From Fischerella thermalis PCC 7521 (GTDB lineage Bacteria > Cyanobacteriota > Cyanobacteriia > Cyanobacteriales > Nostocaceae), in the NCBI RefSeq assembly GCF_000317225.1, contig NZ_AJLL01000096.1, positions 1 through 64,000 of the forward strand: DNA of 64,000 nucleotides. The letters run 5' to 3'. Position numbers and translations under genes: made by a program. Below, one piece after another: positions 1-64,000 of this stretch. The notes under the pieces are model-generated. The model had not been told where the DNA came from. It was given only the letters and a program-made list of their open reading frames with translations, and searched no databases. Position 1 is the stretch's first letter, and the number at the start of each line of letters is the position of its first letter.

Positions 1-3000
1 TCTCTGGAAATGCTCTGCCAGCCGTTGTATAGTTTGCGGCTCAAATAAGTCAGTGTTATACTCCACGCTGCCAATCATGCCAGAGGCTGTTTCTGCCATG
101 TACAGTGTCAAATCAAACTTGGCAGTGCCACTATCACTTTCTAAGGTACTCAAGGTCAAACTCGGTAACTCTATCTCTAAACTGTGTGCATTCTGAAGTA
201 CAAACATCACTTGAAATAGAGGTGTGTGACTTAAGTTGCGCTGGGGCTGCAATTTTTCTACTAATTTTTCAAAAGGCACATCTTGGTGGGCATAAGCTCC
301 TAAAGCTACTTCCCGCACCCGACGTAGCAACTCTCGAAAGCTAGGGTTGCCAGATAAATCGGTTCGCAGCACTAGGGTATTGACAAAAAAACCGATTAAC
401 CCTTCTATCTCCCTGTGGTTACGATTGGCAATGGGAGAACCAATTACAATATCATTGTTTCCCGTGTAGCGATACAGCAGCGTCTTGAAGGCTGCCAGCA
501 AGGTCATAAATAAGGTGCTTCCTTCTTGCTGTCTCAAAGTTTTCAACGCAAGAGTTTGCTCTGGAGATAGCCGGAAAGAATGGGTAGCACCTCGGAAGGA
601 CTGAACAGCAGGTCGTGGGTGATCAGTAGGTAACTCTAGAACAGCTGGCGCACCATGCAACTGCTGACGCCAGTAAGCAAGCTGGGATTCCAGTACTTCT
701 CCTGTGAGCCACTGCTTCTGCCAAGCGGCAAAGTCTATGTACTGAATCGGTAATTCCGGTAACGGGGAAGGTTGCCCGTGACAAAAAGCTTGATAAAGTG
801 TTGCCAATTCATGCACTAGCACGCTTGTTGACCAACCGTCAGAAACGATGTGGTGCATGGTCAACAGGATCACATATTCCTGTTCACTAAGGCTGAGTAA
901 TTTCACTCGCAACAGAGTATCAGTCTCCAGGTTAAAGGGCTGTTGCGCCTCTGCAAGTGCTAGTTCTTTGACTTTAGTTTCTCGTTGAGCAGCAGGTAAT
1001 TCCGCCAGGTCAATGACTGTTAATAGCTGCGATGTTACTGATGAGATAAATGCTACGGGTTGCCCTTCGACGGTCTTAAAATTAGTTCGCAGGGCTTCGT
1101 GACGGCGTAGAATTTCATTAAAACTCTGCTCTAGTGCTGCTAGATTTAGCTGACCCTGTAAATGTACGGTATCGATAATGTTGTAAAAAGGACTGTCAGG
1201 CTCTAACTGAGCCAGGAACCAGAGTCGTTGTTGGGCAAAGGACAGGGGTAAATCTGCCGTCCGGGAAATACGTTGAATAGGCGGTATTTCTAATCCTAAG
1301 TCTGCTTTGGTAGCTTTTTCAATTTCTTTGGCTAGCCCCGCGACTGTTGGCTGGTTAAACAAGCAACGCAAGGGTAGTTCCACCTTAAATACTTGGCGCA
1401 GTTGCGAAATAACGCGAGTTGCGAGCAGGGAATGTCCCCCCAAATCAAAGAAGTTGTCGTGAATCCCCACTTTTTGAATGCTAAGCACTTCTGTCCAGAT
1501 TCCAGCTAGCATTTCTTCAACTGGTGTGGAAGGAGCTACAAGATTAGACTCAGATATTAGTTGTGTTGGGTCTGGTGCTGGTAGCGACCGGCGGTCTATC
1601 TTGCCATTGGGTGTCAAGGGTAGCGCTTCTAGGATGACAAAAGCTGTTGGCAGCATGTAGTTTGGTAGTTTTGCCTCCAAAAAGCGGCGCAGTTCGGGAA
1701 TTGTCAGTGTCTGGTCTGGGTGAAGAGTTATATAGGCTACTAAAGTTTTATTTGCAGTGTCATCCTCCCGAACAATAACCACACTCGCCGATATTGCTGG
1801 GTGTTGGCTGATGACTGCTTCAATTTCTCCTAGTTCAATGCGGAAACCCCGAAGTTTCACCTGGTGGTCAATGCGACCTATGTACTCTATATCACCACTA
1901 GGTAAATAACGAGCTAAGTCCCCAGTCTTGTATAAACGCACTCCCGGTTCGTTACTGTAGGGATGGGGAATGAATTTTTCACAAGTCAAATCAGGACGAT
2001 GCAAATAACCTCTAGCTAGACTATAACCACCTATATACAGTTCTCCAGGAACTCCTATCGGTACTGGCTGCAAGTTAGAGTCGAAAATGTACAACTCGGT
2101 GTTAGCAAATGGGCGACCAATTGGTACTAATTGGTCGTTAACTAACTCCTGAGTTGTGGTTTCAAACCAGGAACTGTCAATTGTGGCTTCGGTCAAACCA
2201 AAAGAGTTAATTAAGCGGGTGTGGGAACCGCAAAAGTTACGAAATTTTTGATATTCTTTTGTGTACCAAACATCAGAACCACAAATCAGCAGCCGCATAA
2301 AGTCAAGTTGCTGTTGACTTTCCTCTAGGTACTGCATCAAGTTTCGCAAAACTGCTGGTACAAATTCGGCACAGTCAACTTTTTCTTTGACCATGAGATT
2401 GTATAGGTCTTGAGGAGATAGCAGTAGGTCGCGGGGGCATAAAACCAGTTTGCCACCCGAACAGACAGCACGAACTAAATCTCCAGAAAAAACATCAAAG
2501 GAGAAACTTGCCATTTGCAGATGACAGGTGACGTCTGTGTGTAGGTGGTAAGTTTCTTCCCAAGCAAAATAAGCATTGACGAGGCTGCTGTGCTGAATTG
2601 TTACGCCTTTTGCTCTACCTGTAGAGCCTGATGTATAAATTACATAGGCTAGGTTTTCAGGTTTAGTCCCACTGATAGGATTATGTAATGTAACAGGAAT
2701 ATTACTGAAATTATTATTATCAATAAGTACAACTTTAGCTGTGTGTGGTGGGAGTTCGGCGACTAGTCCTGCCTGGGTAAGCAGTACCAAAGGCTTGGCA
2801 TCCTCCAACATCAAAGCTAACCTTTGTGGTGGATAGGATGGATCTAGGGGTATATATGCTCCGCCTGCTTTGAGAATTGCTAGGATAGCAATTACCGTCT
2901 CTAGCGATCGCTCAACACAAACCCCCACTAATACCTCTGGTCCCACTCCCAATTTTTGCAATTCATGGGCCAATTGGTTGGCACGGCAGTTGAGTTCCCG

Positions 3001-4479
3001 ATAAGTTAATTGCTGGTCTGCAAAAACTACGGCTACAGCATCAGGGGTGCGTTCCACCTGGGCTTCAAACAACTGATGGATGCATAGGTCTTGGGGATAG
3101 TCACTCTTAGTGCTATTCCACTCCACCAATAGCTGCTGTTTTTCAGCTGCTGTTAAAAGTGATAATTCTTTCAGGCGCTGTTGAGGATTGGCAACCATCG
3201 TGTTGAGCAAGGTTGCCAGATGTCCTAGCATACGGTCGATAGTGGCAGCAGCAAAGCGCTCACCTTCATTGTAGGCAATGGTAAGCAACAGCTCTTTACC
3301 CGGGATCACACTTAGTGTCAGGGGATAGTTAGTCTGTTCAATACTACGAAAATTCTTAATTGCCAGGTCTAAACCTGGTTCTGATAAAGAAATATCTACA
3401 GGATAATTCTCAAAAACGAGAATACTCTCAAACAGAGGCAAACCTCTGTTAACTTCACTCCAACCCTGAATTTCTACGAGTGGGCTATATTCGTACTGCC
3501 GTGTCTCAACTTGTTGGACTTGAACTTGCTTTAGCCAAGGTAAGAGGAAAGCTTCGGGATCAACTTTGACTCGGAATGGTAGCGTGTTGATAAATAACCC
3601 CACCATTGATTCGGCTTTTGGCAGGGCCGCCGGACGACCTGAGACTGTTACCCCAAATAATACGTCTGCTTCCCCACTATAGCGGTTCAGGAGTAAAGCC
3701 CAAGCTCCCTGCACGAGAGTGTTGAGTGTTAGCTGATGTTTTTGTGCTAGTGATTGTAGTGCGGCTGTGGTTGATGCTTGTAGCCGCAGTTGTTGTTCTT
3801 TGTAGTTATCAGTAGATGTTTGCTGATTATTCTGGTTTTCCCCTATCTTTGTGGGAGCAGTAAAACCTTTGAGAGTCTGCCGCCAAAATGTTTCAGCTTC
3901 GGAAAGATTTTGCTGCTGTAACCAGACGATGTAATCCCGGTAAGGACGTGGAGATGGGAGGAACAGAGTTTGGCCTTGAGCGAAAGTTTTGTAAAAGGCC
4001 AGAACTTCTTGGAAAATTAAAGGAACAGACCAACCATCTAACAGCAGGTGATGACTGCTCCAAATAAAATGATAAGAATAGTCGGTAAGTTGAATCAGCA
4101 CCAAACGCATCAGAGGTGCAACTGTCAGATTAAAGCCTTGGCAGCGATCGCTTGACAAAAAAGCCTCAATTTGTTCCTGCTGTGCAACTGATGACAAATG
4201 CCGCCAGTCCTGATGCACAAAAGGTAGTGTTACCTGACGATGCACTACTTGCACAGGTTCTTTTAAGCCTTCCCACAGGAAACAGGTGCGTAAAATTGAG
4301 TGTCGATTTACGACCTGGTGCCAAGCACGATGGAAGGCTGCAATATTGAGATTACCTTCTATGATGCAGCTAAATTGGTCAAAATATACTCCTGATTTGG
4401 GATCTGCAAGACAGTGGAAGAGGATGCCCTGTTGCATGGGCGAGAGGGGATAAAAATCTGCAATATTTTTCATGCCCAT
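1..4479 (-). CDS. NRPS, C-A-PCP-C (partial, runs off the window), predicted ornithine module
   Basis: This non-ribosomal peptide synthetase is open from its start to the window edge (1493 codons seen), so its C-terminal part is missing. Order: a C domain beginning SPMQQGILFH with HHLLLDG; an A domain with YTSGSTG (about nt 2630); a PCP with LGGHSLL (about nt 1440); and a second C domain with HHIVSDG that nears its end at nt 1. Aligned to the GrsA pocket, the A-domain code reads D-V-G-E-I-G-S-I-D-(K), the textbook ornithine code of gramicidin S and tyrocidine synthetases. Two in-frame ATGs exist. I chose the one at 4479 because AGAGGAA lies 7 nt before it; the other (4473) is too far. The upstream synthetase stops 1 nt before, so the two are translationally coupled. 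The first C domain should accept a D-configured donor, because the preceding module ends in an epimerase. The Orn call assumes that GSD in this domain aligns with the usual GGE motif. Confidence 0.93.
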   Translation of the reverse strand, partial: MGMKNIADFYPLSPMQQGILFHCLADPKSGVYFDQFSCIIEGNLNIAAFHRAWHQVVNRHSILRTCFLWEGLKEPVQVVHRQVTLPFVHQDWRHLSSVAQQEQIEAFLSSDRCQGFNLTVAPLMRLVLIQLTDYSYHFIWSSHHLLLDGWSVPLIFQEVLAFYKTFAQGQTLFLPSPRPYRDYIVWLQQQNLSEAETFWRQTLKGFTAPTKIGENQNNQQTSTDNYKEQQLRLQASTTAALQSLAQKHQLTLNTLVQGAWALLLNRYSGEADVLFGVTVSGRPAALPKAESMVGLFINTLPFRVKVDPEAFLLPWLKQVQVQQVETRQYEYSPLVEIQGWSEVNRGLPLFESILVFENYPVDISLSEPGLDLAIKNFRSIEQTNYPLTLSVIPGKELLLTIAYNEGERFAAATIDRMLGHLATLLNTMVANPQQRLKELSLLTAAEKQQLLVEWNSTKSDYPQDLCIHQLFEAQVERTPDAVAVVFADQQLTYRELNCRANQLAHELQKLGVGPEVLVGVCVERSLETVIAILAILKAGGAYIPLDPSYPPQRLALMLEDAKPLVLLTQAGLVAELPPHTAKVVLIDNNNFSNIPVTLHNPISGTKPENLAYVIYTSGSTGRAKGVTIQHSSLVNAYFAWEETYHLHTDVTCHLQMASFSFDVFSGDLVRAVCSGGKLVLCPRDLLLSPQDLYNLMVKEKVDCAEFVPAVLRNLMQYLEESQQQLDFMRLLICGSDVWYTKEYQKFRNFCGSHTRLINSFGLTEATIDSSWFETTTQELVNDQLVPIGRPFANTELYIFDSNLQPVPIGVPGELYIGGYSLARGYLHRPDLTCEKFIPHPYSNEPGVRLYKTGDLARYLPSGDIEYIGRIDHQVKLRGFRIELGEIEAVISQHPAISASVVIVREDDTANKTLVAYITLHPDQTLTIPELRRFLEAKLPNYMLPTAFVILEALPLTPNGKIDRRSLPAPDPTQLISESNLVAPSTPVEEMLAGIWTEVLSIQKVGIHDNFFDLGGHSLLATRVISQLRQVFKVELPLRCLFNQPTVAGLAKEIEKATKADLGLEIPPIQRISRTADLPLSFAQQRLWFLAQLEPDSPFYNIIDTVHLQGQLNLAALEQSFNEILRRHEALRTNFKTVEGQPVAFISSVTSQLLTVIDLAELPAAQRETKVKELALAEAQQPFNLETDTLLRVKLLSLSEQEYVILLTMHHIVSDGWSTSVLVHELATLYQAFCHGQPSPLPELPIQYIDFAAWQKQWLTGEVLESQLAYWRQQLHGAPAVLELPTDHPRPAVQSFRGATHSFRLSPEQTLALKTLRQQEGSTLFMTLLAAFKTLLYRYTGNNDIVIGSPIANRNHREIEGLIGFFVNTLVLRTDLSGNPSFRELLRRVREVALGAYAHQDVPFEKLVEKLQPQRNLSHTPLFQVMFVLQNAHSLEIELPSLTLSTLESDSGTAKFDLTLYMAETASGMIGSVEYNTDLFEPQTIQRLAEHFQR

Positions 4480-4480
4480 A

Positions 4481-7400
4481 TTACATTCCTCTAATGACTG
4501 CGGTAATTGCATCCAGATCGGCTTGATTCCATTGGCTTTGCTGAAATTCGGCAAAATCGGAAGGAGTAAAGCCACCTGCATCGGGAGATTGACAGTGAGT
4601 AATTAGTGAGCGCAATGCATCTATATAACCAACAGCCAATTTTTCCACTGTTGCACTTTGATATATCTGTTGACTAAAACTCCATTCCAAGCGCAATTGA
4701 CCTGCACTCACCATTCCGTTAATTTCCAAAAGGTATGGCAGGGTTTCCTGTGGACTGTAAACGCGACCACTTGATTCTGGGGCGAACTGAAATAGAGAGG
4801 ATGAAGACAAACTCTGGTCAAACTGACCCAGATAGTTAAAAGCCACCTCAGCTTGAGGTAATGCTTGCAGTACTTGGGCAACTTCATCACCTCTGAGGTA
4901 GCGCAATATCCCATAGCCCACTCCCTGATTAGGAATGCGGCGCAGTTGTTCTTTAACTGTTTTTAAAGCTTCTCCAGGATGACTATTGGGACTTACTTTC
5001 AACACTACAGGAAAAACGGCAGTAAACCAACCCACAGTCCGGGATAAATCTATCGATTCTGAAAACGCTTCCCGGCCATGGGCTTCTAAATCTACTAACA
5101 AACAATCCATCCCCTGCCATTGGGCAAAGGTCTGTGCCAAAGCTGTCAGTAACACATCATTGATTTGAGTGTTGTAGGCTTGGGGAACCTCTTGTAACAA
5201 AGCTTGAGTTTCTTCTGGACTCAAAGCTACAGAGACAATTTGAGCTTTAGCCATTGTATTCTCTCCCCCTGGAAAGTCCACGGGTAGGGAAGCAATGGGT
5301 TGTTGCAGTTCTTGTTGCCAGTAATTGAGTTCTTGCTTGAATGCGTCTGCTTGGGCATAGGCTTGTAGTTGTTCAGCCCACTGTTTGAAGGAAGTCGTTT
5401 TAGAAGCCAATTGAATTCTTTGGCTACAACAGATTTGCTCATAACTCCTCTGCAAATCCTCCAACAGGATGCGCCACGACACCCCATCAACCGCTAAGTG
5501 ATGGATCACAATCAGTAGACGCTGTTGATTGCAGCCCAGGTGGAATAAGGCAACCCGAAGCAATGGCCCTTCAGATAAATTGAGGCTGGCTTGAAGTTCG
5601 TTGGCAGCGTCTGCAATTACTTGTTTTTGTTGAGTTTCCGGCAAAGCTGAAAAATCTCGCTGCACCAACGGAACTACGCCATCAACATCAGCATTCACCT
5701 GCTGCCAACCAGATTCCCCCTTGACAAAACGCAAGCGAAGTGCATCGTGGTGCTGGAGTAACCCTTGCACTGCTTTCTCTAAGCAAGTAATATCCAGTGG
5801 TTGCTTTGGTTCGAGCAGAACTGCTTGATTATAGTGGTGAGGAAAACGGAGATTTTGGGCAAAGAACCAGTGCTGAATGGGCGTCAAAGGTACTGTTCCG
5901 GTGACAATTCCTTGTTCGACGGCAATGATGGTCTCAGTTGTACTGACTACTGCTACTAATTCCGCGATCGTCTGGTATTGAAAAATCTGCTTTGGTGTTA
6001 ATTTTAGTCCGGCTTCTCGAGCTTTAGAAACGACCTGAAGACTGAGGATGGAGTCTCCACCTAATGCAAAAAAGTTGTCTTTGATACCTACCTTTTCTCT
6101 ACCTAGTACCTGCGCCCAAATCGTAGCTAACTGTTTTTCGACTGTAGTTTCAGGAGCGATGAAAGCTGATGCTATTTCTGGAGTTTGCTGTTCTGGTGCT
6201 GGTAGTGCTTGCAGATTTACCTTACCGTTGGGGGTTAAAGGCATAACTTCCAGGAATACGAAGGCAGCAGGAATCATGTATTCTGGTAACTTTTCTTTGA
6301 CGAAGTTACGCAGGTCATGGCTGAGTGCTGAGTGATGAATATTACTATTATCTAAGTCTTGTGCTTCTTGCTTAGGAATTTCCGACTGGAAGCGATCGCT
6401 ACCCGCTATCAAATCCTCTTGCCCTCTGCTTTGTTTGTTAGGAACTATATAAGCTACTAAGCGTTTATTTCCCGCTTTTTCTTCTCGTGCTAAAAGCACC
6501 ACTTCTCGCACGGCGGGATGTTGACTCAGCACCGACTCAATTTCTCCTAACTCGATGCGGAATCCCCTAACTTTCACCTGATTGTCAATCCGCCCCAGGA
6601 ATTCGATGTTGCCGTCTTGACGATAGCGTACTAAATCCCCTGTTTTGTATAATCGCGCTCCTAGCTGATTGCTGAAGGGGTGGGGAATGAATTTATCGGC
6701 GGTCAAATCTGGACGGTTGAGGTATCCCCTAGCAATACCAACACCACTAATATATAGTTCACCAACAACACCAATGGGAACTGGTTGCAAATATTTATCT
6801 AATACGTAGGTTTGAGCATTGGGAATCGGGCGTCCAATCGGTATCTTGAGTGACGGGTTGTCTGTGGGTGCTAACGGTAATTTGTATGTCGTTGCGACAA
6901 CAGTCGCCTCTGTGGGGCCGTAGGTGTTGATCAGTTCTTGGCGATCGCCTACACAATTTTGCCAAATTTCTACTTGTTTTCCCTGCGCTTGCTCTCCCCC
7001 AATAATTACTAGCCGGAGTGAGTCGGGTAGCCGTAAATGTGCTGTGGCGATATCAGACATGAGCTGTTGCCAGTAGGCAGTCGGCAAATCTAATACCGTC
7101 AGCTTTAAATCCTGGCACTTTTGCAGAAATGTCTGCCCATCACTGAGCATCTCATCAGTACGTAGAACTAAAGTTCCACCGCACGTTAGGCAGGGATAAA
7201 TTTCTTCTGCTGCGGCATCAAAACTAATGGAGGCAAACTGAAGCACGCGATCGCCCTCTGTCAGTCCATATTCAACCACAGCAGCTTCCGTAAAATTAAC
7301 TAAAGATTTATGTGTAATTAATACACCTTTGGGTGTACCTGTAGAACCAGAAGTGTAAATCACATAAGCTAAATTTTCGCTTTCAGTAATACTAAAGGGA

Positions 7401-9313
7401 TTGCTCCGGCTCTCCTGCGAGATGGCTTGCCAGTCTGTATCCAAACAGACAACACATGTTTGATGCTCAGGCAGTTCTTTGATTAATTTTTCCTGAGTTA
7501 GAAGTACAAGCGCTTGGGAATTCGCCAAGATGTAGGCTACACGCTCCTGGGGATAGTTTGGGTCTATGGGCACATAAGCGCCACCCGCTTTTAAGATGGC
7601 TAAGATTGCGATCGCCATCTCTAAGGAACGCTCAACACAAATCCCCACTGGCACTTCTGGTTGCACTCCCAACTTTTGCAAATAATGGGCCAGTTGGTTG
7701 GCTTTCTCGTTGAGTTCTCGGTAAGTCAACTGCTGATCTGCAAACACCACCGCCACTGCATTTGGTGTTCTTTCCACCTGGGCTTCAAACAGTTGATGAA
7801 TGCACTGGTCTTTGGCATAGTCTGTTGTTGTTTGATTCCAATCTACAAGCAGCTGATTTTCCTCAAACTTAGTCAGTAAAGGTAATTTTGAGATATTCTC
7901 ATCGGGGTGAGAAACAATCCCTGCCAGCAAAGTTTGCCAATGCCCGATCATCCGGTTAATGGTGTCTGCCCTAAACAAGTCGGTGCTGTACTCTAAGGCT
8001 CCCATTAGTCCCAGCTTTGTATCTTCTAAGAACAAAGTCAAGTCAAACTCAGCAAATCCACTGTCTACAATTGAGGGAGTCAATTTCAGACCAGGCAATT
8101 CTAGGGCTTGGAGTGGCGAATCCTGGAAAACGAACATCGTCTGGAACAGAGGGTTATGACTCAATGTCCGTTCTGGTTGCAGTTCTTTCACCAGTTGCTC
8201 AAACGGTAAGTCTTGATGAGCATAAGCTGCCAAGGTGGTTTCCCGTACCCGTGCTAATAGTTCTCGAAAACTAGGGTTGTTAGAAAGATTAGTTCGCAAA
8301 ACCAAAGTGTTAATAAAACAACCTAGTAAATTTTCGGTTTCAATTTGGTTGCGATTGGCAATGGGAGTACCAACTACCAGGTCTGTTTGTCCTGTGTAGC
8401 GATAGAGCAAAGTCTTAAACGCCGCAAGTAACACCATGAACAAAGTCACGCCTTCCTTTTGACTTAAGGACTTCAGTGCCTCTGTCAATGATTGAGGAAG
8501 GATGAGAGTTTGGCGCGCACCTCGCAAGCTTTGAACCGCCGGACGTGGATTGTCTGTTGGTAAGGCGAAAACCGGAGGTAAGTTTTCCAGTTTTTGCTGC
8601 CAATAAACTAACTGAGACTTGTACGTTTCGTCATCCAAAGATTGCCGCTGCCAAAGAGCGAAATCTGCATACTGGATAGGCAATTCTGGCAAAGCTGGGG
8701 CAGTGCCATCACAAAAGGCTTGGTAAAGTGTTCCTAATTCTCGATAAAAGATTTGTCGAGATAAGCCATCACAGATAATGTGATGCATGGTTAAAAGGAT
8801 GATATGTTCTTGCTGTTTTAATCTGATAAGTTTGCACCGTAATAGAAGTTCTTGAGTCAGATCAAAGGTTTTACTAGATTGTTCGGTAATAATTTGTTTG
8901 ACTAATTCTTCTTGTTCAGGTTTTGACAACTCTTGCAAATCTAAAATAAGCAGTTTTAATGTTATGGTCGGAGCAATAATTTGAATTGGTTGAGTGTCTA
9001 CAATTTTAAAAGTGGTGCGGAGTATTTCATGTCGTTTAATAATTTCGTTTAAACTTTTTTCTAAAGCTATACTGTCAAGCTTACCTGTAACATGAATTAG
9101 AATGGAATCATTAAATAAAGGAATATCTGGTTGTAATTGATAGAGCAACCATAACCGTTCCTGAACTAAAGATAATAATAAAACATCAGAAGATTTTCTT
9201 TTAGAAATAGATGTTAATTTTTTTATGCTCAATTCTTTTTGTTTCAGACGCAGTTCTAACAGTGCCCGTTTTTCTGGAGGAAGATTTGCAATTCTTTTAC
9301 TAATATCACTCAT
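4481..9313 (-). CDS. NRPS, C-A-PCP-E module (D-amino acid; acidic-pocket A domain)
   Basis: 1610-residue synthetase that adds and epimerises one amino acid. Domains: N-terminal linker (1-45); C domain (about 45-470, HHIICDG); A domain (about 490-1040, YTSGSTGTPKG near 655); PCP with LGGDSIL near 1084, the GGDS form usual before epimerases; and E domain (about 1140-1590) with HHLAVDG near 1272 and FNYLGQF. The A-domain pocket reads D-A-E-D-I-G-T-V-V-(K). I do not recognise this code for certain. Acidic residues at pocket positions 239 and 278 suggest a substrate with a basic side chain (Lys, Orn or similar), which is inference. Between A8 and A10 there is an unusual Ser/Asp/Gln-rich segment of some 35 residues (about nt 6310-6440). 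There is no Shine-Dalgarno; the ATG lies 6 nt after the stop of the monooxygenase stub, suggesting translation once relied on coupling to that gene. Confidence 0.95.
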   Translation of the reverse strand: MSDISKRIANLPPEKRALLELRLKQKELSIKKLTSISKRKSSDVLLLSLVQERLWLLYQLQPDIPLFNDSILIHVTGKLDSIALEKSLNEIIKRHEILRTTFKIVDTQPIQIIAPTITLKLLILDLQELSKPEQEELVKQIITEQSSKTFDLTQELLLRCKLIRLKQQEHIILLTMHHIICDGLSRQIFYRELGTLYQAFCDGTAPALPELPIQYADFALWQRQSLDDETYKSQLVYWQQKLENLPPVFALPTDNPRPAVQSLRGARQTLILPQSLTEALKSLSQKEGVTLFMVLLAAFKTLLYRYTGQTDLVVGTPIANRNQIETENLLGCFINTLVLRTNLSNNPSFRELLARVRETTLAAYAHQDLPFEQLVKELQPERTLSHNPLFQTMFVFQDSPLQALELPGLKLTPSIVDSGFAEFDLTLFLEDTKLGLMGALEYSTDLFRADTINRMIGHWQTLLAGIVSHPDENISKLPLLTKFEENQLLVDWNQTTTDYAKDQCIHQLFEAQVERTPNAVAVVFADQQLTYRELNEKANQLAHYLQKLGVQPEVPVGICVERSLEMAIAILAILKAGGAYVPIDPNYPQERVAYILANSQALVLLTQEKLIKELPEHQTCVVCLDTDWQAISQESRSNPFSITESENLAYVIYTSGSTGTPKGVLITHKSLVNFTEAAVVEYGLTEGDRVLQFASISFDAAAEEIYPCLTCGGTLVLRTDEMLSDGQTFLQKCQDLKLTVLDLPTAYWQQLMSDIATAHLRLPDSLRLVIIGGEQAQGKQVEIWQNCVGDRQELINTYGPTEATVVATTYKLPLAPTDNPSLKIPIGRPIPNAQTYVLDKYLQPVPIGVVGELYISGVGIARGYLNRPDLTADKFIPHPFSNQLGARLYKTGDLVRYRQDGNIEFLGRIDNQVKVRGFRIELGEIESVLSQHPAVREVVLLAREEKAGNKRLVAYIVPNKQSRGQEDLIAGSDRFQSEIPKQEAQDLDNSNIHHSALSHDLRNFVKEKLPEYMIPAAFVFLEVMPLTPNGKVNLQALPAPEQQTPEIASAFIAPETTVEKQLATIWAQVLGREKVGIKDNFFALGGDSILSLQVVSKAREAGLKLTPKQIFQYQTIAELVAVVSTTETIIAVEQGIVTGTVPLTPIQHWFFAQNLRFPHHYNQAVLLEPKQPLDITCLEKAVQGLLQHHDALRLRFVKGESGWQQVNADVDGVVPLVQRDFSALPETQQKQVIADAANELQASLNLSEGPLLRVALFHLGCNQQRLLIVIHHLAVDGVSWRILLEDLQRSYEQICCSQRIQLASKTTSFKQWAEQLQAYAQADAFKQELNYWQQELQQPIASLPVDFPGGENTMAKAQIVSVALSPEETQALLQEVPQAYNTQINDVLLTALAQTFAQWQGMDCLLVDLEAHGREAFSESIDLSRTVGWFTAVFPVVLKVSPNSHPGEALKTVKEQLRRIPNQGVGYGILRYLRGDEVAQVLQALPQAEVAFNYLGQFDQSLSSSSLFQFAPESSGRVYSPQETLPYLLEINGMVSAGQLRLEWSFSQQIYQSATVEKLAVGYIDALRSLITHCQSPDAGGFTPSDFAEFQQSQWNQADLDAITAVIRGM

Positions 9314-9319
9314 GATAAA

Positions 9320-9588
9320 TCACCCAAATAAGTTGAGTGCTGATTTATGTTTAACAGTATTTTTAGCTTGATACTCTTCTGTTAGTTTTTGCAACTTATA
9401 TAGGCTTGTCATCACAGAATCGAAATCCAAGCCAAAATCAATCAAACACGCAATTTCATCAACACCAATTGATTGCATATATTCAATAGTTTCACGACAG
9501 GTTGCGATAGGGGTAAGAATTTTTATAGCAAGGTTTGTACCATAACCTAGTGTAATTAGCTGTTTTGAAAATAGCGATCGCAGATCAA
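9320..9588 (-). pseudogene. C-terminal stub of a luciferase-like monooxygenase (MupA/Atu3671 type)
   Basis: An open stretch ends in TGA at 9320-9322. It reads like the last ~85 residues of the FMN-dependent luciferase-like monooxygenases that accompany NRPS/PKS lines: ILTPIATCRETIEYMQSIG, then VDEIACLIDFGLDFDSVM, then a leucine-rich tail. An in-frame stop (TAA) lies just before the readable part, and the large N-terminal flavin-binding portion is absent. Only about 200 bp, including a dispersed repeat (9617-9675), separate the stub from the PKS gene. I infer that a full monooxygenase gene once stood between PKS and NRPS and was deleted. Assignment to the family rests on the VDEIACLIDFG block, which I recognise by memory. 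Confidence 0.72.
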
Positions 9589-9613
9589 ATTAGGAGCAAA
9601 CCCATAATCCATC

Positions 9614-9676
9614 TGTGTACCCTGCACCGAAGCCGCGCTTGGGCGCGTCTAAATCTGTGTGCATCTGTGTTCGTTA
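9614..9676. repeat. Dispersed GC-core repeat, copy 1
   Basis: Sequence of the form ATCTGTGTACCC-n-GAAGCCGCGC-n-GCGCGTCTA-n-ATCTGTGTTCG with a small GC-rich hairpin core. Closely related copies occur at about 14466-14520 (other orientation) and 27958-28020, and a shorter relative of the core at 31826-31852. It lies in the decayed monooxygenase interval. Confidence 0.7.
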
Positions 9677-9789
9677 TATTCTTCATCTCCTCGTTGTTGG
9701 CAATTAATTGCCCGTGAGAGTCTAGTGATCTGTTGCATTAGTTCTGAGGGATTAAAATGTAATTCATTAAACTATGTAACTTATCAAAA

Positions 9790-12700
9790 TTAATGACACA
9801 AACCATTAGCTTGTGATTCTTGAGCAAGTTGTTGTTTAATTTCATCCAGTGAAAGATTTTCTACCTCTGCTAATAGCTGTTCTATCTCCTTCAATTCTTC
9901 TGCCTTTGGTTGTTTTTCTGCTATGACAATAGCTAGTTCAGCTACAGTGGGGGCTTCAAATAAAAGAGTGCGCAGGGGTAGGTCCACTTGAAATGTTTCA
10001 CGTAAGCGAGAAATTGTTTGCACAGCTAGTAAAGAGTGTCCGCCTAATTCAAAGAATTTGTCATAAATTCCTACTTTGTCAATACCTATCAGTTCTTCCC
10101 AAATATTGGCAATACTTTGCTCAATTTCGTTACGAGGAGCAACATAAGTAGTTTCTTGGAGAGTGCGTGCATGTCTTGTGCCGGATAAGTGAGTGAAATT
10201 CTCTGATTTAGAGTTGAGAAAACTTGATGAAAGAAATTGATTAAATTGATCAATGACTAATTGTAATTCTTGTGTGGAAACTAAAATTTGAGGAAGCGGA
10301 TTTGCTAAAATCCGTTCAAATGCTTCTACTGCTTCTGTTGGCAATAGTCCATTTTTGAGAGTTTCAGAGCGCCATTTCTTAAGTTCTTCAGGAACAGCAG
10401 TATTGACTGCCATTCCCACTTCTTGCCATGTATCCCAGTTGATTGCTAATGTCAGTTTACCATTTTTGGATGTATTAAAGTGAGCAAATTTATCTAAAAA
10501 TGCATTGGCTGCGCAATAATCTACTTGTCCAAATCCTCCATAAATTGAACTTAGAGAAGAACAAAGTACCAAGAAATCTAGATTGATGTCTTGGAGGACT
10601 TCATTTAGCACTAATGTTCCCTGTAATTTGGGAGCAAAAACACTATTCACAATCTCTAAAGTTTTCAGTTGAACTATACCACTGCCTGCGACTCCAGCTG
10701 CATGAATGACGCCATGAATTTCCCCAAAATTTTCTAGAGATTGAGCAACTGCACTTTGCATTTGTTCATAATTAGTGACATCGGCAGGCAATATTAAAAC
10801 TTCAGCCCCTAGTGTCTCTAATTCCTGCAATTTTTGAATTTTGTGGTGAGTATGATCAGATGTATCATGAGTAGCTAGCCATTGTTGCCAATGCTCTTTT
10901 GCTGGTAATTGAGAACGTCCAATGAGGATAAGTTTAGCTTGTACTGTCTGGGCAAGATACTTGGCAATTTCTAAGCCTATACCCCCTGTGCCACCAGTGA
11001 TTAAATATACTCCTTTTTGCCGTAATCGTGTTTTGCGGCTGGTAGGTTTTTCTAAAGTTATCGGTTCAAATACTTGTACCCAACGATGATGATTTCGGTA
11101 GGCGATGATAGATTCGTTGGATTCTGCTGTGATTTCTGCGAGTAATTCTTGTACAAGATTGTCGATTCTGGAAGTAGGTAAGACTACATCTATTTGACGG
11201 CATTTAATGCCTGGATATTCTTGGGGTATGACTTTACAAGGTCCTAAAATAGTGGCTTTTGCAGGCAATAATTCCTCATTACCAGTGACATCATAGAGAT
11301 GATTACTCACAACGAAAAGTTGAATTTTTGAGTCACTAATATTTTGCTGTCCTAAAGCTTGCGCTAGATAAATTAAACTCCAGAAACCATGATTTTGAAT
11401 TGTTTCTAGTGACTGATGAATTAAATGAGTGAGGCTCCAAAAATGAATGATTGTTTCTGGTATTTTACCTTGTTGATGAATAGTTTGGAGCAAAGTATAG
11501 TAATCATCTTTTTGAGTAGGATTGATTGTGTAAGTGTTGTGGTTAACTTGGCTAAATTCCGCACCTACTAAGACTGCGATCGCATCTTGTCCTGTTTGTT
11601 GCAAATGTTGAACAATTTGCGAACCTATGGTGCATTCATCAACAAAAACCAGATAACAAGTAGACCTTTTCTCTCCAGTTTTGACTAGAGGAATTTGTTT
11701 CCAGGAAGGAACATAAAACCAGTCAGCTATATTGGGTTTTTTACCAAGTTTACTTTCCGCTTGCCCAGATTTTTCTGCTGTTAATTGGGGTTCAATCCAG
11801 TAACGCTGACGCTCAAAGGGGTAAGTTGGTAATGGTACGCGCTGACGTTGTTCGTGAGCATAAAAACCAGACCAATTGATAGTAACTCCTGCTAACCAGA
11901 GTCTACCTAAGATGTTGAGTATAAAAGCAACATCCGATTGTTTGTCCTGGGGGTGGCGTAAGCTTGGCAAAACCACCTGTCCTATTGCTTGGTGGGAATG
12001 CTGTTTAGCCAGTGTACACAAAGTACGTCCTGGTCCGACTTCTAGGAGAATCCGATTTGGTTGTTGCAGTAATTGAGATATTCCCGCACTAAAGCGCACA
12101 GGAAAGCGTAAATGTTTTGCCCAATAATTAGGATCTGTGGCTTCTTCTGGGGTGATCCAAGTTCCTGTGACATTGGAGATAAAAGGTATCTTGGGAGGAT
12201 AGAGTTTTACCTTTTTAACTTCAGTAATGAATGATTCCAAGATCGGTTCCATCATCTGGGAATGGAAGGGGTGGGAAGTATGCAGGCGGCGACATTCTAC
12301 GCCTTTGGCTTGCAGTTGTGCCTCAAAGGTGTTGACGGCGTCATGACTTCCCGAAACTACACACAAATGGGGGGCGTTGCTAGCAGCTAAGGATAACTCT
12401 TGATGAAGTAAGGTTTTGACTTCCTCTTCTGGGAGTGCAACAGAGAGCATTGCACCTGTTGGTAGTTGCTGCATCAGTCGTCCCCGCATCGCAACCAAAG
12501 TTAAAGCTTCTTCCAGAGACATCACACCAGCAAGGCAAGCCGCGACATATTCGCCGATACTATGGCCAATCATGGCGCTGGGAGAAATTCCCCAGGACAT
12601 CCACAACTGAGCCAGCGCATACTCAATTACAAACAATGCACTTTGAGCGATACTGGTTTGTTTGAGTTTTTCTGCTGCTTGCGCCTGATTTTCATGAGGA

Positions 12701-14427
12701 TAGAATAGGGAACGCAAATCAAACCCTAAGAGAGGTTTGAGCATTAAGCAGCAACGATCCAGATGTTCACGGAATATCACCTCAGTCTGGTAAAGTTCTT
12801 TACCCATTTCCACATACTGAGCGCCTTGTCCCGGGAACATGAAGGCGATGGGACGTTCTACCGGTTCTTGGAAGTGGGTTAAAACTCTTTGTACATCGTG
12901 CCTATTTAATGTAGTGACAGCATCTGCAATATCCTGGCATACCAAGATGCGACGATAGTCAAATTCTCTGCGCCCCACTTGCAAGGTATAAGCTACATTT
13001 GCCAAGTTTTCTTGCGGATGTTCACTCAGATGGTGAGCGAGATTTTGAGTCGCATTTTCCAGGGCAGATTCTGTTTTGGCAGATAGTAGTAGTAATTGCC
13101 AAGGACGAGATTGCAGAGACGTGCCATGGCACGTCTCTGCAACTGGTGCTTCTTCCAGAATTACATGGGCATTAGTGCCACCAATTCCTAAGGAACTGAC
13201 ACCTGCACGACGGGGAGTTTTTTCAGCTTGCCATTGCGTGGGTTTTGTATTGACATAAAAAGGACTGTTGGCAAAATCAATCTCAGGATTGGGCTGCTGA
13301 AAATTCAGGCTCGGTGGTATCAATTTATGCTGGAGAGCCAGGGCGGTTTTGATGACCCCTGCCACTCCGGCGGCAGCATCTAAATGACCGATATTCGTTT
13401 TGACAGAACCTATGGCACAGAAGCCTTTTTTGTCAGTATAGTCGCGAAAAACATTGGTCAGGGCATTTATTTCAATCGGATCACCCAAATTAGTGCCTGT
13501 GCCGTGCGCTTCAATATAGCTGATGCTTTCCGGTTCTACTCCCGCCAAAGCCAGCGCTTCTGCTATGACTTCTGCTTGACCGTTGACGCTGGGTGCAGTG
13601 TAGCCAATTTTACTATAACCATCGTTGTTGATAGCTGCTGCTTTAATTACTGCATATATGTGATCCCCATCTGCGATCGCATCTGCAAGACGTTTTAAAA
13701 CTACCACTCCTACACCATTGCCAATAATTGTTCCCTGTGCTTTGGCATCAAAGGCACGACAGTGGCCATCTGGCGATAAAATTCCTCCTTCTTGATACAA
13801 ATAACCTGTTTTTTGTGGCACTCTAATTGAAACTCCACCTGCCAATGTCATGTCGCATTGGTAGTTTAATAAGCTTTGGCAAGCCAGAGTTATTGCTACT
13901 AGGGAAGTAGAACAAGCTGTTTGAATTGTGACACTCGGGCCAGATAAATTTAATTTATAAGAAACACGGGTAGTCAGAAAATCTTTATCGTTACCAATCA
14001 ACTTTTGAAAACTATTCGCTGACCCGATTTGATCGCGATTTATATTAAATGATAAATAGTTATTTAAACTAGCACCAGCATAAACACCAATCCGACTTTC
14101 ACACCTTTGAGAATCATAGCCAGCGTTTTCTAGTGCTTCCCATGCACATTCTAAAAACAGGCGGTGTTGTGGGTCGGTGATTTCTGCTTCTTTAGGGTTA
14201 AAACCAAAAAAAGCAGCATCAAATAAATCTATATCTTCTAATATTGCACCTGCTTTCACATAATTAGAGTTATTTAATAATCCAGGTTCGATTCCAGCAG
14301 CGATTAACTCTTCATCTGTAAACAGAGAAATTGATTCTACTCCTGAGCGCAAATTTTGCCAAAATTTTTCAATATTTTTGGCTCCAGGGAAGCGTCCTGA
14401 TATACCAATAATTGCAATTTCTTCCAT
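9790..14427 (-). CDS. Type I polyketide synthase module, KS-AT-KR-ACP
   Basis: One-module PKS of 1545 residues that adds a C2 unit to the Ser-loaded chain and reduces the beta-keto group. KS (about 1-425): TACSTSL Cys near 172, EAHGTGT His near 308, NIGHLDAAAG His near 348. AT (about 525-820): GHSIGEY Ser near 623 and a SHPFH motif, closer to malonyl than methylmalonyl enzymes. KR (about 1138-1370): NADPH motif TGGTGGIG, then S...Y..AN residues (VDYCAANAF). ACP: LGGHSLL Ser near 1465. No DH or ER is seen, so a beta-hydroxyl is expected. An upstream in-frame ATG at 14514 would add 29 residues that merely translate a dispersed repeat. The ATG at 14427 has AGGAAAG about 5 nt upstream and starts at the canonical MEEIAIIG, so I chose it. 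The KS-AT linker contains a translated palindrome (13111-13142). Confidence 0.96.
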   Translation of the reverse strand: MEEIAIIGISGRFPGAKNIEKFWQNLRSGVESISLFTDEELIAAGIEPGLLNNSNYVKAGAILEDIDLFDAAFFGFNPKEAEITDPQHRLFLECAWEALENAGYDSQRCESRIGVYAGASLNNYLSFNINRDQIGSANSFQKLIGNDKDFLTTRVSYKLNLSGPSVTIQTACSTSLVAITLACQSLLNYQCDMTLAGGVSIRVPQKTGYLYQEGGILSPDGHCRAFDAKAQGTIIGNGVGVVVLKRLADAIADGDHIYAVIKAAAINNDGYSKIGYTAPSVNGQAEVIAEALALAGVEPESISYIEAHGTGTNLGDPIEINALTNVFRDYTDKKGFCAIGSVKTNIGHLDAAAGVAGVIKTALALQHKLIPPSLNFQQPNPEIDFANSPFYVNTKPTQWQAEKTPRRAGVSSLGIGGTNAHVILEEAPVAETCHGTSLQSRPWQLLLLSAKTESALENATQNLAHHLSEHPQENLANVAYTLQVGRREFDYRRILVCQDIADAVTTLNRHDVQRVLTHFQEPVERPIAFMFPGQGAQYVEMGKELYQTEVIFREHLDRCCLMLKPLLGFDLRSLFYPHENQAQAAEKLKQTSIAQSALFVIEYALAQLWMSWGISPSAMIGHSIGEYVAACLAGVMSLEEALTLVAMRGRLMQQLPTGAMLSVALPEEEVKTLLHQELSLAASNAPHLCVVSGSHDAVNTFEAQLQAKGVECRRLHTSHPFHSQMMEPILESFITEVKKVKLYPPKIPFISNVTGTWITPEEATDPNYWAKHLRFPVRFSAGISQLLQQPNRILLEVGPGRTLCTLAKQHSHQAIGQVVLPSLRHPQDKQSDVAFILNILGRLWLAGVTINWSGFYAHEQRQRVPLPTYPFERQRYWIEPQLTAEKSGQAESKLGKKPNIADWFYVPSWKQIPLVKTGEKRSTCYLVFVDECTIGSQIVQHLQQTGQDAIAVLVGAEFSQVNHNTYTINPTQKDDYYTLLQTIHQQGKIPETIIHFWSLTHLIHQSLETIQNHGFWSLIYLAQALGQQNISDSKIQLFVVSNHLYDVTGNEELLPAKATILGPCKVIPQEYPGIKCRQIDVVLPTSRIDNLVQELLAEITAESNESIIAYRNHHRWVQVFEPITLEKPTSRKTRLRQKGVYLITGGTGGIGLEIAKYLAQTVQAKLILIGRSQLPAKEHWQQWLATHDTSDHTHHKIQKLQELETLGAEVLILPADVTNYEQMQSAVAQSLENFGEIHGVIHAAGVAGSGIVQLKTLEIVNSVFAPKLQGTLVLNEVLQDINLDFLVLCSSLSSIYGGFGQVDYCAANAFLDKFAHFNTSKNGKLTLAINWDTWQEVGMAVNTAVPEELKKWRSETLKNGLLPTEAVEAFERILANPLPQILVSTQELQLVIDQFNQFLSSSFLNSKSENFTHLSGTRHARTLQETTYVAPRNEIEQSIANIWEELIGIDKVGIYDKFFELGGHSLLAVQTISRLRETFQVDLPLRTLLFEAPTVAELAIVIAEKQPKAEELKEIEQLLAEVENLSLDEIKQQLAQESQANGLCH
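13111..13142. repeat. Perfect 32-bp palindrome inside the PKS gene
   Basis: Two 16-nt arms (TTGCAGAGACGTGCCA and its reverse complement) meet without a spacer. Read in the PKS frame it encodes about 10 residues (around AETCHGTSLQ) in the KS-AT linker. It resembles the AGAGACGT...ACGTCTCT palindrome at 48785-48813, so it looks like one member of a dispersed family sitting in frame in a gene. Confidence 0.9.
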
Positions 14428-14465
14428 TGTCTTTCCTGCTTTGTTCAGAAAAAAGCGAACACTCA

Positions 14466-14520
14466 TGGAACACAGATGTAGACGCCCGTAAGGGCGGCTT
14501 CCCGTAGGGTACACGGATAA
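14466..14520. repeat. Dispersed GC-core repeat, copy 2
   Basis: Inverted relative of the repeat at 9614-9676 (ACACAGATGTAGACGCCC-n-GGGCGGCTTCCCGTAGGGTACAC). It sits in the 128-bp gap between the FAAL-NRPS and PKS genes and accounts for the spurious N-terminal extension of the PKS reading frame. Confidence 0.7.
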
Positions 14521-14555
14521 AGCTGTATTTCATCTAAATGAGAAGTGCTATATTT

Positions 14556-17500
14556 TCACTGATTACGAGTTTTTTTATTTTGTTTTATCCAGAAATTTTT
14601 TCGTTGATTTAGCACTTCCATTTGTTTTTGCGCGCGATCGCGCATTGACCCAAAAGCAGGTACATCCTCTGGCTGCTGGCTTAAATATTGGGTCAAGGAA
14701 CTTATCGTTGGATGTTGAAACATTGCTACAACTGATAAATTCCGTTGAAAAACAGCTTGCAGTTTATTAGTAACCTGAACCATCAACAATGAGTTACCGC
14801 CAAGGTCAAAGAAGTTATCGTTGACGCCTACTTTTTCTAGATGCAGTACTGTTTGCCAAACTTTAGCTATTTCTTGTTCTATCTGGGACTGGGGAGGTTG
14901 ATATGTAGATGCTAACTCGGGGCGCAAGCTATCGGGAGCAGGTAAGGCGCGGCGATCTACTTTGCCGTTGGGTGTAAGTGGTAATGCATCTAACATCACA
15001 AAAGCAGAGGGAACCATATATTCAGGCAGCTTTTCTCGGAGGCGATCGCGTAATTCATCAATAGAAGGTGCATGATCTTGATTGGGAACCACATAGGCAA
15101 CTAAACGGCGTTCACTGAGTCTATCCTCTGTGGCGATCACAACTACCTCCCGTACCTGTGGGTGTTGTCCCAGGACTGCTTCAATTTCTCCTAGTTCGAT
15201 GCGGAAGCCGCGAATTTTCACTTGGTGGTCAATTCTCCCCAGGAATTCGATGTTTCCATCAGGACGGTAACGTGCTAAATCTCCTGTCTTGTAAAGGCGA
15301 TTAAATTTTAGATTTTGAGATTTTGCGGAAAGTCTGTTGACGCGCAGCGTCCCGGAGGAAACTTCAGAACTTTCCAAGACGGATTTTGGATTACTAAATT
15401 GTGTGCGATCGCAATCTTCTGGATTTTTACTACAATCCCCCAATTTATAATCTAGAATCGGTAATTCAAAATGGGTCAAGGGGTTGGGAATGAACTTTTC
15501 TTCTGTCAATTCAGGTCTATTTAGATAGCCTCTTGCCAATCCCACACCACCAATATGCAATTCACCCGGAACTCCGATAGGGACAGGTTGAAGATGTCTA
15601 TCTAATATGTATATCTGGGTATTGGCAATCGGTCGACCGATAGGAACTATTTTCTCGTTGCTACCTCGTTGACAGCGCCAGGCAGTGACATCAATGGCGG
15701 CTTCGGTGGGCCCATAAAGATTGTATAATTCTGCATCCAAAGACTCAAAGAAGCGTTCTTGTAGGTCAAAAGGTAAAGCTTCTCCACTACAAATGACACG
15801 TTTGAGACTCTGACATTTCTCTAATCCTGGTGCTTCTAAGAATACTTGCAGCATTGAGGGAACAAAATGCAGTGTGGTAATTTGCTCCTGAGCAATCAGT
15901 TCGACTAGATAGCCAGCATCTTTATGACCTTCGGGTTTGGCTAAAACTAGGATTGCGCCTGTCAACAAAGGCCAGAAGAATTCCCATACAGAGACATCAA
16001 AGCTAAAAGGGGTTTTCTGTAAAACTCTATCTGCTGGTGTTAATTGATAAGCATCTTGCATCCACAACAAACGATTGCATAAACCCAGATGAGTATTCAT
16101 TACTCCCTTGGGTATGCCTGTAGAACCAGAGGTATAGATGACATAGGCGAGATTTTCTGGTTTAACTTCACCCACTAGATTTTCTTGGCTGTGAGCAGCA
16201 AAAGTTTCACTATCTGTGTCTAGGCATATAACTTGCGCTTGGTGTGGCGGTAGTTTTTTGACTAAATGTTGTTGAGTGAGTAACACTTTTACACCAGCAT
16301 CTGCCAACATCAATGCCAAACGCTCTTGAGGATAGGCGGTATCTAGGGGTAAATAAGCACCACCCGCTTTGAGGATGGCTAAGATGCCAATCACCATTTC
16401 TGGCGATCGCTCCATGCAAATACCAACGATTACATCTGGTTGTACACCCAACTGCTGTAAGCTATGAGCAATTTGATTGGCTCTTTGATTTAATTCCCGG
16501 TAGGCGAATGTTTCTTTGTTAAAGACAACAGCGATCGCATCGGGTGTTTGTTCTACCTGCTCCTCAAACAAATGATGAACGCACAGATTTTGCGGATAGT
16601 CGGTTTTGGTATTATTCCAGTCAACTAGAAGTTGTTGTTTTTCAGGTGCTGTGAGTAGAGGTAAATCTGCAATGCACTGATCGGGATTTTTGACAACCCC
16701 TGTGAGCAATGTCTGGAAATGACCTAGCAGCCGATGGATGGTATCGGCATTAAACAAATCAGTGTTGTATTCAGCAGTGATCAGCAATCCATGTTCTGTG
16801 TCTGCTACAAATAGAGTCAGGTCGAACTTTGCTGTGCCGTTTTCGCCTTCCTGACAAGTTATGGATATATCTGATAACTTGGGACTCGGTATTGGCACAT
16901 TCTGGAGAACAAACATGACTTGGAAGAGGGGATTGTAGCTGAGGTCTCTATCTAGGTGTAGTTCCTCGACTAACTTCTCAAAAGGCAAGTCTTGATGAAT
17001 ATAAGCTTCTAGGGCTGTTGATTTTACCTGGGAGAGCAATTCTCTAAAACTGGGTTGGTTGGCTAGGTCTGTACGTAGCACCAAAACATTGACAAAATAT
17101 CCAATTAATGATTTTACCTCTGTTTGGTTACGATTGGCGATCGGAGAACCTACCAAAATATCAGTCTGTCCTGTATAGCGATAAAGTAAGATTTTGAAAG
17201 CCGTAAGCATTGTCATAAACAGGGTCACGCCTTCGCTATGACCTAGTTTTTTCAGTTCTGCTGTCAGGGTTGGGGACAGAGTTAGTCTTGCTTGAGCGCC
17301 TTTGAAGGTTTGGATCGGCGATCGCGGACGGTCTGTAGGTAAATTCAAGACAGGTAGTTTGCCACCCAGCTGCTGTTTCCAGTATGTCAACAGGGTTTGG
17401 ATGCGATCGCTTTGCAACCATTGCCTCTGCCAATAGGCAAAATCTATGTACTGAATAGGTAGTTCCGGCAGTGGTGAGGGTTCTCCACGAGAAAATGCTG

Positions 17501-20075
17501 CATACAGCGCTGCCAATTCTTGAATGAGAATGCCGATTGACCAGCCATCGGCTATGATGTGGTGCAGGGTGAGGAGCAATGTGTATTCTTGTTGGTCTAA
17601 GCGTAGTAGTTTGGCACGCAAAAGTGGTTGACTGGACAAGTCGAATGGTTGCTGAGCAAATTCACTAGCTAGACGTCGTACTTGTTCAGCCCGTTGGTTG
17701 AGTGTAACTTGCTGTAAATCCTCTGTGAGCAAGGTTAATTTAGTAGCTGGCTGAATCACTTGCAGAGGTTGTCCATCCACGACCACAAAGTTTGTTCGCA
17801 AAACTGCGTGACGTCTGATGATTTCATTTAAGCTTTGGGCGACTACTGCCTCGTTAATCTTACCTTTGCAGTTAATCAATATGGGAATATTGTATGCAGG
17901 CGAATCAGGAACGAACTGATGGATAAACCATAATCCCTGCTGAGAGAAAGATAAAGGGTGAACAGATGTAGTTTTCTGGACTTGGGTAACAGATATAGAT
18001 GGGATGGAAGTTGTTGTTGCTAATTGAGTAAGTATCTTAGTGGAGAGCGATCGCGTATTCAACCCTTCAAAGAAGTCTGCTACAGATACAGTAACTTCTA
18101 GGTCAGCCTCAATCTGGTTTTTTAACTCAAATACTCTCAAAGAATCGAGTCCCAAGCTGCTTAATGGCTGTTGTGGGTTAATTTCCTGTGGTGCGACACT
18201 AAGGACACGCGCTACCTGTTCTCTGAGATAAGATTCTAAAAGTGGTTGAGACTCTTCTGGAGTCAGCGCTAAGAGGGTTTGTCGTTGTAAGTGGTTTTCT
18301 TTACCTAAATAAGCAGTATTATTACTGATACTACTGCCGACCACATCCAGTTCGCCTGCCAGAAAAGCTACTTTGGTGGCACGACGTTGAATTTTACCAC
18401 TGGAAGTTTTAGGAATAGTACCTGGTTTAATCAAAACTACTGCATGAACTTGTACTTCATGTTCTTCAGTCACTGCTTGACGAATAGCAGTGGTGGCTTC
18501 ATTGATATCCGGTTTGGCGCGAAATTCCAATTCTTGGACGATGACCAGCTGTTCTTGATCATTGACCTCAACTGAAAAAGCAGCTGTACTACTTGATCGC
18601 AATGATGGATGGCTGCGTTCTGTGGTTAATTCAATATCTTGGGGATAAAGATTGCGACCTCGAATGATGATTAAATCTTTTGCTCTCCCAGTAATGAAGA
18701 GTTCTCCATTGTCTAGAAAGCCTAAATCCCCAGTCCGCAAAAACGGCCCTTCTCCTGTATCTTTGAGATAGGCACGAAAGGTTCGCTCTGTTTCCTCTTG
18801 CCGATGCCAATAACCTTGACCCACACTTGGCCCTGATACCCAAATTTCTCCCACTTGATTTGGTGAAGAGCGTGTTAATGTTTCAGGATTGGCAATCACA
18901 ATTTGTTGTTGAGGAATTATCTTACCACAACTGACAAAGGTTTGGATATCTTTATCTTGTGTCTGAGCGCTAACTTCAATGACTTGATTGTTTGCAAGTG
19001 CAGATTTCTGGACTTTTTTCACAATCGGTAAGGCTGTCTTGCTGCCACCAGAAACCATCAGAGTTGCTTCAGCCATGCCGTAACAAGGGTAGAAGGCTTC
19101 TCGACGGAACCCACACTCGGCGAAGGTGAGTGCAAATTGCTCTAGGGTATCCTGTCGCACAGGTTCAGCGCCATTAAACGCTACACTCCAACTGCTGAGA
19201 TCAAGACAAGAGCGCTGTTCTGGAGTAATTTTGTGAATACAATATTCATAGGCAAAGTTAGGAGCGCCACTTGTTGTCCCTTTATATCTGGAAATAGCTT
19301 GCAACCAGCGGAAGGGTCGTTGCAAAAAAGATGCTGGCGACATCAAGATGCAACTAAAACCGCCATATAAAGGTTGCAAAATACCACCAATCAGTCCCAT
19401 GTCATGGTATACGGGTAGCCAGGAGACAAATTTACTGTTGGGTGAATGTCCCATGAATTGGTAAGTGGCGGCGGCGTTGTGCAATAGGTTGCTATGACTG
19501 AGCATGACTCCCTTTGGTATCCCCGTAGAACCTGAGGTGTATTGGAGAAAGGCTATGGTATCCGCATTGATATCAGGCTGTTGCCAAGAATCTTCCAGAC
19601 CCTCTGCTAGGTTGTCGGTAACGAGCCAGCGTATATTTTCCAGGTTTGTTTGCTGTGCAAGTATGGATTGTAATGTGGGGAGCATCGCTGTTGTAGTGAG
19701 AGCGATGCGAGCCTGTGCATCTGTGCTGATAGCCTGGATTCTGAGTGCTTTGCGTTTATTTTGAGGCGGATAAGCTGGAACCGCTACAACTCCAGCATAT
19801 AGACAACCAAAAAAAGCACTCAAGTAATCTAGCCCTGGTGGATAGAGTAGTAGGGCACGTTCCCCTTTTAAATTCAAAGCTTGGAGTTGAGATGCGATCG
19901 CACGAGAGCGCTTATCCAACTGTTGATAAGTCAGTGTCGCTTCTTGGCTCTCTCCATCCTCCAAGAAGGTAAAGGCGCGACGCGTGGGCTGTGTAGAGCT
20001 TCTCAAGCGCAAAACGTCAACAACCGTAGAACAGTTATGGGAAATTTCTTTGGAGCTTTTGGTTTGTTGAGCCAT
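14556..20075 (-). CDS. Fatty acyl-AMP ligase / NRPS starter protein, FAAL-ACP-C-A-PCP (predicted Ser)
   Basis: 1839-residue loading protein that starts a lipopeptide. Domains: FAAL (1-590; YTSGSTGIPKG near 179, SWLPVYHDMGL, CYGMAEATLM), which adenylates a free fatty acid; ACP (LGLDSLRVFELK, near 655); C domain (about 715-1150, HHIIADGWS) that condenses the acyl chain with the amino acid; A domain (about 1175-1690); PCP (LGGNSLLMV). The A-domain pocket reads D-V-W-H-I-S-L-I-D-(K), matching the serine code. Between EKFIPNPL and RLYKTGDLARY there are about 58 extra residues (about 1533-1591) where other A domains have under ten. The C-terminal basic, coiled tail (MRDRAQKQMEVLNQRK) looks like a docking segment for the PKS. 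GAGGAA lies 5 nt before the ATG. It is the first gene of the minus-strand operon. Confidence 0.96.
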   Translation of the reverse strand: MAQQTKSSKEISHNCSTVVDVLRLRSSTQPTRRAFTFLEDGESQEATLTYQQLDKRSRAIASQLQALNLKGERALLLYPPGLDYLSAFFGCLYAGVVAVPAYPPQNKRKALRIQAISTDAQARIALTTTAMLPTLQSILAQQTNLENIRWLVTDNLAEGLEDSWQQPDINADTIAFLQYTSGSTGIPKGVMLSHSNLLHNAAATYQFMGHSPNSKFVSWLPVYHDMGLIGGILQPLYGGFSCILMSPASFLQRPFRWLQAISRYKGTTSGAPNFAYEYCIHKITPEQRSCLDLSSWSVAFNGAEPVRQDTLEQFALTFAECGFRREAFYPCYGMAEATLMVSGGSKTALPIVKKVQKSALANNQVIEVSAQTQDKDIQTFVSCGKIIPQQQIVIANPETLTRSSPNQVGEIWVSGPSVGQGYWHRQEETERTFRAYLKDTGEGPFLRTGDLGFLDNGELFITGRAKDLIIIRGRNLYPQDIELTTERSHPSLRSSSTAAFSVEVNDQEQLVIVQELEFRAKPDINEATTAIRQAVTEEHEVQVHAVVLIKPGTIPKTSSGKIQRRATKVAFLAGELDVVGSSISNNTAYLGKENHLQRQTLLALTPEESQPLLESYLREQVARVLSVAPQEINPQQPLSSLGLDSLRVFELKNQIEADLEVTVSVADFFEGLNTRSLSTKILTQLATTTSIPSISVTQVQKTTSVHPLSFSQQGLWFIHQFVPDSPAYNIPILINCKGKINEAVVAQSLNEIIRRHAVLRTNFVVVDGQPLQVIQPATKLTLLTEDLQQVTLNQRAEQVRRLASEFAQQPFDLSSQPLLRAKLLRLDQQEYTLLLTLHHIIADGWSIGILIQELAALYAAFSRGEPSPLPELPIQYIDFAYWQRQWLQSDRIQTLLTYWKQQLGGKLPVLNLPTDRPRSPIQTFKGAQARLTLSPTLTAELKKLGHSEGVTLFMTMLTAFKILLYRYTGQTDILVGSPIANRNQTEVKSLIGYFVNVLVLRTDLANQPSFRELLSQVKSTALEAYIHQDLPFEKLVEELHLDRDLSYNPLFQVMFVLQNVPIPSPKLSDISITCQEGENGTAKFDLTLFVADTEHGLLITAEYNTDLFNADTIHRLLGHFQTLLTGVVKNPDQCIADLPLLTAPEKQQLLVDWNNTKTDYPQNLCVHHLFEEQVEQTPDAIAVVFNKETFAYRELNQRANQIAHSLQQLGVQPDVIVGICMERSPEMVIGILAILKAGGAYLPLDTAYPQERLALMLADAGVKVLLTQQHLVKKLPPHQAQVICLDTDSETFAAHSQENLVGEVKPENLAYVIYTSGSTGIPKGVMNTHLGLCNRLLWMQDAYQLTPADRVLQKTPFSFDVSVWEFFWPLLTGAILVLAKPEGHKDAGYLVELIAQEQITTLHFVPSMLQVFLEAPGLEKCQSLKRVICSGEALPFDLQERFFESLDAELYNLYGPTEAAIDVTAWRCQRGSNEKIVPIGRPIANTQIYILDRHLQPVPIGVPGELHIGGVGLARGYLNRPELTEEKFIPNPLTHFELPILDYKLGDCSKNPEDCDRTQFSNPKSVLESSEVSSGTLRVNRLSAKSQNLKFNRLYKTGDLARYRPDGNIEFLGRIDHQVKIRGFRIELGEIEAVLGQHPQVREVVVIATEDRLSERRLVAYVVPNQDHAPSIDELRDRLREKLPEYMVPSAFVMLDALPLTPNGKVDRRALPAPDSLRPELASTYQPPQSQIEQEIAKVWQTVLHLEKVGVNDNFFDLGGNSLLMVQVTNKLQAVFQRNLSVVAMFQHPTISSLTQYLSQQPEDVPAFGSMRDRAQKQMEVLNQRKNFWIKQNKKTRNQ
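15300..15475. repeat. In-frame insertion in the Ser-activating A domain
   Basis: This stretch interrupts the otherwise conserved run from EKFIPNP to RLYKTGDL. It has intergenic-repeat character (TAGATTTTGAGATTTTGCGG, a GACGCGCAGCGTC palindrome, a GCGATCGC site) yet keeps the frame for about 58 residues. Inference: a mobile or dispersed repeat that landed in a surface loop and was tolerated. Confidence 0.6.
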
Positions 20076-20120
20076 CTTAATTCCTCGAGGCAGTTAGATG
20101 CACTTGACTCTCCCCCAAGA

Positions 20121-20140
20121 TTGAATGTACGGGGATTCAA
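20121..20140. repeat. Hairpin at the IS remnant end, IS200/IS605-like
   Basis: TTGAAT and ATTCAA arms enclose an 8-nt loop (GTACGGGG). Such subterminal hairpins are typical recognition structures at the ends of IS200/IS605 elements. Its place just after the tnpB-like fragment fits a right end. It lies 46 bp before the start codon of the first synthetase gene. Confidence 0.55.
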
Positions 20141-20147
20141 ACTGTTG

Positions 20148-20636
20148 CTACGGGGAGGGCACCCATCCACTCCCTTGTTGCTTTTTACAGTTATTCTTCC
20201 AGAGAAATATTCTCTCTAGAACGGTCAAAACTCTCTTAGAGGTCTTGGCTAAATCTAGGTTTAGTTGTTCCTTTACCTTCAAGAGCGAATTGGCGCTTCC
20301 ATTAAGATTAAGATCTGCGTTGATTCTAATACCTTTCGCGATAACAAATAGTCCAAGTTTTACTCGTCTACCTGACGATTTCCACCCTTCTGGCTTGTTA
20401 CCAAATATAGGTAAAACATCATCTAAAAAGCTTGATTGGCTAGTGTAGCTCTCTTCTGTTTCAACAAAGTTAATTCCATATATTTGGCACAACTGATCTA
20501 TTCGCTTTTTCAGCTTTGCAGTAGGAATATGAACAAAAGTTTGATTGTTTTGAGAGCCAAAACTAATACTATTTTTGTTCCCTTTGTTCCAACCAAAAAC
20601 TATTGGACTAATTAAATTTTGTTGACATCCATACAT
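20148..20636 (-). pseudogene. Truncated TnpB (IS605 OrfB-type) protein
   Basis: 162-codon fragment matching the C-terminal half of TnpB. It has FGWNKGNKNSISFG, QTFVHIPTAKL, the RuvC-II Glu in ETEESYTSQSSFLD, GRRVKLGLF, and the RuvC-III Asp in INADLNLNGSANSL, which carries a two-residue duplication compared with the usual ADxNGSxN. The N-terminal half (wedge domain and first RuvC Asp) is missing, so it cannot be an active nuclease. No TnpA is present. The fragment sits between the first synthetase gene and its presumed ancestral promoter region. Confidence 0.72.
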
Positions 20637-20640
20637 AGGC

Positions 20641-21328
20641 TATTAATGAAAGGCATTGCTGAATCATAGGATGATTTAGTCCAATATGGATCGAAGTTTC
20701 AATGTTTACAGTCGCTCATTCATTCTACGAATATGCAACGCCGTCAAAAAATACATTGAGTCCTAGACTGGGAATAGACAGGCAACTTAAGAGTTGCAAC
20801 TGCGTTTCATATAAAATCTTGATGATGTTGCTTTATGGTGAGTACCTAAGTAGTTACAGCATCAGAGGCGCAAGTGTTTGTTGAGTATATTCCAACTATT
20901 TTTGGTTACGCCTACTTTACTTTAATGGCAAACAGTATCTTTTGGCAACCAAGTAACAATAGAGAATTCCTATCAATAGTCTTAAGAGATATTGTTCTTC
21001 ACTATTTGAAATTATTGCTAAGATTTCCCGCATATCTCACAAAGAGAAAAAAATGGGATAAAAACTGCGAAAATGTATATATAGAAAGCATTTCAGCCGT
21101 TATAAGCATGACCCCAACATTAACAGATCAGATCGTACACCAAAACAATTCAAATTCTCACCGGAAAGGTCTCGTCCGATTTCTCACAAGCGAGAAATCC
21201 TGGATTATTTAAGAAAATTAGTAAACATTTGTAAAGAAGAGATTGATAATTGCTATAGATTTGCATTACTCTAAGCCGAGTATAACCTAAAAAAATTGCA
21301 ACAAAGTAAGCCAAGTTAGATTGATGAT
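20641..21328. other. AT-rich region without recognisable genes
   Basis: About 690 bp between the tnpB remnant and the dead thioesterase. Short frames (for example 20874-21212) have no recognisable motif. It may hold the original promoter of the synthetase operon, now separated from it by the insertion remnant, but I can identify no specific site. Confidence 0.4.
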
Positions 21329-21890
21329 ATGACAACCACACAGACATTTAACTCCTGAGTGACATGTCGCAAACCGAATCCTCAAGCTTTAGGCGCGTTT
21401 ATTTTGCTTTCCCTACGCAGGTGTTGGTAGCTCTTTGATTTTTTGCACATTCGGACAGCCTACCCACAGCTGTAGAGTTTTGTCCCATCAAACTACCTGG
21501 GCCGTTCTCGCGGCTTAGAATCTCTTGTTGGTGCGATCGCTCGCTTCTGCCCTTGTTCTACATTTACACAAGCCATTCGCTTTTTTGGTCACGGTATGGG
21601 GGCGCTCGTTAGCTTTGAACTTGTCCGTTTACTCCGCAAACAGTATAATACCTTACCAGTACACTTGTTTGTTTCCGCTCACCATGCACCGCAAATTCCC
21701 GATCTAGATGAACCCATTCATTCATGCTCTCGGTGAACCTGCTTTCAAAGAGGAGCTACGGTATCTCAATGGTACTCCCGAAACAGTGCCAGAAAATACC
21801 AAACTCATGCAACTTCTCACCTTTTTGGAGGAAACTTTTAATATTTGCTCAGGATATTTCGACTGTACAAAAGCTTGTCAATTACATTAA
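21329..21890 (+). pseudogene. Decayed type II thioesterase (NRPS/PKS proofreading hydrolase)
   Basis: Reading across frames gives the recognisable skeleton of a cyanobacterial GrsT-like thioesterase: MTTTQTFNS, a stop where Trp is expected, VTCRKPNPQA, a frameshift, RLFCFPYAGVGSSLIF, another shift, LPG, then FGHGMGALVSFELVRLLRK, PVHLFVSAHHAPQIPDLDEPIH, a further shift, and ALGEPAFKEELRYLNGTPE. The catalytic motif is GHGMG instead of GHSMG, so the nucleophile is gone, and the C-terminal part with the catalytic His is missing. Such enzymes normally clear misprimed carrier proteins. Its location beside, and opposite in strand to, the synthetase operon implies it once served it. Confidence 0.78.
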
Positions 21891-22005
21891 ATCAAAAGGT
21901 TGTTATTTAAGAACTTATTTTCAATTTGGCAATATTTTTGGTTAGGGTTTAAGCAATATTAAGTTTGTCAATTTAGATTACGTATGTATCAAGTAAATTA
22001 AAACG

Positions 22006-22464
22006 ATGAAAAACTTATTAGTGTTTATCAAGTCATGGATGACCCCTAAAAATACCTCGTTAACAAACCTTAGCTCTAGACCTAAACACACCCTCTTCGT
22101 CTGCAAATCTTGCCACCGCTCTTCTGATGAGCGGCAAAAAAATCAACCCTGCGATGGTACTATCTTACTTGATCAACTAAGGACTTTATGCAATGATAAA
22201 TTCCAACTTGACGAACTTGAAATTAAACCTGTTAAATGTTTATGGGCTTGTAGTCAAGGCTGTGTTGCATCTGTATCAAGTCATGACAAACCCACTTATC
22301 TGTTCGTCAATCTTCCCCCTGAACAAAGCCCAGCAGCATTACTAGAGTTTATGCAATTGTATATCAAGACTCGTAGAGGTGCTGTAGCTTGGAAAAATTT
22401 TCCCGAACTTTTACAATCTGCTATTTTTGCCCAGATTCCACCTGTTATTGTTGATAAAAATTAG
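22006..22464 (+). CDS. DUF1636 family metal-binding protein
   Basis: 152-residue soluble protein. The core has LFVCKSCHRS and CLWACSQGCVA, giving four or more cysteines spaced as in the DUF1636 family, described as predicted metal-binding (thioredoxin-like ferredoxin fold). The C-terminal half (LFVNLPPEQSPAALLEFMQLY) is the usual tail of the family. It lies between the synthetase border and the siderophore receptor on the same strand as the receptor, about 0.9 kb upstream. Family members are often found near TonB receptors in cyanobacteria, which suggests a link to metal uptake (established association as I recall it; function unknown). Confidence 0.75.
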   Translation: MKNLLVFIKSWMTPKNTSLTNLSSRPKHTLFVCKSCHRSSDERQKNQPCDGTILLDQLRTLCNDKFQLDELEIKPVKCLWACSQGCVASVSSHDKPTYLFVNLPPEQSPAALLEFMQLYIKTRRGAVAWKNFPELLQSAIFAQIPPVIVDKN

Positions 22465-22814
22465 GAATCATGTAAAAACTAATTACGTAACTTTTTGATG
22501 AAAGCCTTTACATTAGGTAAAGTATCGCAATACACTAACATTCGGCAATAACAAGCTTGACAAGATTATATATAAATGCATACAAGGAAGGAATTTAAGT
22601 TGATGAAGCAAGTAAAATCATTATCTGATTAATACAGTAAACTGTTGATGATTAAAGATACGAAAATAGACTCCAATAATTGAGTTAAAAAATCAGAACA
22701 TAATAAACATTTGGGTGAGAAAATAATTGAAAAGCGAGTGTAAAAAACTTATGGACTTAATGCAAGAGGCAATTTTAATTTCGTGACGCAGTCACAAAAT
22801 TAATGAATTAGTAA
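22465..22814. other. Intergenic, no gene recognised
   Basis: AT-rich sequence between the DUF1636 gene and the transposase remnant. I see only short frames and no convincing terminator or promoter. Confidence 0.35.
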
Positions 22815-23080
22815 CAGAACAAAATTTTCGGCTTCGGACAGCACAGCGGCTTGACGAGCTGTGAGTCCTTCAACGTACTACAAGATTGTAACTAGAACTA
22901 ATCGCAGCGGTGATACTCCAGGTTCTGGTTAGAAAACAATCTACTAAAATCTTGGTCACTCATAAACGAGCCAAGGTGACCTGCCATCCTGATGCAGAGG
23001 CTACCTTTTGGAAAAATAGCTTTGGCAACTTTAGCAGTTTCTGCTGGTACAGTATGACCCGGTTTTGGATTCAGTGACAT
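22815..23080 (-). pseudogene. IS1182-like transposase, N-terminal remnant
   Basis: The minus strand reads SLNPKPGHTVPAETAKVAKAIFPKG, then an aspartate-rich stretch (SDQDFSRLF). After a frameshift it continues GVSPLRLVLVTIL-stop-YVEGLTARQAA. This order (PVPxxTAxxAxAxFPKG ... SPxRLxLVxxLQYxEGLxxRQAA) is the N-terminus of IS1182-type DDE transposases. At least one frameshift and one stop, and the missing catalytic part, make it a dead fragment. Confidence 0.65.
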
Positions 23081-23275
23081 CGAACGATACAGGGATGCGA
23101 TCGCTGTTTAGATCCTAAATAACTCTTGATGGAGCCAACTTCTTTGTTAAGCAATATTTCGCCACCAGTATCAAAAGTTGCCAAGAACCTAGATAATGTG
23201 CAACTCGACACTTTTAGTTGAAAAATAATGTATCTTCTATAACCAAGATTTATTAACACATACGGTTTATTCTTA

Positions 23276-23332
23276 AATAACGCTAATGCTAATAAATGCT
23301 AATAAGCAAATTATTAGTATTTATTAGCATTT
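23276..23332. promoter_or_regulatory. Fur-like hexamer repeats and 12-bp inverted repeat upstream of the siderophore receptor
   Basis: Three GCTAAT hexamers occur (two adjacent at about 23282-23293, a third at 23298-23303), each one base from the Fur hexamer GATAAT. Overlapping them, AAATGCTAATAA (23294-23305) and its exact reverse complement (23321-23332) form an inverted repeat around a 15-nt spacer. It lies 56 bp before the receptor ATG. A ferric uptake regulator site is the natural reading, given the downstream genes; this is inference. Confidence 0.5.
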
Positions 23333-23387
23333 AGACCACAATTGCAAATTAAGTTTTTTCAGTGTTTTAACTAGGTGTGAGGAATAA

Positions 23388-26075
23388 ATGAAGCTACAGC
23401 TATTGATTCAAAGTCTATTAATTACAGGCTCCTCATTTACTTTATTGTTAATAAATCCTGCTTTCAGCAAGGAAGCACAAGTTCTAGATGTCAAGACTGA
23501 GAATACCCAATCTGACAAAAAGGCGAATCTTCAAGCAGTCAATACGCCAATCAAAAAGATACCGCACCTGAGTGAAATAGATTTTGTACCTAAGGTTATC
23601 CAAAAGCTGGTGCAGTCACCCGTAACAGAAGTCATAGAAGTGACGGGAGTTCAAGTTAATACAACAGAAAAAGGTCTGGATGTAATTCTCCAGACTTCCA
23701 AAGCAGAGCAACTACAAGTATCGGGAAGGAATGAAGGCAACGACTATATTGCTGACATACCAAACGCACAACTACGCCTACCTGATGGCAACACATTTCG
23801 TCAAGAAAAACCTCTTGCCGGAATAGCTGAGGTAATTGTGACTAATCAGGATGCGAATACCATTCGGGTCACAGTCAGAGGCGAAACGGGCGCGCCGACA
23901 ATCGAGTTGTTTGATAGTGATAATGGTTTGATTTTTGAAGTTGCTGCGCCTGCACCTTCCGCGCCACAACCACAGCAGCAACCGCAAACGCCAGCAACTC
24001 CTCCGCCAACACAGCCGGAAAGTCAAACTCAACCAGAGCAGCCATCAGCAGAAACTGATGAACCGATTGAACTGGTGGTAACAGGTGAGCAAGACGGATA
24101 TAGCGTTCCGAGTGCCACTACTGGGACTAGAACTGACACTCCGATCCGAGACACTCCCTTTTCAATTCAAGTTGTTCCTCAAGAAGTACTTGAAGATCAA
24201 CAAGTGCAGCGACTCAATGAAGCTCTGAGGAATATTTCAGGTGTAACACCGGGTGTATCTACTCGCTCTCCCTTTGATTTCTACACAATACGTGGTTTTG
24301 GTGGTTTTGGTACTAACAACATCATCATCGACGGTTTGCGTGACAGGTACAGCAGTGGTGGTACAAGCCTGGGTAACGTTGAGCAAGTAGAAGTCCTCAA
24401 AGGCCCAGCAGGCGCTTTGTTTGGTCAGGGTACACCAGGAGGAACGATAAACGTTACTACAAAAAGACCTTTGAGTACTCCTGCCTATGACGTAGAGTTA
24501 GGCTTGGGAAATTTCAATACATACATTGGCAGTATTGATTTAACAGGCCCTCTTGATGAAAACAAAAATATCCTCTACCGCTTTAGTGCCTACGGGTTTA
24601 GTTCAGAAACGTTTGTTGATTTCTTTGATATCACGCGCTATTCTTTTGCTCCTGCTTTGTCCTTTCGTTTGGGCGAGAATACTAACTTGACGGTAGAAGG
24701 AAGCTATTCCGTTGTTGAGCAGAAAAACGATCGCGGTTTACCAGCCAGAGGAACTGTCCTATCCAATCCCAACGGTGATATTCCACTCAATCGATTTCTT
24801 GGTGAGCCTTCTGTCGATTTTGTTGGGCAAAACATCGGGCGGATTGGTTATCAGTTTGAGCATAACTTTAATGATAACTGGCAGCTTCGCAACTCATTCC
24901 GAGCCACCTTTTACCGTCAGCCTCAAAACACTTTTCTTCCTCTAGGATTGCAAGAAGATGGTCGTACTCTTGAACGTTTACAAAACCAATTAGATGAACA
25001 AGATGGTACTAGTTACATTCTAGACACCAATGTTGTTGGTAACTTTAAAACAGGAAGTATCGCCCATAAGCTATTATTTGGTGTTGATTTGTACCGTGAT
25101 ACCTATAACTCTTCTGGGGTAGATTTAGAAATTACACCAATTGACATCTTCAACCCTGTCTACGGTCGTGATCAAGTAGGTGCGAGAATTCCTGACACGG
25201 CTTCTTCTTTTGAAGAAACTAATCAAGCTTTAGGCATCTATATTCAAGACCAAATTACTCTATTAGAGAACCTGAAAATTTTGTTGGGTGGACGTTTTGA
25301 TCTGATCAATCAAAGAAGCGAATTTGTAGATAGTTTTGGTGATGCATTCCCTTCTTTCCAACAAGATGAAGCCTTTAGCCCTCGATTTGGGATTGTCTAT
25401 CAACCAATTCCCGAAGTTTCACTCTATGCGAGTTATACTCGCTCATTTCAACAAGTTGTGGGAACAACTTTTGATCGAAGATTATTTAAGCCAGAGCGTG
25501 GCACTCAGTGGGAAGTTGGTGTGAAAACTGATTTAACTGATAAGCTTTCTGCAACCCTTGCATACTACAACATAACCCGTTCTAATGTTCTAGCTGATGA
25601 TCCAGAAAATGCTGGTTTTTCTGTGCAAACGGGTGAACAAAACAGTCAAGGTGTGGAATTGGATATTGCTGGAGAAATACTTCCTGGATGGAAAATTATT
25701 GCCTCCGCAGCATATACTGATGCCAAAGTTACAGAAGACGCCGATTTTTCAGGTAATAAACTCAATAACGTCCCGGAATTTGGTGCTAGTTTGTGGACTA
25801 CTTATGAAATTCAGAGGGGAGATTTGCAGGGATTGGGATTTGGTTTTGGGCTGTTTTACGTCGGAGAACGTCAGGGGGATATAGCTAACACCTTTACCTT
25901 ACCAAGCTACGTAAGAACGGATGCCGCGATTTTTTATCAGGAAGACAACTTCCGTGCTTCTATTAATATCAAGAACCTGTTTAACATTGAGTATTTTGAA
26001 AGTGCCCGGAATGACCGAGAAGTATTTCCAGGCGATCCATTAACTGTGGTTGGTTCTGTCTCCTGGAAATTCTAG
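23388..26075 (+). CDS. TonB-dependent siderophore receptor with AMIN domain
   Basis: 895-residue outer-membrane receptor that imports ferric siderophores with TonB energy. It has a signal peptide (about 1-28, ending PAFSKEA), an AMIN domain (about 60-190) as in many cyanobacterial receptors, a Pro/Gln-rich linker (190-225), and a TonB-box-like segment (IELVVTG). The plug domain (about 245-360) has DTPIRDTPFSIQVVPQEVLEDQQ and EVLKGPAGALFGQGTPGGTINVTTK. The 22-strand barrel ends in the usual aromatic residue (VGSVSWKF). Length and layout fit the FhuA/FpvA-like siderophore receptor family. GAGGAATAA precedes the ATG. The gene is followed 30 bp later by the binding lipoprotein, so the two likely form an operon. 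Confidence 0.95.
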   Translation: MKLQLLIQSLLITGSSFTLLLINPAFSKEAQVLDVKTENTQSDKKANLQAVNTPIKKIPHLSEIDFVPKVIQKLVQSPVTEVIEVTGVQVNTTEKGLDVILQTSKAEQLQVSGRNEGNDYIADIPNAQLRLPDGNTFRQEKPLAGIAEVIVTNQDANTIRVTVRGETGAPTIELFDSDNGLIFEVAAPAPSAPQPQQQPQTPATPPPTQPESQTQPEQPSAETDEPIELVVTGEQDGYSVPSATTGTRTDTPIRDTPFSIQVVPQEVLEDQQVQRLNEALRNISGVTPGVSTRSPFDFYTIRGFGGFGTNNIIIDGLRDRYSSGGTSLGNVEQVEVLKGPAGALFGQGTPGGTINVTTKRPLSTPAYDVELGLGNFNTYIGSIDLTGPLDENKNILYRFSAYGFSSETFVDFFDITRYSFAPALSFRLGENTNLTVEGSYSVVEQKNDRGLPARGTVLSNPNGDIPLNRFLGEPSVDFVGQNIGRIGYQFEHNFNDNWQLRNSFRATFYRQPQNTFLPLGLQEDGRTLERLQNQLDEQDGTSYILDTNVVGNFKTGSIAHKLLFGVDLYRDTYNSSGVDLEITPIDIFNPVYGRDQVGARIPDTASSFEETNQALGIYIQDQITLLENLKILLGGRFDLINQRSEFVDSFGDAFPSFQQDEAFSPRFGIVYQPIPEVSLYASYTRSFQQVVGTTFDRRLFKPERGTQWEVGVKTDLTDKLSATLAYYNITRSNVLADDPENAGFSVQTGEQNSQGVELDIAGEILPGWKIIASAAYTDAKVTEDADFSGNKLNNVPEFGASLWTTYEIQRGDLQGLGFGFGLFYVGERQGDIANTFTLPSYVRTDAAIFYQEDNFRASINIKNLFNIEYFESARNDREVFPGDPLTVVGSVSWKF

Positions 26076-26105
26076 CGCTGCCTGTTGAATGCTGCTTAGG
26101 CCATA

Positions 26106-27098
26106 ATGAAGAAAAATCAACTGCATCTTTGTATTCAACCATTTTTCCTCATCGCTCTGTTCTTGCTCTGGATAACAGCTTGCGATAGTCAGGCTATTCA
26201 GAAAACTGACATTTCCAAGACACAGTTAGGCATTTCTGAGTGCCGAGTCATTCAGCATGAACTAGGAGAAACTTGTGTTCCTCTTCAACCCCAGCGTGTG
26301 ATTGTTACAGATGAAGGAGCCTTAGATGCATTGCTAGGACTAGGTTTGCAGCCAATAGCAGCAGCAGAATCAAATCTTGCAGGTAGCAGAGGACAGCAGT
26401 TTGCAGGGAAGAAGATAGAACAGATAATTTCTATCGGCAAATCATCCCAGGTCAATATAGAAAGAATGGTACAGTTGCATCCAGATTTGATTCTGGGATT
26501 TTACTTCACTGCTGAGAATTACAAGCTATTTTCCCAGATAGCTCCCACAGTGAAACTGGAAGCAAAATACCTCAAAGATGGTTGGAAAGAATCTTTGCGG
26601 GAAATTGGCCAAATATTAGGCAGAACTGAAAATGCTGATGATGCGCTTGCACACTACCAACAACGGGTGAGAAAACTCCGAAAACTGATAAAAGAAAAAC
26701 TGGGGACAATGGAGGTATCTGCGAGCCGTTTCTATGCAGGGCTGCATAATCCACAGTTTGATACTATCTTCTCATTTTCTGGATGGATTTTAAAGGAGGT
26801 GGGGCTTTCTGCACCCAGACATCAACTTCAGGCTACCACCAGTCCAGATACATATTCTGTATTGGTCAGCTTAGAACGCGTAGACTTGCTGGATGCAGAT
26901 GTTTTATTTGCAATGTTAGATCCCGGCGCTGAAGAAAACTTCAAAAAATATCAGAAAAGTCAACTGTGGCAATTACTCAAAGTAGCCAAAAATAACCAGG
27001 TGTACACAGTTGATTCTGGTTATTGGTATGGAGGCAATATCCTAGCAGCTAATGCTATTCTTGATGACTTATACAAATATCTACTGAAAGAAGCATGA
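26106..27098 (+). CDS. Iron-siderophore ABC transporter substrate-binding lipoprotein
   Basis: 330-residue periplasmic binding protein of the FecB/FhuD class (helical-backbone fold). A lipoprotein signal ends in ITAC with Cys near residue 26. Family features follow: QRVIVTDEGALDALLGLGLQPIAAA, RMVQLHPDLILG, FSQIAPTV, and VYTVDSGYWYGGNILAANAILDDL at the end. It would hand ferric siderophore from the receptor to an inner-membrane permease. No FecCD permease or ATPase gene follows in this window, so the transport step must be encoded elsewhere. Confidence 0.92.
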   Translation: MKKNQLHLCIQPFFLIALFLLWITACDSQAIQKTDISKTQLGISECRVIQHELGETCVPLQPQRVIVTDEGALDALLGLGLQPIAAAESNLAGSRGQQFAGKKIEQIISIGKSSQVNIERMVQLHPDLILGFYFTAENYKLFSQIAPTVKLEAKYLKDGWKESLREIGQILGRTENADDALAHYQQRVRKLRKLIKEKLGTMEVSASRFYAGLHNPQFDTIFSFSGWILKEVGLSAPRHQLQATTSPDTYSVLVSLERVDLLDADVLFAMLDPGAEENFKKYQKSQLWQLLKVAKNNQVYTVDSGYWYGGNILAANAILDDLYKYLLKEA

Positions 27099-27278
27099 AA
27101 ATTTTTGACTGAAGAAAGGTAGCTATGCTGAGGAGAGCGAAGATTTTTGGGGGAGATGGGCATTAATCATCCACGAACTGGACTGTTCTGGCTGCTTCTC
27201 TGGGCGCTATCATCGCTCTCACTCTACAACCAAGTAATATGTTTCTTATTATACTTTAACCAAAGTGATGAAAGAGCG

Positions 27279-27791
27279 TTAATCACTATTTGTTGGCGGT
27301 AAAAGATAAATTGCCCCAGAAATTAAGGTGAGGAGGACAGAAACCCAAAAAGCAATGAGGGAGGGAACTTTCCAAACTTCTGGTAAAGGTGCAATTAAAA
27401 GAGCGATCGCAATAATTTGGCTAAAGGTTTTGAGTTTACCCCAAATATTCGCTCCGGTAATTGTGGTTTGATTGACACGCCAACCAGCGATCGCTAACTC
27501 CCGTGCTAGTATCAAAAATACTCCCCAAGCTGGAATCTGTCCCAGTTCAATAAATACCAGTAATGGTGCAAGCACTAACAATTTATCGACTAGGGGGTCG
27601 AGAAATTTACCTAAATCGCTAATTTGGTTGAGTTTTCGTGCTAAGTAACCATCTAGCCAGTCGGTACCAGCTGCAACCAGGAAAATTGCTAAACACACCC
27701 ACCTAGTTGTTGGTGTGGGGTTGGGTAAGCCGTAAAGTAGGAATGGCAAGCCTAAAAGACGGGAAAAGGTAATCCAGTTGGGTAAAGTCAT
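27279..27791 (-). CDS. pgsA: CDP-diacylglycerol-glycerol-3-phosphate 3-phosphatidyltransferase
   Basis: 170-residue membrane enzyme that makes phosphatidylglycerol phosphate, the committed step to phosphatidylglycerol. The CDP-alcohol phosphotransferase signature D-x2-D-G-x2-A-R-x8-G-x3-D-x3-D is complete (DWLDGYLARKLNQISDLGKFLDPLVDK). Four to five hydrophobic segments surround it. Length is normal for the short bacterial form. It is transcribed towards the binding-lipoprotein gene. PG is essential for photosystem function in cyanobacteria. Confidence 0.93.
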   Translation of the reverse strand: MTLPNWITFSRLLGLPFLLYGLPNPTPTTRWVCLAIFLVAAGTDWLDGYLARKLNQISDLGKFLDPLVDKLLVLAPLLVFIELGQIPAWGVFLILARELAIAGWRVNQTTITGANIWGKLKTFSQIIAIALLIAPLPEVWKVPSLIAFWVSVLLTLISGAIYLLPPTNSD

Positions 27792-28105
27792 GGGATTTTA
27801 AATTAGGTGATAAGTAATAGGTGATAGAAAAATAATTACTGATTACCAATTAACATCTAATGGGAATCGAACAAGCAACACAAGATTTTTTGACAATTTT
27901 CCCGAATTTGATTTTAATTAACGAACACCGTGCAAGGCGATGTACACAGATAGATTATCAGTGTGTATCTGTGTACCCTGGGGGAAGCCGCGCAAAGCGC
28001 GTCTACATCTGTGTTCGATTATCAAAACAGGATTTTTGCCATAGTTTTAATTCGCATTAGGCGTAATTACCAATTACTATTACCAATTGTTAAACCAAAA
28101 TCACT
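27792..28105. other. Intergenic with dispersed repeat copy 3
   Basis: The divergent gap between pgsA and the aspartase gene holds a third copy of the ATCTGTGTACCC/GAAGCCGCGC/GCGCGTCTACATCTGTGTTCG repeat (27958-28020) and a short heptamer tract (about 28068-28092, AATTACC-type). Confidence 0.6.
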
Positions 28106-29521
28106 ATGACTGAACAAAGAAATTCTCAATCCAGAATAGAACGCGATTCAATGGGCGATCGCGAAATTTCCAGTAGTGTTTATTACGGCATTCAAACCGT
28201 ACGTGCTACAGAAAACTTCCCAATTAGCGGTATTCGTCCTTTACCTACTTACGTAGATGCTTGTATTTTAATTAAAAAAGCTACTGCTATAGTGAATGGT
28301 GAACTGGGTTGTATTCCCCAAGACATCAGTCAGGCAATAGTCCAAGCTGCCGATGAAGTTTTAGCTGGCCAGTTCCGTGAGCAGTTTGTGGTAGATGTTT
28401 ATCAAGCCGGTGCTGGTACTTCCCATCACATGAATGTTAATGAAGTATTAGCAAATCGGGCGTTAGAAATTCTTGGTGATCACAAAGGAAACTACAAGCG
28501 TGTCAGTCCCAATGATCACGTTAACTACGGACAGTCTACCAATGATGTGATTCCCACAGCAATTCGGATTGGTGGTTTATTGGCGTTGTCTAGAACACTG
28601 CACCCGGCTTTGGAGGGGGCTATAGCAACTTTAGAGGCAAAAGCAGCAGAGTTTCAAGATATCGTTCGTTCTGGTAGAACTCACATGCAAGATGCTGTGC
28701 CAGTGCGGTTGGGTGAAAATTTCCGTGCTTGGGCACACATTCTAACAGAACATCAAAACCGGATTTACACTGCTAGTGGGGATTTGATGGTACTGGGTTT
28801 GGGTGGTAGTGCAGCGGGTACGGGGTTGAACACCCATCCCCAATATCGTGCCCGTGTGATATCAACTCTAGCAGAACTGATTAATAGTCCACTACAACCT
28901 GCCCCTCATTTGATGGCGGCAATGCAGAGTATGGCACCATTTGTCAATGTTTCTGGTGCGTTACGTAACTTAGCGCAAGATTTAGTAAAAATCTCTCATG
29001 ACTTGCGATTGATGGACTCTGGACCAAAAACTGGTTTAAAAGAAATTCAACTCCCACCAGTACAACCGGGTTCTTCAATTATGCCAGGCAAGTATAACCC
29101 CGTGATGGCAGAGATGACATCGATGGTGTGTTTTCAGGTGATGGGTTACGACAGTGCGATCGCACTGGCAGCCCAAGCAGGACAATTAGAATTGAATGTG
29201 ATGATGCCACTGATTGCCTATAACTTGATTCACAGTATCGAAATTCTCGGTAATACTATTGCTGCACTCACACAACGCTGCATTCAAGGAATTACCGCCA
29301 ACCGGGAACGTTGTTTGGCATATGCAGAAAGTAGTTTAGCTTTAGTAACAGCTTTAAATACCCACATTGGTTATTTAAATGCCGCAGCCATAGCAAAAGA
29401 ATCTTTGGAAACAGGCAAATCCCTACGACAAATTGTTTTGGAAAAAGGACTAATGAGTGAAGCAGAATTAGCTAAAGTTCTAAACCTGGAACAAATGAGC
29501 CAAATTTTACCCCTTGAATAA
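28106..29521 (+). CDS. aspA: Aspartate ammonia-lyase (aspartase/fumarase superfamily)
   Basis: 471-residue enzyme that releases ammonia from L-aspartate to give fumarate (or the reverse). Typical blocks: RIERDSMGDREISSSVYYGIQTVRATENFPIS at the N-terminus, then AGAGTSHHMNVNEVLANRA, GQSTNDVIPTAIR, GRTHMQDAVPVRLG, and the superfamily signature GSSIMPGKYNPVMAEM with the catalytic Ser loop. The YYGIQTxRATENFPI start favours aspartase over class II fumarase. The GK in the signature is shared with fumarases, so the substrate is not certain. The short gap to the DUF362 gene (80 bp) suggests co-transcription. Confidence 0.85.
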   Translation: MTEQRNSQSRIERDSMGDREISSSVYYGIQTVRATENFPISGIRPLPTYVDACILIKKATAIVNGELGCIPQDISQAIVQAADEVLAGQFREQFVVDVYQAGAGTSHHMNVNEVLANRALEILGDHKGNYKRVSPNDHVNYGQSTNDVIPTAIRIGGLLALSRTLHPALEGAIATLEAKAAEFQDIVRSGRTHMQDAVPVRLGENFRAWAHILTEHQNRIYTASGDLMVLGLGGSAAGTGLNTHPQYRARVISTLAELINSPLQPAPHLMAAMQSMAPFVNVSGALRNLAQDLVKISHDLRLMDSGPKTGLKEIQLPPVQPGSSIMPGKYNPVMAEMTSMVCFQVMGYDSAIALAAQAGQLELNVMMPLIAYNLIHSIEILGNTIAALTQRCIQGITANRERCLAYAESSLALVTALNTHIGYLNAAAIAKESLETGKSLRQIVLEKGLMSEAELAKVLNLEQMSQILPLE

Positions 29522-29561
29522 AAATTGTTGATTGTTGTCCGTTGTTTGTTGTTTGGAAAAA

Positions 29562-29600
29562 CCACCAATCACCAACCACCAACCACCAACTACTAACAAA
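29562..29600. repeat. Short tandem ACCAACC-type heptamer tract
   Basis: Imperfect tandem CACCAAC/CTACTAAC units just before the DUF362 start codon. It is one of several such tracts (43380-43428, 38627-38663, 63822-63866), a hallmark of heterocystous cyanobacterial intergenic DNA. Confidence 0.7.
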
Positions 29601-29601
29601 T

Positions 29602-30567
29602 ATGCAAACACCAACCGTTAGTTTCATTCGAGCCAATTCTTACGAACCAGAAGTTTTAAGAGATTCTTTGGCAACACTGCTAGAACCATTCGGAGGAATG
29701 GCAGCGTTTGTAAAACCAGGGAATCGCGTTTTACTTAAACCCAATTTGCTCACAGGCGCACGTCCTGGCAAAGAGTGTACCACGCGATCGCAATTAGTTT
29801 ATGTAGTGGCACAGATGGTAATTGAAGCTGGCGGTAAACCATTTTTAGGTGATAGTCCTGCTTTTGGTAGCGCCAGGGGAGTTGCCATTGCTAATGGCTA
29901 TCAACAGATTTTAGAAGAACTTAATCTTCCAATCATTGATTTTCATGGGGTTCGTTACCAAACAGTTAGTCAAGAGTTTAACCATCTGCTACTCTGCAAA
30001 GAAGCGATGGAAGCAGATGTAGTAATCAATCTACCCAAAGTCAAATCTCATGTCCAATTAGTACTTACCTTGGGTGTAAAAAACTTGTTTGGCTGTGTTC
30101 CTGGCAAAATGAAAGCTTGGTGGCACATGGAAGCAGGAAAAGATGCCAACAGGTTCGGGGAAATGTTAGTAGAAACTGCTAGAACAATTAACCCGAATTT
30201 AACTATCTTAGACGGTGTTATCGGTCATGAAGGCAATGGCCCTAGTGGCGGTGAACCTCGTTGTCTGGGTATTTTAGGCGCATCACCAGATGTATTTGCT
30301 TTAGATCGAGCCATGGTAGAGATACTTAATGTCCCAGCCACAGAAGTACCTACTGTTGCTGCATCTATGCGTCTGGGAGTTTGTCCGAACCTCAATGCTA
30401 TCCACTATCCTTATTTAGATCCTCAGTCACTACGGATAGATGATTGGCGATTACCAGACAAGTTCGTTCCCATTGATTTTGGTATGCCTCGCCTAATTAA
30501 GTCTACGTTCAAACACCTCTACATCAAGTTTATCAAAGAACCACTCAGCGCTTATGTTAGAGGATAA
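29602..30567 (+). CDS. DUF362 domain-containing protein
   Basis: 321-residue protein with the DUF362 fold: NRVLLKPNLL, IEAGGKPFLGDSPAFGS, VINLPKVKSHVQLVLTLGVKNLFG and LDGVIGHEGNGPSGGEPRCLG. Members bind a metal or Fe-S cofactor in some proteins, but no ferredoxin-like Cys clusters are present here, so the function is open. I set the start at ATG 29602 because the 20 residues upstream translate a low-complexity ACCAACC heptamer tract. Confidence 0.83.
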   Translation: MQTPTVSFIRANSYEPEVLRDSLATLLEPFGGMAAFVKPGNRVLLKPNLLTGARPGKECTTRSQLVYVVAQMVIEAGGKPFLGDSPAFGSARGVAIANGYQQILEELNLPIIDFHGVRYQTVSQEFNHLLLCKEAMEADVVINLPKVKSHVQLVLTLGVKNLFGCVPGKMKAWWHMEAGKDANRFGEMLVETARTINPNLTILDGVIGHEGNGPSGGEPRCLGILGASPDVFALDRAMVEILNVPATEVPTVAASMRLGVCPNLNAIHYPYLDPQSLRIDDWRLPDKFVPIDFGMPRLIKSTFKHLYIKFIKEPLSAYVRG

Positions 30568-30647
30568 CTACAGCAAGTGCAAACTCTGCTACAGCAATTT
30601 CAAAACTGGCACAGTAAGCTGAAAATACCCTCCGATTGCTTAACCAG

Positions 30648-30678
30648 ACCGCCCTACTCTACTAGTGGCGGTTTTTTT
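30648..30678 (+). terminator. Rho-independent terminator after the DUF362 gene
   Basis: ACCGCC and GGCGGT arms (30648-30653 and 30667-30672) are followed by a run of six T. Confidence 0.75.
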
Positions 30679-31401
30679 AGTCTCATGTTTTTCCTGATCT
30701 AATTGCTAACAATCATGCTAATTTTTGCTTGAGATATATTAGCTGCTTGGGAATGAAATACTTACTTATCTACCTATTGATATATTGACAAAATTTAGTA
30801 GAAAGAATATCTTTCTTGAATTTTCGATTATATTAAATTTTTCTTAAGTAAAATCACTGATTGAACTTACTAAATATTAAACATTATCCTAGTATAAATT
30901 TTGTGTAAATTGGTGGATTAAAGTGTTTGCTCTCGGAAACGCTTTTAACTCACTAGCAGTTACTAATCTCAAAAACTTAAATATATATCTAGTGTTGATA
31001 CGGTATAAGTATGAGTAAATATAACAAACTAAAAATATCTAAAGTTAGATTTTTTATCCTTTTGTAGGGCTATATTTTCCCAAAAATGTATTTTGAATCA
31101 CATAAACTTACTTTAATAAAATTGATAAATGTACTTTTTATGCTATAATTCTGTTAAATCCCAATGCAAAAACGATATTGTTTAACAACCAAGTCAAGCA
31201 ACAATAGTTACACAATTATGCAAATTTTTTATCATCTAAAATTAGTATCAAGTTTTTTATATACAGAAGATTAGCAAGGAGTCACTCAAACAAAAGCGGT
31301 GCTTGACGATTAAAAAAATTACAGTTAAAAAGTAGCTAAAATAGAGTTAGACTCAGAGAAAAGAGTCTAAATGCAAAATCAGGTAATCAAACAAACTTTT
31401 T
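30679..31401. other. Long AT-rich intergenic region
   Basis: About 720 bp with no convincing gene on either strand. It is rich in A/T runs and likely contains the promoter of the small membrane protein at 31402, but I cannot pin down a specific box. Confidence 0.4.
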
Positions 31402-31584
31402 ATGAATTCAAACAGCGAGTCTGCCAGTTCAACTAACATATCCTCCCATCGTTTGGCAGACATCATCGGAACTGTCATTGGTGTGCTAACCCTGATCTTA
31501 CCTTTGTTAGTTATTGCTAATTACTCTTCCGCTAATATTCCCAATACTCAGCCATCTTTCACATACAACCTCAAGCAGAAGTAG
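31402..31584 (+). CDS. Small single-span membrane protein
   Basis: 60 residues: a Ser/Asn-rich N-terminus, SSHRLADIIGTVIGVLTLILPLLVIANYSS with one clear membrane helix (about 22-42), and a short polar tail. The HRLADIIGT block before the helix looks conserved rather than random. There is only a weak AGG upstream. I do not recognise a family. The arrangement (N-terminus in the cytoplasm, short tail outside) is inference. Confidence 0.5.
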   Translation: MNSNSESASSTNISSHRLADIIGTVIGVLTLILPLLVIANYSSANIPNTQPSFTYNLKQK

Positions 31585-32041
31585 AAAATATTGGTAATGA
31601 ATTAAAAAACAATTTTGAAAACTCAAGATATATAGCTACTAGATTAAGCTTAGATTAACCATAGATAATGTTTACCTTGTGAGCTACAGCTAGTAGTTTA
31701 GGTTACTGCACAGAATCTGGACTATTGCTAAATAGTTCAGACTCTCGAATTTATAACTTGAAGTAAATGATCAGATTTTGACTTTGCATAAAATCGAGAT
31801 GGATTCTTGAACCACTTTAGACGCAAAGCTGCTTCCCGTAAGGGTAGATCGAAGTGCACGAAGAAGTTAGATTTTTTCGTTTACAACAAACAATTCAAAA
31901 ACATCCTGCTTTCTCTGTAAAGCCCAGATTTTTAATATATTCAAGGCGATCGCCAAATCAAACAGAGTTACATTTACTAAATATCAGTTTTAAGTCCTCT
32001 TAGGTTTTCATTCCCTGAGAAAATCCTATTTTAATCAATTA
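31585..32041. other. Intergenic with a short repeat fragment
   Basis: No gene recognised. At about 31826-31852 there is a piece (AAGCTGCTTCCCGTAAGGGTAGA) resembling the core of the dispersed repeat seen at 14466-14520. Confidence 0.4.
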
Positions 32042-32266
32042 TTAGCCTTCTGACCATTTTTCACGACTTAGCAAATCAATAATGCAATCTCTGAGCAAAA
32101 ATTCGTTTCTTTCTAACTCAAGCTCTACAAATAACCAGTCACGGTAAGGAAGATATTTACACAACACGTAAATAGGTTGATTAAGTTGAATCAGCCCCTG
32201 GTTAACAAGTTGAACTGCTTTTTCCCTAATATACTCTATGTTGTATTTAACAGCAGTATCTACCAT
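32042..32266 (-). CDS. DUF4327 family protein
   Basis: 74 residues. The sequence pattern (YNIEYIREKAVQLVNQGLI, QPIYVLCKYLPYRDW, VELELERNEFLLRDCIIDLLSREKW) matches the short cyanobacterial DUF4327 family as I remember it. A good AAGGAG lies 6-7 nt before the ATG. Soluble and acidic; function unknown. Confidence 0.75.
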   Translation of the reverse strand: MVDTAVKYNIEYIREKAVQLVNQGLIQLNQPIYVLCKYLPYRDWLFVELELERNEFLLRDCIIDLLSREKWSEG

Positions 32267-33376
32267 ACATTATCTCCTTGTTTACCCATAAAACAAATAA
32301 TCATCGTTACTAGTTAAATTGGGTAACGATTGATCACTGAAAATAAAGTCTTTTATCTTTTATTATGAACTTAGCAGCATTAGCAATCAAAATATGAAAA
32401 TTAGTTTTGACTTTATCGCTAAATTTTAGTTGCACTTGAATAAAAAATTGTAATTAACAATACTTACTCTACCTCTTAGGACAGATAAAACACATATCTT
32501 TAGTTATATTACCTTTGTAAAACTGTATGCTTCTTGGGTGTGAGAGGCAAAACGCTTAGAGCCTTAGGTGATATATAAAGCCTGTTGGGAAACATAGCAG
32601 TTAGCTTACCTCGTCTTTGCTAAATGCTGTGATTTTGCTAAGCCTATTATCAGGCTACTAAATACTTTGAATGTGGCTGAATTCATTATATGTTTATTTT
32701 TCCAATAATGAGTCACTATTGGTTAAAACTATGCCATTAAAAATACACTTATTACTTGATAAACTTTACTTAACTTTAAATTTTGAATGATTGAGAAGTT
32801 AGGGGAACAGAAATTTAGGATTAGACAGCAAACTTGTTCCACAGTATTTACTGTATTTAGTGAAAAAGATAACTTTCCTTTATATACAGGAGCATAACAG
32901 ACATTGAGTGCCTATCATCCCTTACTTTCGGTAGATATCTACTCCTAGCTTTTGATATATGACGCAGACATGCAAAAACAGGTATCATTAGTAAATAGGT
33001 AAGTATTGACTAAACCAACTGCCTAATATAGAAGGTGTAATTCATTATCACTTTCTAGTTTCATCATCATTAATCGATGATATGGCCTGTAACTGAGCTA
33101 ACAAAGAAACTGCTTATTGTCTAAGTATTTTAAATGCTTGTAAAGAAATACCATAAAAAATAATACTTAAATAAAGTATTATTTTTGATGGATACGTTTG
33201 AAATTAGAGGTAGAAAACTTCTGAAAAAAGTCAAAACAAAAAGCTCTGTTTTCATTTACAAAATCAACTGATATCATCACAAATAAAACGAGAATGATTG
33301 TATTTTGTTTGTCTAAGTCAACGTAAAAATCCAGTTTGATAAACTTTCGAGATGTGTTGTTGAGGAGGAAGTGTTC
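32267..33376. other. 1.1-kb AT-rich gap upstream of the SLH-fasciclin gene
   Basis: No gene recognised on either strand. It is divergent between the DUF4327 gene and the surface-protein gene, so it probably carries both promoters and a long leader. The only clear site is AGGAGGAA at 33363-33370, the ribosome binding site of the next gene. Confidence 0.4.
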
Positions 33377-34999
33377 ATGCGTAGTTTATCTGGTTGGTCG
33401 TTAACAAGTAGTGCATTGGTAGCTCTGGGAATATCGGCTACCACAGCTACTCCAATGATGATTTCCGCTCCTGTATTAGCTCAGGTTACAACCCCAACTC
33501 CAGCGCCTGCACCAGCTACAACAGCTCCTAGCTTTGCTGATGTGCCAGCAGATTATTGGGCGCTACCATTTATTCAAGCCTTAGCCGCAAGAAATGTAAT
33601 TGTTGGTTATCCGGATGGTACATACAAACCAGACCAACCAGTAACCCGCGCTGAACTTGCTGCTATGTTCCAGAAAGCTTTTACACTGAATCCAGTAAGA
33701 CAGCTACCGCCGGAAGGTTTTAGAGATGTGCCTACTAACTATTGGGCAGCACCTGCAATTAGAGCTGCCTACGAAGCTGGATTTTTGTCAGGTTATCCCA
33801 ATAACTTGTTTGGACCGAATCAAACAGTTTCCAAAGCAGATGCAATTACTGCTGTAGCCAGCGGACTCAATCTAACTCCCAGTGGTTCTGTAGAACAAAC
33901 TCTTGCTAACACCTATGTAGATGCTGGGCAGATCCCGTCTTATGCTGTTAATCAAGTGGCAGCAGCAACACAAGCTAATCTAGTCGTCAACTACCCTGAT
34001 GTGAGAACGCTCAACCCACGGGGAGGTTTAACGCGGGCGGATGCGGCTGCACTTTTGTATCAAGCTTTAGTGAGACTTGGACAGGTGCAACCATTACCTA
34101 GCAATGTGGCAGCTGCGAATTATATTGTAGGTGGTACTCCTCAAACTACAGGTGATATTGTTTCTATAGCTGAGGCTAGTGGTAGTTTCAATACTCTGAC
34201 TTCTTTGCTAAGGACAGCAGGTTTAGCAGATGCTCTCAGACAGCCAGGTCCTTATACACTTTTTGCCCCAACAGACCAAGCATTTGCAGCTTTACCTCCA
34301 GATGTTCTACAGCAGTTACAGCAACCAGAAAATAGAGAAACCTTAATCAAAATTTTGAGATACCACGTAGTTGCTGGTGAACTACCCGCTGAAAAGCTGA
34401 CATCTGGTGAAGTAAAAACTCTAGAAGATGCAGCAGTAAATATCAAAGTTGACAATAGTCAGATTGCGGTTAATAATGCAAGCGTCGTTCAACCGAACGT
34501 CAAAGCTACCAACGGTGTTGTTCACGTCATCAACCAAGTTTTAATTCCACCAGAATTGGCACAGGGTGAGGAAACCGAAGATGAAGCTGCTGCTACAGTA
34601 AAAAGAAACTATATTGCCGTTGCTGGTAACATTGGTTTAGGTGGTAATACGGCTCTTGGCAGTGGTAACTTTGCAGTAACCAGCAAATTTGGTCTCACAA
34701 ACAATTTCTCAGTAAGACCAGGGGCAGTTATTGGCGATGATACTGTGTTTCTAGTTCCCATCACCTATGACTTTGCTTTCCGACCTACTAATATAGGTGG
34801 AAGTGATGCTGTTATTTCTCCTTATGTGGGTGCTGGTGTAGCTATTGGTACTGGCGATGACACTGATTTTGGTTTACTACTTACTGGTGGTGTAGATTAT
34901 CCCTTATCTTCTCAGTTTATGGTGACAGGTGCTGTGAATGCTACTTTTGTAGATGATACAGATGTAGGGATTATGTTAGGAATCGGTTATAGATTCTAA
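33377..34999 (+). CDS. Secreted SLH-fasciclin (FAS1) protein with C-terminal barrel-like region
   Basis: 540-residue envelope protein. It has a signal peptide (1-36, ending APVLAQ), a Pro/Thr linker, and three SLH repeats (about 48-235; FADVPADYWALPFIQALAARNVIVGYPDGTYKPDQPVTRAE is the first), followed by a FAS1 domain (about 255-395; TLFAPTDQAFAALP, LRYHVVAGEL, VVHVINQVLIPP). The last 130 residues are Gly- and Thr-rich amphipathic strands ending in an aromatic residue (GIGYRF), resembling an outer-membrane barrel. The order SLH-FAS1-barrel suggests a protein that ties peptidoglycan to the outer membrane. I chose ATG 33377 over GTG 33371 because the AGGAGGAA directly abuts the GTG and is well spaced for the ATG. 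Confidence 0.88.
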   Translation: MRSLSGWSLTSSALVALGISATTATPMMISAPVLAQVTTPTPAPAPATTAPSFADVPADYWALPFIQALAARNVIVGYPDGTYKPDQPVTRAELAAMFQKAFTLNPVRQLPPEGFRDVPTNYWAAPAIRAAYEAGFLSGYPNNLFGPNQTVSKADAITAVASGLNLTPSGSVEQTLANTYVDAGQIPSYAVNQVAAATQANLVVNYPDVRTLNPRGGLTRADAAALLYQALVRLGQVQPLPSNVAAANYIVGGTPQTTGDIVSIAEASGSFNTLTSLLRTAGLADALRQPGPYTLFAPTDQAFAALPPDVLQQLQQPENRETLIKILRYHVVAGELPAEKLTSGEVKTLEDAAVNIKVDNSQIAVNNASVVQPNVKATNGVVHVINQVLIPPELAQGEETEDEAAATVKRNYIAVAGNIGLGGNTALGSGNFAVTSKFGLTNNFSVRPGAVIGDDTVFLVPITYDFAFRPTNIGGSDAVISPYVGAGVAIGTGDDTDFGLLLTGGVDYPLSSQFMVTGAVNATFVDDTDVGIMLGIGYRF

Positions 35000-35030
35000 T
35001 TAATCATTGTCGAATTGCCGATGATTAAAT

Positions 35031-35068
35031 AACCCTGCCCCTACTTTAATAGTTGGGGTAGGGTTTTA
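35031..35068 (+). terminator. Terminator after the SLH-fasciclin gene
   Basis: A 15-nt near-perfect stem (AACCCTGCCCCTACT pairing with AGTTGGGGTAGGGTT, 35031-35045 and 35051-35065) is followed by TTT. Confidence 0.75.
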
Positions 35069-35100
35069 TGGATGAAATTGAGTTTAATTTTGATATACTA

Positions 35101-35264
35101 GACAAGACAATCAAAATTAGGAATCTGCAAACAGGGGAGTTAGAAAACACCCTCACCGGGCATAATGACTTAGTTTATGCTGTAGGCGATTAGCCTAGAT
35201 GAACAAACTCTAGTGAGTGGTAGTGCTGATAAGACAGTGAATATTTGCCGAATACCTTATAACG
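35101..35264 (+). pseudogene. WD40-repeat protein remnant
   Basis: The frame reads DKTIKIRNLQTGELENTLTGHNDLVYAV. After one extra base it continues AISLDEQTLVSGSADKTVNICRI. This is one and a half WD40 blades (TGH...V.SGSADKTV.IW) with a frameshift and no start. It converges on the downstream kinase gene. Confidence 0.75.
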
Positions 35265-35275
35265 AGTTTACACCC

Positions 35276-37108
35276 TTACGTAGTTGGTTTAGTGTATTTT
35301 GCTACTAAATTGCCTAGTAATGGTAAATCTATCGGTTTAGAAATATATTCATTTACTCCTGCTGCTAGACAAATTTCGCGATCGCCTTTCATTGCCATTG
35401 CAGTTTGCACAATTATAGGGATGCTTCGATACTGCTCATGTTCTCGCAATTGTCGTACTATTGCTAAACCATTTTCATTCGGTAATTTAATATCCAATAA
35501 AATTACTGCTGGCTTGTGCTGATCTAAGATTTTCCAAATTTGCTGACTATTATTTGCCAAATTGACCTGATAACCTAATCTTTCCAAATAAACTTGCATT
35601 AATTGAGCATTGTGTGAGTCATCTTCTACCAACAAAATATTTGTGGAATGGTTATTTATGGAAACTAATTGAGAAGGTCTAGATCTGTCTTCACCTTTCG
35701 CATCTTCTCCTACTCCCTCCACTTCCCCTAATTCCCCACTCTCCCCTTCCTCCTGCCTGAGGGGTAGTACAATCGTAAAACGGGAACCACCACCTAGCTC
35801 TGATTCTACTTCTACGCTGCCACCGTGAAGTTCAGCCAGTTTTCGAGTCACTACCAATCCTAAGCCAGTACCTTCGTTTTGACTAACTACACTATTTGGA
35901 ATTTGAAAATAAGGTTGAAAAAGTTCTGCTTGGTGTTTTTTAGAGATGCCAGTACCAGTATCCCAAACTGTAAAATATATCCAAGAATTGTTGGATTTAA
36001 CTTGTAAACCAACAGTGCCATTAGTAGTGAATTTCAAGGCGTTAAACAATAAGTTCAGCAGCATCTGCTTGAGTCGCAAGGAATCAGCTAATAAGGTATT
36101 AACGTTAGGATCTAATTCTAGTGATAGTTTTAAACCTTTATTCGCAGCTTTTTCTTTCACTAGAATTAAAACATTGTGACACAATGTTTGTAAATCAACT
36201 TTTTCCCATTGTATTTCCAATTGATTGGCTTCAATTTTGGACAGATCCAAGATATCGTTAATTAAAGCCAATAAGTGCTTACTACTAGATTGAATAATGC
36301 TTAAGTACTCTTGATGACGTTCCTTAGAGGGATCGTAGCCTTGGGCTAATAATAGGTGGGTAAAACCAGTAATTGAGCTCAGAGGAGTGCGGATTTCGTG
36401 ACTGGTATTTGCCAAAAATTGATTTTTAAGTTGATTGGTTCGTTCTAGTTCCTGATTGATTGTCTCTAACTGTTGGCAGTGTTGCTGCAAAGATTGTATT
36501 TTTCGGAATTGGGTGATGGTTGTAACACATTGCTGGGCGGCGCGTGTCAGCAGTTGTGATGTAATTTGCACACAAGTGTCTTTGAATGAATTGCCATCAG
36601 ATTCTACAGGTGTTCTGATAATTATTAACCAGCCAATGACGCCATCAATATCAGTGGCTAACTGCCAAGCACTGGGCGGTTGTTGCTGTTCAAGCAACTG
36701 CAAATCGTCAATTTCTATTTCTTCTGCTAATCTCAAACGAAATTTTTTTTTCTTTTTTACCATCCCTTTTAGCACTAGTGATGGTAAATTTTGGGGTGGA
36801 GAAGTAGGAATAAAGCAAACTTTGCCAACGGTTTGTTGTGGTTCTACAAGTGCGATCGCCACCTTACTATTATTCAAAACGCTGTTTAACTCATTGACCA
36901 CAGTTTGAAAAATTTCTGCTTCACCCGCCCCTGTTGGTTGATTGCTAGTGAGATTCACAAGGCAATCATTCAAGCGATTTTGCAACCGATTTAAGCTGCG
37001 TTCCAGCCACAACTCAGCCCGCAGTTGTTGGATAGTTGTCAAAACTGTTGGTGTTGCATCTACTTGTGAGTTTTGTTCTGGTAAGCTTGAATACTGCTGC
37101 ATGGTCAA
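35276..37108 (-). CDS. Hybrid sensor histidine kinase / response regulator
   Basis: 610 residues, no membrane helix. The N-terminal 220 residues form a GAF-like sensory region, followed by a coiled segment. HisKA contains FLANTSHEIRTPLSS (phospho-acceptor His near 237). The HATPase has NLLFNALKFT, DTGTGIS and GTGLGLVV. A Glu/Gly-rich linker leads to a receiver domain (about 490-610: LLVEDD, LLDIKLP with the phospho-Asp, and a Lys in SKPID). It could phosphorylate itself and relay to another protein. It is divergent from the LivH permease gene (147 bp gap); no partner is evident. Signal unknown. Confidence 0.92.
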   Translation of the reverse strand: MTMQQYSSLPEQNSQVDATPTVLTTIQQLRAELWLERSLNRLQNRLNDCLVNLTSNQPTGAGEAEIFQTVVNELNSVLNNSKVAIALVEPQQTVGKVCFIPTSPPQNLPSLVLKGMVKKKKKFRLRLAEEIEIDDLQLLEQQQPPSAWQLATDIDGVIGWLIIIRTPVESDGNSFKDTCVQITSQLLTRAAQQCVTTITQFRKIQSLQQHCQQLETINQELERTNQLKNQFLANTSHEIRTPLSSITGFTHLLLAQGYDPSKERHQEYLSIIQSSSKHLLALINDILDLSKIEANQLEIQWEKVDLQTLCHNVLILVKEKAANKGLKLSLELDPNVNTLLADSLRLKQMLLNLLFNALKFTTNGTVGLQVKSNNSWIYFTVWDTGTGISKKHQAELFQPYFQIPNSVVSQNEGTGLGLVVTRKLAELHGGSVEVESELGGGSRFTIVLPLRQEEGESGELGEVEGVGEDAKGEDRSRPSQLVSINNHSTNILLVEDDSHNAQLMQVYLERLGYQVNLANNSQQIWKILDQHKPAVILLDIKLPNENGLAIVRQLREHEQYRSIPIIVQTAMAMKGDREICLAAGVNEYISKPIDLPLLGNLVAKYTKPTT

Positions 37109-37255
37109 CTAGACCGCTTAAGAAGTTTAGCTTTGCACAAAAGTGCAAATAGGATGCTATGTATATTAACGCACTCCTCTTTTTATATTTATAAACTAAA
37201 ACTGGAAATGTCGAGTTTAAAAGCAATACAAAAGATTTTTGGATGAAATTTTTAT

Positions 37256-38122
37256 ATGAATGCACAACTAGTTCAATTAGTAGTCAATGGTATTTCAGTA
37301 GGAAGTATTATCGCTTTGGGCGCAGTTGGACTAACTCTTACCTATGGGATCTTACGGTTGTCTAATTTTGCTCACGGTGACTTTCTCACTCTCGGCGCTT
37401 ATTTAACACTGCTTGTCAATTCCACCGGCATAAATATTTGGCTGTCAATGATACTAGCAGCAGTAGGGACTGTTGCTGCAATGCTGCTGTCAGAAAAATT
37501 ACTGTGGTCAAGAATGCGTTCGATTCGGGCTACTTCCACCACTTTCATTATTATTTCCATTGGACTTGCTCTATTCCTTCGTAATGGCATTATCTTCTTT
37601 TGGGGTGGTAGTAACCAAAAATACAATGTACCAGTTGCACCAGCTCTTGATTTTTGGGGAATAAAGATACCTCAAGTCAAGCTGTTGGTGATTGTTTTAG
37701 CAATATTAGTCATTTTGCTTTTGCATTACCTCTTACAAAATACAAAAATCGGTAAAGCAATGCGATCTGTTGCCGATGATATTGACTTAGCGCGAGTTTC
37801 TGGTATCAATGTTGACCAAGTTATCTTGTGGACTTGGGTGATAGCAGGTAGTTTAACTTCGTTGGGCGGAAGTATGTTAGGGCTAAGTGAAGCTGTGCGC
37901 CCCAATATGGGTTGGTTTTTAATACTACCTTTATTTGCCTCAGTAATTTTGGGTGGAATTGGTAATCCTTACGGTGCGATCGCCGCAGCTTTTATTATTG
38001 GCATTGTTCAAGAAGTCAGTACACCTCTGCTTGGTTCCCAGTATAAACAAGGCGTAGCTCTGTTAATTATGATTCTAGTGCTACTAATTCGCCCCAAGGG
38101 TTTATTTAAAGGCACAATTTGA
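37256..38122 (+). CDS. livH: Branched-chain/neutral amino acid ABC transporter permease, LivH type
   Basis: 288 residues with about eight hydrophobic spans. The LivH pattern is clear: N-terminal VNGISVGSIIALGAVGLTLTYGILRLSNFAHGDFLTLGAY, then GKAMRSVADDIDLARVSGINVD (EAA loop) and VILGGIGNPYGAIAAAFIIGIVQE. It corresponds to NatD of the N-I neutral amino acid permease in Anabaena (established family). No LivM, ATPase or binding protein is adjacent, so the rest of the transporter is encoded elsewhere, as is usual in cyanobacteria. Confidence 0.92.
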   Translation: MNAQLVQLVVNGISVGSIIALGAVGLTLTYGILRLSNFAHGDFLTLGAYLTLLVNSTGINIWLSMILAAVGTVAAMLLSEKLLWSRMRSIRATSTTFIIISIGLALFLRNGIIFFWGGSNQKYNVPVAPALDFWGIKIPQVKLLVIVLAILVILLLHYLLQNTKIGKAMRSVADDIDLARVSGINVDQVILWTWVIAGSLTSLGGSMLGLSEAVRPNMGWFLILPLFASVILGGIGNPYGAIAAAFIIGIVQEVSTPLLGSQYKQGVALLIMILVLLIRPKGLFKGTI

Positions 38123-38265
38123 ATCTGGGAACGGGGATTGAGCAGACAAGGGGGACAAGAAGGACAAGGAAGCATTTTTTCTCCCTTGTCTCCCCCGTCT
38201 ACCTTTTACTTCTGCCAGATCTCCATTCCCAGTTTCTGATTTAAATCAGAAGTTAACCCGCTTTA

Positions 38266-38412
38266 CTATTCAATAATGTGGAAGTAATAGGCTGCCACAA
38301 TAAAGTTAATAGCTAACAAGAGCAAAGCCCAAGCTGTACGAAATGTGTAGGGGGGTTTAGCTGTTGTTGATTTAGCTACGGGTAAATCTGCTGTAGTATC
38401 TGCTTTTGCCAT
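38266..38412 (-). CDS. Small single-helix membrane protein (possible photosystem II-associated)
   Basis: 48 residues if started at ATG 38412, which has TAGGAG 8 nt upstream. The longer frame to 38571 translates sequence without protein character. An Ala/Thr-rich polar head precedes PPYTFRTAWALLLLAINFIVAAYYFHIIE, one membrane helix with aromatic ends. I think of the small Psb35-like proteins that bind the CP47 assembly module, but cannot confirm it. The gene lies between livH and the HAD gene, transcribed alone. Confidence 0.7.
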   Translation of the reverse strand: MAKADTTADLPVAKSTTAKPPYTFRTAWALLLLAINFIVAAYYFHIIE

Positions 38413-38663
38413 AAAATGAACTCCTAACTTAAGGACTTCTTCAGAAATACCAAACAGATGTCCCAATTCGCCACTTTCGTTAAAAATATTTTCGTGATTT
38501 TGGGTAGCAAGTGGGAGGGAGGTGGGGAGAGTGTGTAGACGAGGGAGTGCGGTGGACTCTTTTCCCGGCATAAAGAAAGAGCCGTGTACTCATAGGCTTA
38601 AGGTAAGGGTGGAGTGTGAGGATTAGTGAACAACAACTAACAACCAACAACTAACAACTAACT

Positions 38664-39497
38664 ATGAACACAATTGTTATTTTTGATATTGATGGTGTTG
38701 TGCGCGATGTGAGTGGTTCCTATCGTCGAGCGCTCGCAGATACCGTGGAGAATTTTACATTAGGAGCATATCGTCCTACACCAGTAGATATTGACCAGTT
38801 AAAGTCTGAAGGGATTTGGAATAATGATTGGGAGGCGTCCCAAGAGTTAATCTACCGCTATTTTGAAACTCAAGGACAGCCTCGCGAACAATTAGGATTG
38901 GACTACAAAAATATTGTTGCTTTTTTTCAAGCTCGTTACCGAGGTACAGATCCCGAAAATTTTACTGGGTATATTTGTGATGAACCTTTATTGTTAAGTC
39001 CTAGCTATCTCGAACAACTGACTTTAGCTGGTATTGCTTGGGGATTTTTCAGTGGTGCAACTCGTGCTTCTGCTAACTATGTTTTGCAAAGTCGTTTGGG
39101 TTTGCAATCTCCTGTGTTGATTGCGATGGAAGATGCTCCAGGAAAACCAGATCCAACGGGACTTTTCGCTACTGTTCGGTTGTTGCAACAGAATATCGAT
39201 AAGTTGTCAATAATAGTGTATGTGGGAGATACAGTAGCTGATATGTATACAGTAGAAAAAGCGCGAAATCTCCAACCTGAAAAAACTTGGATTGGTGTAG
39301 GGGTATTACCACCGCATGTACAAGAAACGCCAGTGTGGCGTGATGCTTATGCCGAGACACTACGGCAAGCAGGAGCAGCTATAGTTTTGAATAATGTACA
39401 GGAATTAACACCAGCAAAGATTCAGGCAATTAGAACAGCTACAGCCAAGGGTGGTAATCTTGAGGATCTGCGGGCTGAGTTGTTTAGTGAAGAATGA
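38664..39497 (+). CDS. HAD-superfamily hydrolase, TIGR01548-like
   Basis: 277 residues. Motif I is IVIFDIDGVVRDVSGSYRRA (nucleophile and acid-base Asp), followed by motif II WGFFSGATR, a Lys in DAPGKPDP (motif III) and motif IV VYVGDTVADMYT. The helical cap lies between motifs I and II (about 20-120). The layout matches the cyanobacterial/plant TIGR01548 subfamily; the substrate is unknown, probably a phosphate ester. Upstream is an ACAACTAACAACC heptamer tract (38627-38663), so transcription likely starts before it. Confidence 0.85.
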   Translation: MNTIVIFDIDGVVRDVSGSYRRALADTVENFTLGAYRPTPVDIDQLKSEGIWNNDWEASQELIYRYFETQGQPREQLGLDYKNIVAFFQARYRGTDPENFTGYICDEPLLLSPSYLEQLTLAGIAWGFFSGATRASANYVLQSRLGLQSPVLIAMEDAPGKPDPTGLFATVRLLQQNIDKLSIIVYVGDTVADMYTVEKARNLQPEKTWIGVGVLPPHVQETPVWRDAYAETLRQAGAAIVLNNVQELTPAKIQAIRTATAKGGNLEDLRAELFSEE

Positions 39498-39599
39498 GAG
39501 TTATTGTTTGCGATAGGAAAGAATCAAATAACGAATTAGCTTTAAACGACATCTCCACTCCCTGTCGGTCGTGGGGGTGCCGAGTTCCCCAAACTCCCA

Positions 39600-40493
39600 T
39601 CACCTAACCCTCTGGGCGACCCTCAATTTTGCAGAACGAGAACGGGGATTGTTGACAATTTCTTCTTCATGTGGTGTGATTGGCTTTTTGGTCAAAACCT
39701 GCAACAAGGGTGAATTCCTCAGACCATGTTTAACCAAACGGTCTTCCAAGCTATGAAAACTGATAATCGCGATTCTGCCACCTGGGACAAGTGCTTGTGG
39801 TGCTTTATCCACAAAGGTTTCTAAAGACTTTAACTCGTCGTTAACAACAATTCGCAGTGCTTGGAAAACACGAGTAGCAGGATTAATTCTGCCATAACGG
39901 TATTTGGGGGGGACACTGTAAGCGATCGCCTGTGCTAATTCTGTGGTAGTTTCAAAGGGACGCTGTTCCACAATGCGTTTAGCAATGCGTCGTGATAGTC
40001 TTTCTTCCCCGTACTTAAAAAAAATATCTGCTAATTCAGCTTCATCCCACTCATTAATCACATCTGCGGCTGTCAGAGACTGTTGCGTATTCATTCGCAT
40101 ATCCAAATTAGCTTCGTGGCGAAAGCTAAAACCTCTGTTTGCTGTATCCAGATGGTAAGAACTCACTCCCAAATCAGCGAGAATACCAGCAAAAGTACTA
40201 GGTGGAAATTCGTAAGCAGCAAAGTTAGTGTGGATGAATGTGACGCGTTCTCCAAACTCTGCTAATTCCTTTTGCGCCGCCGCTAAAGCATCCTCATCTT
40301 GATCAATAGCAGTGACTCGTACATCGGGCGCAGCTTCTAAAATTAAACGAGTGTGACCTCCACCCCCCACCGTTGCATCAAGATAGTGTCCCTCTGCGCG
40401 TACTGCTAAACCCTCAATCACTGCTTGAGGTAAAACAGGAATATGAGAAAAAGCTGGTTCTTCGATATCTATATCTATTTGGTTCGGAGACAT
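39600..40493 (-). CDS. rsmH: 16S rRNA (cytosine-1402-N4)-methyltransferase
   Basis: 297 residues. It methylates the exocyclic amine of C1402 in the decoding centre using S-adenosylmethionine. Family blocks: [37 protein letters not shown] (SAM site), [69 protein letters not shown], and the C-terminal [14 protein letters not shown]. Full length. It is divergent from ndhH, with a 352-bp gap holding both promoters. Confidence 0.96.
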
Positions 40494-40845
40494 GAGAGTT
40501 CATGTTGACTGGACATAAAAATAGACAACTTTGATACAGTTATCAGTTATCTTGATCACTTTATGAATTTGGTGTGAGAAAACACTAGGATAGCTTATAG
40601 TAATCTTTTTGAATGCCTATGGATAGTTCTGTTAGTGTGAATCGGCTTGTCTACACCCATCTCAATATAATTAGATTAGTTGAATCCAAGGCAAACGCAT
40701 GAATTCTCCAATCCTAAATTGTTGAATTTATGTGTATTAGTAGCAAATATATCTTCAAAAGCCACCCGAAACCAAAAACGTCAAGTAAATTTTTAAGTAG
40801 GGGTTACTGGCTTCATCGTTCATAAACCGGAGAACACTGAAATCT
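40494..40845. other. Divergent promoter region rsmH/ndhH
   Basis: Gap between the two start codons. No repeat or extra gene seen. It must carry promoters for both genes; I could not fix their -10 boxes with confidence. Confidence 0.4.
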
Positions 40846-42030
40846 ATGGCAAGAATAGAAACCCGTACTGAACCAATGGTGCTGAACATGGGGCCTCATC
40901 ACCCTTCAATGCACGGGGTTCTGCGGTTAATTGTCACTTTGGATGGCGAAGACGTTGTTGATTGTGAGCCGGTAATTGGCTATCTACACCGGGGAATGGA
41001 AAAAATTGCGGAAAACCGCACTAATATCCAGTATGTCCCCTACGTGAGTCGCTGGGACTATGCGGCGGGTATGTTCAACGAAGCCGTTACAGTCAACGCT
41101 CCAGAAAAGTTAGCAGGGATTACCGTCCCCAAACGCGCCAGCTACATCCGCGTCATCATGCTGGAGTTAAACCGCATCGCTAACCACTTATTATGGTTTG
41201 GCCCCTTCCTTGCTGACGTGGGCGCTCAAACTCCCTTTTTCTACCAGTTCCGCGAACGGGAAATGATTTATGACCTGTGGGAAGCTGCTACAGGTTATCG
41301 CATGGTCAACAACAACTACTTCCGCATCGGGGGAGTGGCGGTTGACTTACCCTACGGTTGGGTAGATAAGTGCCTAGACTTCTGCGATTACTTCTTACCC
41401 AAAGTAGATGAGTATGAGCGTTTAGTTACCAATAATCCTATTTTCCGTCGACGTGTAGAAGGTGTTGGTACTATTACCCGCGAAGAAGCAATTAACTGGG
41501 GACTTTCTGGCCCAATGTTACGCGCATCTGGTGTCAAGTGGGATTTGCGGAAAGTAGACCACTATGAATGCTACGATGATTTCGATTGGGAAGTACAGTG
41601 GGAAACAGCCGGAGATTGCTTAGCCCGTTACATGGTGCGGATGCGGGAGATGCGCGAATCCGTGAAAATCATTCGCCAGGCTATCAAAGGACTTCCAGGC
41701 GGGCCATACGAGAACTTAGAAGCGAAGCGGATGCAGGCGGGCAAAAAATCTGAGTGGGATGACTTTGATTATCAATACATTGCCAAAAAAGTTGCTCCTA
41801 CCTTTAAGATTCCTAAAGGCGAAATTTACTCCCGTGTCGAAAGCGGTAAAGGTGAATTAGGAATTTATTTGATTGGTGATGATAACGTCTTCCCTTGGCG
41901 GTGGAAGATTCGCCCAGCAGATTATAACAATCTGCAAATTCTCCCTCATTTGCTGCGGGGCGTGAAAGTAGCAGATATTGTGGTGATTTTGGGCAGTATC
42001 GACGTAATTATGGGTTCTGTGGACCGTTAG
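40846..42030 (+). CDS. ndhH: NAD(P)H-quinone oxidoreductase subunit H
   Basis: 394 residues, full length. It is the 49-kDa-type subunit of the photosynthetic NDH-1 complex on the thylakoid membrane, lining the plastoquinone site in cyclic electron flow and respiration. Highly conserved blocks: [62 protein letters not shown], and the C-terminal [19 protein letters not shown]. Single gene; the other ndh subunits are not nearby. Confidence 0.98.
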
Positions 42031-42458
42031 TTAGTTATAAATTTGGAATTCGGAAGTCGGAGTTAAGTTTAATTCCGAATTCCGGGTTTATTTTTGCAGT
42101 GGGTTTTGGAATTGAACCGCACCAGGACGCACCAGGATGCAGAGAGAGAATTGGAAGAAGTGCGATCGCTTTAGTTCTTCTTGTACCAGGCGACTATAAA
42201 TCCCAGCTACACATACAAAACTCACCTACGTAGTTTTTGTGATCGTGTCGCAGTCCACATAGTGGATCAAAAAGGCTCAAGCAGGAATGCTTGAGCCACT
42301 ACTAAATGCAATTAATTTGATAGACCTTTTGCATGAATTCTACACCCCCTCAATCTCCCCGTGAACGGGGAGGGTTAGGGTGGGGTTCAAAATATTTGTG
42401 CAAGGGGTCTACTGAACTCGGTTAGCTTCAACAGCTAAATGTGTATCAAGATTTAGGA
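42031..42458. other. Intergenic with dispersed repeat segments
   Basis: Between the convergent ndhH and RNA-binding-protein genes. It holds an ACGCACCAGGA doublet (42121-42138), the minus-strand terminator at 42269-42297, and an interspersed CCCCTCAATCTCCCCGT/ACGGGGAGGG element (about 42341-42385) of a type common in cyanobacterial spacers. Confidence 0.55.
42269..42297 (-). terminator. Terminator for the RNA-binding protein gene
   Basis: A perfect 10-bp stem (GGCTCAAGCA and its complement, loop of four) is followed on the minus strand by TTTTT. It lies about 160 bp after the RRM gene stop. Confidence 0.75.
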
Positions 42459-42755
42459 TTAGTAGCGGTTACGGAAGTTACTTCCTCTATTGCCACTAAA
42501 GGAACCTCTATTTTCTCTGGGTTTGGCTTTATTCACTTTGAGGTCGCGTCCCATCCACTCAGCACCATCAAGAGCTTCAATGGCAGCAGATTCCTCAGCT
42601 TCTGTACCCATTTCTACGAAACCAAAACCACGCAAGCGGCCTGTCTCACGGTCAGTAGGTAGCTGAACCCGCTTTACAGTACCATATTCTGCAAAGACAG
42701 CATTTAGACTATCTTCTGTGACATCGTAAGAAAGATTGCCTACATAAATTGACAT
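42459..42755 (-). CDS. RRM-type RNA-binding protein (Rbp family)
   Basis: 98 residues: one RNA recognition motif with RNP2 (IYVGNL) and RNP1 (RGFGFVEM), followed by a short Arg/Gly/Asn-rich tail (GSFSGNRGSNFRNRY). This is the glycine-tailed class of cyanobacterial Rbp proteins, many of which are cold induced and bind poly-U-rich RNA. GGAGAG lies 5 nt before the ATG. The long upstream gap to 43024 contains a duplicated GTATTGAxAG element (about 42815-42850) that may be leader sequence; cold regulation is inference. Confidence 0.93.
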   Translation of the reverse strand: MSIYVGNLSYDVTEDSLNAVFAEYGTVKRVQLPTDRETGRLRGFGFVEMGTEAEESAAIEALDGAEWMGRDLKVNKAKPRENRGSFSGNRGSNFRNRY

Positions 42756-43023
42756 AAATTCTCTCCAAAATCATTCGGTATGTAGAGATGAACGATTTCG
42801 GAGAAAAGTCTGTCAATACCAAAAGGAACAAACCTATCAATACTAAAAACAAACACGGTCGCCGAATGAACTCTCACCCCAACTAGCATGACATAGCAAC
42901 CAAAATATTGGCAGCGAAGTTTGAAAAACTGTTATAAAAAGTTATGTTAACAATTAATAACTAAGTATAAGTATAAGTTTGATTAATAAATAAATTGAAT
43001 TAGAATGATACACAACTGTTGAT

Positions 43024-43323
43024 TTATAACATTCTAATTAAATCAGCAAAGCCATAGAAACTAACAATTAATAATAATAATGCTGTCAATTGGGTAACTC
43101 GCGTCTGAGGAGAAGGGGCGATCGCTTCTCGGACTAAGATAGAAATTGATGCACCAATCACAAAACTTAAACCCAATACCATATAAGGAATTTCTGTAGG
43201 TACAAGACTAGAAATTGTCAGCATGGCAATTGCTAGCGTTAACATTAACAGTTCTACAAACCGGGGTGGGTTGTATTGGCTAGATAAAATCAAGGTGTTT
43301 AACCAAAAGCGCCAGCTTCTCAT
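43024..43323 (-). CDS. Conserved small membrane protein upstream of the RRM gene
   Basis: 99 residues with three hydrophobic helices (about 22-42, 48-66, 78-98) and a positively charged start (MRSWRFWLN). The longer frame (to 43410) only adds translated heptamer-repeat sequence, so I use ATG 43323. The conserved-looking QYNPPRFVELLMLTLAIAML suggests a real protein. No family recognised. It follows chlI on the same strand, about 100 bp downstream. Confidence 0.65.
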   Translation of the reverse strand: MRSWRFWLNTLILSSQYNPPRFVELLMLTLAIAMLTISSLVPTEIPYMVLGLSFVIGASISILVREAIAPSPQTRVTQLTALLLLIVSFYGFADLIRML

Positions 43324-43379
43324 CACAAATCCACCATCTTTGACATTTTTGTTCTTTGTTGATGGTTGGTTGTTGTTTG

Positions 43380-43428
43380 TTACAAGCCGACAACAAACAA
43401 CCAACAACAAACAACTAGCAACTATGAA
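43380..43428. repeat. CAACAAACAACC-type tandem tract
   Basis: Imperfect tandem ACAACAA/CCAACAA units between chlI and the small membrane protein gene. Same class as the tract at 38627-38663. Confidence 0.65.
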
Positions 43429-44538
43429 TTAACGAACACCTGTTTTCAATTGACCAGTACCATTTGTTTGTGCGGTGTCTTCTGAGAGTTCTACACCAAA
43501 GACACGCGCAAAGGCTTTATCAACTTTGTAACCAGAATCAATCGATTCTAAGGGATCTTTCCTAAGTCTGTGACGCAAACATAGTACAATCACACGATGG
43601 ATATCATCAACAGTCACATCGGTACGCCCTTCAAAAGCTGTTAAAGCTTTGGCAGCACGGTTGGTAACAATATCACCCCGTAAACCATCGACATCAAGTT
43701 CAGAACATACTTCCGAAATTTTCACCCGCAAGTCGTAGTCAATATTAACTGAGGGCAAAAGTTCTTGGGCTTTGATAATGCGCTGTTGTAAATCCTGTTG
43801 CTGGGATTTATACTTTTCCACAAAAGCAAGGGGATTTTGGTCAAATTCAGACCGTTGTTCTACAATTTGCACCCTAAGCACTGGTTCTTTGACAGTGTGA
43901 ATTTCGGCGTGCATACCGAAGCGATCGAGTAACTGGGGGCGCAGTTCACCTTCTTCTGGATTACCGGAACCCACCAGAACAAAACGGGCCGGGTGGCGAA
44001 TAGAAATACCTTCGCGTTCTACTGTGTTCCAGCCGCTTGCAGCAGAGTCCAGCAGCACATCGACCAGGTGATCGTCAAGCAAGTTTACCTCATCCACATA
44101 AAGAATGCCCCGGTTGGCTTTTGCTAAAAGTCCTGGTTCAAAGGCTTTTACACCTTCAGATAGAGCTTTTTCAATGTCGATGGTGCCACAAACTCGGTCT
44201 TCTGTCGCGCCCAGTGGCAAATCTACCATTTGAACTTTTTTTTGGATAACGGGAATATCCTCACCACTTTCTAATTTTTGGCGAATTTCATCACTCATCA
44301 AATCAGGATCACTGGGGTGGCTATTGAAGGGATCATTCGCAACCACGGGAATTTCTGGCAGCAAGTCAGCCAGCGCCCGAATAGTTGTGGATTTGCCTGT
44401 ACCGCGATCGCCCATAATCATCACACCACCAATTTTCGGGTCAATCACGTTCAATATCAGAGCCAGTTTCATTTCTTCCTGGCCTACAATTGCCGTAAAC
44501 GGAAATACCACACGACGCGCAACAGCTGTTGGACTCAC
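43429..44538 (-). CDS. chlI: Magnesium chelatase ATPase subunit I
   Basis: 369 residues. This AAA+ subunit drives insertion of Mg2+ into protoporphyrin IX, the first committed step to chlorophyll, together with ChlD and ChlH. Walker A is [10 protein letters not shown], Walker B is [16 protein letters not shown], followed by sensor [21 protein letters not shown] and the C-terminal helical bundle ([18 protein letters not shown]). It starts with GTG at 44538; AAGGTAG lies about 7 nt upstream and MSPTA is the usual N-terminus. Length is normal. Confidence 0.97.
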
Positions 44539-44760
44539 TAAACTACCTTTATCAATATTGTTATTTATTACCGTTTTTTATTGTGCCATAGATGGGGAGT
44601 GTGAGGAGTGAGGAGGTGGGGAACTCGGGGTCCCTGGTGGGGATTAGGGGCAATGGGGAGGTGGGGTGGTGAGGAGTAGTAAACAACTACTAACTACCAA
44701 CAATCAACAACTTAACTTTGATGTTAGGATCTTTTAGTTGCTGCTGTTGTCTGGCTGTTG

Positions 44761-45225
44761 ATGAATAAACTATTGGATGAAGCGCTGTCTATTGATATTG
44801 CTGATCGCATCAAAAGCAAGGCTAAAAAACCGTTTGATAATGCTTACAAAGCTGCATTAGCGACGGAGGGGTCTATTTATGTCCAGGGATTTTTAGCTAC
44901 CAAGGGTAAACCTTATCAGCCTATGGAATACGCTTGGATTGAGTTGAGCGATCGCATTGTCGATCCTACCTTACCCCATCTTCATAAAAATGCAGAAGAG
45001 CTTTGGTATTTTGCGGCACAATCATTAACAGTAAAAAAACTGAAAGCAATTATTGAAGAGTCTCAAGAAGATTATCCGGAAGACGACCCACTGCCAGTTT
45101 ATGGCGATGCACCTTATGAGTATTACGGTGACGTAATGTTAGGTGGCAAAGATTACTTACAAGCTTTTCAAGCAGCAGAAGCTAAGTGTAGAGAACTAAA
45201 TAAGTCAATTGCTGAGAACAACTAG
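44761..45225 (+). CDS. Conserved hypothetical protein
   Basis: 154 residues, soluble, acidic C-terminus. It contains GSIYVQGFLATKGKPYQPMEYAWIELSDRIVDPTLPHL, which looks like a compact beta-rich domain, then helical segments with many Glu/Lys. I do not recognise a named family. It starts with ATG 44761 after a heptamer tract, divergent from chlI. Confidence 0.7.
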   Translation: MNKLLDEALSIDIADRIKSKAKKPFDNAYKAALATEGSIYVQGFLATKGKPYQPMEYAWIELSDRIVDPTLPHLHKNAEELWYFAAQSLTVKKLKAIIEESQEDYPEDDPLPVYGDAPYEYYGDVMLGGKDYLQAFQAAEAKCRELNKSIAENN

Positions 45226-45328
45226 CTGTCCTCTAACTTGAAAATCAGACTTTGGCTAAAACTCAACGAGAGTATGTGGCTGAAGTCGTTGAATGGCGAC
45301 AGCCAAAACTAAAATATTGATTGCGGGT

Positions 45329-45468
45329 TTAACTTGCAACTGGAACAGGCTCAAGATTAACTTGATAACCAAGCTTTTCTAAGAGCTTAACCAAGCGTTT
45401 CTTCACACTTTCCGGTCGTTGTTTGTCAAAATAATCAGCTCCTAAATCTTTAATAAGTTTCTTGGCGA
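45329..45468 (-). pseudogene. C-terminal fragment of a probable transposase
   Basis: Reads AKKLIKDLGADYFDKQRPE, then VKKRLVKLLEKLGYQVNLEPV before the stop. This tail (GADYFD...L.KRLEKLGYxVxLEP) resembles the end of cyanobacterial DDE transposases; the family is uncertain. No upstream coding continuation. Confidence 0.4.
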
Positions 45469-45670
45469 GAGATCAAATCATATGCGGTTACCAAAAGGAC
45501 GAATTCGGATGGTAAACCGCTGTTTACACTTCAGATCGTCGTGTGGCACGCTGGGGTATACTGAAGGCGATCGCAATTTACATTTACGAGGCGTGAATAC
45601 GAGGCGTGAAGCGTAAAGTCCCCCTTTTCTAAAGGGGGGATATAAGCGAATGACGAGGTTAATATTTAGA

Positions 45671-45889
45671 TGACACGAGTGCAGAGCGCAATTGCAGAGC
45701 AAGTTGAGGAAAAAGTAATTGCTCTCAAATTCCTCCTATTCATTCTGAGTATGAGCATACAGGCGTAACTCTGCAAAAGATGATGGATTCTGAAGGGTTG
45801 ACTGCCCAACAAATAGTGGCAGAAGCCATAGCTTTGCGACAAGCATATAAAGAAGGAAGATTAGTGTTAGCACAAGGGAATGGGGAATA
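45671..45889 (+). pseudogene. Frameshifted small gene of unknown family
   Basis: An ATG frame MTRVQSAIAEQVEEKVIALK is followed, after a shift of frame, by PPIHSEYEHTGVTLQKMM, then DSEGLTAQQIVAEAIALRQAYKEG, stopping at TAG. Both halves look coding (helical, charged). I do not recognise the protein. Confidence 0.4.
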
Positions 45890-46011
45890 GGGAACAGGGA
45901 AGATAGAGAAATCCCCATACTTTTGTTCCTTCTACCCTCTTCAGTTATTTGACGATCGCCAAAAACCCACGCGATCGCCAGCTTATTTTCTTTACAATTT
46001 TTAATTTTATT

Positions 46012-46029
46012 GTTACTATTCTTTACATA
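46012..46029 (+). promoter_or_regulatory. HLR1-like element (RpaB site) upstream of hli
   Basis: GTTACTAT-TC-TTTACATA fits the HLR1 consensus of two (G/T)TTACA(A/T)(A/T) repeats with 2 bp between, with one mismatch in the first repeat. It lies 37 bp before the hli start codon, with a possible -10 (CAATAAT, 46033-46039) just downstream, as at other high-light-regulated promoters. Confidence 0.65.
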
Positions 46030-46065
46030 AATGCAATAATCTCATTTATTCATTAGGAATTATCC

Positions 46066-46281
46066 ATGCGTACAAACGGTGCTATTGTTGACGACCAAGG
46101 TAAAATGAACAACTTTGCGATCGAGCCAAGGGTTTACGTAGATGAACAAGGCGATCGCACAGGGTTCACTCCCTATGCTGAATTGCTCAACGGTCGTTTG
46201 GCAATGATTGGCTTTGTGTCTCTGATTGCATTAGAAGTGTTCACAGGACACGGTGTATTTGGTCTTTTTGCCAACCTGTAA
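46066..46281 (+). CDS. hli: High-light-inducible protein (HLIP/SCP)
   Basis: 71 residues, one thylakoid membrane helix. The chlorophyll-binding motif ELLNGRLAMIGF (about 45-56) carries the Glu and Asn ligands, and the N-terminus has the NNFAIEPRVYVDE block of HLIPs. These proteins bind chlorophyll and carotenoid and protect photosystem assembly intermediates under strong light. AGGAATTATCC precedes the ATG, and an HLR1-like site lies upstream. Confidence 0.95.
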   Translation: MRTNGAIVDDQGKMNNFAIEPRVYVDEQGDRTGFTPYAELLNGRLAMIGFVSLIALEVFTGHGVFGLFANL

Positions 46282-46322
46282 ATAACTAGGTTGTCTATAT
46301 CACTGACGCTTTTTTTATTTAT

Positions 46323-46358
46323 GTAGAGATGTAAAGTTTTTATATCTCTACACTTTTT
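46323..46358 (+). terminator. Terminator after hli
   Basis: GTAGAGAT and ATCTCTAC arms (46323-46330 and 46344-46351) are followed by ACTTTTT. Confidence 0.6.
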
Positions 46359-46582
46359 GCGGGTCTATCACCTCAAAATACTTAGTGTTTAAAAATTTTT
46401 GAACCACAAAGACACGAAGACACAAAGAGAAAATATGTTTCACGTTTAAAGGAAATTGGTGTTACTCACTCTGGTGAAAGCAATTTATGATGAGTACTTT
46501 GAAATTTATTCGTCAGATGGAGTATCTGCAAAACTAAATAGGGTATGTTCTGCTTTGGATATAAAGATTAAGATACCAAGTC

Positions 46583-47020
46583 ATGAACAAAATACCCAAA
46601 GTTGACCGACAAAGAGAGCATCAGGCAAACGAGCGTACATTTCTGGCTTGGCTGAGAACATCGATCGCATTCATTGGTTTTGGTTTTGCTATTGCTAGGT
46701 TTGGTCTATTTTTGCGTCAGCTTAATTTTACCGTGACACAACAAGAGCCACCATCACACGCTTTTTTTAATTCCGAAAATTTAGGAATTGCTTTGGTAAT
46801 TTTTGGGATTATGACTATTGCCTTTGCAGCATGGCGATACAACCAGGCTTACTGGCAAATAGAGAAAGGTGACTATCGACCGATGCGTTATATGGTTTGG
46901 GTGATAGCAGGAATAGTTATGCTGTTCGGATTTTTCAGTCTTCCTTTACTGATAATGCGGAATACAGTACCTCCTTCACAGAGGAAATTAACTCCGTCAC
47001 AATCTCGAAATTGGTTTTAG
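46583..47020 (+). CDS. DUF202 (YidH-like) membrane protein
   Basis: 145 residues, three membrane helices (about 32-52, 68-88, 105-128). The DUF202 signature ERTFLAWLRTSIAFIGFGFAIARFG is present at residues 18-42. Members are inner-membrane proteins of unknown function. It precedes the response-regulator gene on the same strand with a 196-bp gap. Confidence 0.88.
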   Translation: MNKIPKVDRQREHQANERTFLAWLRTSIAFIGFGFAIARFGLFLRQLNFTVTQQEPPSHAFFNSENLGIALVIFGIMTIAFAAWRYNQAYWQIEKGDYRPMRYMVWVIAGIVMLFGFFSLPLLIMRNTVPPSQRKLTPSQSRNWF

Positions 47021-47216
47021 AGGATGTCTGTTGAAGTTAAATTTTATTAAAAAGTACCTATTGGCAGAAACGTAATGTTTCTTCTGTCTGAACAATCTAG
47101 GCATCCAAAATCTGTATCAAAATCTTACTGGTGGAAGACGAGAGGAAATTTTGGTTTTTTTACTATGAATCAGGGAGGCTGGCAATTTATAGTTGTGTTG
47201 GTTGCCAAAAAGCTGT

Positions 47217-47906
47217 ATGCGAATATTGCTGGTAGAAGACGATCCCGAACAATTAGAACCATTGGAGGGTGTGCTGTCGGAAGCCGGGTATATTGTAGAT
47301 GGGGTTGAAGATGGAGAAACTGCACAGTGGTTATTGTCCAAAAAAGATTATGACTTGCTAATTTTGGACTGGATGTTGCCCACAATTAGCGGGTTAAGTC
47401 TTTGCCGTCAATATCGACTTCTTGGCAAAACTGCACCTGTGTTAATGCTCACTGCTAAGGATACGACACTGGATAAAGTTACAGGTTTAGATGCAGGAGC
47501 TGATGATTATCTTGTCAAACCTGCTGACTTGATAGAACTCTTAGCACGGGTACGTGCTTTAGGGAGGCGTTCTCCCCAGTGGGTGGGAGACAGTCTCAGT
47601 GTTGCAGATTTACAATTACATCTAAGTAACCTAACTGTTGAACGCAATCAAGTCTGTGTGGAATTATCACCACGAGAAGCTCAATTGCTAGAGTACCTGA
47701 TGCGTCACCGCAACCAAGTCTTAACCCGTGAGCAGATTGAAGAAGCGTTGTGGGAATGGGGTAGGGAACCAGAAAGTAATGCATTGACCGTACTTGTACG
47801 CAAGTTGCGGCATCGCTTACAGTTAGTTGATGCAGCCGATTGGATTAAAACTGTCTATGGTATGGGTTATAGTTTGAAAGCACCAGATAACTTTAATACT
47901 TATTAA
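47217..47906 (+). CDS. OmpR-family response regulator (RppA/NrsR-like)
   Basis: 229 residues. The receiver domain is MRILLVEDDPEQ (acidic pair) through LLILDWMLP (phospho-Asp near 51), then LTAKD and a Lys in LVKPAD. The winged-helix DNA-binding domain (about 130-225) has ELSPREAQLLEYLMRHRNQVLTREQI and VLVRKLRHRL. I set the start at ATG 47217; the longer frame adds eight unlikely residues. It resembles RppA/NrsR of Synechocystis, usually adjacent to a kinase gene. Here the likely partner kinase starts 1.8 kb further on, after an inverted gene. The stop overlaps the convergent gene by 4 bp. Confidence 0.92.
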   Translation: MRILLVEDDPEQLEPLEGVLSEAGYIVDGVEDGETAQWLLSKKDYDLLILDWMLPTISGLSLCRQYRLLGKTAPVLMLTAKDTTLDKVTGLDAGADDYLVKPADLIELLARVRALGRRSPQWVGDSLSVADLQLHLSNLTVERNQVCVELSPREAQLLEYLMRHRNQVLTREQIEEALWEWGREPESNALTVLVRKLRHRLQLVDAADWIKTVYGMGYSLKAPDNFNTY

Positions 47907-48508
47907 TTTTTGATCCGATAGCTTACGAACATTCTGGCATCTTCACGGGAAAGTCCCAGTTCCTGAGTGATTATGGCTTTTACAGAGTTTAATTCTGTGA
48001 CAGGAAACTCAAATTCTAATTTTTTAAGTATAGATTTGGCGGTATTGACCTCAACTTTTGTAAATCCCCGCTTTTTTTCTATTTCAGCTAGGATTCCTAG
48101 CACTTGAACCTCAGACTTCATTTGTATTTGTGTATCAGTTTGCAGAGTTTTTACTTCACCAGACACTCCCATTTCTTGAGCAATAATGGCTTTTAGAGAG
48201 TTTAATTCTGTAGCTGGAACTTTGAATATTAACTTTTTGAGTACAGAGTTTGCGGTCTGAAGTTCGACTTCGGTAAACCCCTGTTCTTTTTCAATTTCAA
48301 CTTCGGTTACTAGCACATTGGTCGCAAACTTAACCTTGGCTGTGTGTGTATCAGCTTGGAGCTTGTCTGGTGTAGTGTAGGAACGACTTAATAGTAGGTT
48401 TGTCAACGATTCACCACCCAGTCCAAAAGCAACTAGGAGTAGTGGCAGAGGCAGTAAATATTCTAGTTTGGAAGAGTGCAGTTTTTGCAACAATTGGGAC
48501 AAGGACAT
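47903..48508 (-). CDS. Membrane-anchored protein with two internal repeats
   Basis: 201 residues from ATG 48508. The longer frame to 48640 lacks protein character. An N-terminal hydrophobic segment (LEYLLPLPLLLVAFGLGG, about 15-33) precedes two similar ~50-residue repeats: VEIEKEQGFTEVELQTANSVLKKL... TELNSLKAIIAQEMG and AEIEKKRGFTKVEVNTAKSILKKL... TELNSVKAIITQELG. The C-terminus is ARMFVSYRIKN. Predicted exported or periplasmic with an N-terminal anchor. I recognise no family. The gene is inserted, in opposite orientation, between the regulator and the kinase. Confidence 0.7.
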   Translation of the reverse strand: MSLSQLLQKLHSSKLEYLLPLPLLLVAFGLGGESLTNLLLSRSYTTPDKLQADTHTAKVKFATNVLVTEVEIEKEQGFTEVELQTANSVLKKLIFKVPATELNSLKAIIAQEMGVSGEVKTLQTDTQIQMKSEVQVLGILAEIEKKRGFTKVEVNTAKSILKKLEFEFPVTELNSVKAIITQELGLSREDARMFVSYRIKN

Positions 48509-48784
48509 ATAGCAAGGAACTGGTTTGGCAACAAGTAGGCGGATTAAAATTTGGATAAATCGAATATCACCAAACAAGCTAACATTGATCAATCTCAAGC
48601 AGCTATACTGATACATTGCAGCAAATTTGCACAGCGCCAATAAATAAATTTATTGGCGGGATATGGCGTAGGTGCAAGATATCAGTATACGGAAAATTTT
48701 GTAATAGTGATAAATAGATTTGGGAAATACCGATATTGAGCGATGTGTGATTAAATTTATGGCAGATTTAACAAATAAATTTAG

Positions 48785-48813
48785 TAGAGACGTAGCAATG
48801 CTACGTCTCTACA
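48785..48813. repeat. Dispersed palindrome of the AGAGACGT type
   Basis: GTAGAGACGTAGC and its reverse complement (48785-48797 and 48801-48813) flank AAT. Related to the palindrome inside the PKS gene (13111-13142) and a degenerate copy at about 57200-57226. Confidence 0.85.
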
Positions 48814-48835
48814 ATGATATGCAAACATAATTCAT

Positions 48836-49300
48836 GACCAAATTCAGCAACGCTATAAATTTGATTCGGTAGCTGTCAAAGAACCTAAATTTGAGATTGA
48901 CGGCGTGTTTCTCCCACCGGAAAACGAATATGCTGGAATTGTGTATTTCTGTGAGGTACAGTTTCAAAAAGAGTGCGGCTCGTTCTTAGTAGGAACACCT
49001 AGAAACTAGGGATGTATGACTAAGGTATATTTTGAAATTAAAGATTTCAAAACGTATAACTGTTCTTTTTGATGTAGGTGAGCCAAGTAAGCTAGAAAGG
49101 CAAGTCCTACCGTTGAGGAGACATTAGAACTTTAACCCTAAGAATATCGGAAGCTGGATGCTCGGAAACGGGCACGTCCAGATTTAAAAGAGAGGGGCGA
49201 TTTGAGTGAAGCACTGTTAGATTTTACCAGTTTGGCTGATTTGCAGTCTTGGTTAGAAGCGCTTCAAAGTTATGGGTGCGCACTTGTCAGCAGCAGACTT
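48836..49300 (+). pseudogene. Decayed DUF2887/DUF4351 (Rpn-type nuclease/transposase-like) gene
   Basis: The frame reads FDSVAVKEPKFEIDGVFLPP, then ENEYAGIVYFCEVQFQKE, the typical N-terminal nuclease-fold block of DUF2887 proteins (IDGVFLP, FxEVQFQ). About 230 bp later it reads DLSEALLDFTSLADLQSWLEAL, matching the DUF4351 tail. The middle is broken by stops and frameshifts. It shares the insertion interval between the regulator and kinase. Confidence 0.65.
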
Positions 49301-49690
49301 GGAAAAACTTGACCTAACTTCTCCGTTTTAACGGACTTGGGCTATGAGGGTTGAACTTCAGTTCAAGGCGCACTCAGGGCGAGTTGCAATTCCGGTGAGC
49401 TTACCAGGAATCTGAGCGACGAAAGATATGGTGATGGGTTTAGCTTTTCTAGTCTAGGTAGTAAAATAAGACAATATGTATCGTCTTTAAACTCTTTTAT
49501 AAACGCGCTTTAATCTCAAGTTGGATTAATTGCTGATATTATTAAGCTTCGCTGTTGGTTATTGATTTTTCCCATTACCGATTACCAATTACCTATTATC
49601 AGCCCACGTGACAATATAAGTATTCAAGCAAACATGATATAAGAGGATTTTAGCGACATCTGCATAGTATAAGCCTCTCGCCTTAGTTTC
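49301..49690. other. Intergenic upstream of the kinase
   Basis: No gene. It contains a short ATTACC heptamer tract (49571-49599) followed by CAAGCAAACATGATAT (49625-49640), a sequence with near matches after similar tracts at 54062-54077 and 61212-61220. Confidence 0.5.
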
Positions 49691-50968
49691 ATGTTTCATC
49701 GCAGTCGCAGCAATTTAGCTTTATGGTTTACCCTAACGATGGGGAGCATTTTGGTTGTTTTTGCGGGAGTTCTTTACTATCAAGCAGTCTTAGACGAACT
49801 AAAGGATCTTGACCGCTTACTTCACAAAAAATCCAAACTGATGACAGTGAACGCGAAGTACGATCCGCGTAAAAAACAGTTAGATCTAGAAAATGTGCCG
49901 CTTTTAGGGAGTAACGTGCCACCACAGGGTACTGAATTCGTATATGCACGGTGGTACGATACAAAAGGGCAGTTGGTGCAATTTTTCGGTCAGACTCCAG
50001 AGGCGGAGGTTACAATAATCCCTGGTTTTCGCACTCTTAAGACTACATTTTACTCCTCAGAAGGAGCGCCCACCGTGACTTGGCTCCGTGAGTTAACGCT
50101 ACCCGTTTACCAGGATAATTTATTAATCGGTTATCTGCAAGTTGCCACACCACTGACATCTACTCAAAATAATCTAGCCCAGTTACGGCTGGTTTTGCTG
50201 TTGACAGTACCAGTAACATTGGGGGTTATCGGTTTAGCTGGTTGGTACTTGGGGGGAATAGCAATGCAACCCATTCGTGACAGCTACGATCAGCTACAAC
50301 GCTTCACCGCTGATGCTTCCCATGAATTGCGATCGCCTTTGTCAGCTATTATTAGCAATGCCCAGTATGGCTTACTATCTAAATCTCATGATATAGAAGC
50401 ACAGCGTCAGCGCTTTGGGAAGATTTTTGATGTCGCCAAGTCAATGAATACTTTGGTGAATAATCTGCTACTTCTAGCGCGTCATGCAGGTCGATTATCT
50501 TCTGAATCTTTGCAAAAAGTTGACTTAAAGAGTGAGCTTGTACAGATAGCAGATGAATATACAACACAAGAGGCTGCAAAACATCTGAATCTAACTTATA
50601 CTTTACCAACTGGCAGTGTGATTGTCCTGGGTGATGTCGGCTTGCTGCGTCAAGCAGTAGTTAATTTGCTCGATAATGCCTGCAAATATAGTCCTGCTGG
50701 AGGTCAAGTGCAACTGCGGCTATTCACCCAGTCACATTGGGCTGTAATTGAAGTGATAGACAATGGTATTGGTATTCCGGAAGCTGATTTACCACATATT
50801 TTTGAGCGATTTTATCGGGTGGATAAAAAGCGATCGCGCAAAACTGGCGGATATGGCTTAGGGTTATCGATTGTCCAACAAATCGTCTCTGCACACGGTG
50901 GTCATATTAGTGTCAAAAGTGTAGTCGAGAAGGGATCAACTTTTCAAATAATTCTGCCACTTAAATAG
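49691..50968 (+). CDS. Sensor histidine kinase (RppB/NrsS-like)
   Basis: 425 residues. Membrane helix 1 (about 10-30), an extracytoplasmic sensor region (30-160), and helix 2 (about 165-190). HisKA contains FTADASHELRSPLSA (acceptor His near 212), then the ATPase (NLLDNACKYS, DNGIGIPEADLPHIFERFYRVDKKRSRKTGGYGLGLSIV). Resembles RppB/NrsS kinases that control nickel or redox responses in Synechocystis; the RppA-like regulator at 47217 is the natural partner. ATG 49691 lacks a strong Shine-Dalgarno. Confidence 0.93.
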   Translation: MFHRSRSNLALWFTLTMGSILVVFAGVLYYQAVLDELKDLDRLLHKKSKLMTVNAKYDPRKKQLDLENVPLLGSNVPPQGTEFVYARWYDTKGQLVQFFGQTPEAEVTIIPGFRTLKTTFYSSEGAPTVTWLRELTLPVYQDNLLIGYLQVATPLTSTQNNLAQLRLVLLLTVPVTLGVIGLAGWYLGGIAMQPIRDSYDQLQRFTADASHELRSPLSAIISNAQYGLLSKSHDIEAQRQRFGKIFDVAKSMNTLVNNLLLLARHAGRLSSESLQKVDLKSELVQIADEYTTQEAAKHLNLTYTLPTGSVIVLGDVGLLRQAVVNLLDNACKYSPAGGQVQLRLFTQSHWAVIEVIDNGIGIPEADLPHIFERFYRVDKKRSRKTGGYGLGLSIVQQIVSAHGGHISVKSVVEKGSTFQIILPLK

Positions 50969-51373
50969 CCACATTAGTTGGTGTTGTCACTTTCTGTTCA
51001 CATTTTTTGGCAATACTGAAGATAGCTAGAGAAAAAAGTTACTTACACTCCTTTAGACCTCTAGTTGTTGTGTGTAATGGGTTTGAAACCCATGGGTGTT
51101 TTGGCTAATAGGGCTATGGGGAAAGTAAAAAGTACAAAATCAAAAATCTTTTGATTTTTAGCTTTTGACTTTTTCTCTCCCCATTTATCTTCATACTGCC
51201 TGGGATTTGGGACAAAATCCCAAGCAATATTACTATGAATATCTTTAATGACAACCGGATTAAATATTTAAATAAACTGCAAATCAAAAATGTGAATTTT
51301 TGATTCACTTTTTTATTTTTAGGTGTAAATCCAAAAATTTAAGATTGGGTATTTTGATTCAGGAGGAAAAGAC
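50969..51373. other. Intergenic with two small palindromes
   Basis: ATGGGTTT-G-AAACCCAT (51077-51093) and TTGGGA-CAAAA-TCCCAA (51208-51224) form hairpins of unknown role. The ATTTTGATTCAGGAGGAAAAG before 51374 supplies the ribosome binding site of the next gene. No gene seen. Confidence 0.5.
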
Positions 51374-52525
51374 ATGAAATTGTTGTCTATTAATGAACTA
51401 AAAACTCTAGTAGAAAAACCAGACGGATATTGTGTCTCACTTTATATGCCTACTATTAAGTTAGGCACAGAAACGCAACAAAACCCTATTCGATTTAAAA
51501 ATTTGATGCGAGAAGCAGAGGAACAACTGATCAAAAGTGGTCTTCGCGCTCAAGATGCTAGAGATTTGCTGCAACCAGCACAAGAAATTGATAACTATGA
51601 ATTTTGGCAACACCAAAGCGATGGACTAGCAATTTTTATATCTAAAAATGTGTTTAGTTATTACTGTTTACCACTTAATTTTGCAGAATTAGTAGTTGTT
51701 AATGACCGCTTCCACCTCAAGCCATTGCTATCTCTACTGACAGGAGATGGACAATTTTATATCCTAGCTCTCAGCCAAAATCAAGTGAGATTGTTTCAAG
51801 GTACACGCTATAGTGTGAACGAGATTGAGTTAGAAAACGTGCCTCAAAGTCTTGCCGAGGCACTGAAATATGATACTACTGATAAACAGTTACAGTTCCA
51901 TACTGGTACACCACAAGGAGGCGGTGGCGATCGCGCTGCAATATTTCATGGTCATGGTGCTGGTAATGAAGAGGAAAAAGATAAGATCCTGCGATACTTT
52001 CGTCAGGTGAATGAAGGACTGCAAGAACTGCTCAAGAATCAGCAAGCACCTTTAGTATTGGCTGGGGTGGAATATCTGTTTTCAATTTACAAAGAAGCGA
52101 ATACCTATCCCCATTTGCTGGATGAAGGAGTTACAGGTAATCCAGAGGATTTAAAACCAGAAGAGTTACACTCGTTAGCCTGGAAGATTGTCCAGCCTGA
52201 ATATGAGCAAGCTCAACAAACAGCAGCTGAGCGCTATCAAGAATTAGCAGGTACAGGACAAACTAGTAACAATATTAACGAAATTGTTCCGATGGCTTAC
52301 TACAAGCTAATTGATACTTTGTTTGTTGCGGTTGGGGTGCAGCAATGGGGATACTTTACTCCCGATGAGAATCAAGTTGAATTGCATCAACAAAAAGAAA
52401 TCGGTGACGAGGACTTAATGGATTTTGCTGCCATTCATACTTTATTAAACGGTGGAACAGTTTATGCAGTTGAGCCGGAAGCAGTACCAGATAATACGCC
52501 GCTAGCTGCTGTGTTCCGCTACTAG
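51374..52525 (+). CDS. baeRF7-type (bacterial archaeo-eukaryotic release factor-like) protein
   Basis: 383 residues, soluble. The N-terminus (LSINELKTLVEKPDGYCVSLYMPTIKLGTETQQNPIRFKNLMREAEEQL), the middle (FYILALSQNQVRLFQGTRYSV) and the C-terminal core (LVLAGVEYLFSIYKEANTYPHLLDEGVTGNPEDL) match the family 7 release-factor-like proteins, related to eRF1 and to a ribosome-hibernation group. The GGQ-like loop region is Gly-rich: GTPQGGGGDRAAIFHGHG near 177-193. AGGAGGAAAAG lies just upstream of the ATG. It may act on ribosomes in stress; inference. It is followed 42 bp later by mgtE. Confidence 0.82.
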   Translation: MKLLSINELKTLVEKPDGYCVSLYMPTIKLGTETQQNPIRFKNLMREAEEQLIKSGLRAQDARDLLQPAQEIDNYEFWQHQSDGLAIFISKNVFSYYCLPLNFAELVVVNDRFHLKPLLSLLTGDGQFYILALSQNQVRLFQGTRYSVNEIELENVPQSLAEALKYDTTDKQLQFHTGTPQGGGGDRAAIFHGHGAGNEEEKDKILRYFRQVNEGLQELLKNQQAPLVLAGVEYLFSIYKEANTYPHLLDEGVTGNPEDLKPEELHSLAWKIVQPEYEQAQQTAAERYQELAGTGQTSNNINEIVPMAYYKLIDTLFVAVGVQQWGYFTPDENQVELHQQKEIGDEDLMDFAAIHTLLNGGTVYAVEPEAVPDNTPLAAVFRY

Positions 52526-52567
52526 CTAATTTCATGTCGCTGTAAATCTTGATTAAGGAGGTGTCCT

Positions 52568-53965
52568 TTGACTGAAAATCCACCTTCCTCTTCACGACAA
52601 CCCAGTGTGTCTCGAGAAGAACTTGTGGAGTTAGTGCGATCGCAACTCGAAGCACTGCTGCAACAACAAAACTTCCAGGGAGCGAAAGCCCTATTAGTAC
52701 CTGTACAACCTGCGGATATCGCCCAAGCGATCGAGGGTTTGCCAAAAGCTATGCAGGCTATAGCTTTTCGCTTACTTTCCAAACAAGAGGCTATTGAAGT
52801 CTATGAATATCTCGACTCCAGTATCCAGCAGTCCTTGATTGCAGAACTCAGACAACAAGAAGTTCTCGAGATAGTAGATAAGATGTCGCCGGATGATCGA
52901 GCGCGACTATTTGACGAGTTACCGGCTGTTGTTGTTGAGAGGCTATTACAACAACTCAGTCCAGCTGAACGCGAAGCTACTGCCCTAATTTTAGGCTACA
53001 AAGAGGGTACTGCTGGGCGGATCATGACTACAGAGTATCTTTCTGTAAAGGAAGATTTAACAGTCAGCCAAGCGATCGAGCGGGTTCGCGTTTTAGCTAG
53101 TGCTACTGAAATTATCTACTATCTTTACGTGACTGACAGAGAACGCCGCCTCACGGGAACTCTTTCCTTTAGAGATTTAGTGATTGCTCAGCCTCAACAA
53201 AGACTGGGTGAAATTATGACTCGTGATGTGGTATTCGTTTACACAGACACAGACCAAGAAGAAGTAGCGCAAATTATCCAACGCTATGACTTAGTAGCTG
53301 TACCCGTAGTAGATACAGAACAGCGTCTAGTTGGTATCGTAACTGTGGATGATGTGCTGGATGTCTTAGAGCAAGAAACCACAGAAGATATTTACAAACT
53401 AGGTGCGGTGGAAGCTGGAGGTGATAATTATTTTCAGACGAACGTGTTGACAGCAGTTCGGAAACGGGTTGTCTGGCTATTTGTTCTCTTAATTGCTAAT
53501 ACTGGCACTACTGCTGTTATCAGCGCTCAGGAGAATATTTTAGAACAAGTTGTTGCCTTAGCTGCTTTTATCCCCTTATTGATTGACGCTGGTGGAAATG
53601 TGGGAGCGCAATCTTCCACGGTGGTAATTCGAGGTTTGAATCTCAGGGAAGTTGGCGTCAAAAAAGCTTTGCAAGTAGTGACGCGAGAAACAATCACAGG
53701 GGCGCTGTTGGGGGCGATCTTAGGGATTGCAGTGATTTTTTGGGCTTACTTCTTGGAAGATAGTTTGCCAATCGCAATTACTGTAGGAACAAGTCTGCTC
53801 ACTATCACTATCTTAGCAGCGGTGTCAGGTTCTGGCTTACCTTTTTTATTTGGTGCAATCGGTTTAGATCCAGCCTTAATGTCAGCCCCGTTTATTACCT
53901 CTATTGTAGATGTTTTGGGAGTTTTTATTTATCTCATGCTAGCAAGAGCCATTTTACAACTATAA
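52568..53965 (+). CDS. mgtE: Magnesium transporter MgtE
   Basis: 465 residues. Cytoplasmic N domain (about 20-135, superhelical, DRARLFDELPAVVVERLLQQLS), two CBS domains (about 140-280; GRIMTTEYLSV, VPVVDTEQRLVGIVTVDDVLDVL), then five membrane helices (about 290-465) with the family pore motif PLLIDAGGNVGAQSSTVVIRGL. It moves Mg2+ inward and is gated by Mg2+ bound between N and CBS domains (known for the family). It starts with TTG at 52568, supported by a strong AAGGAGG at 52555-52561 with a 6-nt spacer. Confidence 0.96.
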   Translation: MTENPPSSSRQPSVSREELVELVRSQLEALLQQQNFQGAKALLVPVQPADIAQAIEGLPKAMQAIAFRLLSKQEAIEVYEYLDSSIQQSLIAELRQQEVLEIVDKMSPDDRARLFDELPAVVVERLLQQLSPAEREATALILGYKEGTAGRIMTTEYLSVKEDLTVSQAIERVRVLASATEIIYYLYVTDRERRLTGTLSFRDLVIAQPQQRLGEIMTRDVVFVYTDTDQEEVAQIIQRYDLVAVPVVDTEQRLVGIVTVDDVLDVLEQETTEDIYKLGAVEAGGDNYFQTNVLTAVRKRVVWLFVLLIANTGTTAVISAQENILEQVVALAAFIPLLIDAGGNVGAQSSTVVIRGLNLREVGVKKALQVVTRETITGALLGAILGIAVIFWAYFLEDSLPIAITVGTSLLTITILAAVSGSGLPFLFGAIGLDPALMSAPFITSIVDVLGVFIYLMLARAILQL

Positions 53966-53994
53966 AGAAGCTGCTATAGATTCCGTAGAATTAT

Positions 53995-54040
53995 TTAGTT
54001 GGTATTTCCCATTACCAATTACCAATTACCAATTACCGAC
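53995..54040. repeat. AATTACC heptamer tandem tract
   Basis: Four tandem ATTACCA units (CATTACCAATTACC...) between mgtE and the GST gene. Same tract type at 59005-59036 and, inverted, at 61107-61140. Confidence 0.8.
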
Positions 54041-54117
54041 TTCATAGATATGATAAATCTTCAAACGTACATGATATGACTCAGTTTTTAAAAGATAATT
54101 TTCGCAACTTGCATTTC

Positions 54118-54819
54118 TCAAGGTTGCACTGTCTGCGCTGATTGATTAAATAAGAATGACCGCGATTTTTCGACGTCAAGTGTTTGATTTTTAAATGCTT
54201 CTGCTTTTTCGTAGGCGCGGATTGTGGCTGGACGTGCTTGAATTGTTTCAAACCAACGCTTGAGGTGAGGAAAATCCTCTAATTTCTGCCCTTGGCGTTC
54301 GTAGGGAACAATCCAGGGATAGGCGGCGATATCAGCAATTGAATAATTGTCACCAGCGACAAAGGAGCGATCGCTCAGCCTTTTATTCAGTACAGCGTAT
54401 AATCTTGCTGTCTCATTGACATAACGGTTGATGGCGTAGGGAATTTTTTCTGGTGCATATTGACTGAAGTGGTGATTTTGACCAGCCATTGGACCCAATC
54501 CTGCTATCTGCCAGAATAACCATTGTAGGACTTCAACGCGATCGCGCACATTGTTGGGAAGCAATTTCCCAGTTTTTTCTGCCAGATACAACAGAATTGC
54601 CCCAGACTCAAAAACTGAAATTGGCTCACCACCATCAACAGGTTCACGGTCAATAATCGCAGGTATACGATTGTTGGGTGAAATTTTGAGAAATTCTGGT
54701 TTAAACTGATCGCCTGCACCAATGTTTACAGGAATAATTGTGTAAGGAAGTTCGACTTCCTCCAAGAACATGGTAATTTTGTGACCGTTGGGTGTTGTCC
54801 AATAGTAAAGCTCTATCAT
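54118..54819 (-). CDS. Glutathione S-transferase family protein (YfcG/Ure2p-like)
   Basis: 233 residues. Thioredoxin-like N domain (1-85: IELYYWTTPNGHKITMFLEE, SPNNRIPAIID, SISVFESGAILLYLAEKTG), where NGHK and the cis-Pro bind glutathione as in YfcG-type enzymes, then an all-helical C domain (NYSIADIAAYPWI). The acceptor thiol or Asn is unclear, so the reaction (disulfide reductase or transferase) is not fixed. It is divergent from an ArsR-type regulator, with an SDR stub between. Confidence 0.92.
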   Translation of the reverse strand: MIELYYWTTPNGHKITMFLEEVELPYTIIPVNIGAGDQFKPEFLKISPNNRIPAIIDREPVDGGEPISVFESGAILLYLAEKTGKLLPNNVRDRVEVLQWLFWQIAGLGPMAGQNHHFSQYAPEKIPYAINRYVNETARLYAVLNKRLSDRSFVAGDNYSIADIAAYPWIVPYERQGQKLEDFPHLKRWFETIQARPATIRAYEKAEAFKNQTLDVEKSRSFLFNQSAQTVQP

Positions 54820-54976
54820 GAATTTTCCTCCGATTTGGTTGTGCTTTTGTTGCTCAATAATTGACCAGAAAACTGGGATACAAGCCTCGCCCTAGAAGGG
54901 GACTTTTTCTTGATTTTTAGCTTTCTAATTAATTCTCTAAGTACATCAGACTTTGTTCTTTAGGGTTAGATCCTGC

Positions 54977-55124
54977 TCAAACAGCGTTGACTGTGACTCC
55001 ACTACCAGCAGTCATTTCTGCGAAACCACGAAAAATGGCTAGTTGGGCTGTTTTGGTCATGCCATAGTGAATCATTTCCACTGGAATTTGGATTGCAGAT
55101 TCACTTGAGATAAAAATTATACGT
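54977..55124 (-). pseudogene. Short-chain dehydrogenase fragment
   Basis: Reads [46 protein letters not shown]-stop. The SSES...HYGMTKT block has the Ser, Tyr and Lys catalytic residues of SDR enzymes. N-terminal Rossmann part and C-terminal end are missing. It ends just before the GST promoter. Confidence 0.75.
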
Positions 55125-55209
55125 CACAATTTTGGTTCAGCATTTTAATTTGTTTATTCGATAAAATCGAATAAGTAAAATATAATCTAATTTAAGCGAT
55201 TGTGCAAGT

Positions 55210-55548
55210 ATGAGATTTCTGTTTCACCCAGAACAAAAACATATATCATTAGCGGGAGTGTTGTATGCCTTAGGCGATCCTGTGCGTTTAGAGATTGTGC
55301 GGCAGTTAGCGACCAAAGGAGAGCAATGTTGTGCTGACTTTGATTTTGCGATCGCCAAGTCCACCATGTCCAATCATTTTAAAATTTTAAGAGAGTCTGG
55401 CGTAGTCTGGACTCGTAAAGAGGGAACACAACACATAAATTCACTCAGGCGAGAAGATTTAGAACAATTGTTTCCGGGATTGCTGGATGTCGTGTTGCGA
55501 TCAGCACAACCATTACTGAGTCAAGAATCGATGTTGAAGAGTCGTTAA
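55210..55548 (+). CDS. ArsR/SmtB-type transcriptional regulator
   Basis: 112 residues, winged helix. LAGVLYALGDPVRLEIVRQLATKGEQCCADF and IAKSTMSNHFKILRESGVVWTRKEGTQHINSLRREDLE are the HTH and wing blocks. The CCADF pair sits where metal-type ArsR proteins have their thiol site, but one Cys pair alone does not fix metal sensing; redox or electrophile sensing is possible. It is divergent from the SDR stub and GST, so it likely controlled them. Confidence 0.9.
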   Translation: MRFLFHPEQKHISLAGVLYALGDPVRLEIVRQLATKGEQCCADFDFAIAKSTMSNHFKILRESGVVWTRKEGTQHINSLRREDLEQLFPGLLDVVLRSAQPLLSQESMLKSR

Positions 55549-56049
55549 TAGTTGGTTGTTTGTTGGTTTTTGTTTGTTGTTTGGAAGAACGACCAACCTC
55601 CCACGAACAAGCAACTACCAACCATGAAATAAATTAAATATCTAAGCACATTTCATTGCTGGTTACAAAACCAAGATGCTCATAAACTGTTGGTACTAGC
55701 ATTACTAAAATCAGGAAACGGGGAATGGGGAACAGTCATCAAAAAGAGCAACTGATAACTGATAACTGTTAAAAAGTTGCTTTCCGTCCTATTATTTCTT
55801 ATTCTTAATAAAAGCTCAATATTTCCCCCATCTCCCCATTGCCCCTAACCCTCATTTGTCACTTTGGGAGAATCCAATCGCTCAAATAGTTACGGGGCTT
55901 TAGTTTCCACTTTTAGTCTATAAATTTTAGTTTCTGTTAGAAAATAAAGCCTCAAACCCGGATGAAACCAAAGTCTCAGAAGTTGGCTGAGATTATTGTT
56001 TTCCGAGAGTGACAGAACAGGGCTAATCACCAACGCCAGGTGACGCCAC
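55549..56049. other. Intergenic with degraded repeats
   Basis: Contains a TTGGTTGTTTGTTGG tract (55551-55580), an ACCAACC tract, a GATAACTGATAACTGTTA doublet (about 55750-55769) and spacer sequence. No gene recognised before the exporter fragment. Confidence 0.45.
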
Positions 56050-56090
56050 GTGCTACAACGGGGGGAACCCCCAAGGGCGCAGTGGCTCCT
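56040..56090. repeat. Interspersed GGGGGGAACCCCC-type palindromic repeat
   Basis: CCAGGTGACGCCACG and GGGCGCAGTGGCTCC sides around GGGGGGAACCCCC (56060-56072). Similar elements (cGCCAGTtGC...GGGGgaaaCCCC...) are common in cyanobacterial spacers. It abuts the truncated exporter gene. Confidence 0.6.
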
Positions 56091-56391
56091 TGACCCAGCC
56101 AAGGCTGATGAATTCACCAAAGTGATGAAAGTACTGAGAAATATTCGTCTGCGTGATGGTGCAATTCAATGGGGGTTGTATCATGATTTATCCCAGCCTG
56201 GCAGGTTTATCGAAACAACGCTTGTAGAATCTTGGGCAGAACACAAGCGGCAATTTGTACGAGTTACTAATGCAGATAAGGCAATAGAAGAACAGGCGCG
56301 GGCTTTTCATATTGGTGAGCAACCACCGAAAGTTTCCCAGATGATTTATGCCAATTACACAGATAGTAAGGGTTTCCAACAACCGTGTTGA
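56050..56391 (+). pseudogene. C-terminal fragment of an MFS_3 (enterobactin exporter-like) transporter
   Basis: The frame ends with DPAKADEFTKVMKVLRNIRLRDGAIQWGLYHDLSQPGRFIETTLVESWAEHKRQFVRVT, then HIGEQPPKVSQMIYANYTD. This is the soluble C-terminal domain found at the end of DUF894/MFS_3 transporters. No membrane helices precede it. The first residues (to WLL) translate a dispersed GGGGG-AA-CCCCC palindromic repeat (56040-56090), so the ORF start is artificial. Confidence 0.65.
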
Positions 56392-56414
56392 AGAAGTTAT
56401 CAGTTATCAGTTAA

Positions 56415-57020
56415 ATGAACACTCCCAGCCATGCTATTCTCAACCTGGCAATTCTGATTGATCCCCAGCAGCCGACAGCTACTCTGGCAATTGTTTGTGG
56501 TGCAGTACTTCCAGATGTACCGATGTTTGTTATGTATTTTTGGGCAAAAGTAATTCGTCGGCAATCAGATTATCAAATTTGGTCAGAAACCTACTTTGAA
56601 TCCTTTTGGCAAAATTTCACTCATGCATTTCATTCTATACCTTTGGCACTAATTAGTATTTTTATTGCCCATTACTTTGGCTGGTGGCAAGTAGAAATTA
56701 TTGGGATTAGTGCTTTTTTACATGCTTTGGGTGATTTGCCTGTCCATAATGAAGATGCCCACAGACACTTTTTCCCGTTCAGTAATTACCGATTTATTAG
56801 TCCTATCTCTTATTGGAACCCTAAGTATCACGGCAGAGTGGTATCTTTGATGGAAAAATTATTAGTATTAATAGCGACTTTTTATATATTTCCATTACTG
56901 CAATCTTGGGTTGGGAAAGGATCATTAATAGCAGTTAATTTAGTTTATTTTTCTGGTTATTTATATGTAAAGCTTTTCTGTAGATGTCAGCAAATTAACA
57001 AACAAAAAGAGTTATATTGA
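56415..57020 (+). CDS. YdjM-like membrane-bound metal-dependent hydrolase
   Basis: 201 residues with several hydrophobic segments. His-rich blocks (MNTPSHAILNLA, THAFHSIPLAL, FLHALGDLPVHNEDAHRHFFPFSNYRF, KYHGRVVSL) match the PF04307-type membrane hydrolase family, with the metal residues in HALGDxPVHNEDAHRHFFPFS. Substrate unknown. It starts 24 bp after the exporter fragment's stop. Confidence 0.75.
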   Translation: MNTPSHAILNLAILIDPQQPTATLAIVCGAVLPDVPMFVMYFWAKVIRRQSDYQIWSETYFESFWQNFTHAFHSIPLALISIFIAHYFGWWQVEIIGISAFLHALGDLPVHNEDAHRHFFPFSNYRFISPISYWNPKYHGRVVSLMEKLLVLIATFYIFPLLQSWVGKGSLIAVNLVYFSGYLYVKLFCRCQQINKQKELY

Positions 57021-57456
57021 GTTCGGTTAATCACTTATAGTCAAAAACCTCACAAGAACAGCCCCTCTCCTTGCTAAGGAGAGGGGTGCCGAAGGCGGGG
57101 TGAGGTAAACGGGAATTATAAATAATCATACGAACTTGATATTACAGGCAAGCTGAACCTAAACTAATACGGTTCAGATAAGACCATGATCTCTTTTAGA
57201 GACACTTCAAACAGCGCGTCTCTACAGGTCGATTTTTTGTACTAAAAATCCTTAACTGAACCGTATTGTGCAATAGCCCCCAAAATAGGATTCTCAACCA
57301 GAAACTACAAACAAGTCTAAGATTATTCTGGAATATTGGGCAATTTTACTGAATTATTCCCATAATACAACTTAAATTTGTTTGGAAGTTTATAGCCGTG
57401 AAGCTTTGCCCCAAGATTGGGTAATGGCGCCTGTGCTAACTAAACTGTATTGTTCT
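57021..57456. other. Intergenic with MITE-like repeats
   Basis: Holds a GCCCCTCTCCTTGCTAAGGAGAGGGGTGCC hairpin repeat (57061-57091), followed by a GGCGGGGTGAGGT end typical of cyanobacterial interspersed elements, and a degenerate AGAGAC...GTCTCT palindrome (about 57200-57226). No gene recognised. Confidence 0.55.
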
Positions 57457-57669
57457 TCAACCCCCACCAACAATAGTGACTACTTCCAAGCGATCGCCCT
57501 GCTGTATTTTTGTTTCCTGCCAATACTGACGGTGTAAAATTTCACCATTGTACTCTACTGCCACCAACCGAGGATTGAACCCTAATTGTTGAAGTAATTC
57601 GGGTAGAAGAGTTTGAGGCAAGCAGCTACGAGGTTCACCATTGATCTGGATAGTAATTTGATTCGACAT
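57457..57669 (-). CDS. thiS: Sulfur carrier protein ThiS
   Basis: 70 residues, ubiquitin-like fold, ending in the essential GG(G) that is thiocarboxylated to carry sulfur into the thiazole ring of thiamine. Blocks: ITIQINGEPRSC, LPELLQQLGFNPRLVAVEYNGEIL, QGDRLEVVTIVGGG. Its start codon lies inside the end of thiE (35-bp overlap), so translation is likely coupled. Confidence 0.94.
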   Translation of the reverse strand: MSNQITIQINGEPRSCLPQTLLPELLQQLGFNPRLVAVEYNGEILHRQYWQETKIQQGDRLEVVTIVGGG

Positions 57670-58780
57670 AGGAATGATCAGGATCTGGTTGAATACGATT
57701 CAGCTGCGATAGAAAATATTGCGTCACTAAAGTAGGTTGTTCGGCTTGCATGATTCCACGCACCACTGCTACACGCTTTGCCCCAGCATCAATCACGTCA
57801 TTGATGTTGTTGGGGTCGATACCGCCAATAGCAAACCAAGGGATGGAGCAATTTTTAGCGACGTAACTAACATATTCTAAACCAGCAGCAGGCTTACCTT
57901 CTTTTGTAGGAGTTTCATAAACAGGCCCTACACCTATATAATCTGCTCCTTCTTTAATTGCCCGTTGCATTTCATCAGCATTTGTGGTAGAGCGACCAAT
58001 TATGCGGTGAGGCCCCAGCAATTGTCGAGCCACAGCAATGGGCATATCTTGCTGTCCCAGGTGTACACCATCTGCATCAACTGCCAAAGCTATATCTACC
58101 CGGTCATTGATGATAAAAATGGCGTTGTAGTTGTGACATAACTGCCGTAATTTTTGAGCTTGTTGGAAGCGGACAGCATCATCAACGTTTTTATCCCGGT
58201 ACTGTACTAGGGTTAATCCTCCCTTGAGAGCAGCTTCGACTATTTCTAGTAGTTTATCAGTGGGGGAGGTAACAAGATACAAATGCGATCGCAGCAGTAA
58301 CTGATGCCGTTGATAACCCATCAAATTACTCTCTAGGGTGTACACTCGGTAACGCATCTGCTTTAAAGCTTTTCCCATATTTGGGTTATAAAGCTTGCCA
58401 TATTCTTCTAGTACCCGCATAGCTTCTTGTACTCGACAGAAGTTAGCTTGCAGCAAAGATTTGATACTCGCACGCTGTTCTTCCTGGGGATGAGTTAACT
58501 CAGTACCAGGATCGCCCAATGTATCCCGTGCTGACCGTAAATCAGCAGTATGCCAGCTTGCTAATTCTTGCCGCATTCCCTTGCATTCCCCAGTGAACTG
58601 GGCATTATTCAAGCCAAAGCGACACCATTCCTCAATAATTCGCAAGCCTTCACGCGCACGGTCTAAATTCGCATCTAAAATGCGGTAAATAACCAGATTT
58701 CTTTGCTCTCTTTGGCTGTATGGCTCGACCATTACAACAATCCCATTAGTGTTTAGATCGTAACAGTCAGTCCGTTTCAT
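57635..58780 (-). CDS. thiE: Thiamine-phosphate synthase, cyanobacterial fusion form
   Basis: 381 residues, longer than ordinary ThiE (~210). The N-terminal ~165 residues (RILDANLDRAREGLRIIEEWCRF, DTLGDPGTELTHPQEE, FCRVQEAMRVLEEYGKL) form the helical extension seen in cyanobacterial enzymes. The C-terminal TIM barrel has VTSPTDKLLEIVEAALKGGLTLVQYRDK, IFIINDRVDIALAVDADGVHLGQQDMP, GRSTTN, GVGPVYETPTKEG and WFAIGGI. It joins thiazole phosphate with pyrimidine pyrophosphate to make thiamine phosphate. An alternative start is Met17. I see no TPP riboswitch upstream. Confidence 0.95.
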   Translation of the reverse strand: MKRTDCYDLNTNGIVVMVEPYSQREQRNLVIYRILDANLDRAREGLRIIEEWCRFGLNNAQFTGECKGMRQELASWHTADLRSARDTLGDPGTELTHPQEEQRASIKSLLQANFCRVQEAMRVLEEYGKLYNPNMGKALKQMRYRVYTLESNLMGYQRHQLLLRSHLYLVTSPTDKLLEIVEAALKGGLTLVQYRDKNVDDAVRFQQAQKLRQLCHNYNAIFIINDRVDIALAVDADGVHLGQQDMPIAVARQLLGPHRIIGRSTTNADEMQRAIKEGADYIGVGPVYETPTKEGKPAAGLEYVSYVAKNCSIPWFAIGGIDPNNINDVIDAGAKRVAVVRGIMQAEQPTLVTQYFLSQLNRIQPDPDHSYVESNYYPDQW

Positions 58781-59117
58781 AGTTGCAATAATTTTTTCAT
58801 GTCTATTGTTGATTTATTAAAGATTTGAGATTCGAGATAAAGAATTAGAAAGTAGGAATTATAAAATATTTTTACTACAACCTCTACCCCCTAAGTAAGG
58901 GGTATTGGGGATCGAGCATTGGGTATAAGACAAATTATCAATATTACCTTTCCCCATTCCCTGTTGCTCCTAATCCCCACGATCATAGGGAGTGGGGTCC
59001 CCGAGTTGCCCATTACCAATTACCAATTACCAATTCAATATATGAGTGATATCATCGACATTTTTGCAATTTAGAGAGTATAAAAATTGCTAGTTGGTTG
59101 TAAGGAGTGCAGAAAAG
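58781..59117. other. Divergent spacer thiE / beta-helix protein gene
   Basis: Contains an ATTACCA heptamer tract (59005-59036) and AT-rich sequence. AAGGAG at 59102-59107 is the ribosome binding site of the next gene. No riboswitch or extra gene recognised. Confidence 0.45.
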
Positions 59118-61064
59118 GTGATTTACCCCCCCATTGTTTCTAAGCCTTGTCAGGATGACATTCTACCAGACAATAAGATTACTCAAAAACAAAAATCACA
59201 TCCGTACTTGGAGGTGACAATATTTTTGATATACCGTTCCGCGAGTTTATTGTTTAACGCTGCTGGTATGGGAGTAGCAAGTTTGATGCTTTTGAACTGC
59301 TACTTTGATACAGCTATTGCTCAGACACCCAGCCAGACAACAATTTCTCAGGTAAACGCATTGTTTGTCAATCCTAGTACCGGGGATGACAAGCAGGGAA
59401 ATGGGGGTGAAAGCACTCCTTTCAAAACGATTACCCAGGCTTTGCGGGTTGCTACTCCCAACACTGTAATTAAGCTTGCTAAAGGGACTTATAGCACCGC
59501 AACTGGAGAAATATTCCCCTTGATACTCAAGCCTGGTGTTTCCCTTCAAGGTAATGGCAGTAGCAAAGGCCGTGGCATTATCATTAGTGGAGGTGATGAT
59601 TACCTGAGCCGGAATTTTGGTAGTAAAAATGTCGCTGTTGTCAGTGCAAAAGGAGCAACACTAACAGGGGTAACGGTGACAAACTCCAACCCAGGGGGTT
59701 ACGGTCTATGGATTGAATCTAGTAATTTTACAGTTACAGAAAATACATTCACTGGTAATACTCAAGATGGAGTTACAGTAATCGGCAACACTGCACCGAT
59801 AATCCGCAACAATTTCTTTTATCGCAACAGTGCCAATGGCATTACAGTTACTGATGCCTCTCGTGCAGAAATACGAGATAATGTATTTCAGGAAACAGGC
59901 TTTGGCATTAATATTGCTCAAAAAGCCCAACCTGTGGTAGTGAACAATCAAATTACCAACAATAGAAGCGGGATCATTGTGCAAGCTTCTTCTCGTCCCA
60001 TTTTACGGAAGAACGTAATTGAGGGTAATAGAGAAGATGGGTTGGTAGTATTAGGGCAAGCACAACCAGATTTAGGTAACACTTCCGAAGCCGGTGGTAA
60101 TCAGTTTCGTAATAATGCCCGTTATGATATCAACGCTAGTGCTGCTAAGCAGATAATAGCTGCCTACGGAAACGTTATTGCTGGCGATCGCATTGTTGGT
60201 ACCGTCAACACTGGCGGTACAATAGCTACGACTGAAAACTCATCATCTGCTGCGATCGCCAAAAATAGCACCCAGCAAACACAAGTCACTCAAGAAATCA
60301 CCTTTTCTGCTCCCAGTGTCTCTACTAATACCATTACCTCCACAGGGAAGTTACCCCCTCCCCCGGCTGCTGTATCTTCTAGTACTAACAATGCTGCAAA
60401 ACCATTAAATAGCCAACTGTTGCCATTACAACCAGCAAATACTACTTCTAAAGTTGTGGTAACTGTTACCCAGCCAAAACAGCCCGCACGACCAGTCACT
60501 TCTGGAGTAGTGACAAATTCTCCTAAACCAAAACCACTTCCCTTAAGAAATGCTGCGGGATTTCCGATTCCTAGTAGCTTGACACCTAAACAAACAGTCG
60601 CAGGTTGGCAACAACAAGCGACTACACCACAAGTAAATTATGTACAGATGGCAACGCCTACAATCGAATTTGTTGCACCCCAACCCCAATCCCCCATCAA
60701 TCCAGTCACACCCACACCAGTAACAACGGCAACAAATCAAATCCAAACATTGCCAGCACTGCAACCACCACCTACGAGCAGTAATATTTCTGTTGGTAAT
60801 CAACTACCAGTATCTGAAAATTCTACAACTACAGCTTATGCTGGTGGCGAGCTCGGTATGCGTTACCGGGTGATAACAGAAGTACAAACTCAAAAAGATC
60901 AGGAATTAGTTAGATTTCTGGCACCTGGTGCTTTTCCTACTTTCTGGCAGGGTAGAGCAGTCATGCAAGCAGGAGTGTTTAGCAACCGCCATAACGCTGA
61001 GCAAATGTTAACTATTCTTAACAATAATGGTTTGAGAACTATGATCGAGCCAATTGGATACTAG
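59118..61064 (+). CDS. Exported beta-helix (DUF1565) protein with C-terminal SPOR-like domain
   Basis: 648 residues from GTG 59118 (AAGGAG 10 nt upstream; the frame extends back to 59094 without a better start). An internal hydrophobic segment (about 45-70, SASLLFNAAGMGVASLMLLNCYF) anchors or exports it. DUF1565 region (about 85-390): LFVNPSTGDDKQGNGGESTPFKTITQAL, then repeated G-x-N/D-x-F/V rungs of a right-handed beta helix. A Pro/Thr/Gln-rich linker (about 390-560) follows. The end (YRVITEVQTQKDQE... QAGVFSNRHNAEQMLTILNNNGLRTMI) has the SPOR pattern that binds peptidoglycan. Probably a periplasmic or cell-wall protein; substrate unknown. Confidence 0.85.
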   Translation: MIYPPIVSKPCQDDILPDNKITQKQKSHPYLEVTIFLIYRSASLLFNAAGMGVASLMLLNCYFDTAIAQTPSQTTISQVNALFVNPSTGDDKQGNGGESTPFKTITQALRVATPNTVIKLAKGTYSTATGEIFPLILKPGVSLQGNGSSKGRGIIISGGDDYLSRNFGSKNVAVVSAKGATLTGVTVTNSNPGGYGLWIESSNFTVTENTFTGNTQDGVTVIGNTAPIIRNNFFYRNSANGITVTDASRAEIRDNVFQETGFGINIAQKAQPVVVNNQITNNRSGIIVQASSRPILRKNVIEGNREDGLVVLGQAQPDLGNTSEAGGNQFRNNARYDINASAAKQIIAAYGNVIAGDRIVGTVNTGGTIATTENSSSAAIAKNSTQQTQVTQEITFSAPSVSTNTITSTGKLPPPPAAVSSSTNNAAKPLNSQLLPLQPANTTSKVVVTVTQPKQPARPVTSGVVTNSPKPKPLPLRNAAGFPIPSSLTPKQTVAGWQQQATTPQVNYVQMATPTIEFVAPQPQSPINPVTPTPVTTATNQIQTLPALQPPPTSSNISVGNQLPVSENSTTTAYAGGELGMRYRVITEVQTQKDQELVRFLAPGAFPTFWQGRAVMQAGVFSNRHNAEQMLTILNNNGLRTMIEPIGY

Positions 61065-61549
61065 TCATATTAATGTCCGCTTGAACACTTACTATTATCC
61101 GTCGGGGTCGGTAATTGGTAATGGGTAATGGGTAATTGGTGATCATGAGTTATTTTTTCACCATGCCCAATGCTCAAGATCCAATCTTTAATACCATAAG
61201 CAATTAGTCGGACATGATATCAGTAGTAAATGGTCAATGGTTATTGACCATTGCTTCAGTGTTGAGTTGTTTAATATTAATTTAATAATTGCTTCTTTTC
61301 CCTTGATTCCGCCTTTTTCCCCATCTTTCCATTGCCTCTATTTTCAGTTGAGTGTAGAAAATAGTGTCAAAATCGATGGTCAACTAGTTGCATATTTCCA
61401 CTGTAGCTTGAGATGATAGATAAAATTCATCGTAAAAAAGCTAACTGTAACATGTTTTTCCTAGTACTTTAGTGAGACACACTAGTGTGTTAATCCTTTC
61501 ACGAACACCTCTTGCAACAAAGATAACCACCTAGACTCTCAACAGCAAC
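61065..61549. other. Intergenic with heptamer tract
   Basis: GGTAATTGGTAATGGGTAATGGG tract at 61107-61140 (inverse of the AATTACC type), followed by ACATGATAT at 61212-61220. No gene recognised. Confidence 0.5.
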
Positions 61550-62851
61550 ATGGATACTTGCAATAGGACAACTTTTAATGAGACCAACCTTTACGAGCCA
61601 GATGATACACAACAGGAGGAATTGTGCAGCATCCCGAATCTACTCACCCTAACTTTTACAGAGAATGATTCCGGGAAGATTGATATGAATTCTCCAGAAA
61701 CTCAAATGGCTGCAAACAAACCTAAGTCACAGATACAACAAGAAATTTCCCAGCAAACAACCTTAATTCAAAGAGTTGTTGTACCCAGAGCAGATTTTAT
61801 CAAACAAAATCCTCACCAACCTGCTGATTTATCAGTATTTCCCATCCAACACTACCCTCTTGGCGAATCTATTGCATCAACAACAGAGTCTACCCAAGAA
61901 TACCCAACCTACAAAGGAGTGAAGCGGGAGAAATTGCTGGATACAATTTCTTACATATTCTTGGATGATGAAAACCTGGAGGAGATTGAACACTACACTC
62001 GAGAATCCCAGACAAATTCATTAAACCCCAGACCACACACAAAAGTCTCTAGTCAGTCATCAGGTGTAGGCTTAAGTTCTAAGATAGGACTAGCTTCAAT
62101 GATGTTTGCTGGAGGGTTTGCTGTTGGAGGAATTTCCTCTTGGGTTGTTTTATCAGATCAATTTGCCTCAGCTAATACTAAGTTGCAGAAAACAGTACAG
62201 AAGTATGCCAATCTTAACCCTGCATACAGTACTAACGCCTTAGAGAAAATTAACATCAGTACACCAGAAATTGATCTTCCAGAGACAAGCTTTAAAGCTG
62301 TTGAACCATCCGAGGATATCGAATCGCAGGTTACTTCACAACCAGCAAAGAACCAAGCTAGTCTAAATCAAGTAAAACCGCTGCTATCCAAATCGATCAA
62401 ACCAGAAGCGAAAACTAATTCGCAACTAACAAATAACCAGGTTAGCTTGAATCAAGTTGAACCGCCACTGCCGACATCTATCGACTTGGAGATTACTTCA
62501 CAACCAGCCAAGCAACAACCTACTTTGAATCAAAATGAATCCCCACTTCCCAACTCTCAGGTATTGGCTGCAACATCAAAGCCACTGTTTCAGCAGCGAT
62601 TGCTTACCTCAGCAGATCTTAAGGGATTGAGTGCGCAGGAATTAACGTTCATGCGTAATGAAATCTATGCCCGTCATGGTCGTCGATTTAAAGAGCAAAA
62701 GCTACAGCGTTACTTTGAGAGTCAAAGTTGGTATAAACCTCGTTATGCACCAGGAGAGTTTCCTGACTCTGTTCTTTCCCAAATAGAGTTGAAGAATGCC
62801 ATTATGATACGTGAGTACCAGCGTATTCATGGCATGACGCTAAACCCATAA
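61550..62851 (+). CDS. YARHG-domain membrane protein
   Basis: 433 residues. A long N-terminal cytoplasmic, low-complexity part (1-175) is followed by one membrane helix (about 177-202, KIGLASMMFAGGFAVGGISSWVVLS). A linker follows with three similar ~27-residue units (about 262-337; SQPAKNQASLNQVKPLL, SQLTNNQVSLNQVEPPLP, SQPAKQQPTLNQNESPLP). The C-terminal YARHG domain (about 350-425) has LSAQELTFMRNEIYARHGRRFKEQKLQRYFESQSWYKP. YARHG domains are extracytoplasmic and thought to bind the cell envelope or peptidoglycan. Confidence 0.85.
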   Translation: MDTCNRTTFNETNLYEPDDTQQEELCSIPNLLTLTFTENDSGKIDMNSPETQMAANKPKSQIQQEISQQTTLIQRVVVPRADFIKQNPHQPADLSVFPIQHYPLGESIASTTESTQEYPTYKGVKREKLLDTISYIFLDDENLEEIEHYTRESQTNSLNPRPHTKVSSQSSGVGLSSKIGLASMMFAGGFAVGGISSWVVLSDQFASANTKLQKTVQKYANLNPAYSTNALEKINISTPEIDLPETSFKAVEPSEDIESQVTSQPAKNQASLNQVKPLLSKSIKPEAKTNSQLTNNQVSLNQVEPPLPTSIDLEITSQPAKQQPTLNQNESPLPNSQVLAATSKPLFQQRLLTSADLKGLSAQELTFMRNEIYARHGRRFKEQKLQRYFESQSWYKPRYAPGEFPDSVLSQIELKNAIMIREYQRIHGMTLNP

Positions 62852-63111
62852 CTACCTTAAACTACCTTAGTTTGAAGGGCGACTTCAACCAGGGTGTTTT
62901 TCTGTCGCCCCTGCCATCCGATTTTAGATTTTGAATTATTAATATAAGTAAATTATTAAAAAGGTAATATTTAATGGGTAATTGGTCATAGGAGAAATAA
63001 ATAATCAACGACCAATAACCAATAACAAAGCATAATATCGAAAGTAATTAGCCAAACTATTATACATAATTAATAATTCTCTATCTTCCTATTCCCTATA
63101 GCCTCTTATCT
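62852..63111. other. Convergent spacer
   Basis: AT-rich, with a GGCGACTTCAACCAGGGTG... TCGCCC segment that can fold (62879-62909) as a possible terminator of the YARHG gene, and ACCAATAACC-type sequence. No gene. Confidence 0.4.
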
Positions 63112-63732
63112 TCATATTAGCTTGCTATTAGACATCGCTTTCAGTTTTGAGGTAAACGACAAAGAGCGATCGCTTGTTTGGGGGGTAAATTGTTCGATAG
63201 GAGAATGATTGACAGCAGCCGGGAGAAGCTGTCGTTGTGGTTTGGGAGTGGAAGTAATGGGGAGATGGGGAGAAATTTCTTCGTGTTTCTCGATCTTAGT
63301 GTCTCTGTGTCTTTGTGTTTCCACTTCCTCTTTTTTCTCTTCATCAGCACGAGGAGTATGGTAAGCAGAAAATTGAGACCACGTTGACACTGAAGTTAAA
63401 CTTTCGGGGAATTTGCTACAAATTAGGCGCTCAAATTCCATATTGAAATGAAAAACAGCCTGTCCCCGGCGCTGCCAAAGTGTTAAGATTTGCTGTACTG
63501 ATATCGCTTTGTAACGCCCCTGATAGAGGGCTTCAATCACTGCTATATGTAACCAACTATCAGAGTATTGCTGTTGCCAACGATTAACCAACTCACTAGC
63601 TTGATAACCACTGAGATCAAAACTGTAATGAATCAATAAGGCTATTGCCAAGTCGGCAGATGTTCCCAAACTTGGTGTAAATGGTGGGATTTCATTTTGA
63701 GGCAATAGGGCTAAATTTTGCTCCCGTTGCAT
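63112..63732 (-). CDS. Hypothetical protein with repeat-derived C-terminus
   Basis: 206 residues. The first ~125 residues (ADLAIALLIHYSFDLSGYQASELVNRWQQQY, WLHIAVIEALYQGRYKAISVQQILTLWQRRG, FNMEFERLICSKFPE) look like a compact helical domain, conserved in feel, possibly winged-helix/DnaD-like. The C-terminal third (EEVETQRHRDTKIEKHEE, then Pro/Gln/Ser-rich) translates a GTGTCTCTGTGTCTTTGTG-type sequence known from cyanobacterial spacers. No named family recognised. Confidence 0.65.
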   Translation of the reverse strand: MQREQNLALLPQNEIPPFTPSLGTSADLAIALLIHYSFDLSGYQASELVNRWQQQYSDSWLHIAVIEALYQGRYKAISVQQILTLWQRRGQAVFHFNMEFERLICSKFPESLTSVSTWSQFSAYHTPRADEEKKEEVETQRHRDTKIEKHEEISPHLPITSTPKPQRQLLPAAVNHSPIEQFTPQTSDRSLSFTSKLKAMSNSKLI

Positions 63733-64000
63733 ATAGCTAGCTTTTTGCTACTGTTTGTTAGATAGTTGAAGTAAATTTATTTGTTTTGAAGATTATTAAT
63801 GGTGAGTGGATAGTGGATAGTGGTGAACAACCAACAACTAACAACCAACTACTAACTACTAACAATCCCCATAACTATTTTTCTTTATCTTTAGCAATAA
63901 AAGAATGTCTTTTATTCTACTCGTTACCGACTGCAAAAGGGGAAACAATATAGGGTGAATTAATTTTTGGAGATCGCCCGATCGCGACTAATGCTTGATA
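63733..64000. other. Terminal spacer with heptamer tract
   Basis: Contains a CAACTAACAACCAACTACTAACTACTAAC tract (63822-63866) and ends near a GGGCGATC-like palindrome (GATCGCCCGATCGC). Any next gene starts beyond the window. Confidence 0.45.

Follow-up and report, generated by a model that had tools for sequence, protein, structure and literature searches.

A FAAL-started PKS-NRPS cluster of Fischerella thermalis PCC 7521 that probably makes a fatty-acylated peptide siderophore with polyketide-derived ligands

Only a few cyanobacterial siderophores have been described, and the detection of siderophore clusters depends on marker genes of familiar chelators. The start of contig NZ_AJLL01000096.1 (hereafter C95) of Fischerella thermalis PCC 7521 raises the question of whether an assembly line with the look of a lipopeptide pathway, placed close to siderophore uptake genes, makes a siderophore and, if so, with which iron-binding groups. 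The original prediction for the window, i.e. the whole stretch of 64 000 nucleotides that was analysed, was of a FAAL-started lipopeptide (acyl chain, Ser-derived beta-hydroxy unit, D-residue, Orn), for which a siderophore role was offered on proximity only. According to the sequence comparisons set out below, the front half of a PKS-NRPS cluster of some 55 kb lies in the window, and we consider it probable that this cluster makes a FAAL fatty-acylated peptide siderophore (metallophore) with polyketide-derived alpha-hydroxy ligands.

The domain order proposed for four ORFs on one strand is found by Pfam in all four minus-strand ORFs (Table 1), and a motif check of the window shows the motifs of the Condensation, KS and AT domains, and most of those of the carrier proteins, to be intact. 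The guesses of Ser and Orn agree with the A codes DVWHISLIDK and DVGEIGSIDK, the latter being a published ornithine code (PMC3992020), and the code of the D-residue module, DAEDIGTVVK, has 8 of 10 positions in common with the Lys-type code DGEDHGTVVK (PMC12283262); only this Orn code and this Lys relative turned up in a literature search on A codes. Together with the FAAL, the E domain and the intact PKS1 KR (GGTGGIG, Y..N), the codes are in keeping with the predicted lipopeptide.

Table 1. Features of the PKS-NRPS line and of the adjoining receptor region in the window (strand: +, forward; -, reverse;., none given)
Feature	Position	Strand	Evidence
C-A(Orn)-PCP-C, open at contig edge	1..4581	-	Pfam; code DVGEIGSIDK; continues on C94 as A(bAla)-PCP
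C-A-PCP-E, D-residue module	4481..9313	-	Pfam and BLAST domains; code DAEDIGTVVK, Lys/Orn-like
MOX1 remnant, last 62 codons	9323..9508	-	tblastn 87% over residues 302-363 of G002 MOX1, E 7e-35
PKS1, KS-AT(malonyl type)-KR(intact)-ACP	9790..14514	-	Pfam; KR GGTGGIG and YCAAN; AT GHSIG and HPFH
FAAL-ACP-C-A(Ser)-PCP, loading and first module	14556..20075	-	Pfam AMP-binding x2, Condensation, PP-binding x2; code DVWHISLIDK
Intervening stretch	20148..22464	.	TnpB fragment, thioesterase fragment, DUF1636 protein (NCBIfam, PF00975, Pfam)
Receptor block	23211..27101	.	blastn: 94% to cluster 3' end in G001/G002; both flanks differ here
TonB-dependent siderophore receptor with AMIN domain	23388..26075	+	Pfam; TIGR01783 427 bits vs cut-off 223.5
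Iron-siderophore type ABC substrate-binding protein	26106..27098	+	Peripla_BP_2; best NCBIfam hits, under the cut-off, to models of Fe dicitrate/enterobactin SBPs

Position 1 of the window is the first base of C95, i.e. a contig end. Following the sequence beyond it, as the original prediction had advised, leads to C94, C93 and C90, three further contigs of this genome, over which the cluster runs on. C94 encodes [A]-PCP (VDWVVSLADK, read as bAla), KS-AT-KR-ACP, a monooxygenase of the MupA/Atu3671 family (MOX2; TIGR04020, 499 bits) and C; C93 encodes [A]-PCP (DILQLGLIWK, read as Gly), the aspartate decarboxylase PanP (625 bits against a cut-off of 606) and KS; C90 encodes KR-ACP, a methyltransferase, C-A-PCP-TE (VDWVISLANK), a P450, an SDR and a MATE protein. 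We take VDWV[VI]SLA[DN]K to be the bAla code and DILQLGLIWK the Gly code, on the basis of published codes and of the presence of PanP in the cluster. The order C95-C94-C93-C90 was adopted because only it joins the half-modules sensibly, and it is borne out by homologous clusters in two other Fischerella, G001 (a 48 192-base contig) and G002 (a single contig of 7.0 Mb). We discarded C95-C93-C94, since the last domain is KS on C93 and C on C94 and the relatives show the former arrangement. Measured on these relatives, the gaps between the contigs are ~426 bp (C95/C94), ~424 bp and ~11 kb, and the Orn-bAla gene, which is continuous there, lacks ~426 bp between C95 and C94 here. An AT search of the contigs of this genome found no bridge across the missing KS-AT part. 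The 11-kb gap would be explained by the 99% identical internal PKS repeats that G002 has at this place; three PKS modules lie in the matching stretch of G002, from which we infer the module number for PCC 7521. There is FAAL-ACP loading, then C and collinear modules, with a TE at the end (C90), all on a single contig in G002, and the cluster order is, as read from these domains, FAAL-Ser-PKS1/[MOX1]/D-Lys-like/Orn-bAla-PKS2/MOX2/Gly/PanP/PKSs/methyltransferase/bAla-TE/P450/MATE. We note two irregularities: the C domain of C94 (1-1380) has HHIICDR where HHxxxDG is expected, and the G002 cluster shows several frame breaks (D-residue module, PKS3, PKS5), due to sequencing errors or decay.

The bracketed MOX1 is a second monooxygenase, found in G001 and G002 between PKS1 and the D-residue module, of which the window retains a remnant only. 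The blastn alignment skips from 364 to 1320 of the G002 intergenic region, 955 bp being absent from the window, which is consistent with one clean deletion relative to the two sister strains. The PCC 7521 product should therefore lack the oxygen that MOX1 would add in sister Fischerella, and this natural loss offers a ready-made comparison of ligand number.

The other end of the line has also been altered. The receptor and binding lipoprotein had been placed about 3 kb from the end of the assembly line: the distance holds (3.3 kb), but it is measured to the 5' end, where the cluster starts, and the orientation is divergent. In G001 and G002, the orthologous receptor (95-96%) and binding protein (93-94%) are at the cluster 3' end, ~11 kb past the TE and, in G002, after a sucrase/ferredoxin-like gene and an ABC exporter; what lies to the right of the window receptor is placed by genome search at 332 kb in G002, at a distance of about 2 Mb. 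On this comparison, the receptor and binding protein have evidently been parted from their neighbours and have stayed linked to the cluster through rearrangement, in all three Fischerella. At the blastn setting used, nothing in the cluster regions of G001 or G002 matched positions 19977-23210. Over its first ~55 codons (19976-20075), the FAAL gene is ~77% identical to the relatives at the nucleotide level as against 95% downstream, and because the FAAL start diverges so much more than the rest, a recombination junction can be placed near 19976; the FAAL promoter has probably been replaced in PCC 7521. Between the FAAL and the receptor lie an IS605-type TnpB C-terminal fragment (20148-20636, minus strand), a thioesterase fragment (21563-21697, plus strand) within an 86-aa open frame, probably a remnant, and the gene of a DUF1636 protein (22006-22464, plus strand), which may be an iron-linked accessory because a homologue (33%) adjoins the SBP and TonB genes in another genome, G042.

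Since MOX1 and the original 5' end are lost, the PCC 7521 line may be decaying and make nothing or a shunt product, which would be compatible with a siderophore role in the relatives. The 955-bp cut in MOX1, the recombined FAAL start and the transposase and thioesterase fragments upstream all point in this direction, but all NRPS/PKS frames on the four contigs are open, catalytic motifs are kept and identity to the relatives is ~95% outside the MOX1 deletion, so that we regard decay as rather unlikely. Production is nevertheless less sure in PCC 7521 than in Fischerella muscicola PCC 7414, which has both monooxygenases, because the FAAL 5' end is recombinant and MOX1 is gone.

Is the linkage to a siderophore receptor peculiar to Fischerella? 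On a Gloeocapsopsis dulcis plasmid, the receptor and a siderophore SBP lie inside the homologous cluster, and three further genomes (G019, G045 and G051) have homologous lines with receptors beside or inside the cluster. Related lines also carry genes of familiar chelators: a TauD hydroxylase and an Asp-code module in G019, G042, G047, Nostoc linckia and Fortiea, an AspH-like hydroxylase in G051, and a salicylate synthase in G045 and likewise in G030, G041 and a Pseudanabaena plasmid. Hydroxymalonyl-ACP type genes (FkbH-like HAD, acyl-CoA and 3-hydroxyacyl-CoA dehydrogenases), which occur in G019, G051 and G. dulcis, may supply another alpha-hydroxyl. A TonB-siderophore receptor was found within 45 kb in at least 23 of ~34 genomes with a stand-alone MOX and in at least 2 of ~33 with a fused MOX, short contigs being scored as negatives, as were absences among the matches listed; the Fisher test on 23/34 vs 2/32 gives p 1.5e-7, for genomes that are related and not independent. 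Among the matches listed, about a third of the genomes with a stand-alone MOX lack a receptor within this distance. A fused MOX lies beside a PanP 73% identical to that of PCC 7521 in Nostoc cf. edaphicum LEGE 07299, so the pairing of PanP and MOX occurs outside the stand-alone clade too.

In the MOX tree, a branch with 100/99 support sets apart 25 sequences of the TonB-linked type, and the enzymes of the Agrobacterium plasmids pAt15955 and pAtS4e are nested among the cyanobacterial MOX2. In the MOX2-type branch, the KR of the preceding PKS module has a degenerate nucleotide-binding motif in all cases (16/16), as does PKS2 here (GDPVKGLG for GGxGxxG); in the MOX1-type branch, this KR is intact (9/9), as in PKS1. 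This split fits two ligand types, a 2-hydroxy-3-oxo unit (or a rearranged alpha-hydroxycarboxylate) and a 2,3-dihydroxy unit. Cyanochelin B is a structural precedent for the 2,3-dihydroxy unit: in its line, Ox with an active KR gives a 2,3-dihydroxy-2-methyl acyl unit (PMC12628792), but this Ox, part of a PKS fusion, falls outside the MOX clade of our tree. The closest solved relative of MOX2 is PuwE of puwainaphycin (PDB 6ket, 385 bits), a stand-alone monooxygenase of the same family, placed by the tree outside the siderophore-linked clade, although a position inside it is not rejected (p 0.147); its lipopeptide is not known to be a siderophore, and PuwE shows that stand-alone enzymes of the family also serve other lipopeptides. 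One may then ask whether the cluster makes a membrane-active lipopeptide in the style of puwainaphycin or minutissamide and stands by chance beside an iron-uptake operon, the more so as it has no classical chelator gene and as FAAL lipopeptides are common in Nostocales (PMC11837247). We find this improbable, in view of a receptor linkage kept through rearrangement and in other genera and of a MOX clade common to salicylate, beta-OH-Asp and fabrubactin-like loci. The siderophore role has thus gained from the conserved linkage, the chelator genes and receptors of homologous clusters and the MOX phylogeny, and stands as a genomic inference.

A linked siderophore receptor and binding protein, the criterion for peptide metallophores, are present. 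The best PDB match of the receptor is the enantio-pyochelin receptor (353 bits), with other likenesses to FhuA and FoxA/ferrioxamine structures. Such similarity, together with the TIGR01783 match and with that of the binding protein to Fe-siderophore SBPs, speaks for iron and makes a metallophore for copper, zinc or several metals quite improbable, even if lusichelin C, also cyanobacterial, binds iron and copper and is produced without iron control (PMC12210259). The regulatory evidence would suit such a metallophore: with a FurA-box matrix built from the boxes in Table 1 of PMC4005646, promoter-proximal regions scored no better than shuffles, except in G019. The best FurA-box-like site of the 64-kb window (21001-21019, score 14.0) lies between the cluster and the receptor, 0.9 kb from the FAAL start. 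The siderophore cluster of Anabaena sp. PCC 7120 is all2641-all2649 (PMC6562677, PMC4005646).

As to the ligands of the proposed siderophore, the Fischerella cluster has no Asp A code and no match to a TauD/AspH-type hydroxylase, which rules out cyanochelin membership; it has no match to salicylate synthase, a FAAL starter standing in place of a salicylate cap, and no hydroxymalonyl genes were found in it. Candidates for the Dmaq genes FbnL/FbnM from pAt15955 gave no tblastn match in the window, C94, C93, C90, G001 or G002, so that Dmaq membership is rejected as well. A hydroxamate made on the Orn and Lys-like residues, as their codes and the resemblance of the receptor to FhuA and FoxA might suggest, can hardly be the answer, given that Orn/Lys N-oxygenase (PF13434) is absent from the whole 99.99% complete PCC 7521 genome, whereas the search scores in 12 of the 14 controls. 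Because hydroxamate, beta-OH-Asp, salicylate, FbnL/M and hydroxymalonyl genes are absent, the alpha-hydroxy unit derived from MOX is the best candidate ligand, which Ser and ketide hydroxyls would help to bind iron. Comparison with the relatives suggests that the iron-binding groups are of an unusual kind, outside current genome-mining rules.

The domain order, A codes, KR motif states, deletion, linkage and phylogeny, all read from sequence, lead us to propose a product structure, iron as the metal, a ligand chemistry and roles in export and import. The FAAL would load a fatty acid, to which Ser and one malonate, with an active KR, would be added, then the D-Lys/Orn-like residue, Orn and a beta-alanine supplied by the cluster's own PanP. 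One more malonate would follow, with a dead ketoreductase, and the stand-alone flavin monooxygenase MOX2 would oxidise the beta-keto intermediate at the alpha carbon, which would leave either an alpha-hydroxy-beta-keto unit or an alpha-hydroxycarboxylate formed by rearrangement, the route that has been proposed for fabrubactin. In sister Fischerella, MOX1 would in addition alpha-hydroxylate the first ketide. Gly, further malonates, methylation and a last beta-alanine would complete the chain, to be released by the TE and exported by MATE or ABC proteins, and the ferric complex would re-enter via the TonB receptor and the binding protein.

What is most likely new here is a FAAL lipopeptide siderophore line with a monooxygenase group resembling FbnE and without the usual marker chelators. 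A broader proposal, to which we give an even chance, is that there is a class of cyanobacterial lipopeptide siderophores with ligands made only inside PKS modules, a stand-alone MOX with a dead KR giving alpha-hydroxy-beta-keto or rearranged alpha-hydroxycarboxylate units and a sister MOX with an active KR giving 2,3-dihydroxy units, ligand number varying by MOX loss. Such clusters would escape metallophore detection rules because they have no hydroxamate, catechol, beta-OH-Asp or Dmaq genes. A metallophore survey (eLife 2026) left FbnE out of its rules, since those hits that lacked the Dmaq genes seemed to be false positives (PMC12971057); our clade and linkage results suggest that a definable subset of such hits, those that are stand-alone and grouped by KR state, are true siderophore clusters. 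A stand-alone MOX combined with the KR state is a testable detection rule.

Among known systems, the cyanochelins are likewise FAAL-started cyanobacterial PKS-NRPS lipopeptide siderophores with adjoining TonB/Fe-ABC genes and a flavin monooxygenase in the line, but they are defined by beta-OH-Asp and its hydroxylases, neither of which is in the Fischerella cluster. Similar in their first half are uncharacterised FAAL-Ser/Thr-PKS1-MOX1-TauD-Asp clusters of Nostoc linckia FACHB-104, Fortiea LEGE XX443 and two other genomes (G042 and G047), with a FAAL 71-73% identical, a PKS1 KS 75-80% identical and a MOX1 73-75% identical to G002 MOX1, and with a TonB receptor adjoining the FAAL in three of the four; their second half differs, its place being taken by a module for Asp together with a TauD hydroxylase of the beta-OH-Asp type. 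Fabrubactin is FAAL-started with C10:0 (PMC11837247), and its two alpha-hydroxycarboxylates have been ascribed to the flavin monooxygenase FbnE (PMC12971057). Our comparison covered the fabrubactin-type loci of Agrobacterium on pAt15955 and pAtS4e; the pAt15955 locus (FAAL, PKS, MOX, NRPS, MATE, aspartate decarboxylase, two 'siderophore biosynthesis' proteins, Fe-ABC and TonB receptor) resembles what has been published on fabrubactin (PMC12971057, PMC11837247). These loci differ from ours in the order of A domains and in having two small genes, presumably FbnL/M (Dmaq chelator). An FbnE-like flavin monooxygenase beside PKS modules is present in the Fischerella cluster, in one clade with the pAt15955 and pAtS4e enzymes and with the same KR degeneration, and both Agrobacterium loci share with it a FAAL-type AMP ligase, a degenerate-KR PKS followed by a stand-alone MupA/Atu3671-family MOX, then NRPS, and MATE, to which pAt15955 adds a TonB receptor, Fe-ABC genes and an aspartate decarboxylase for beta-alanine.
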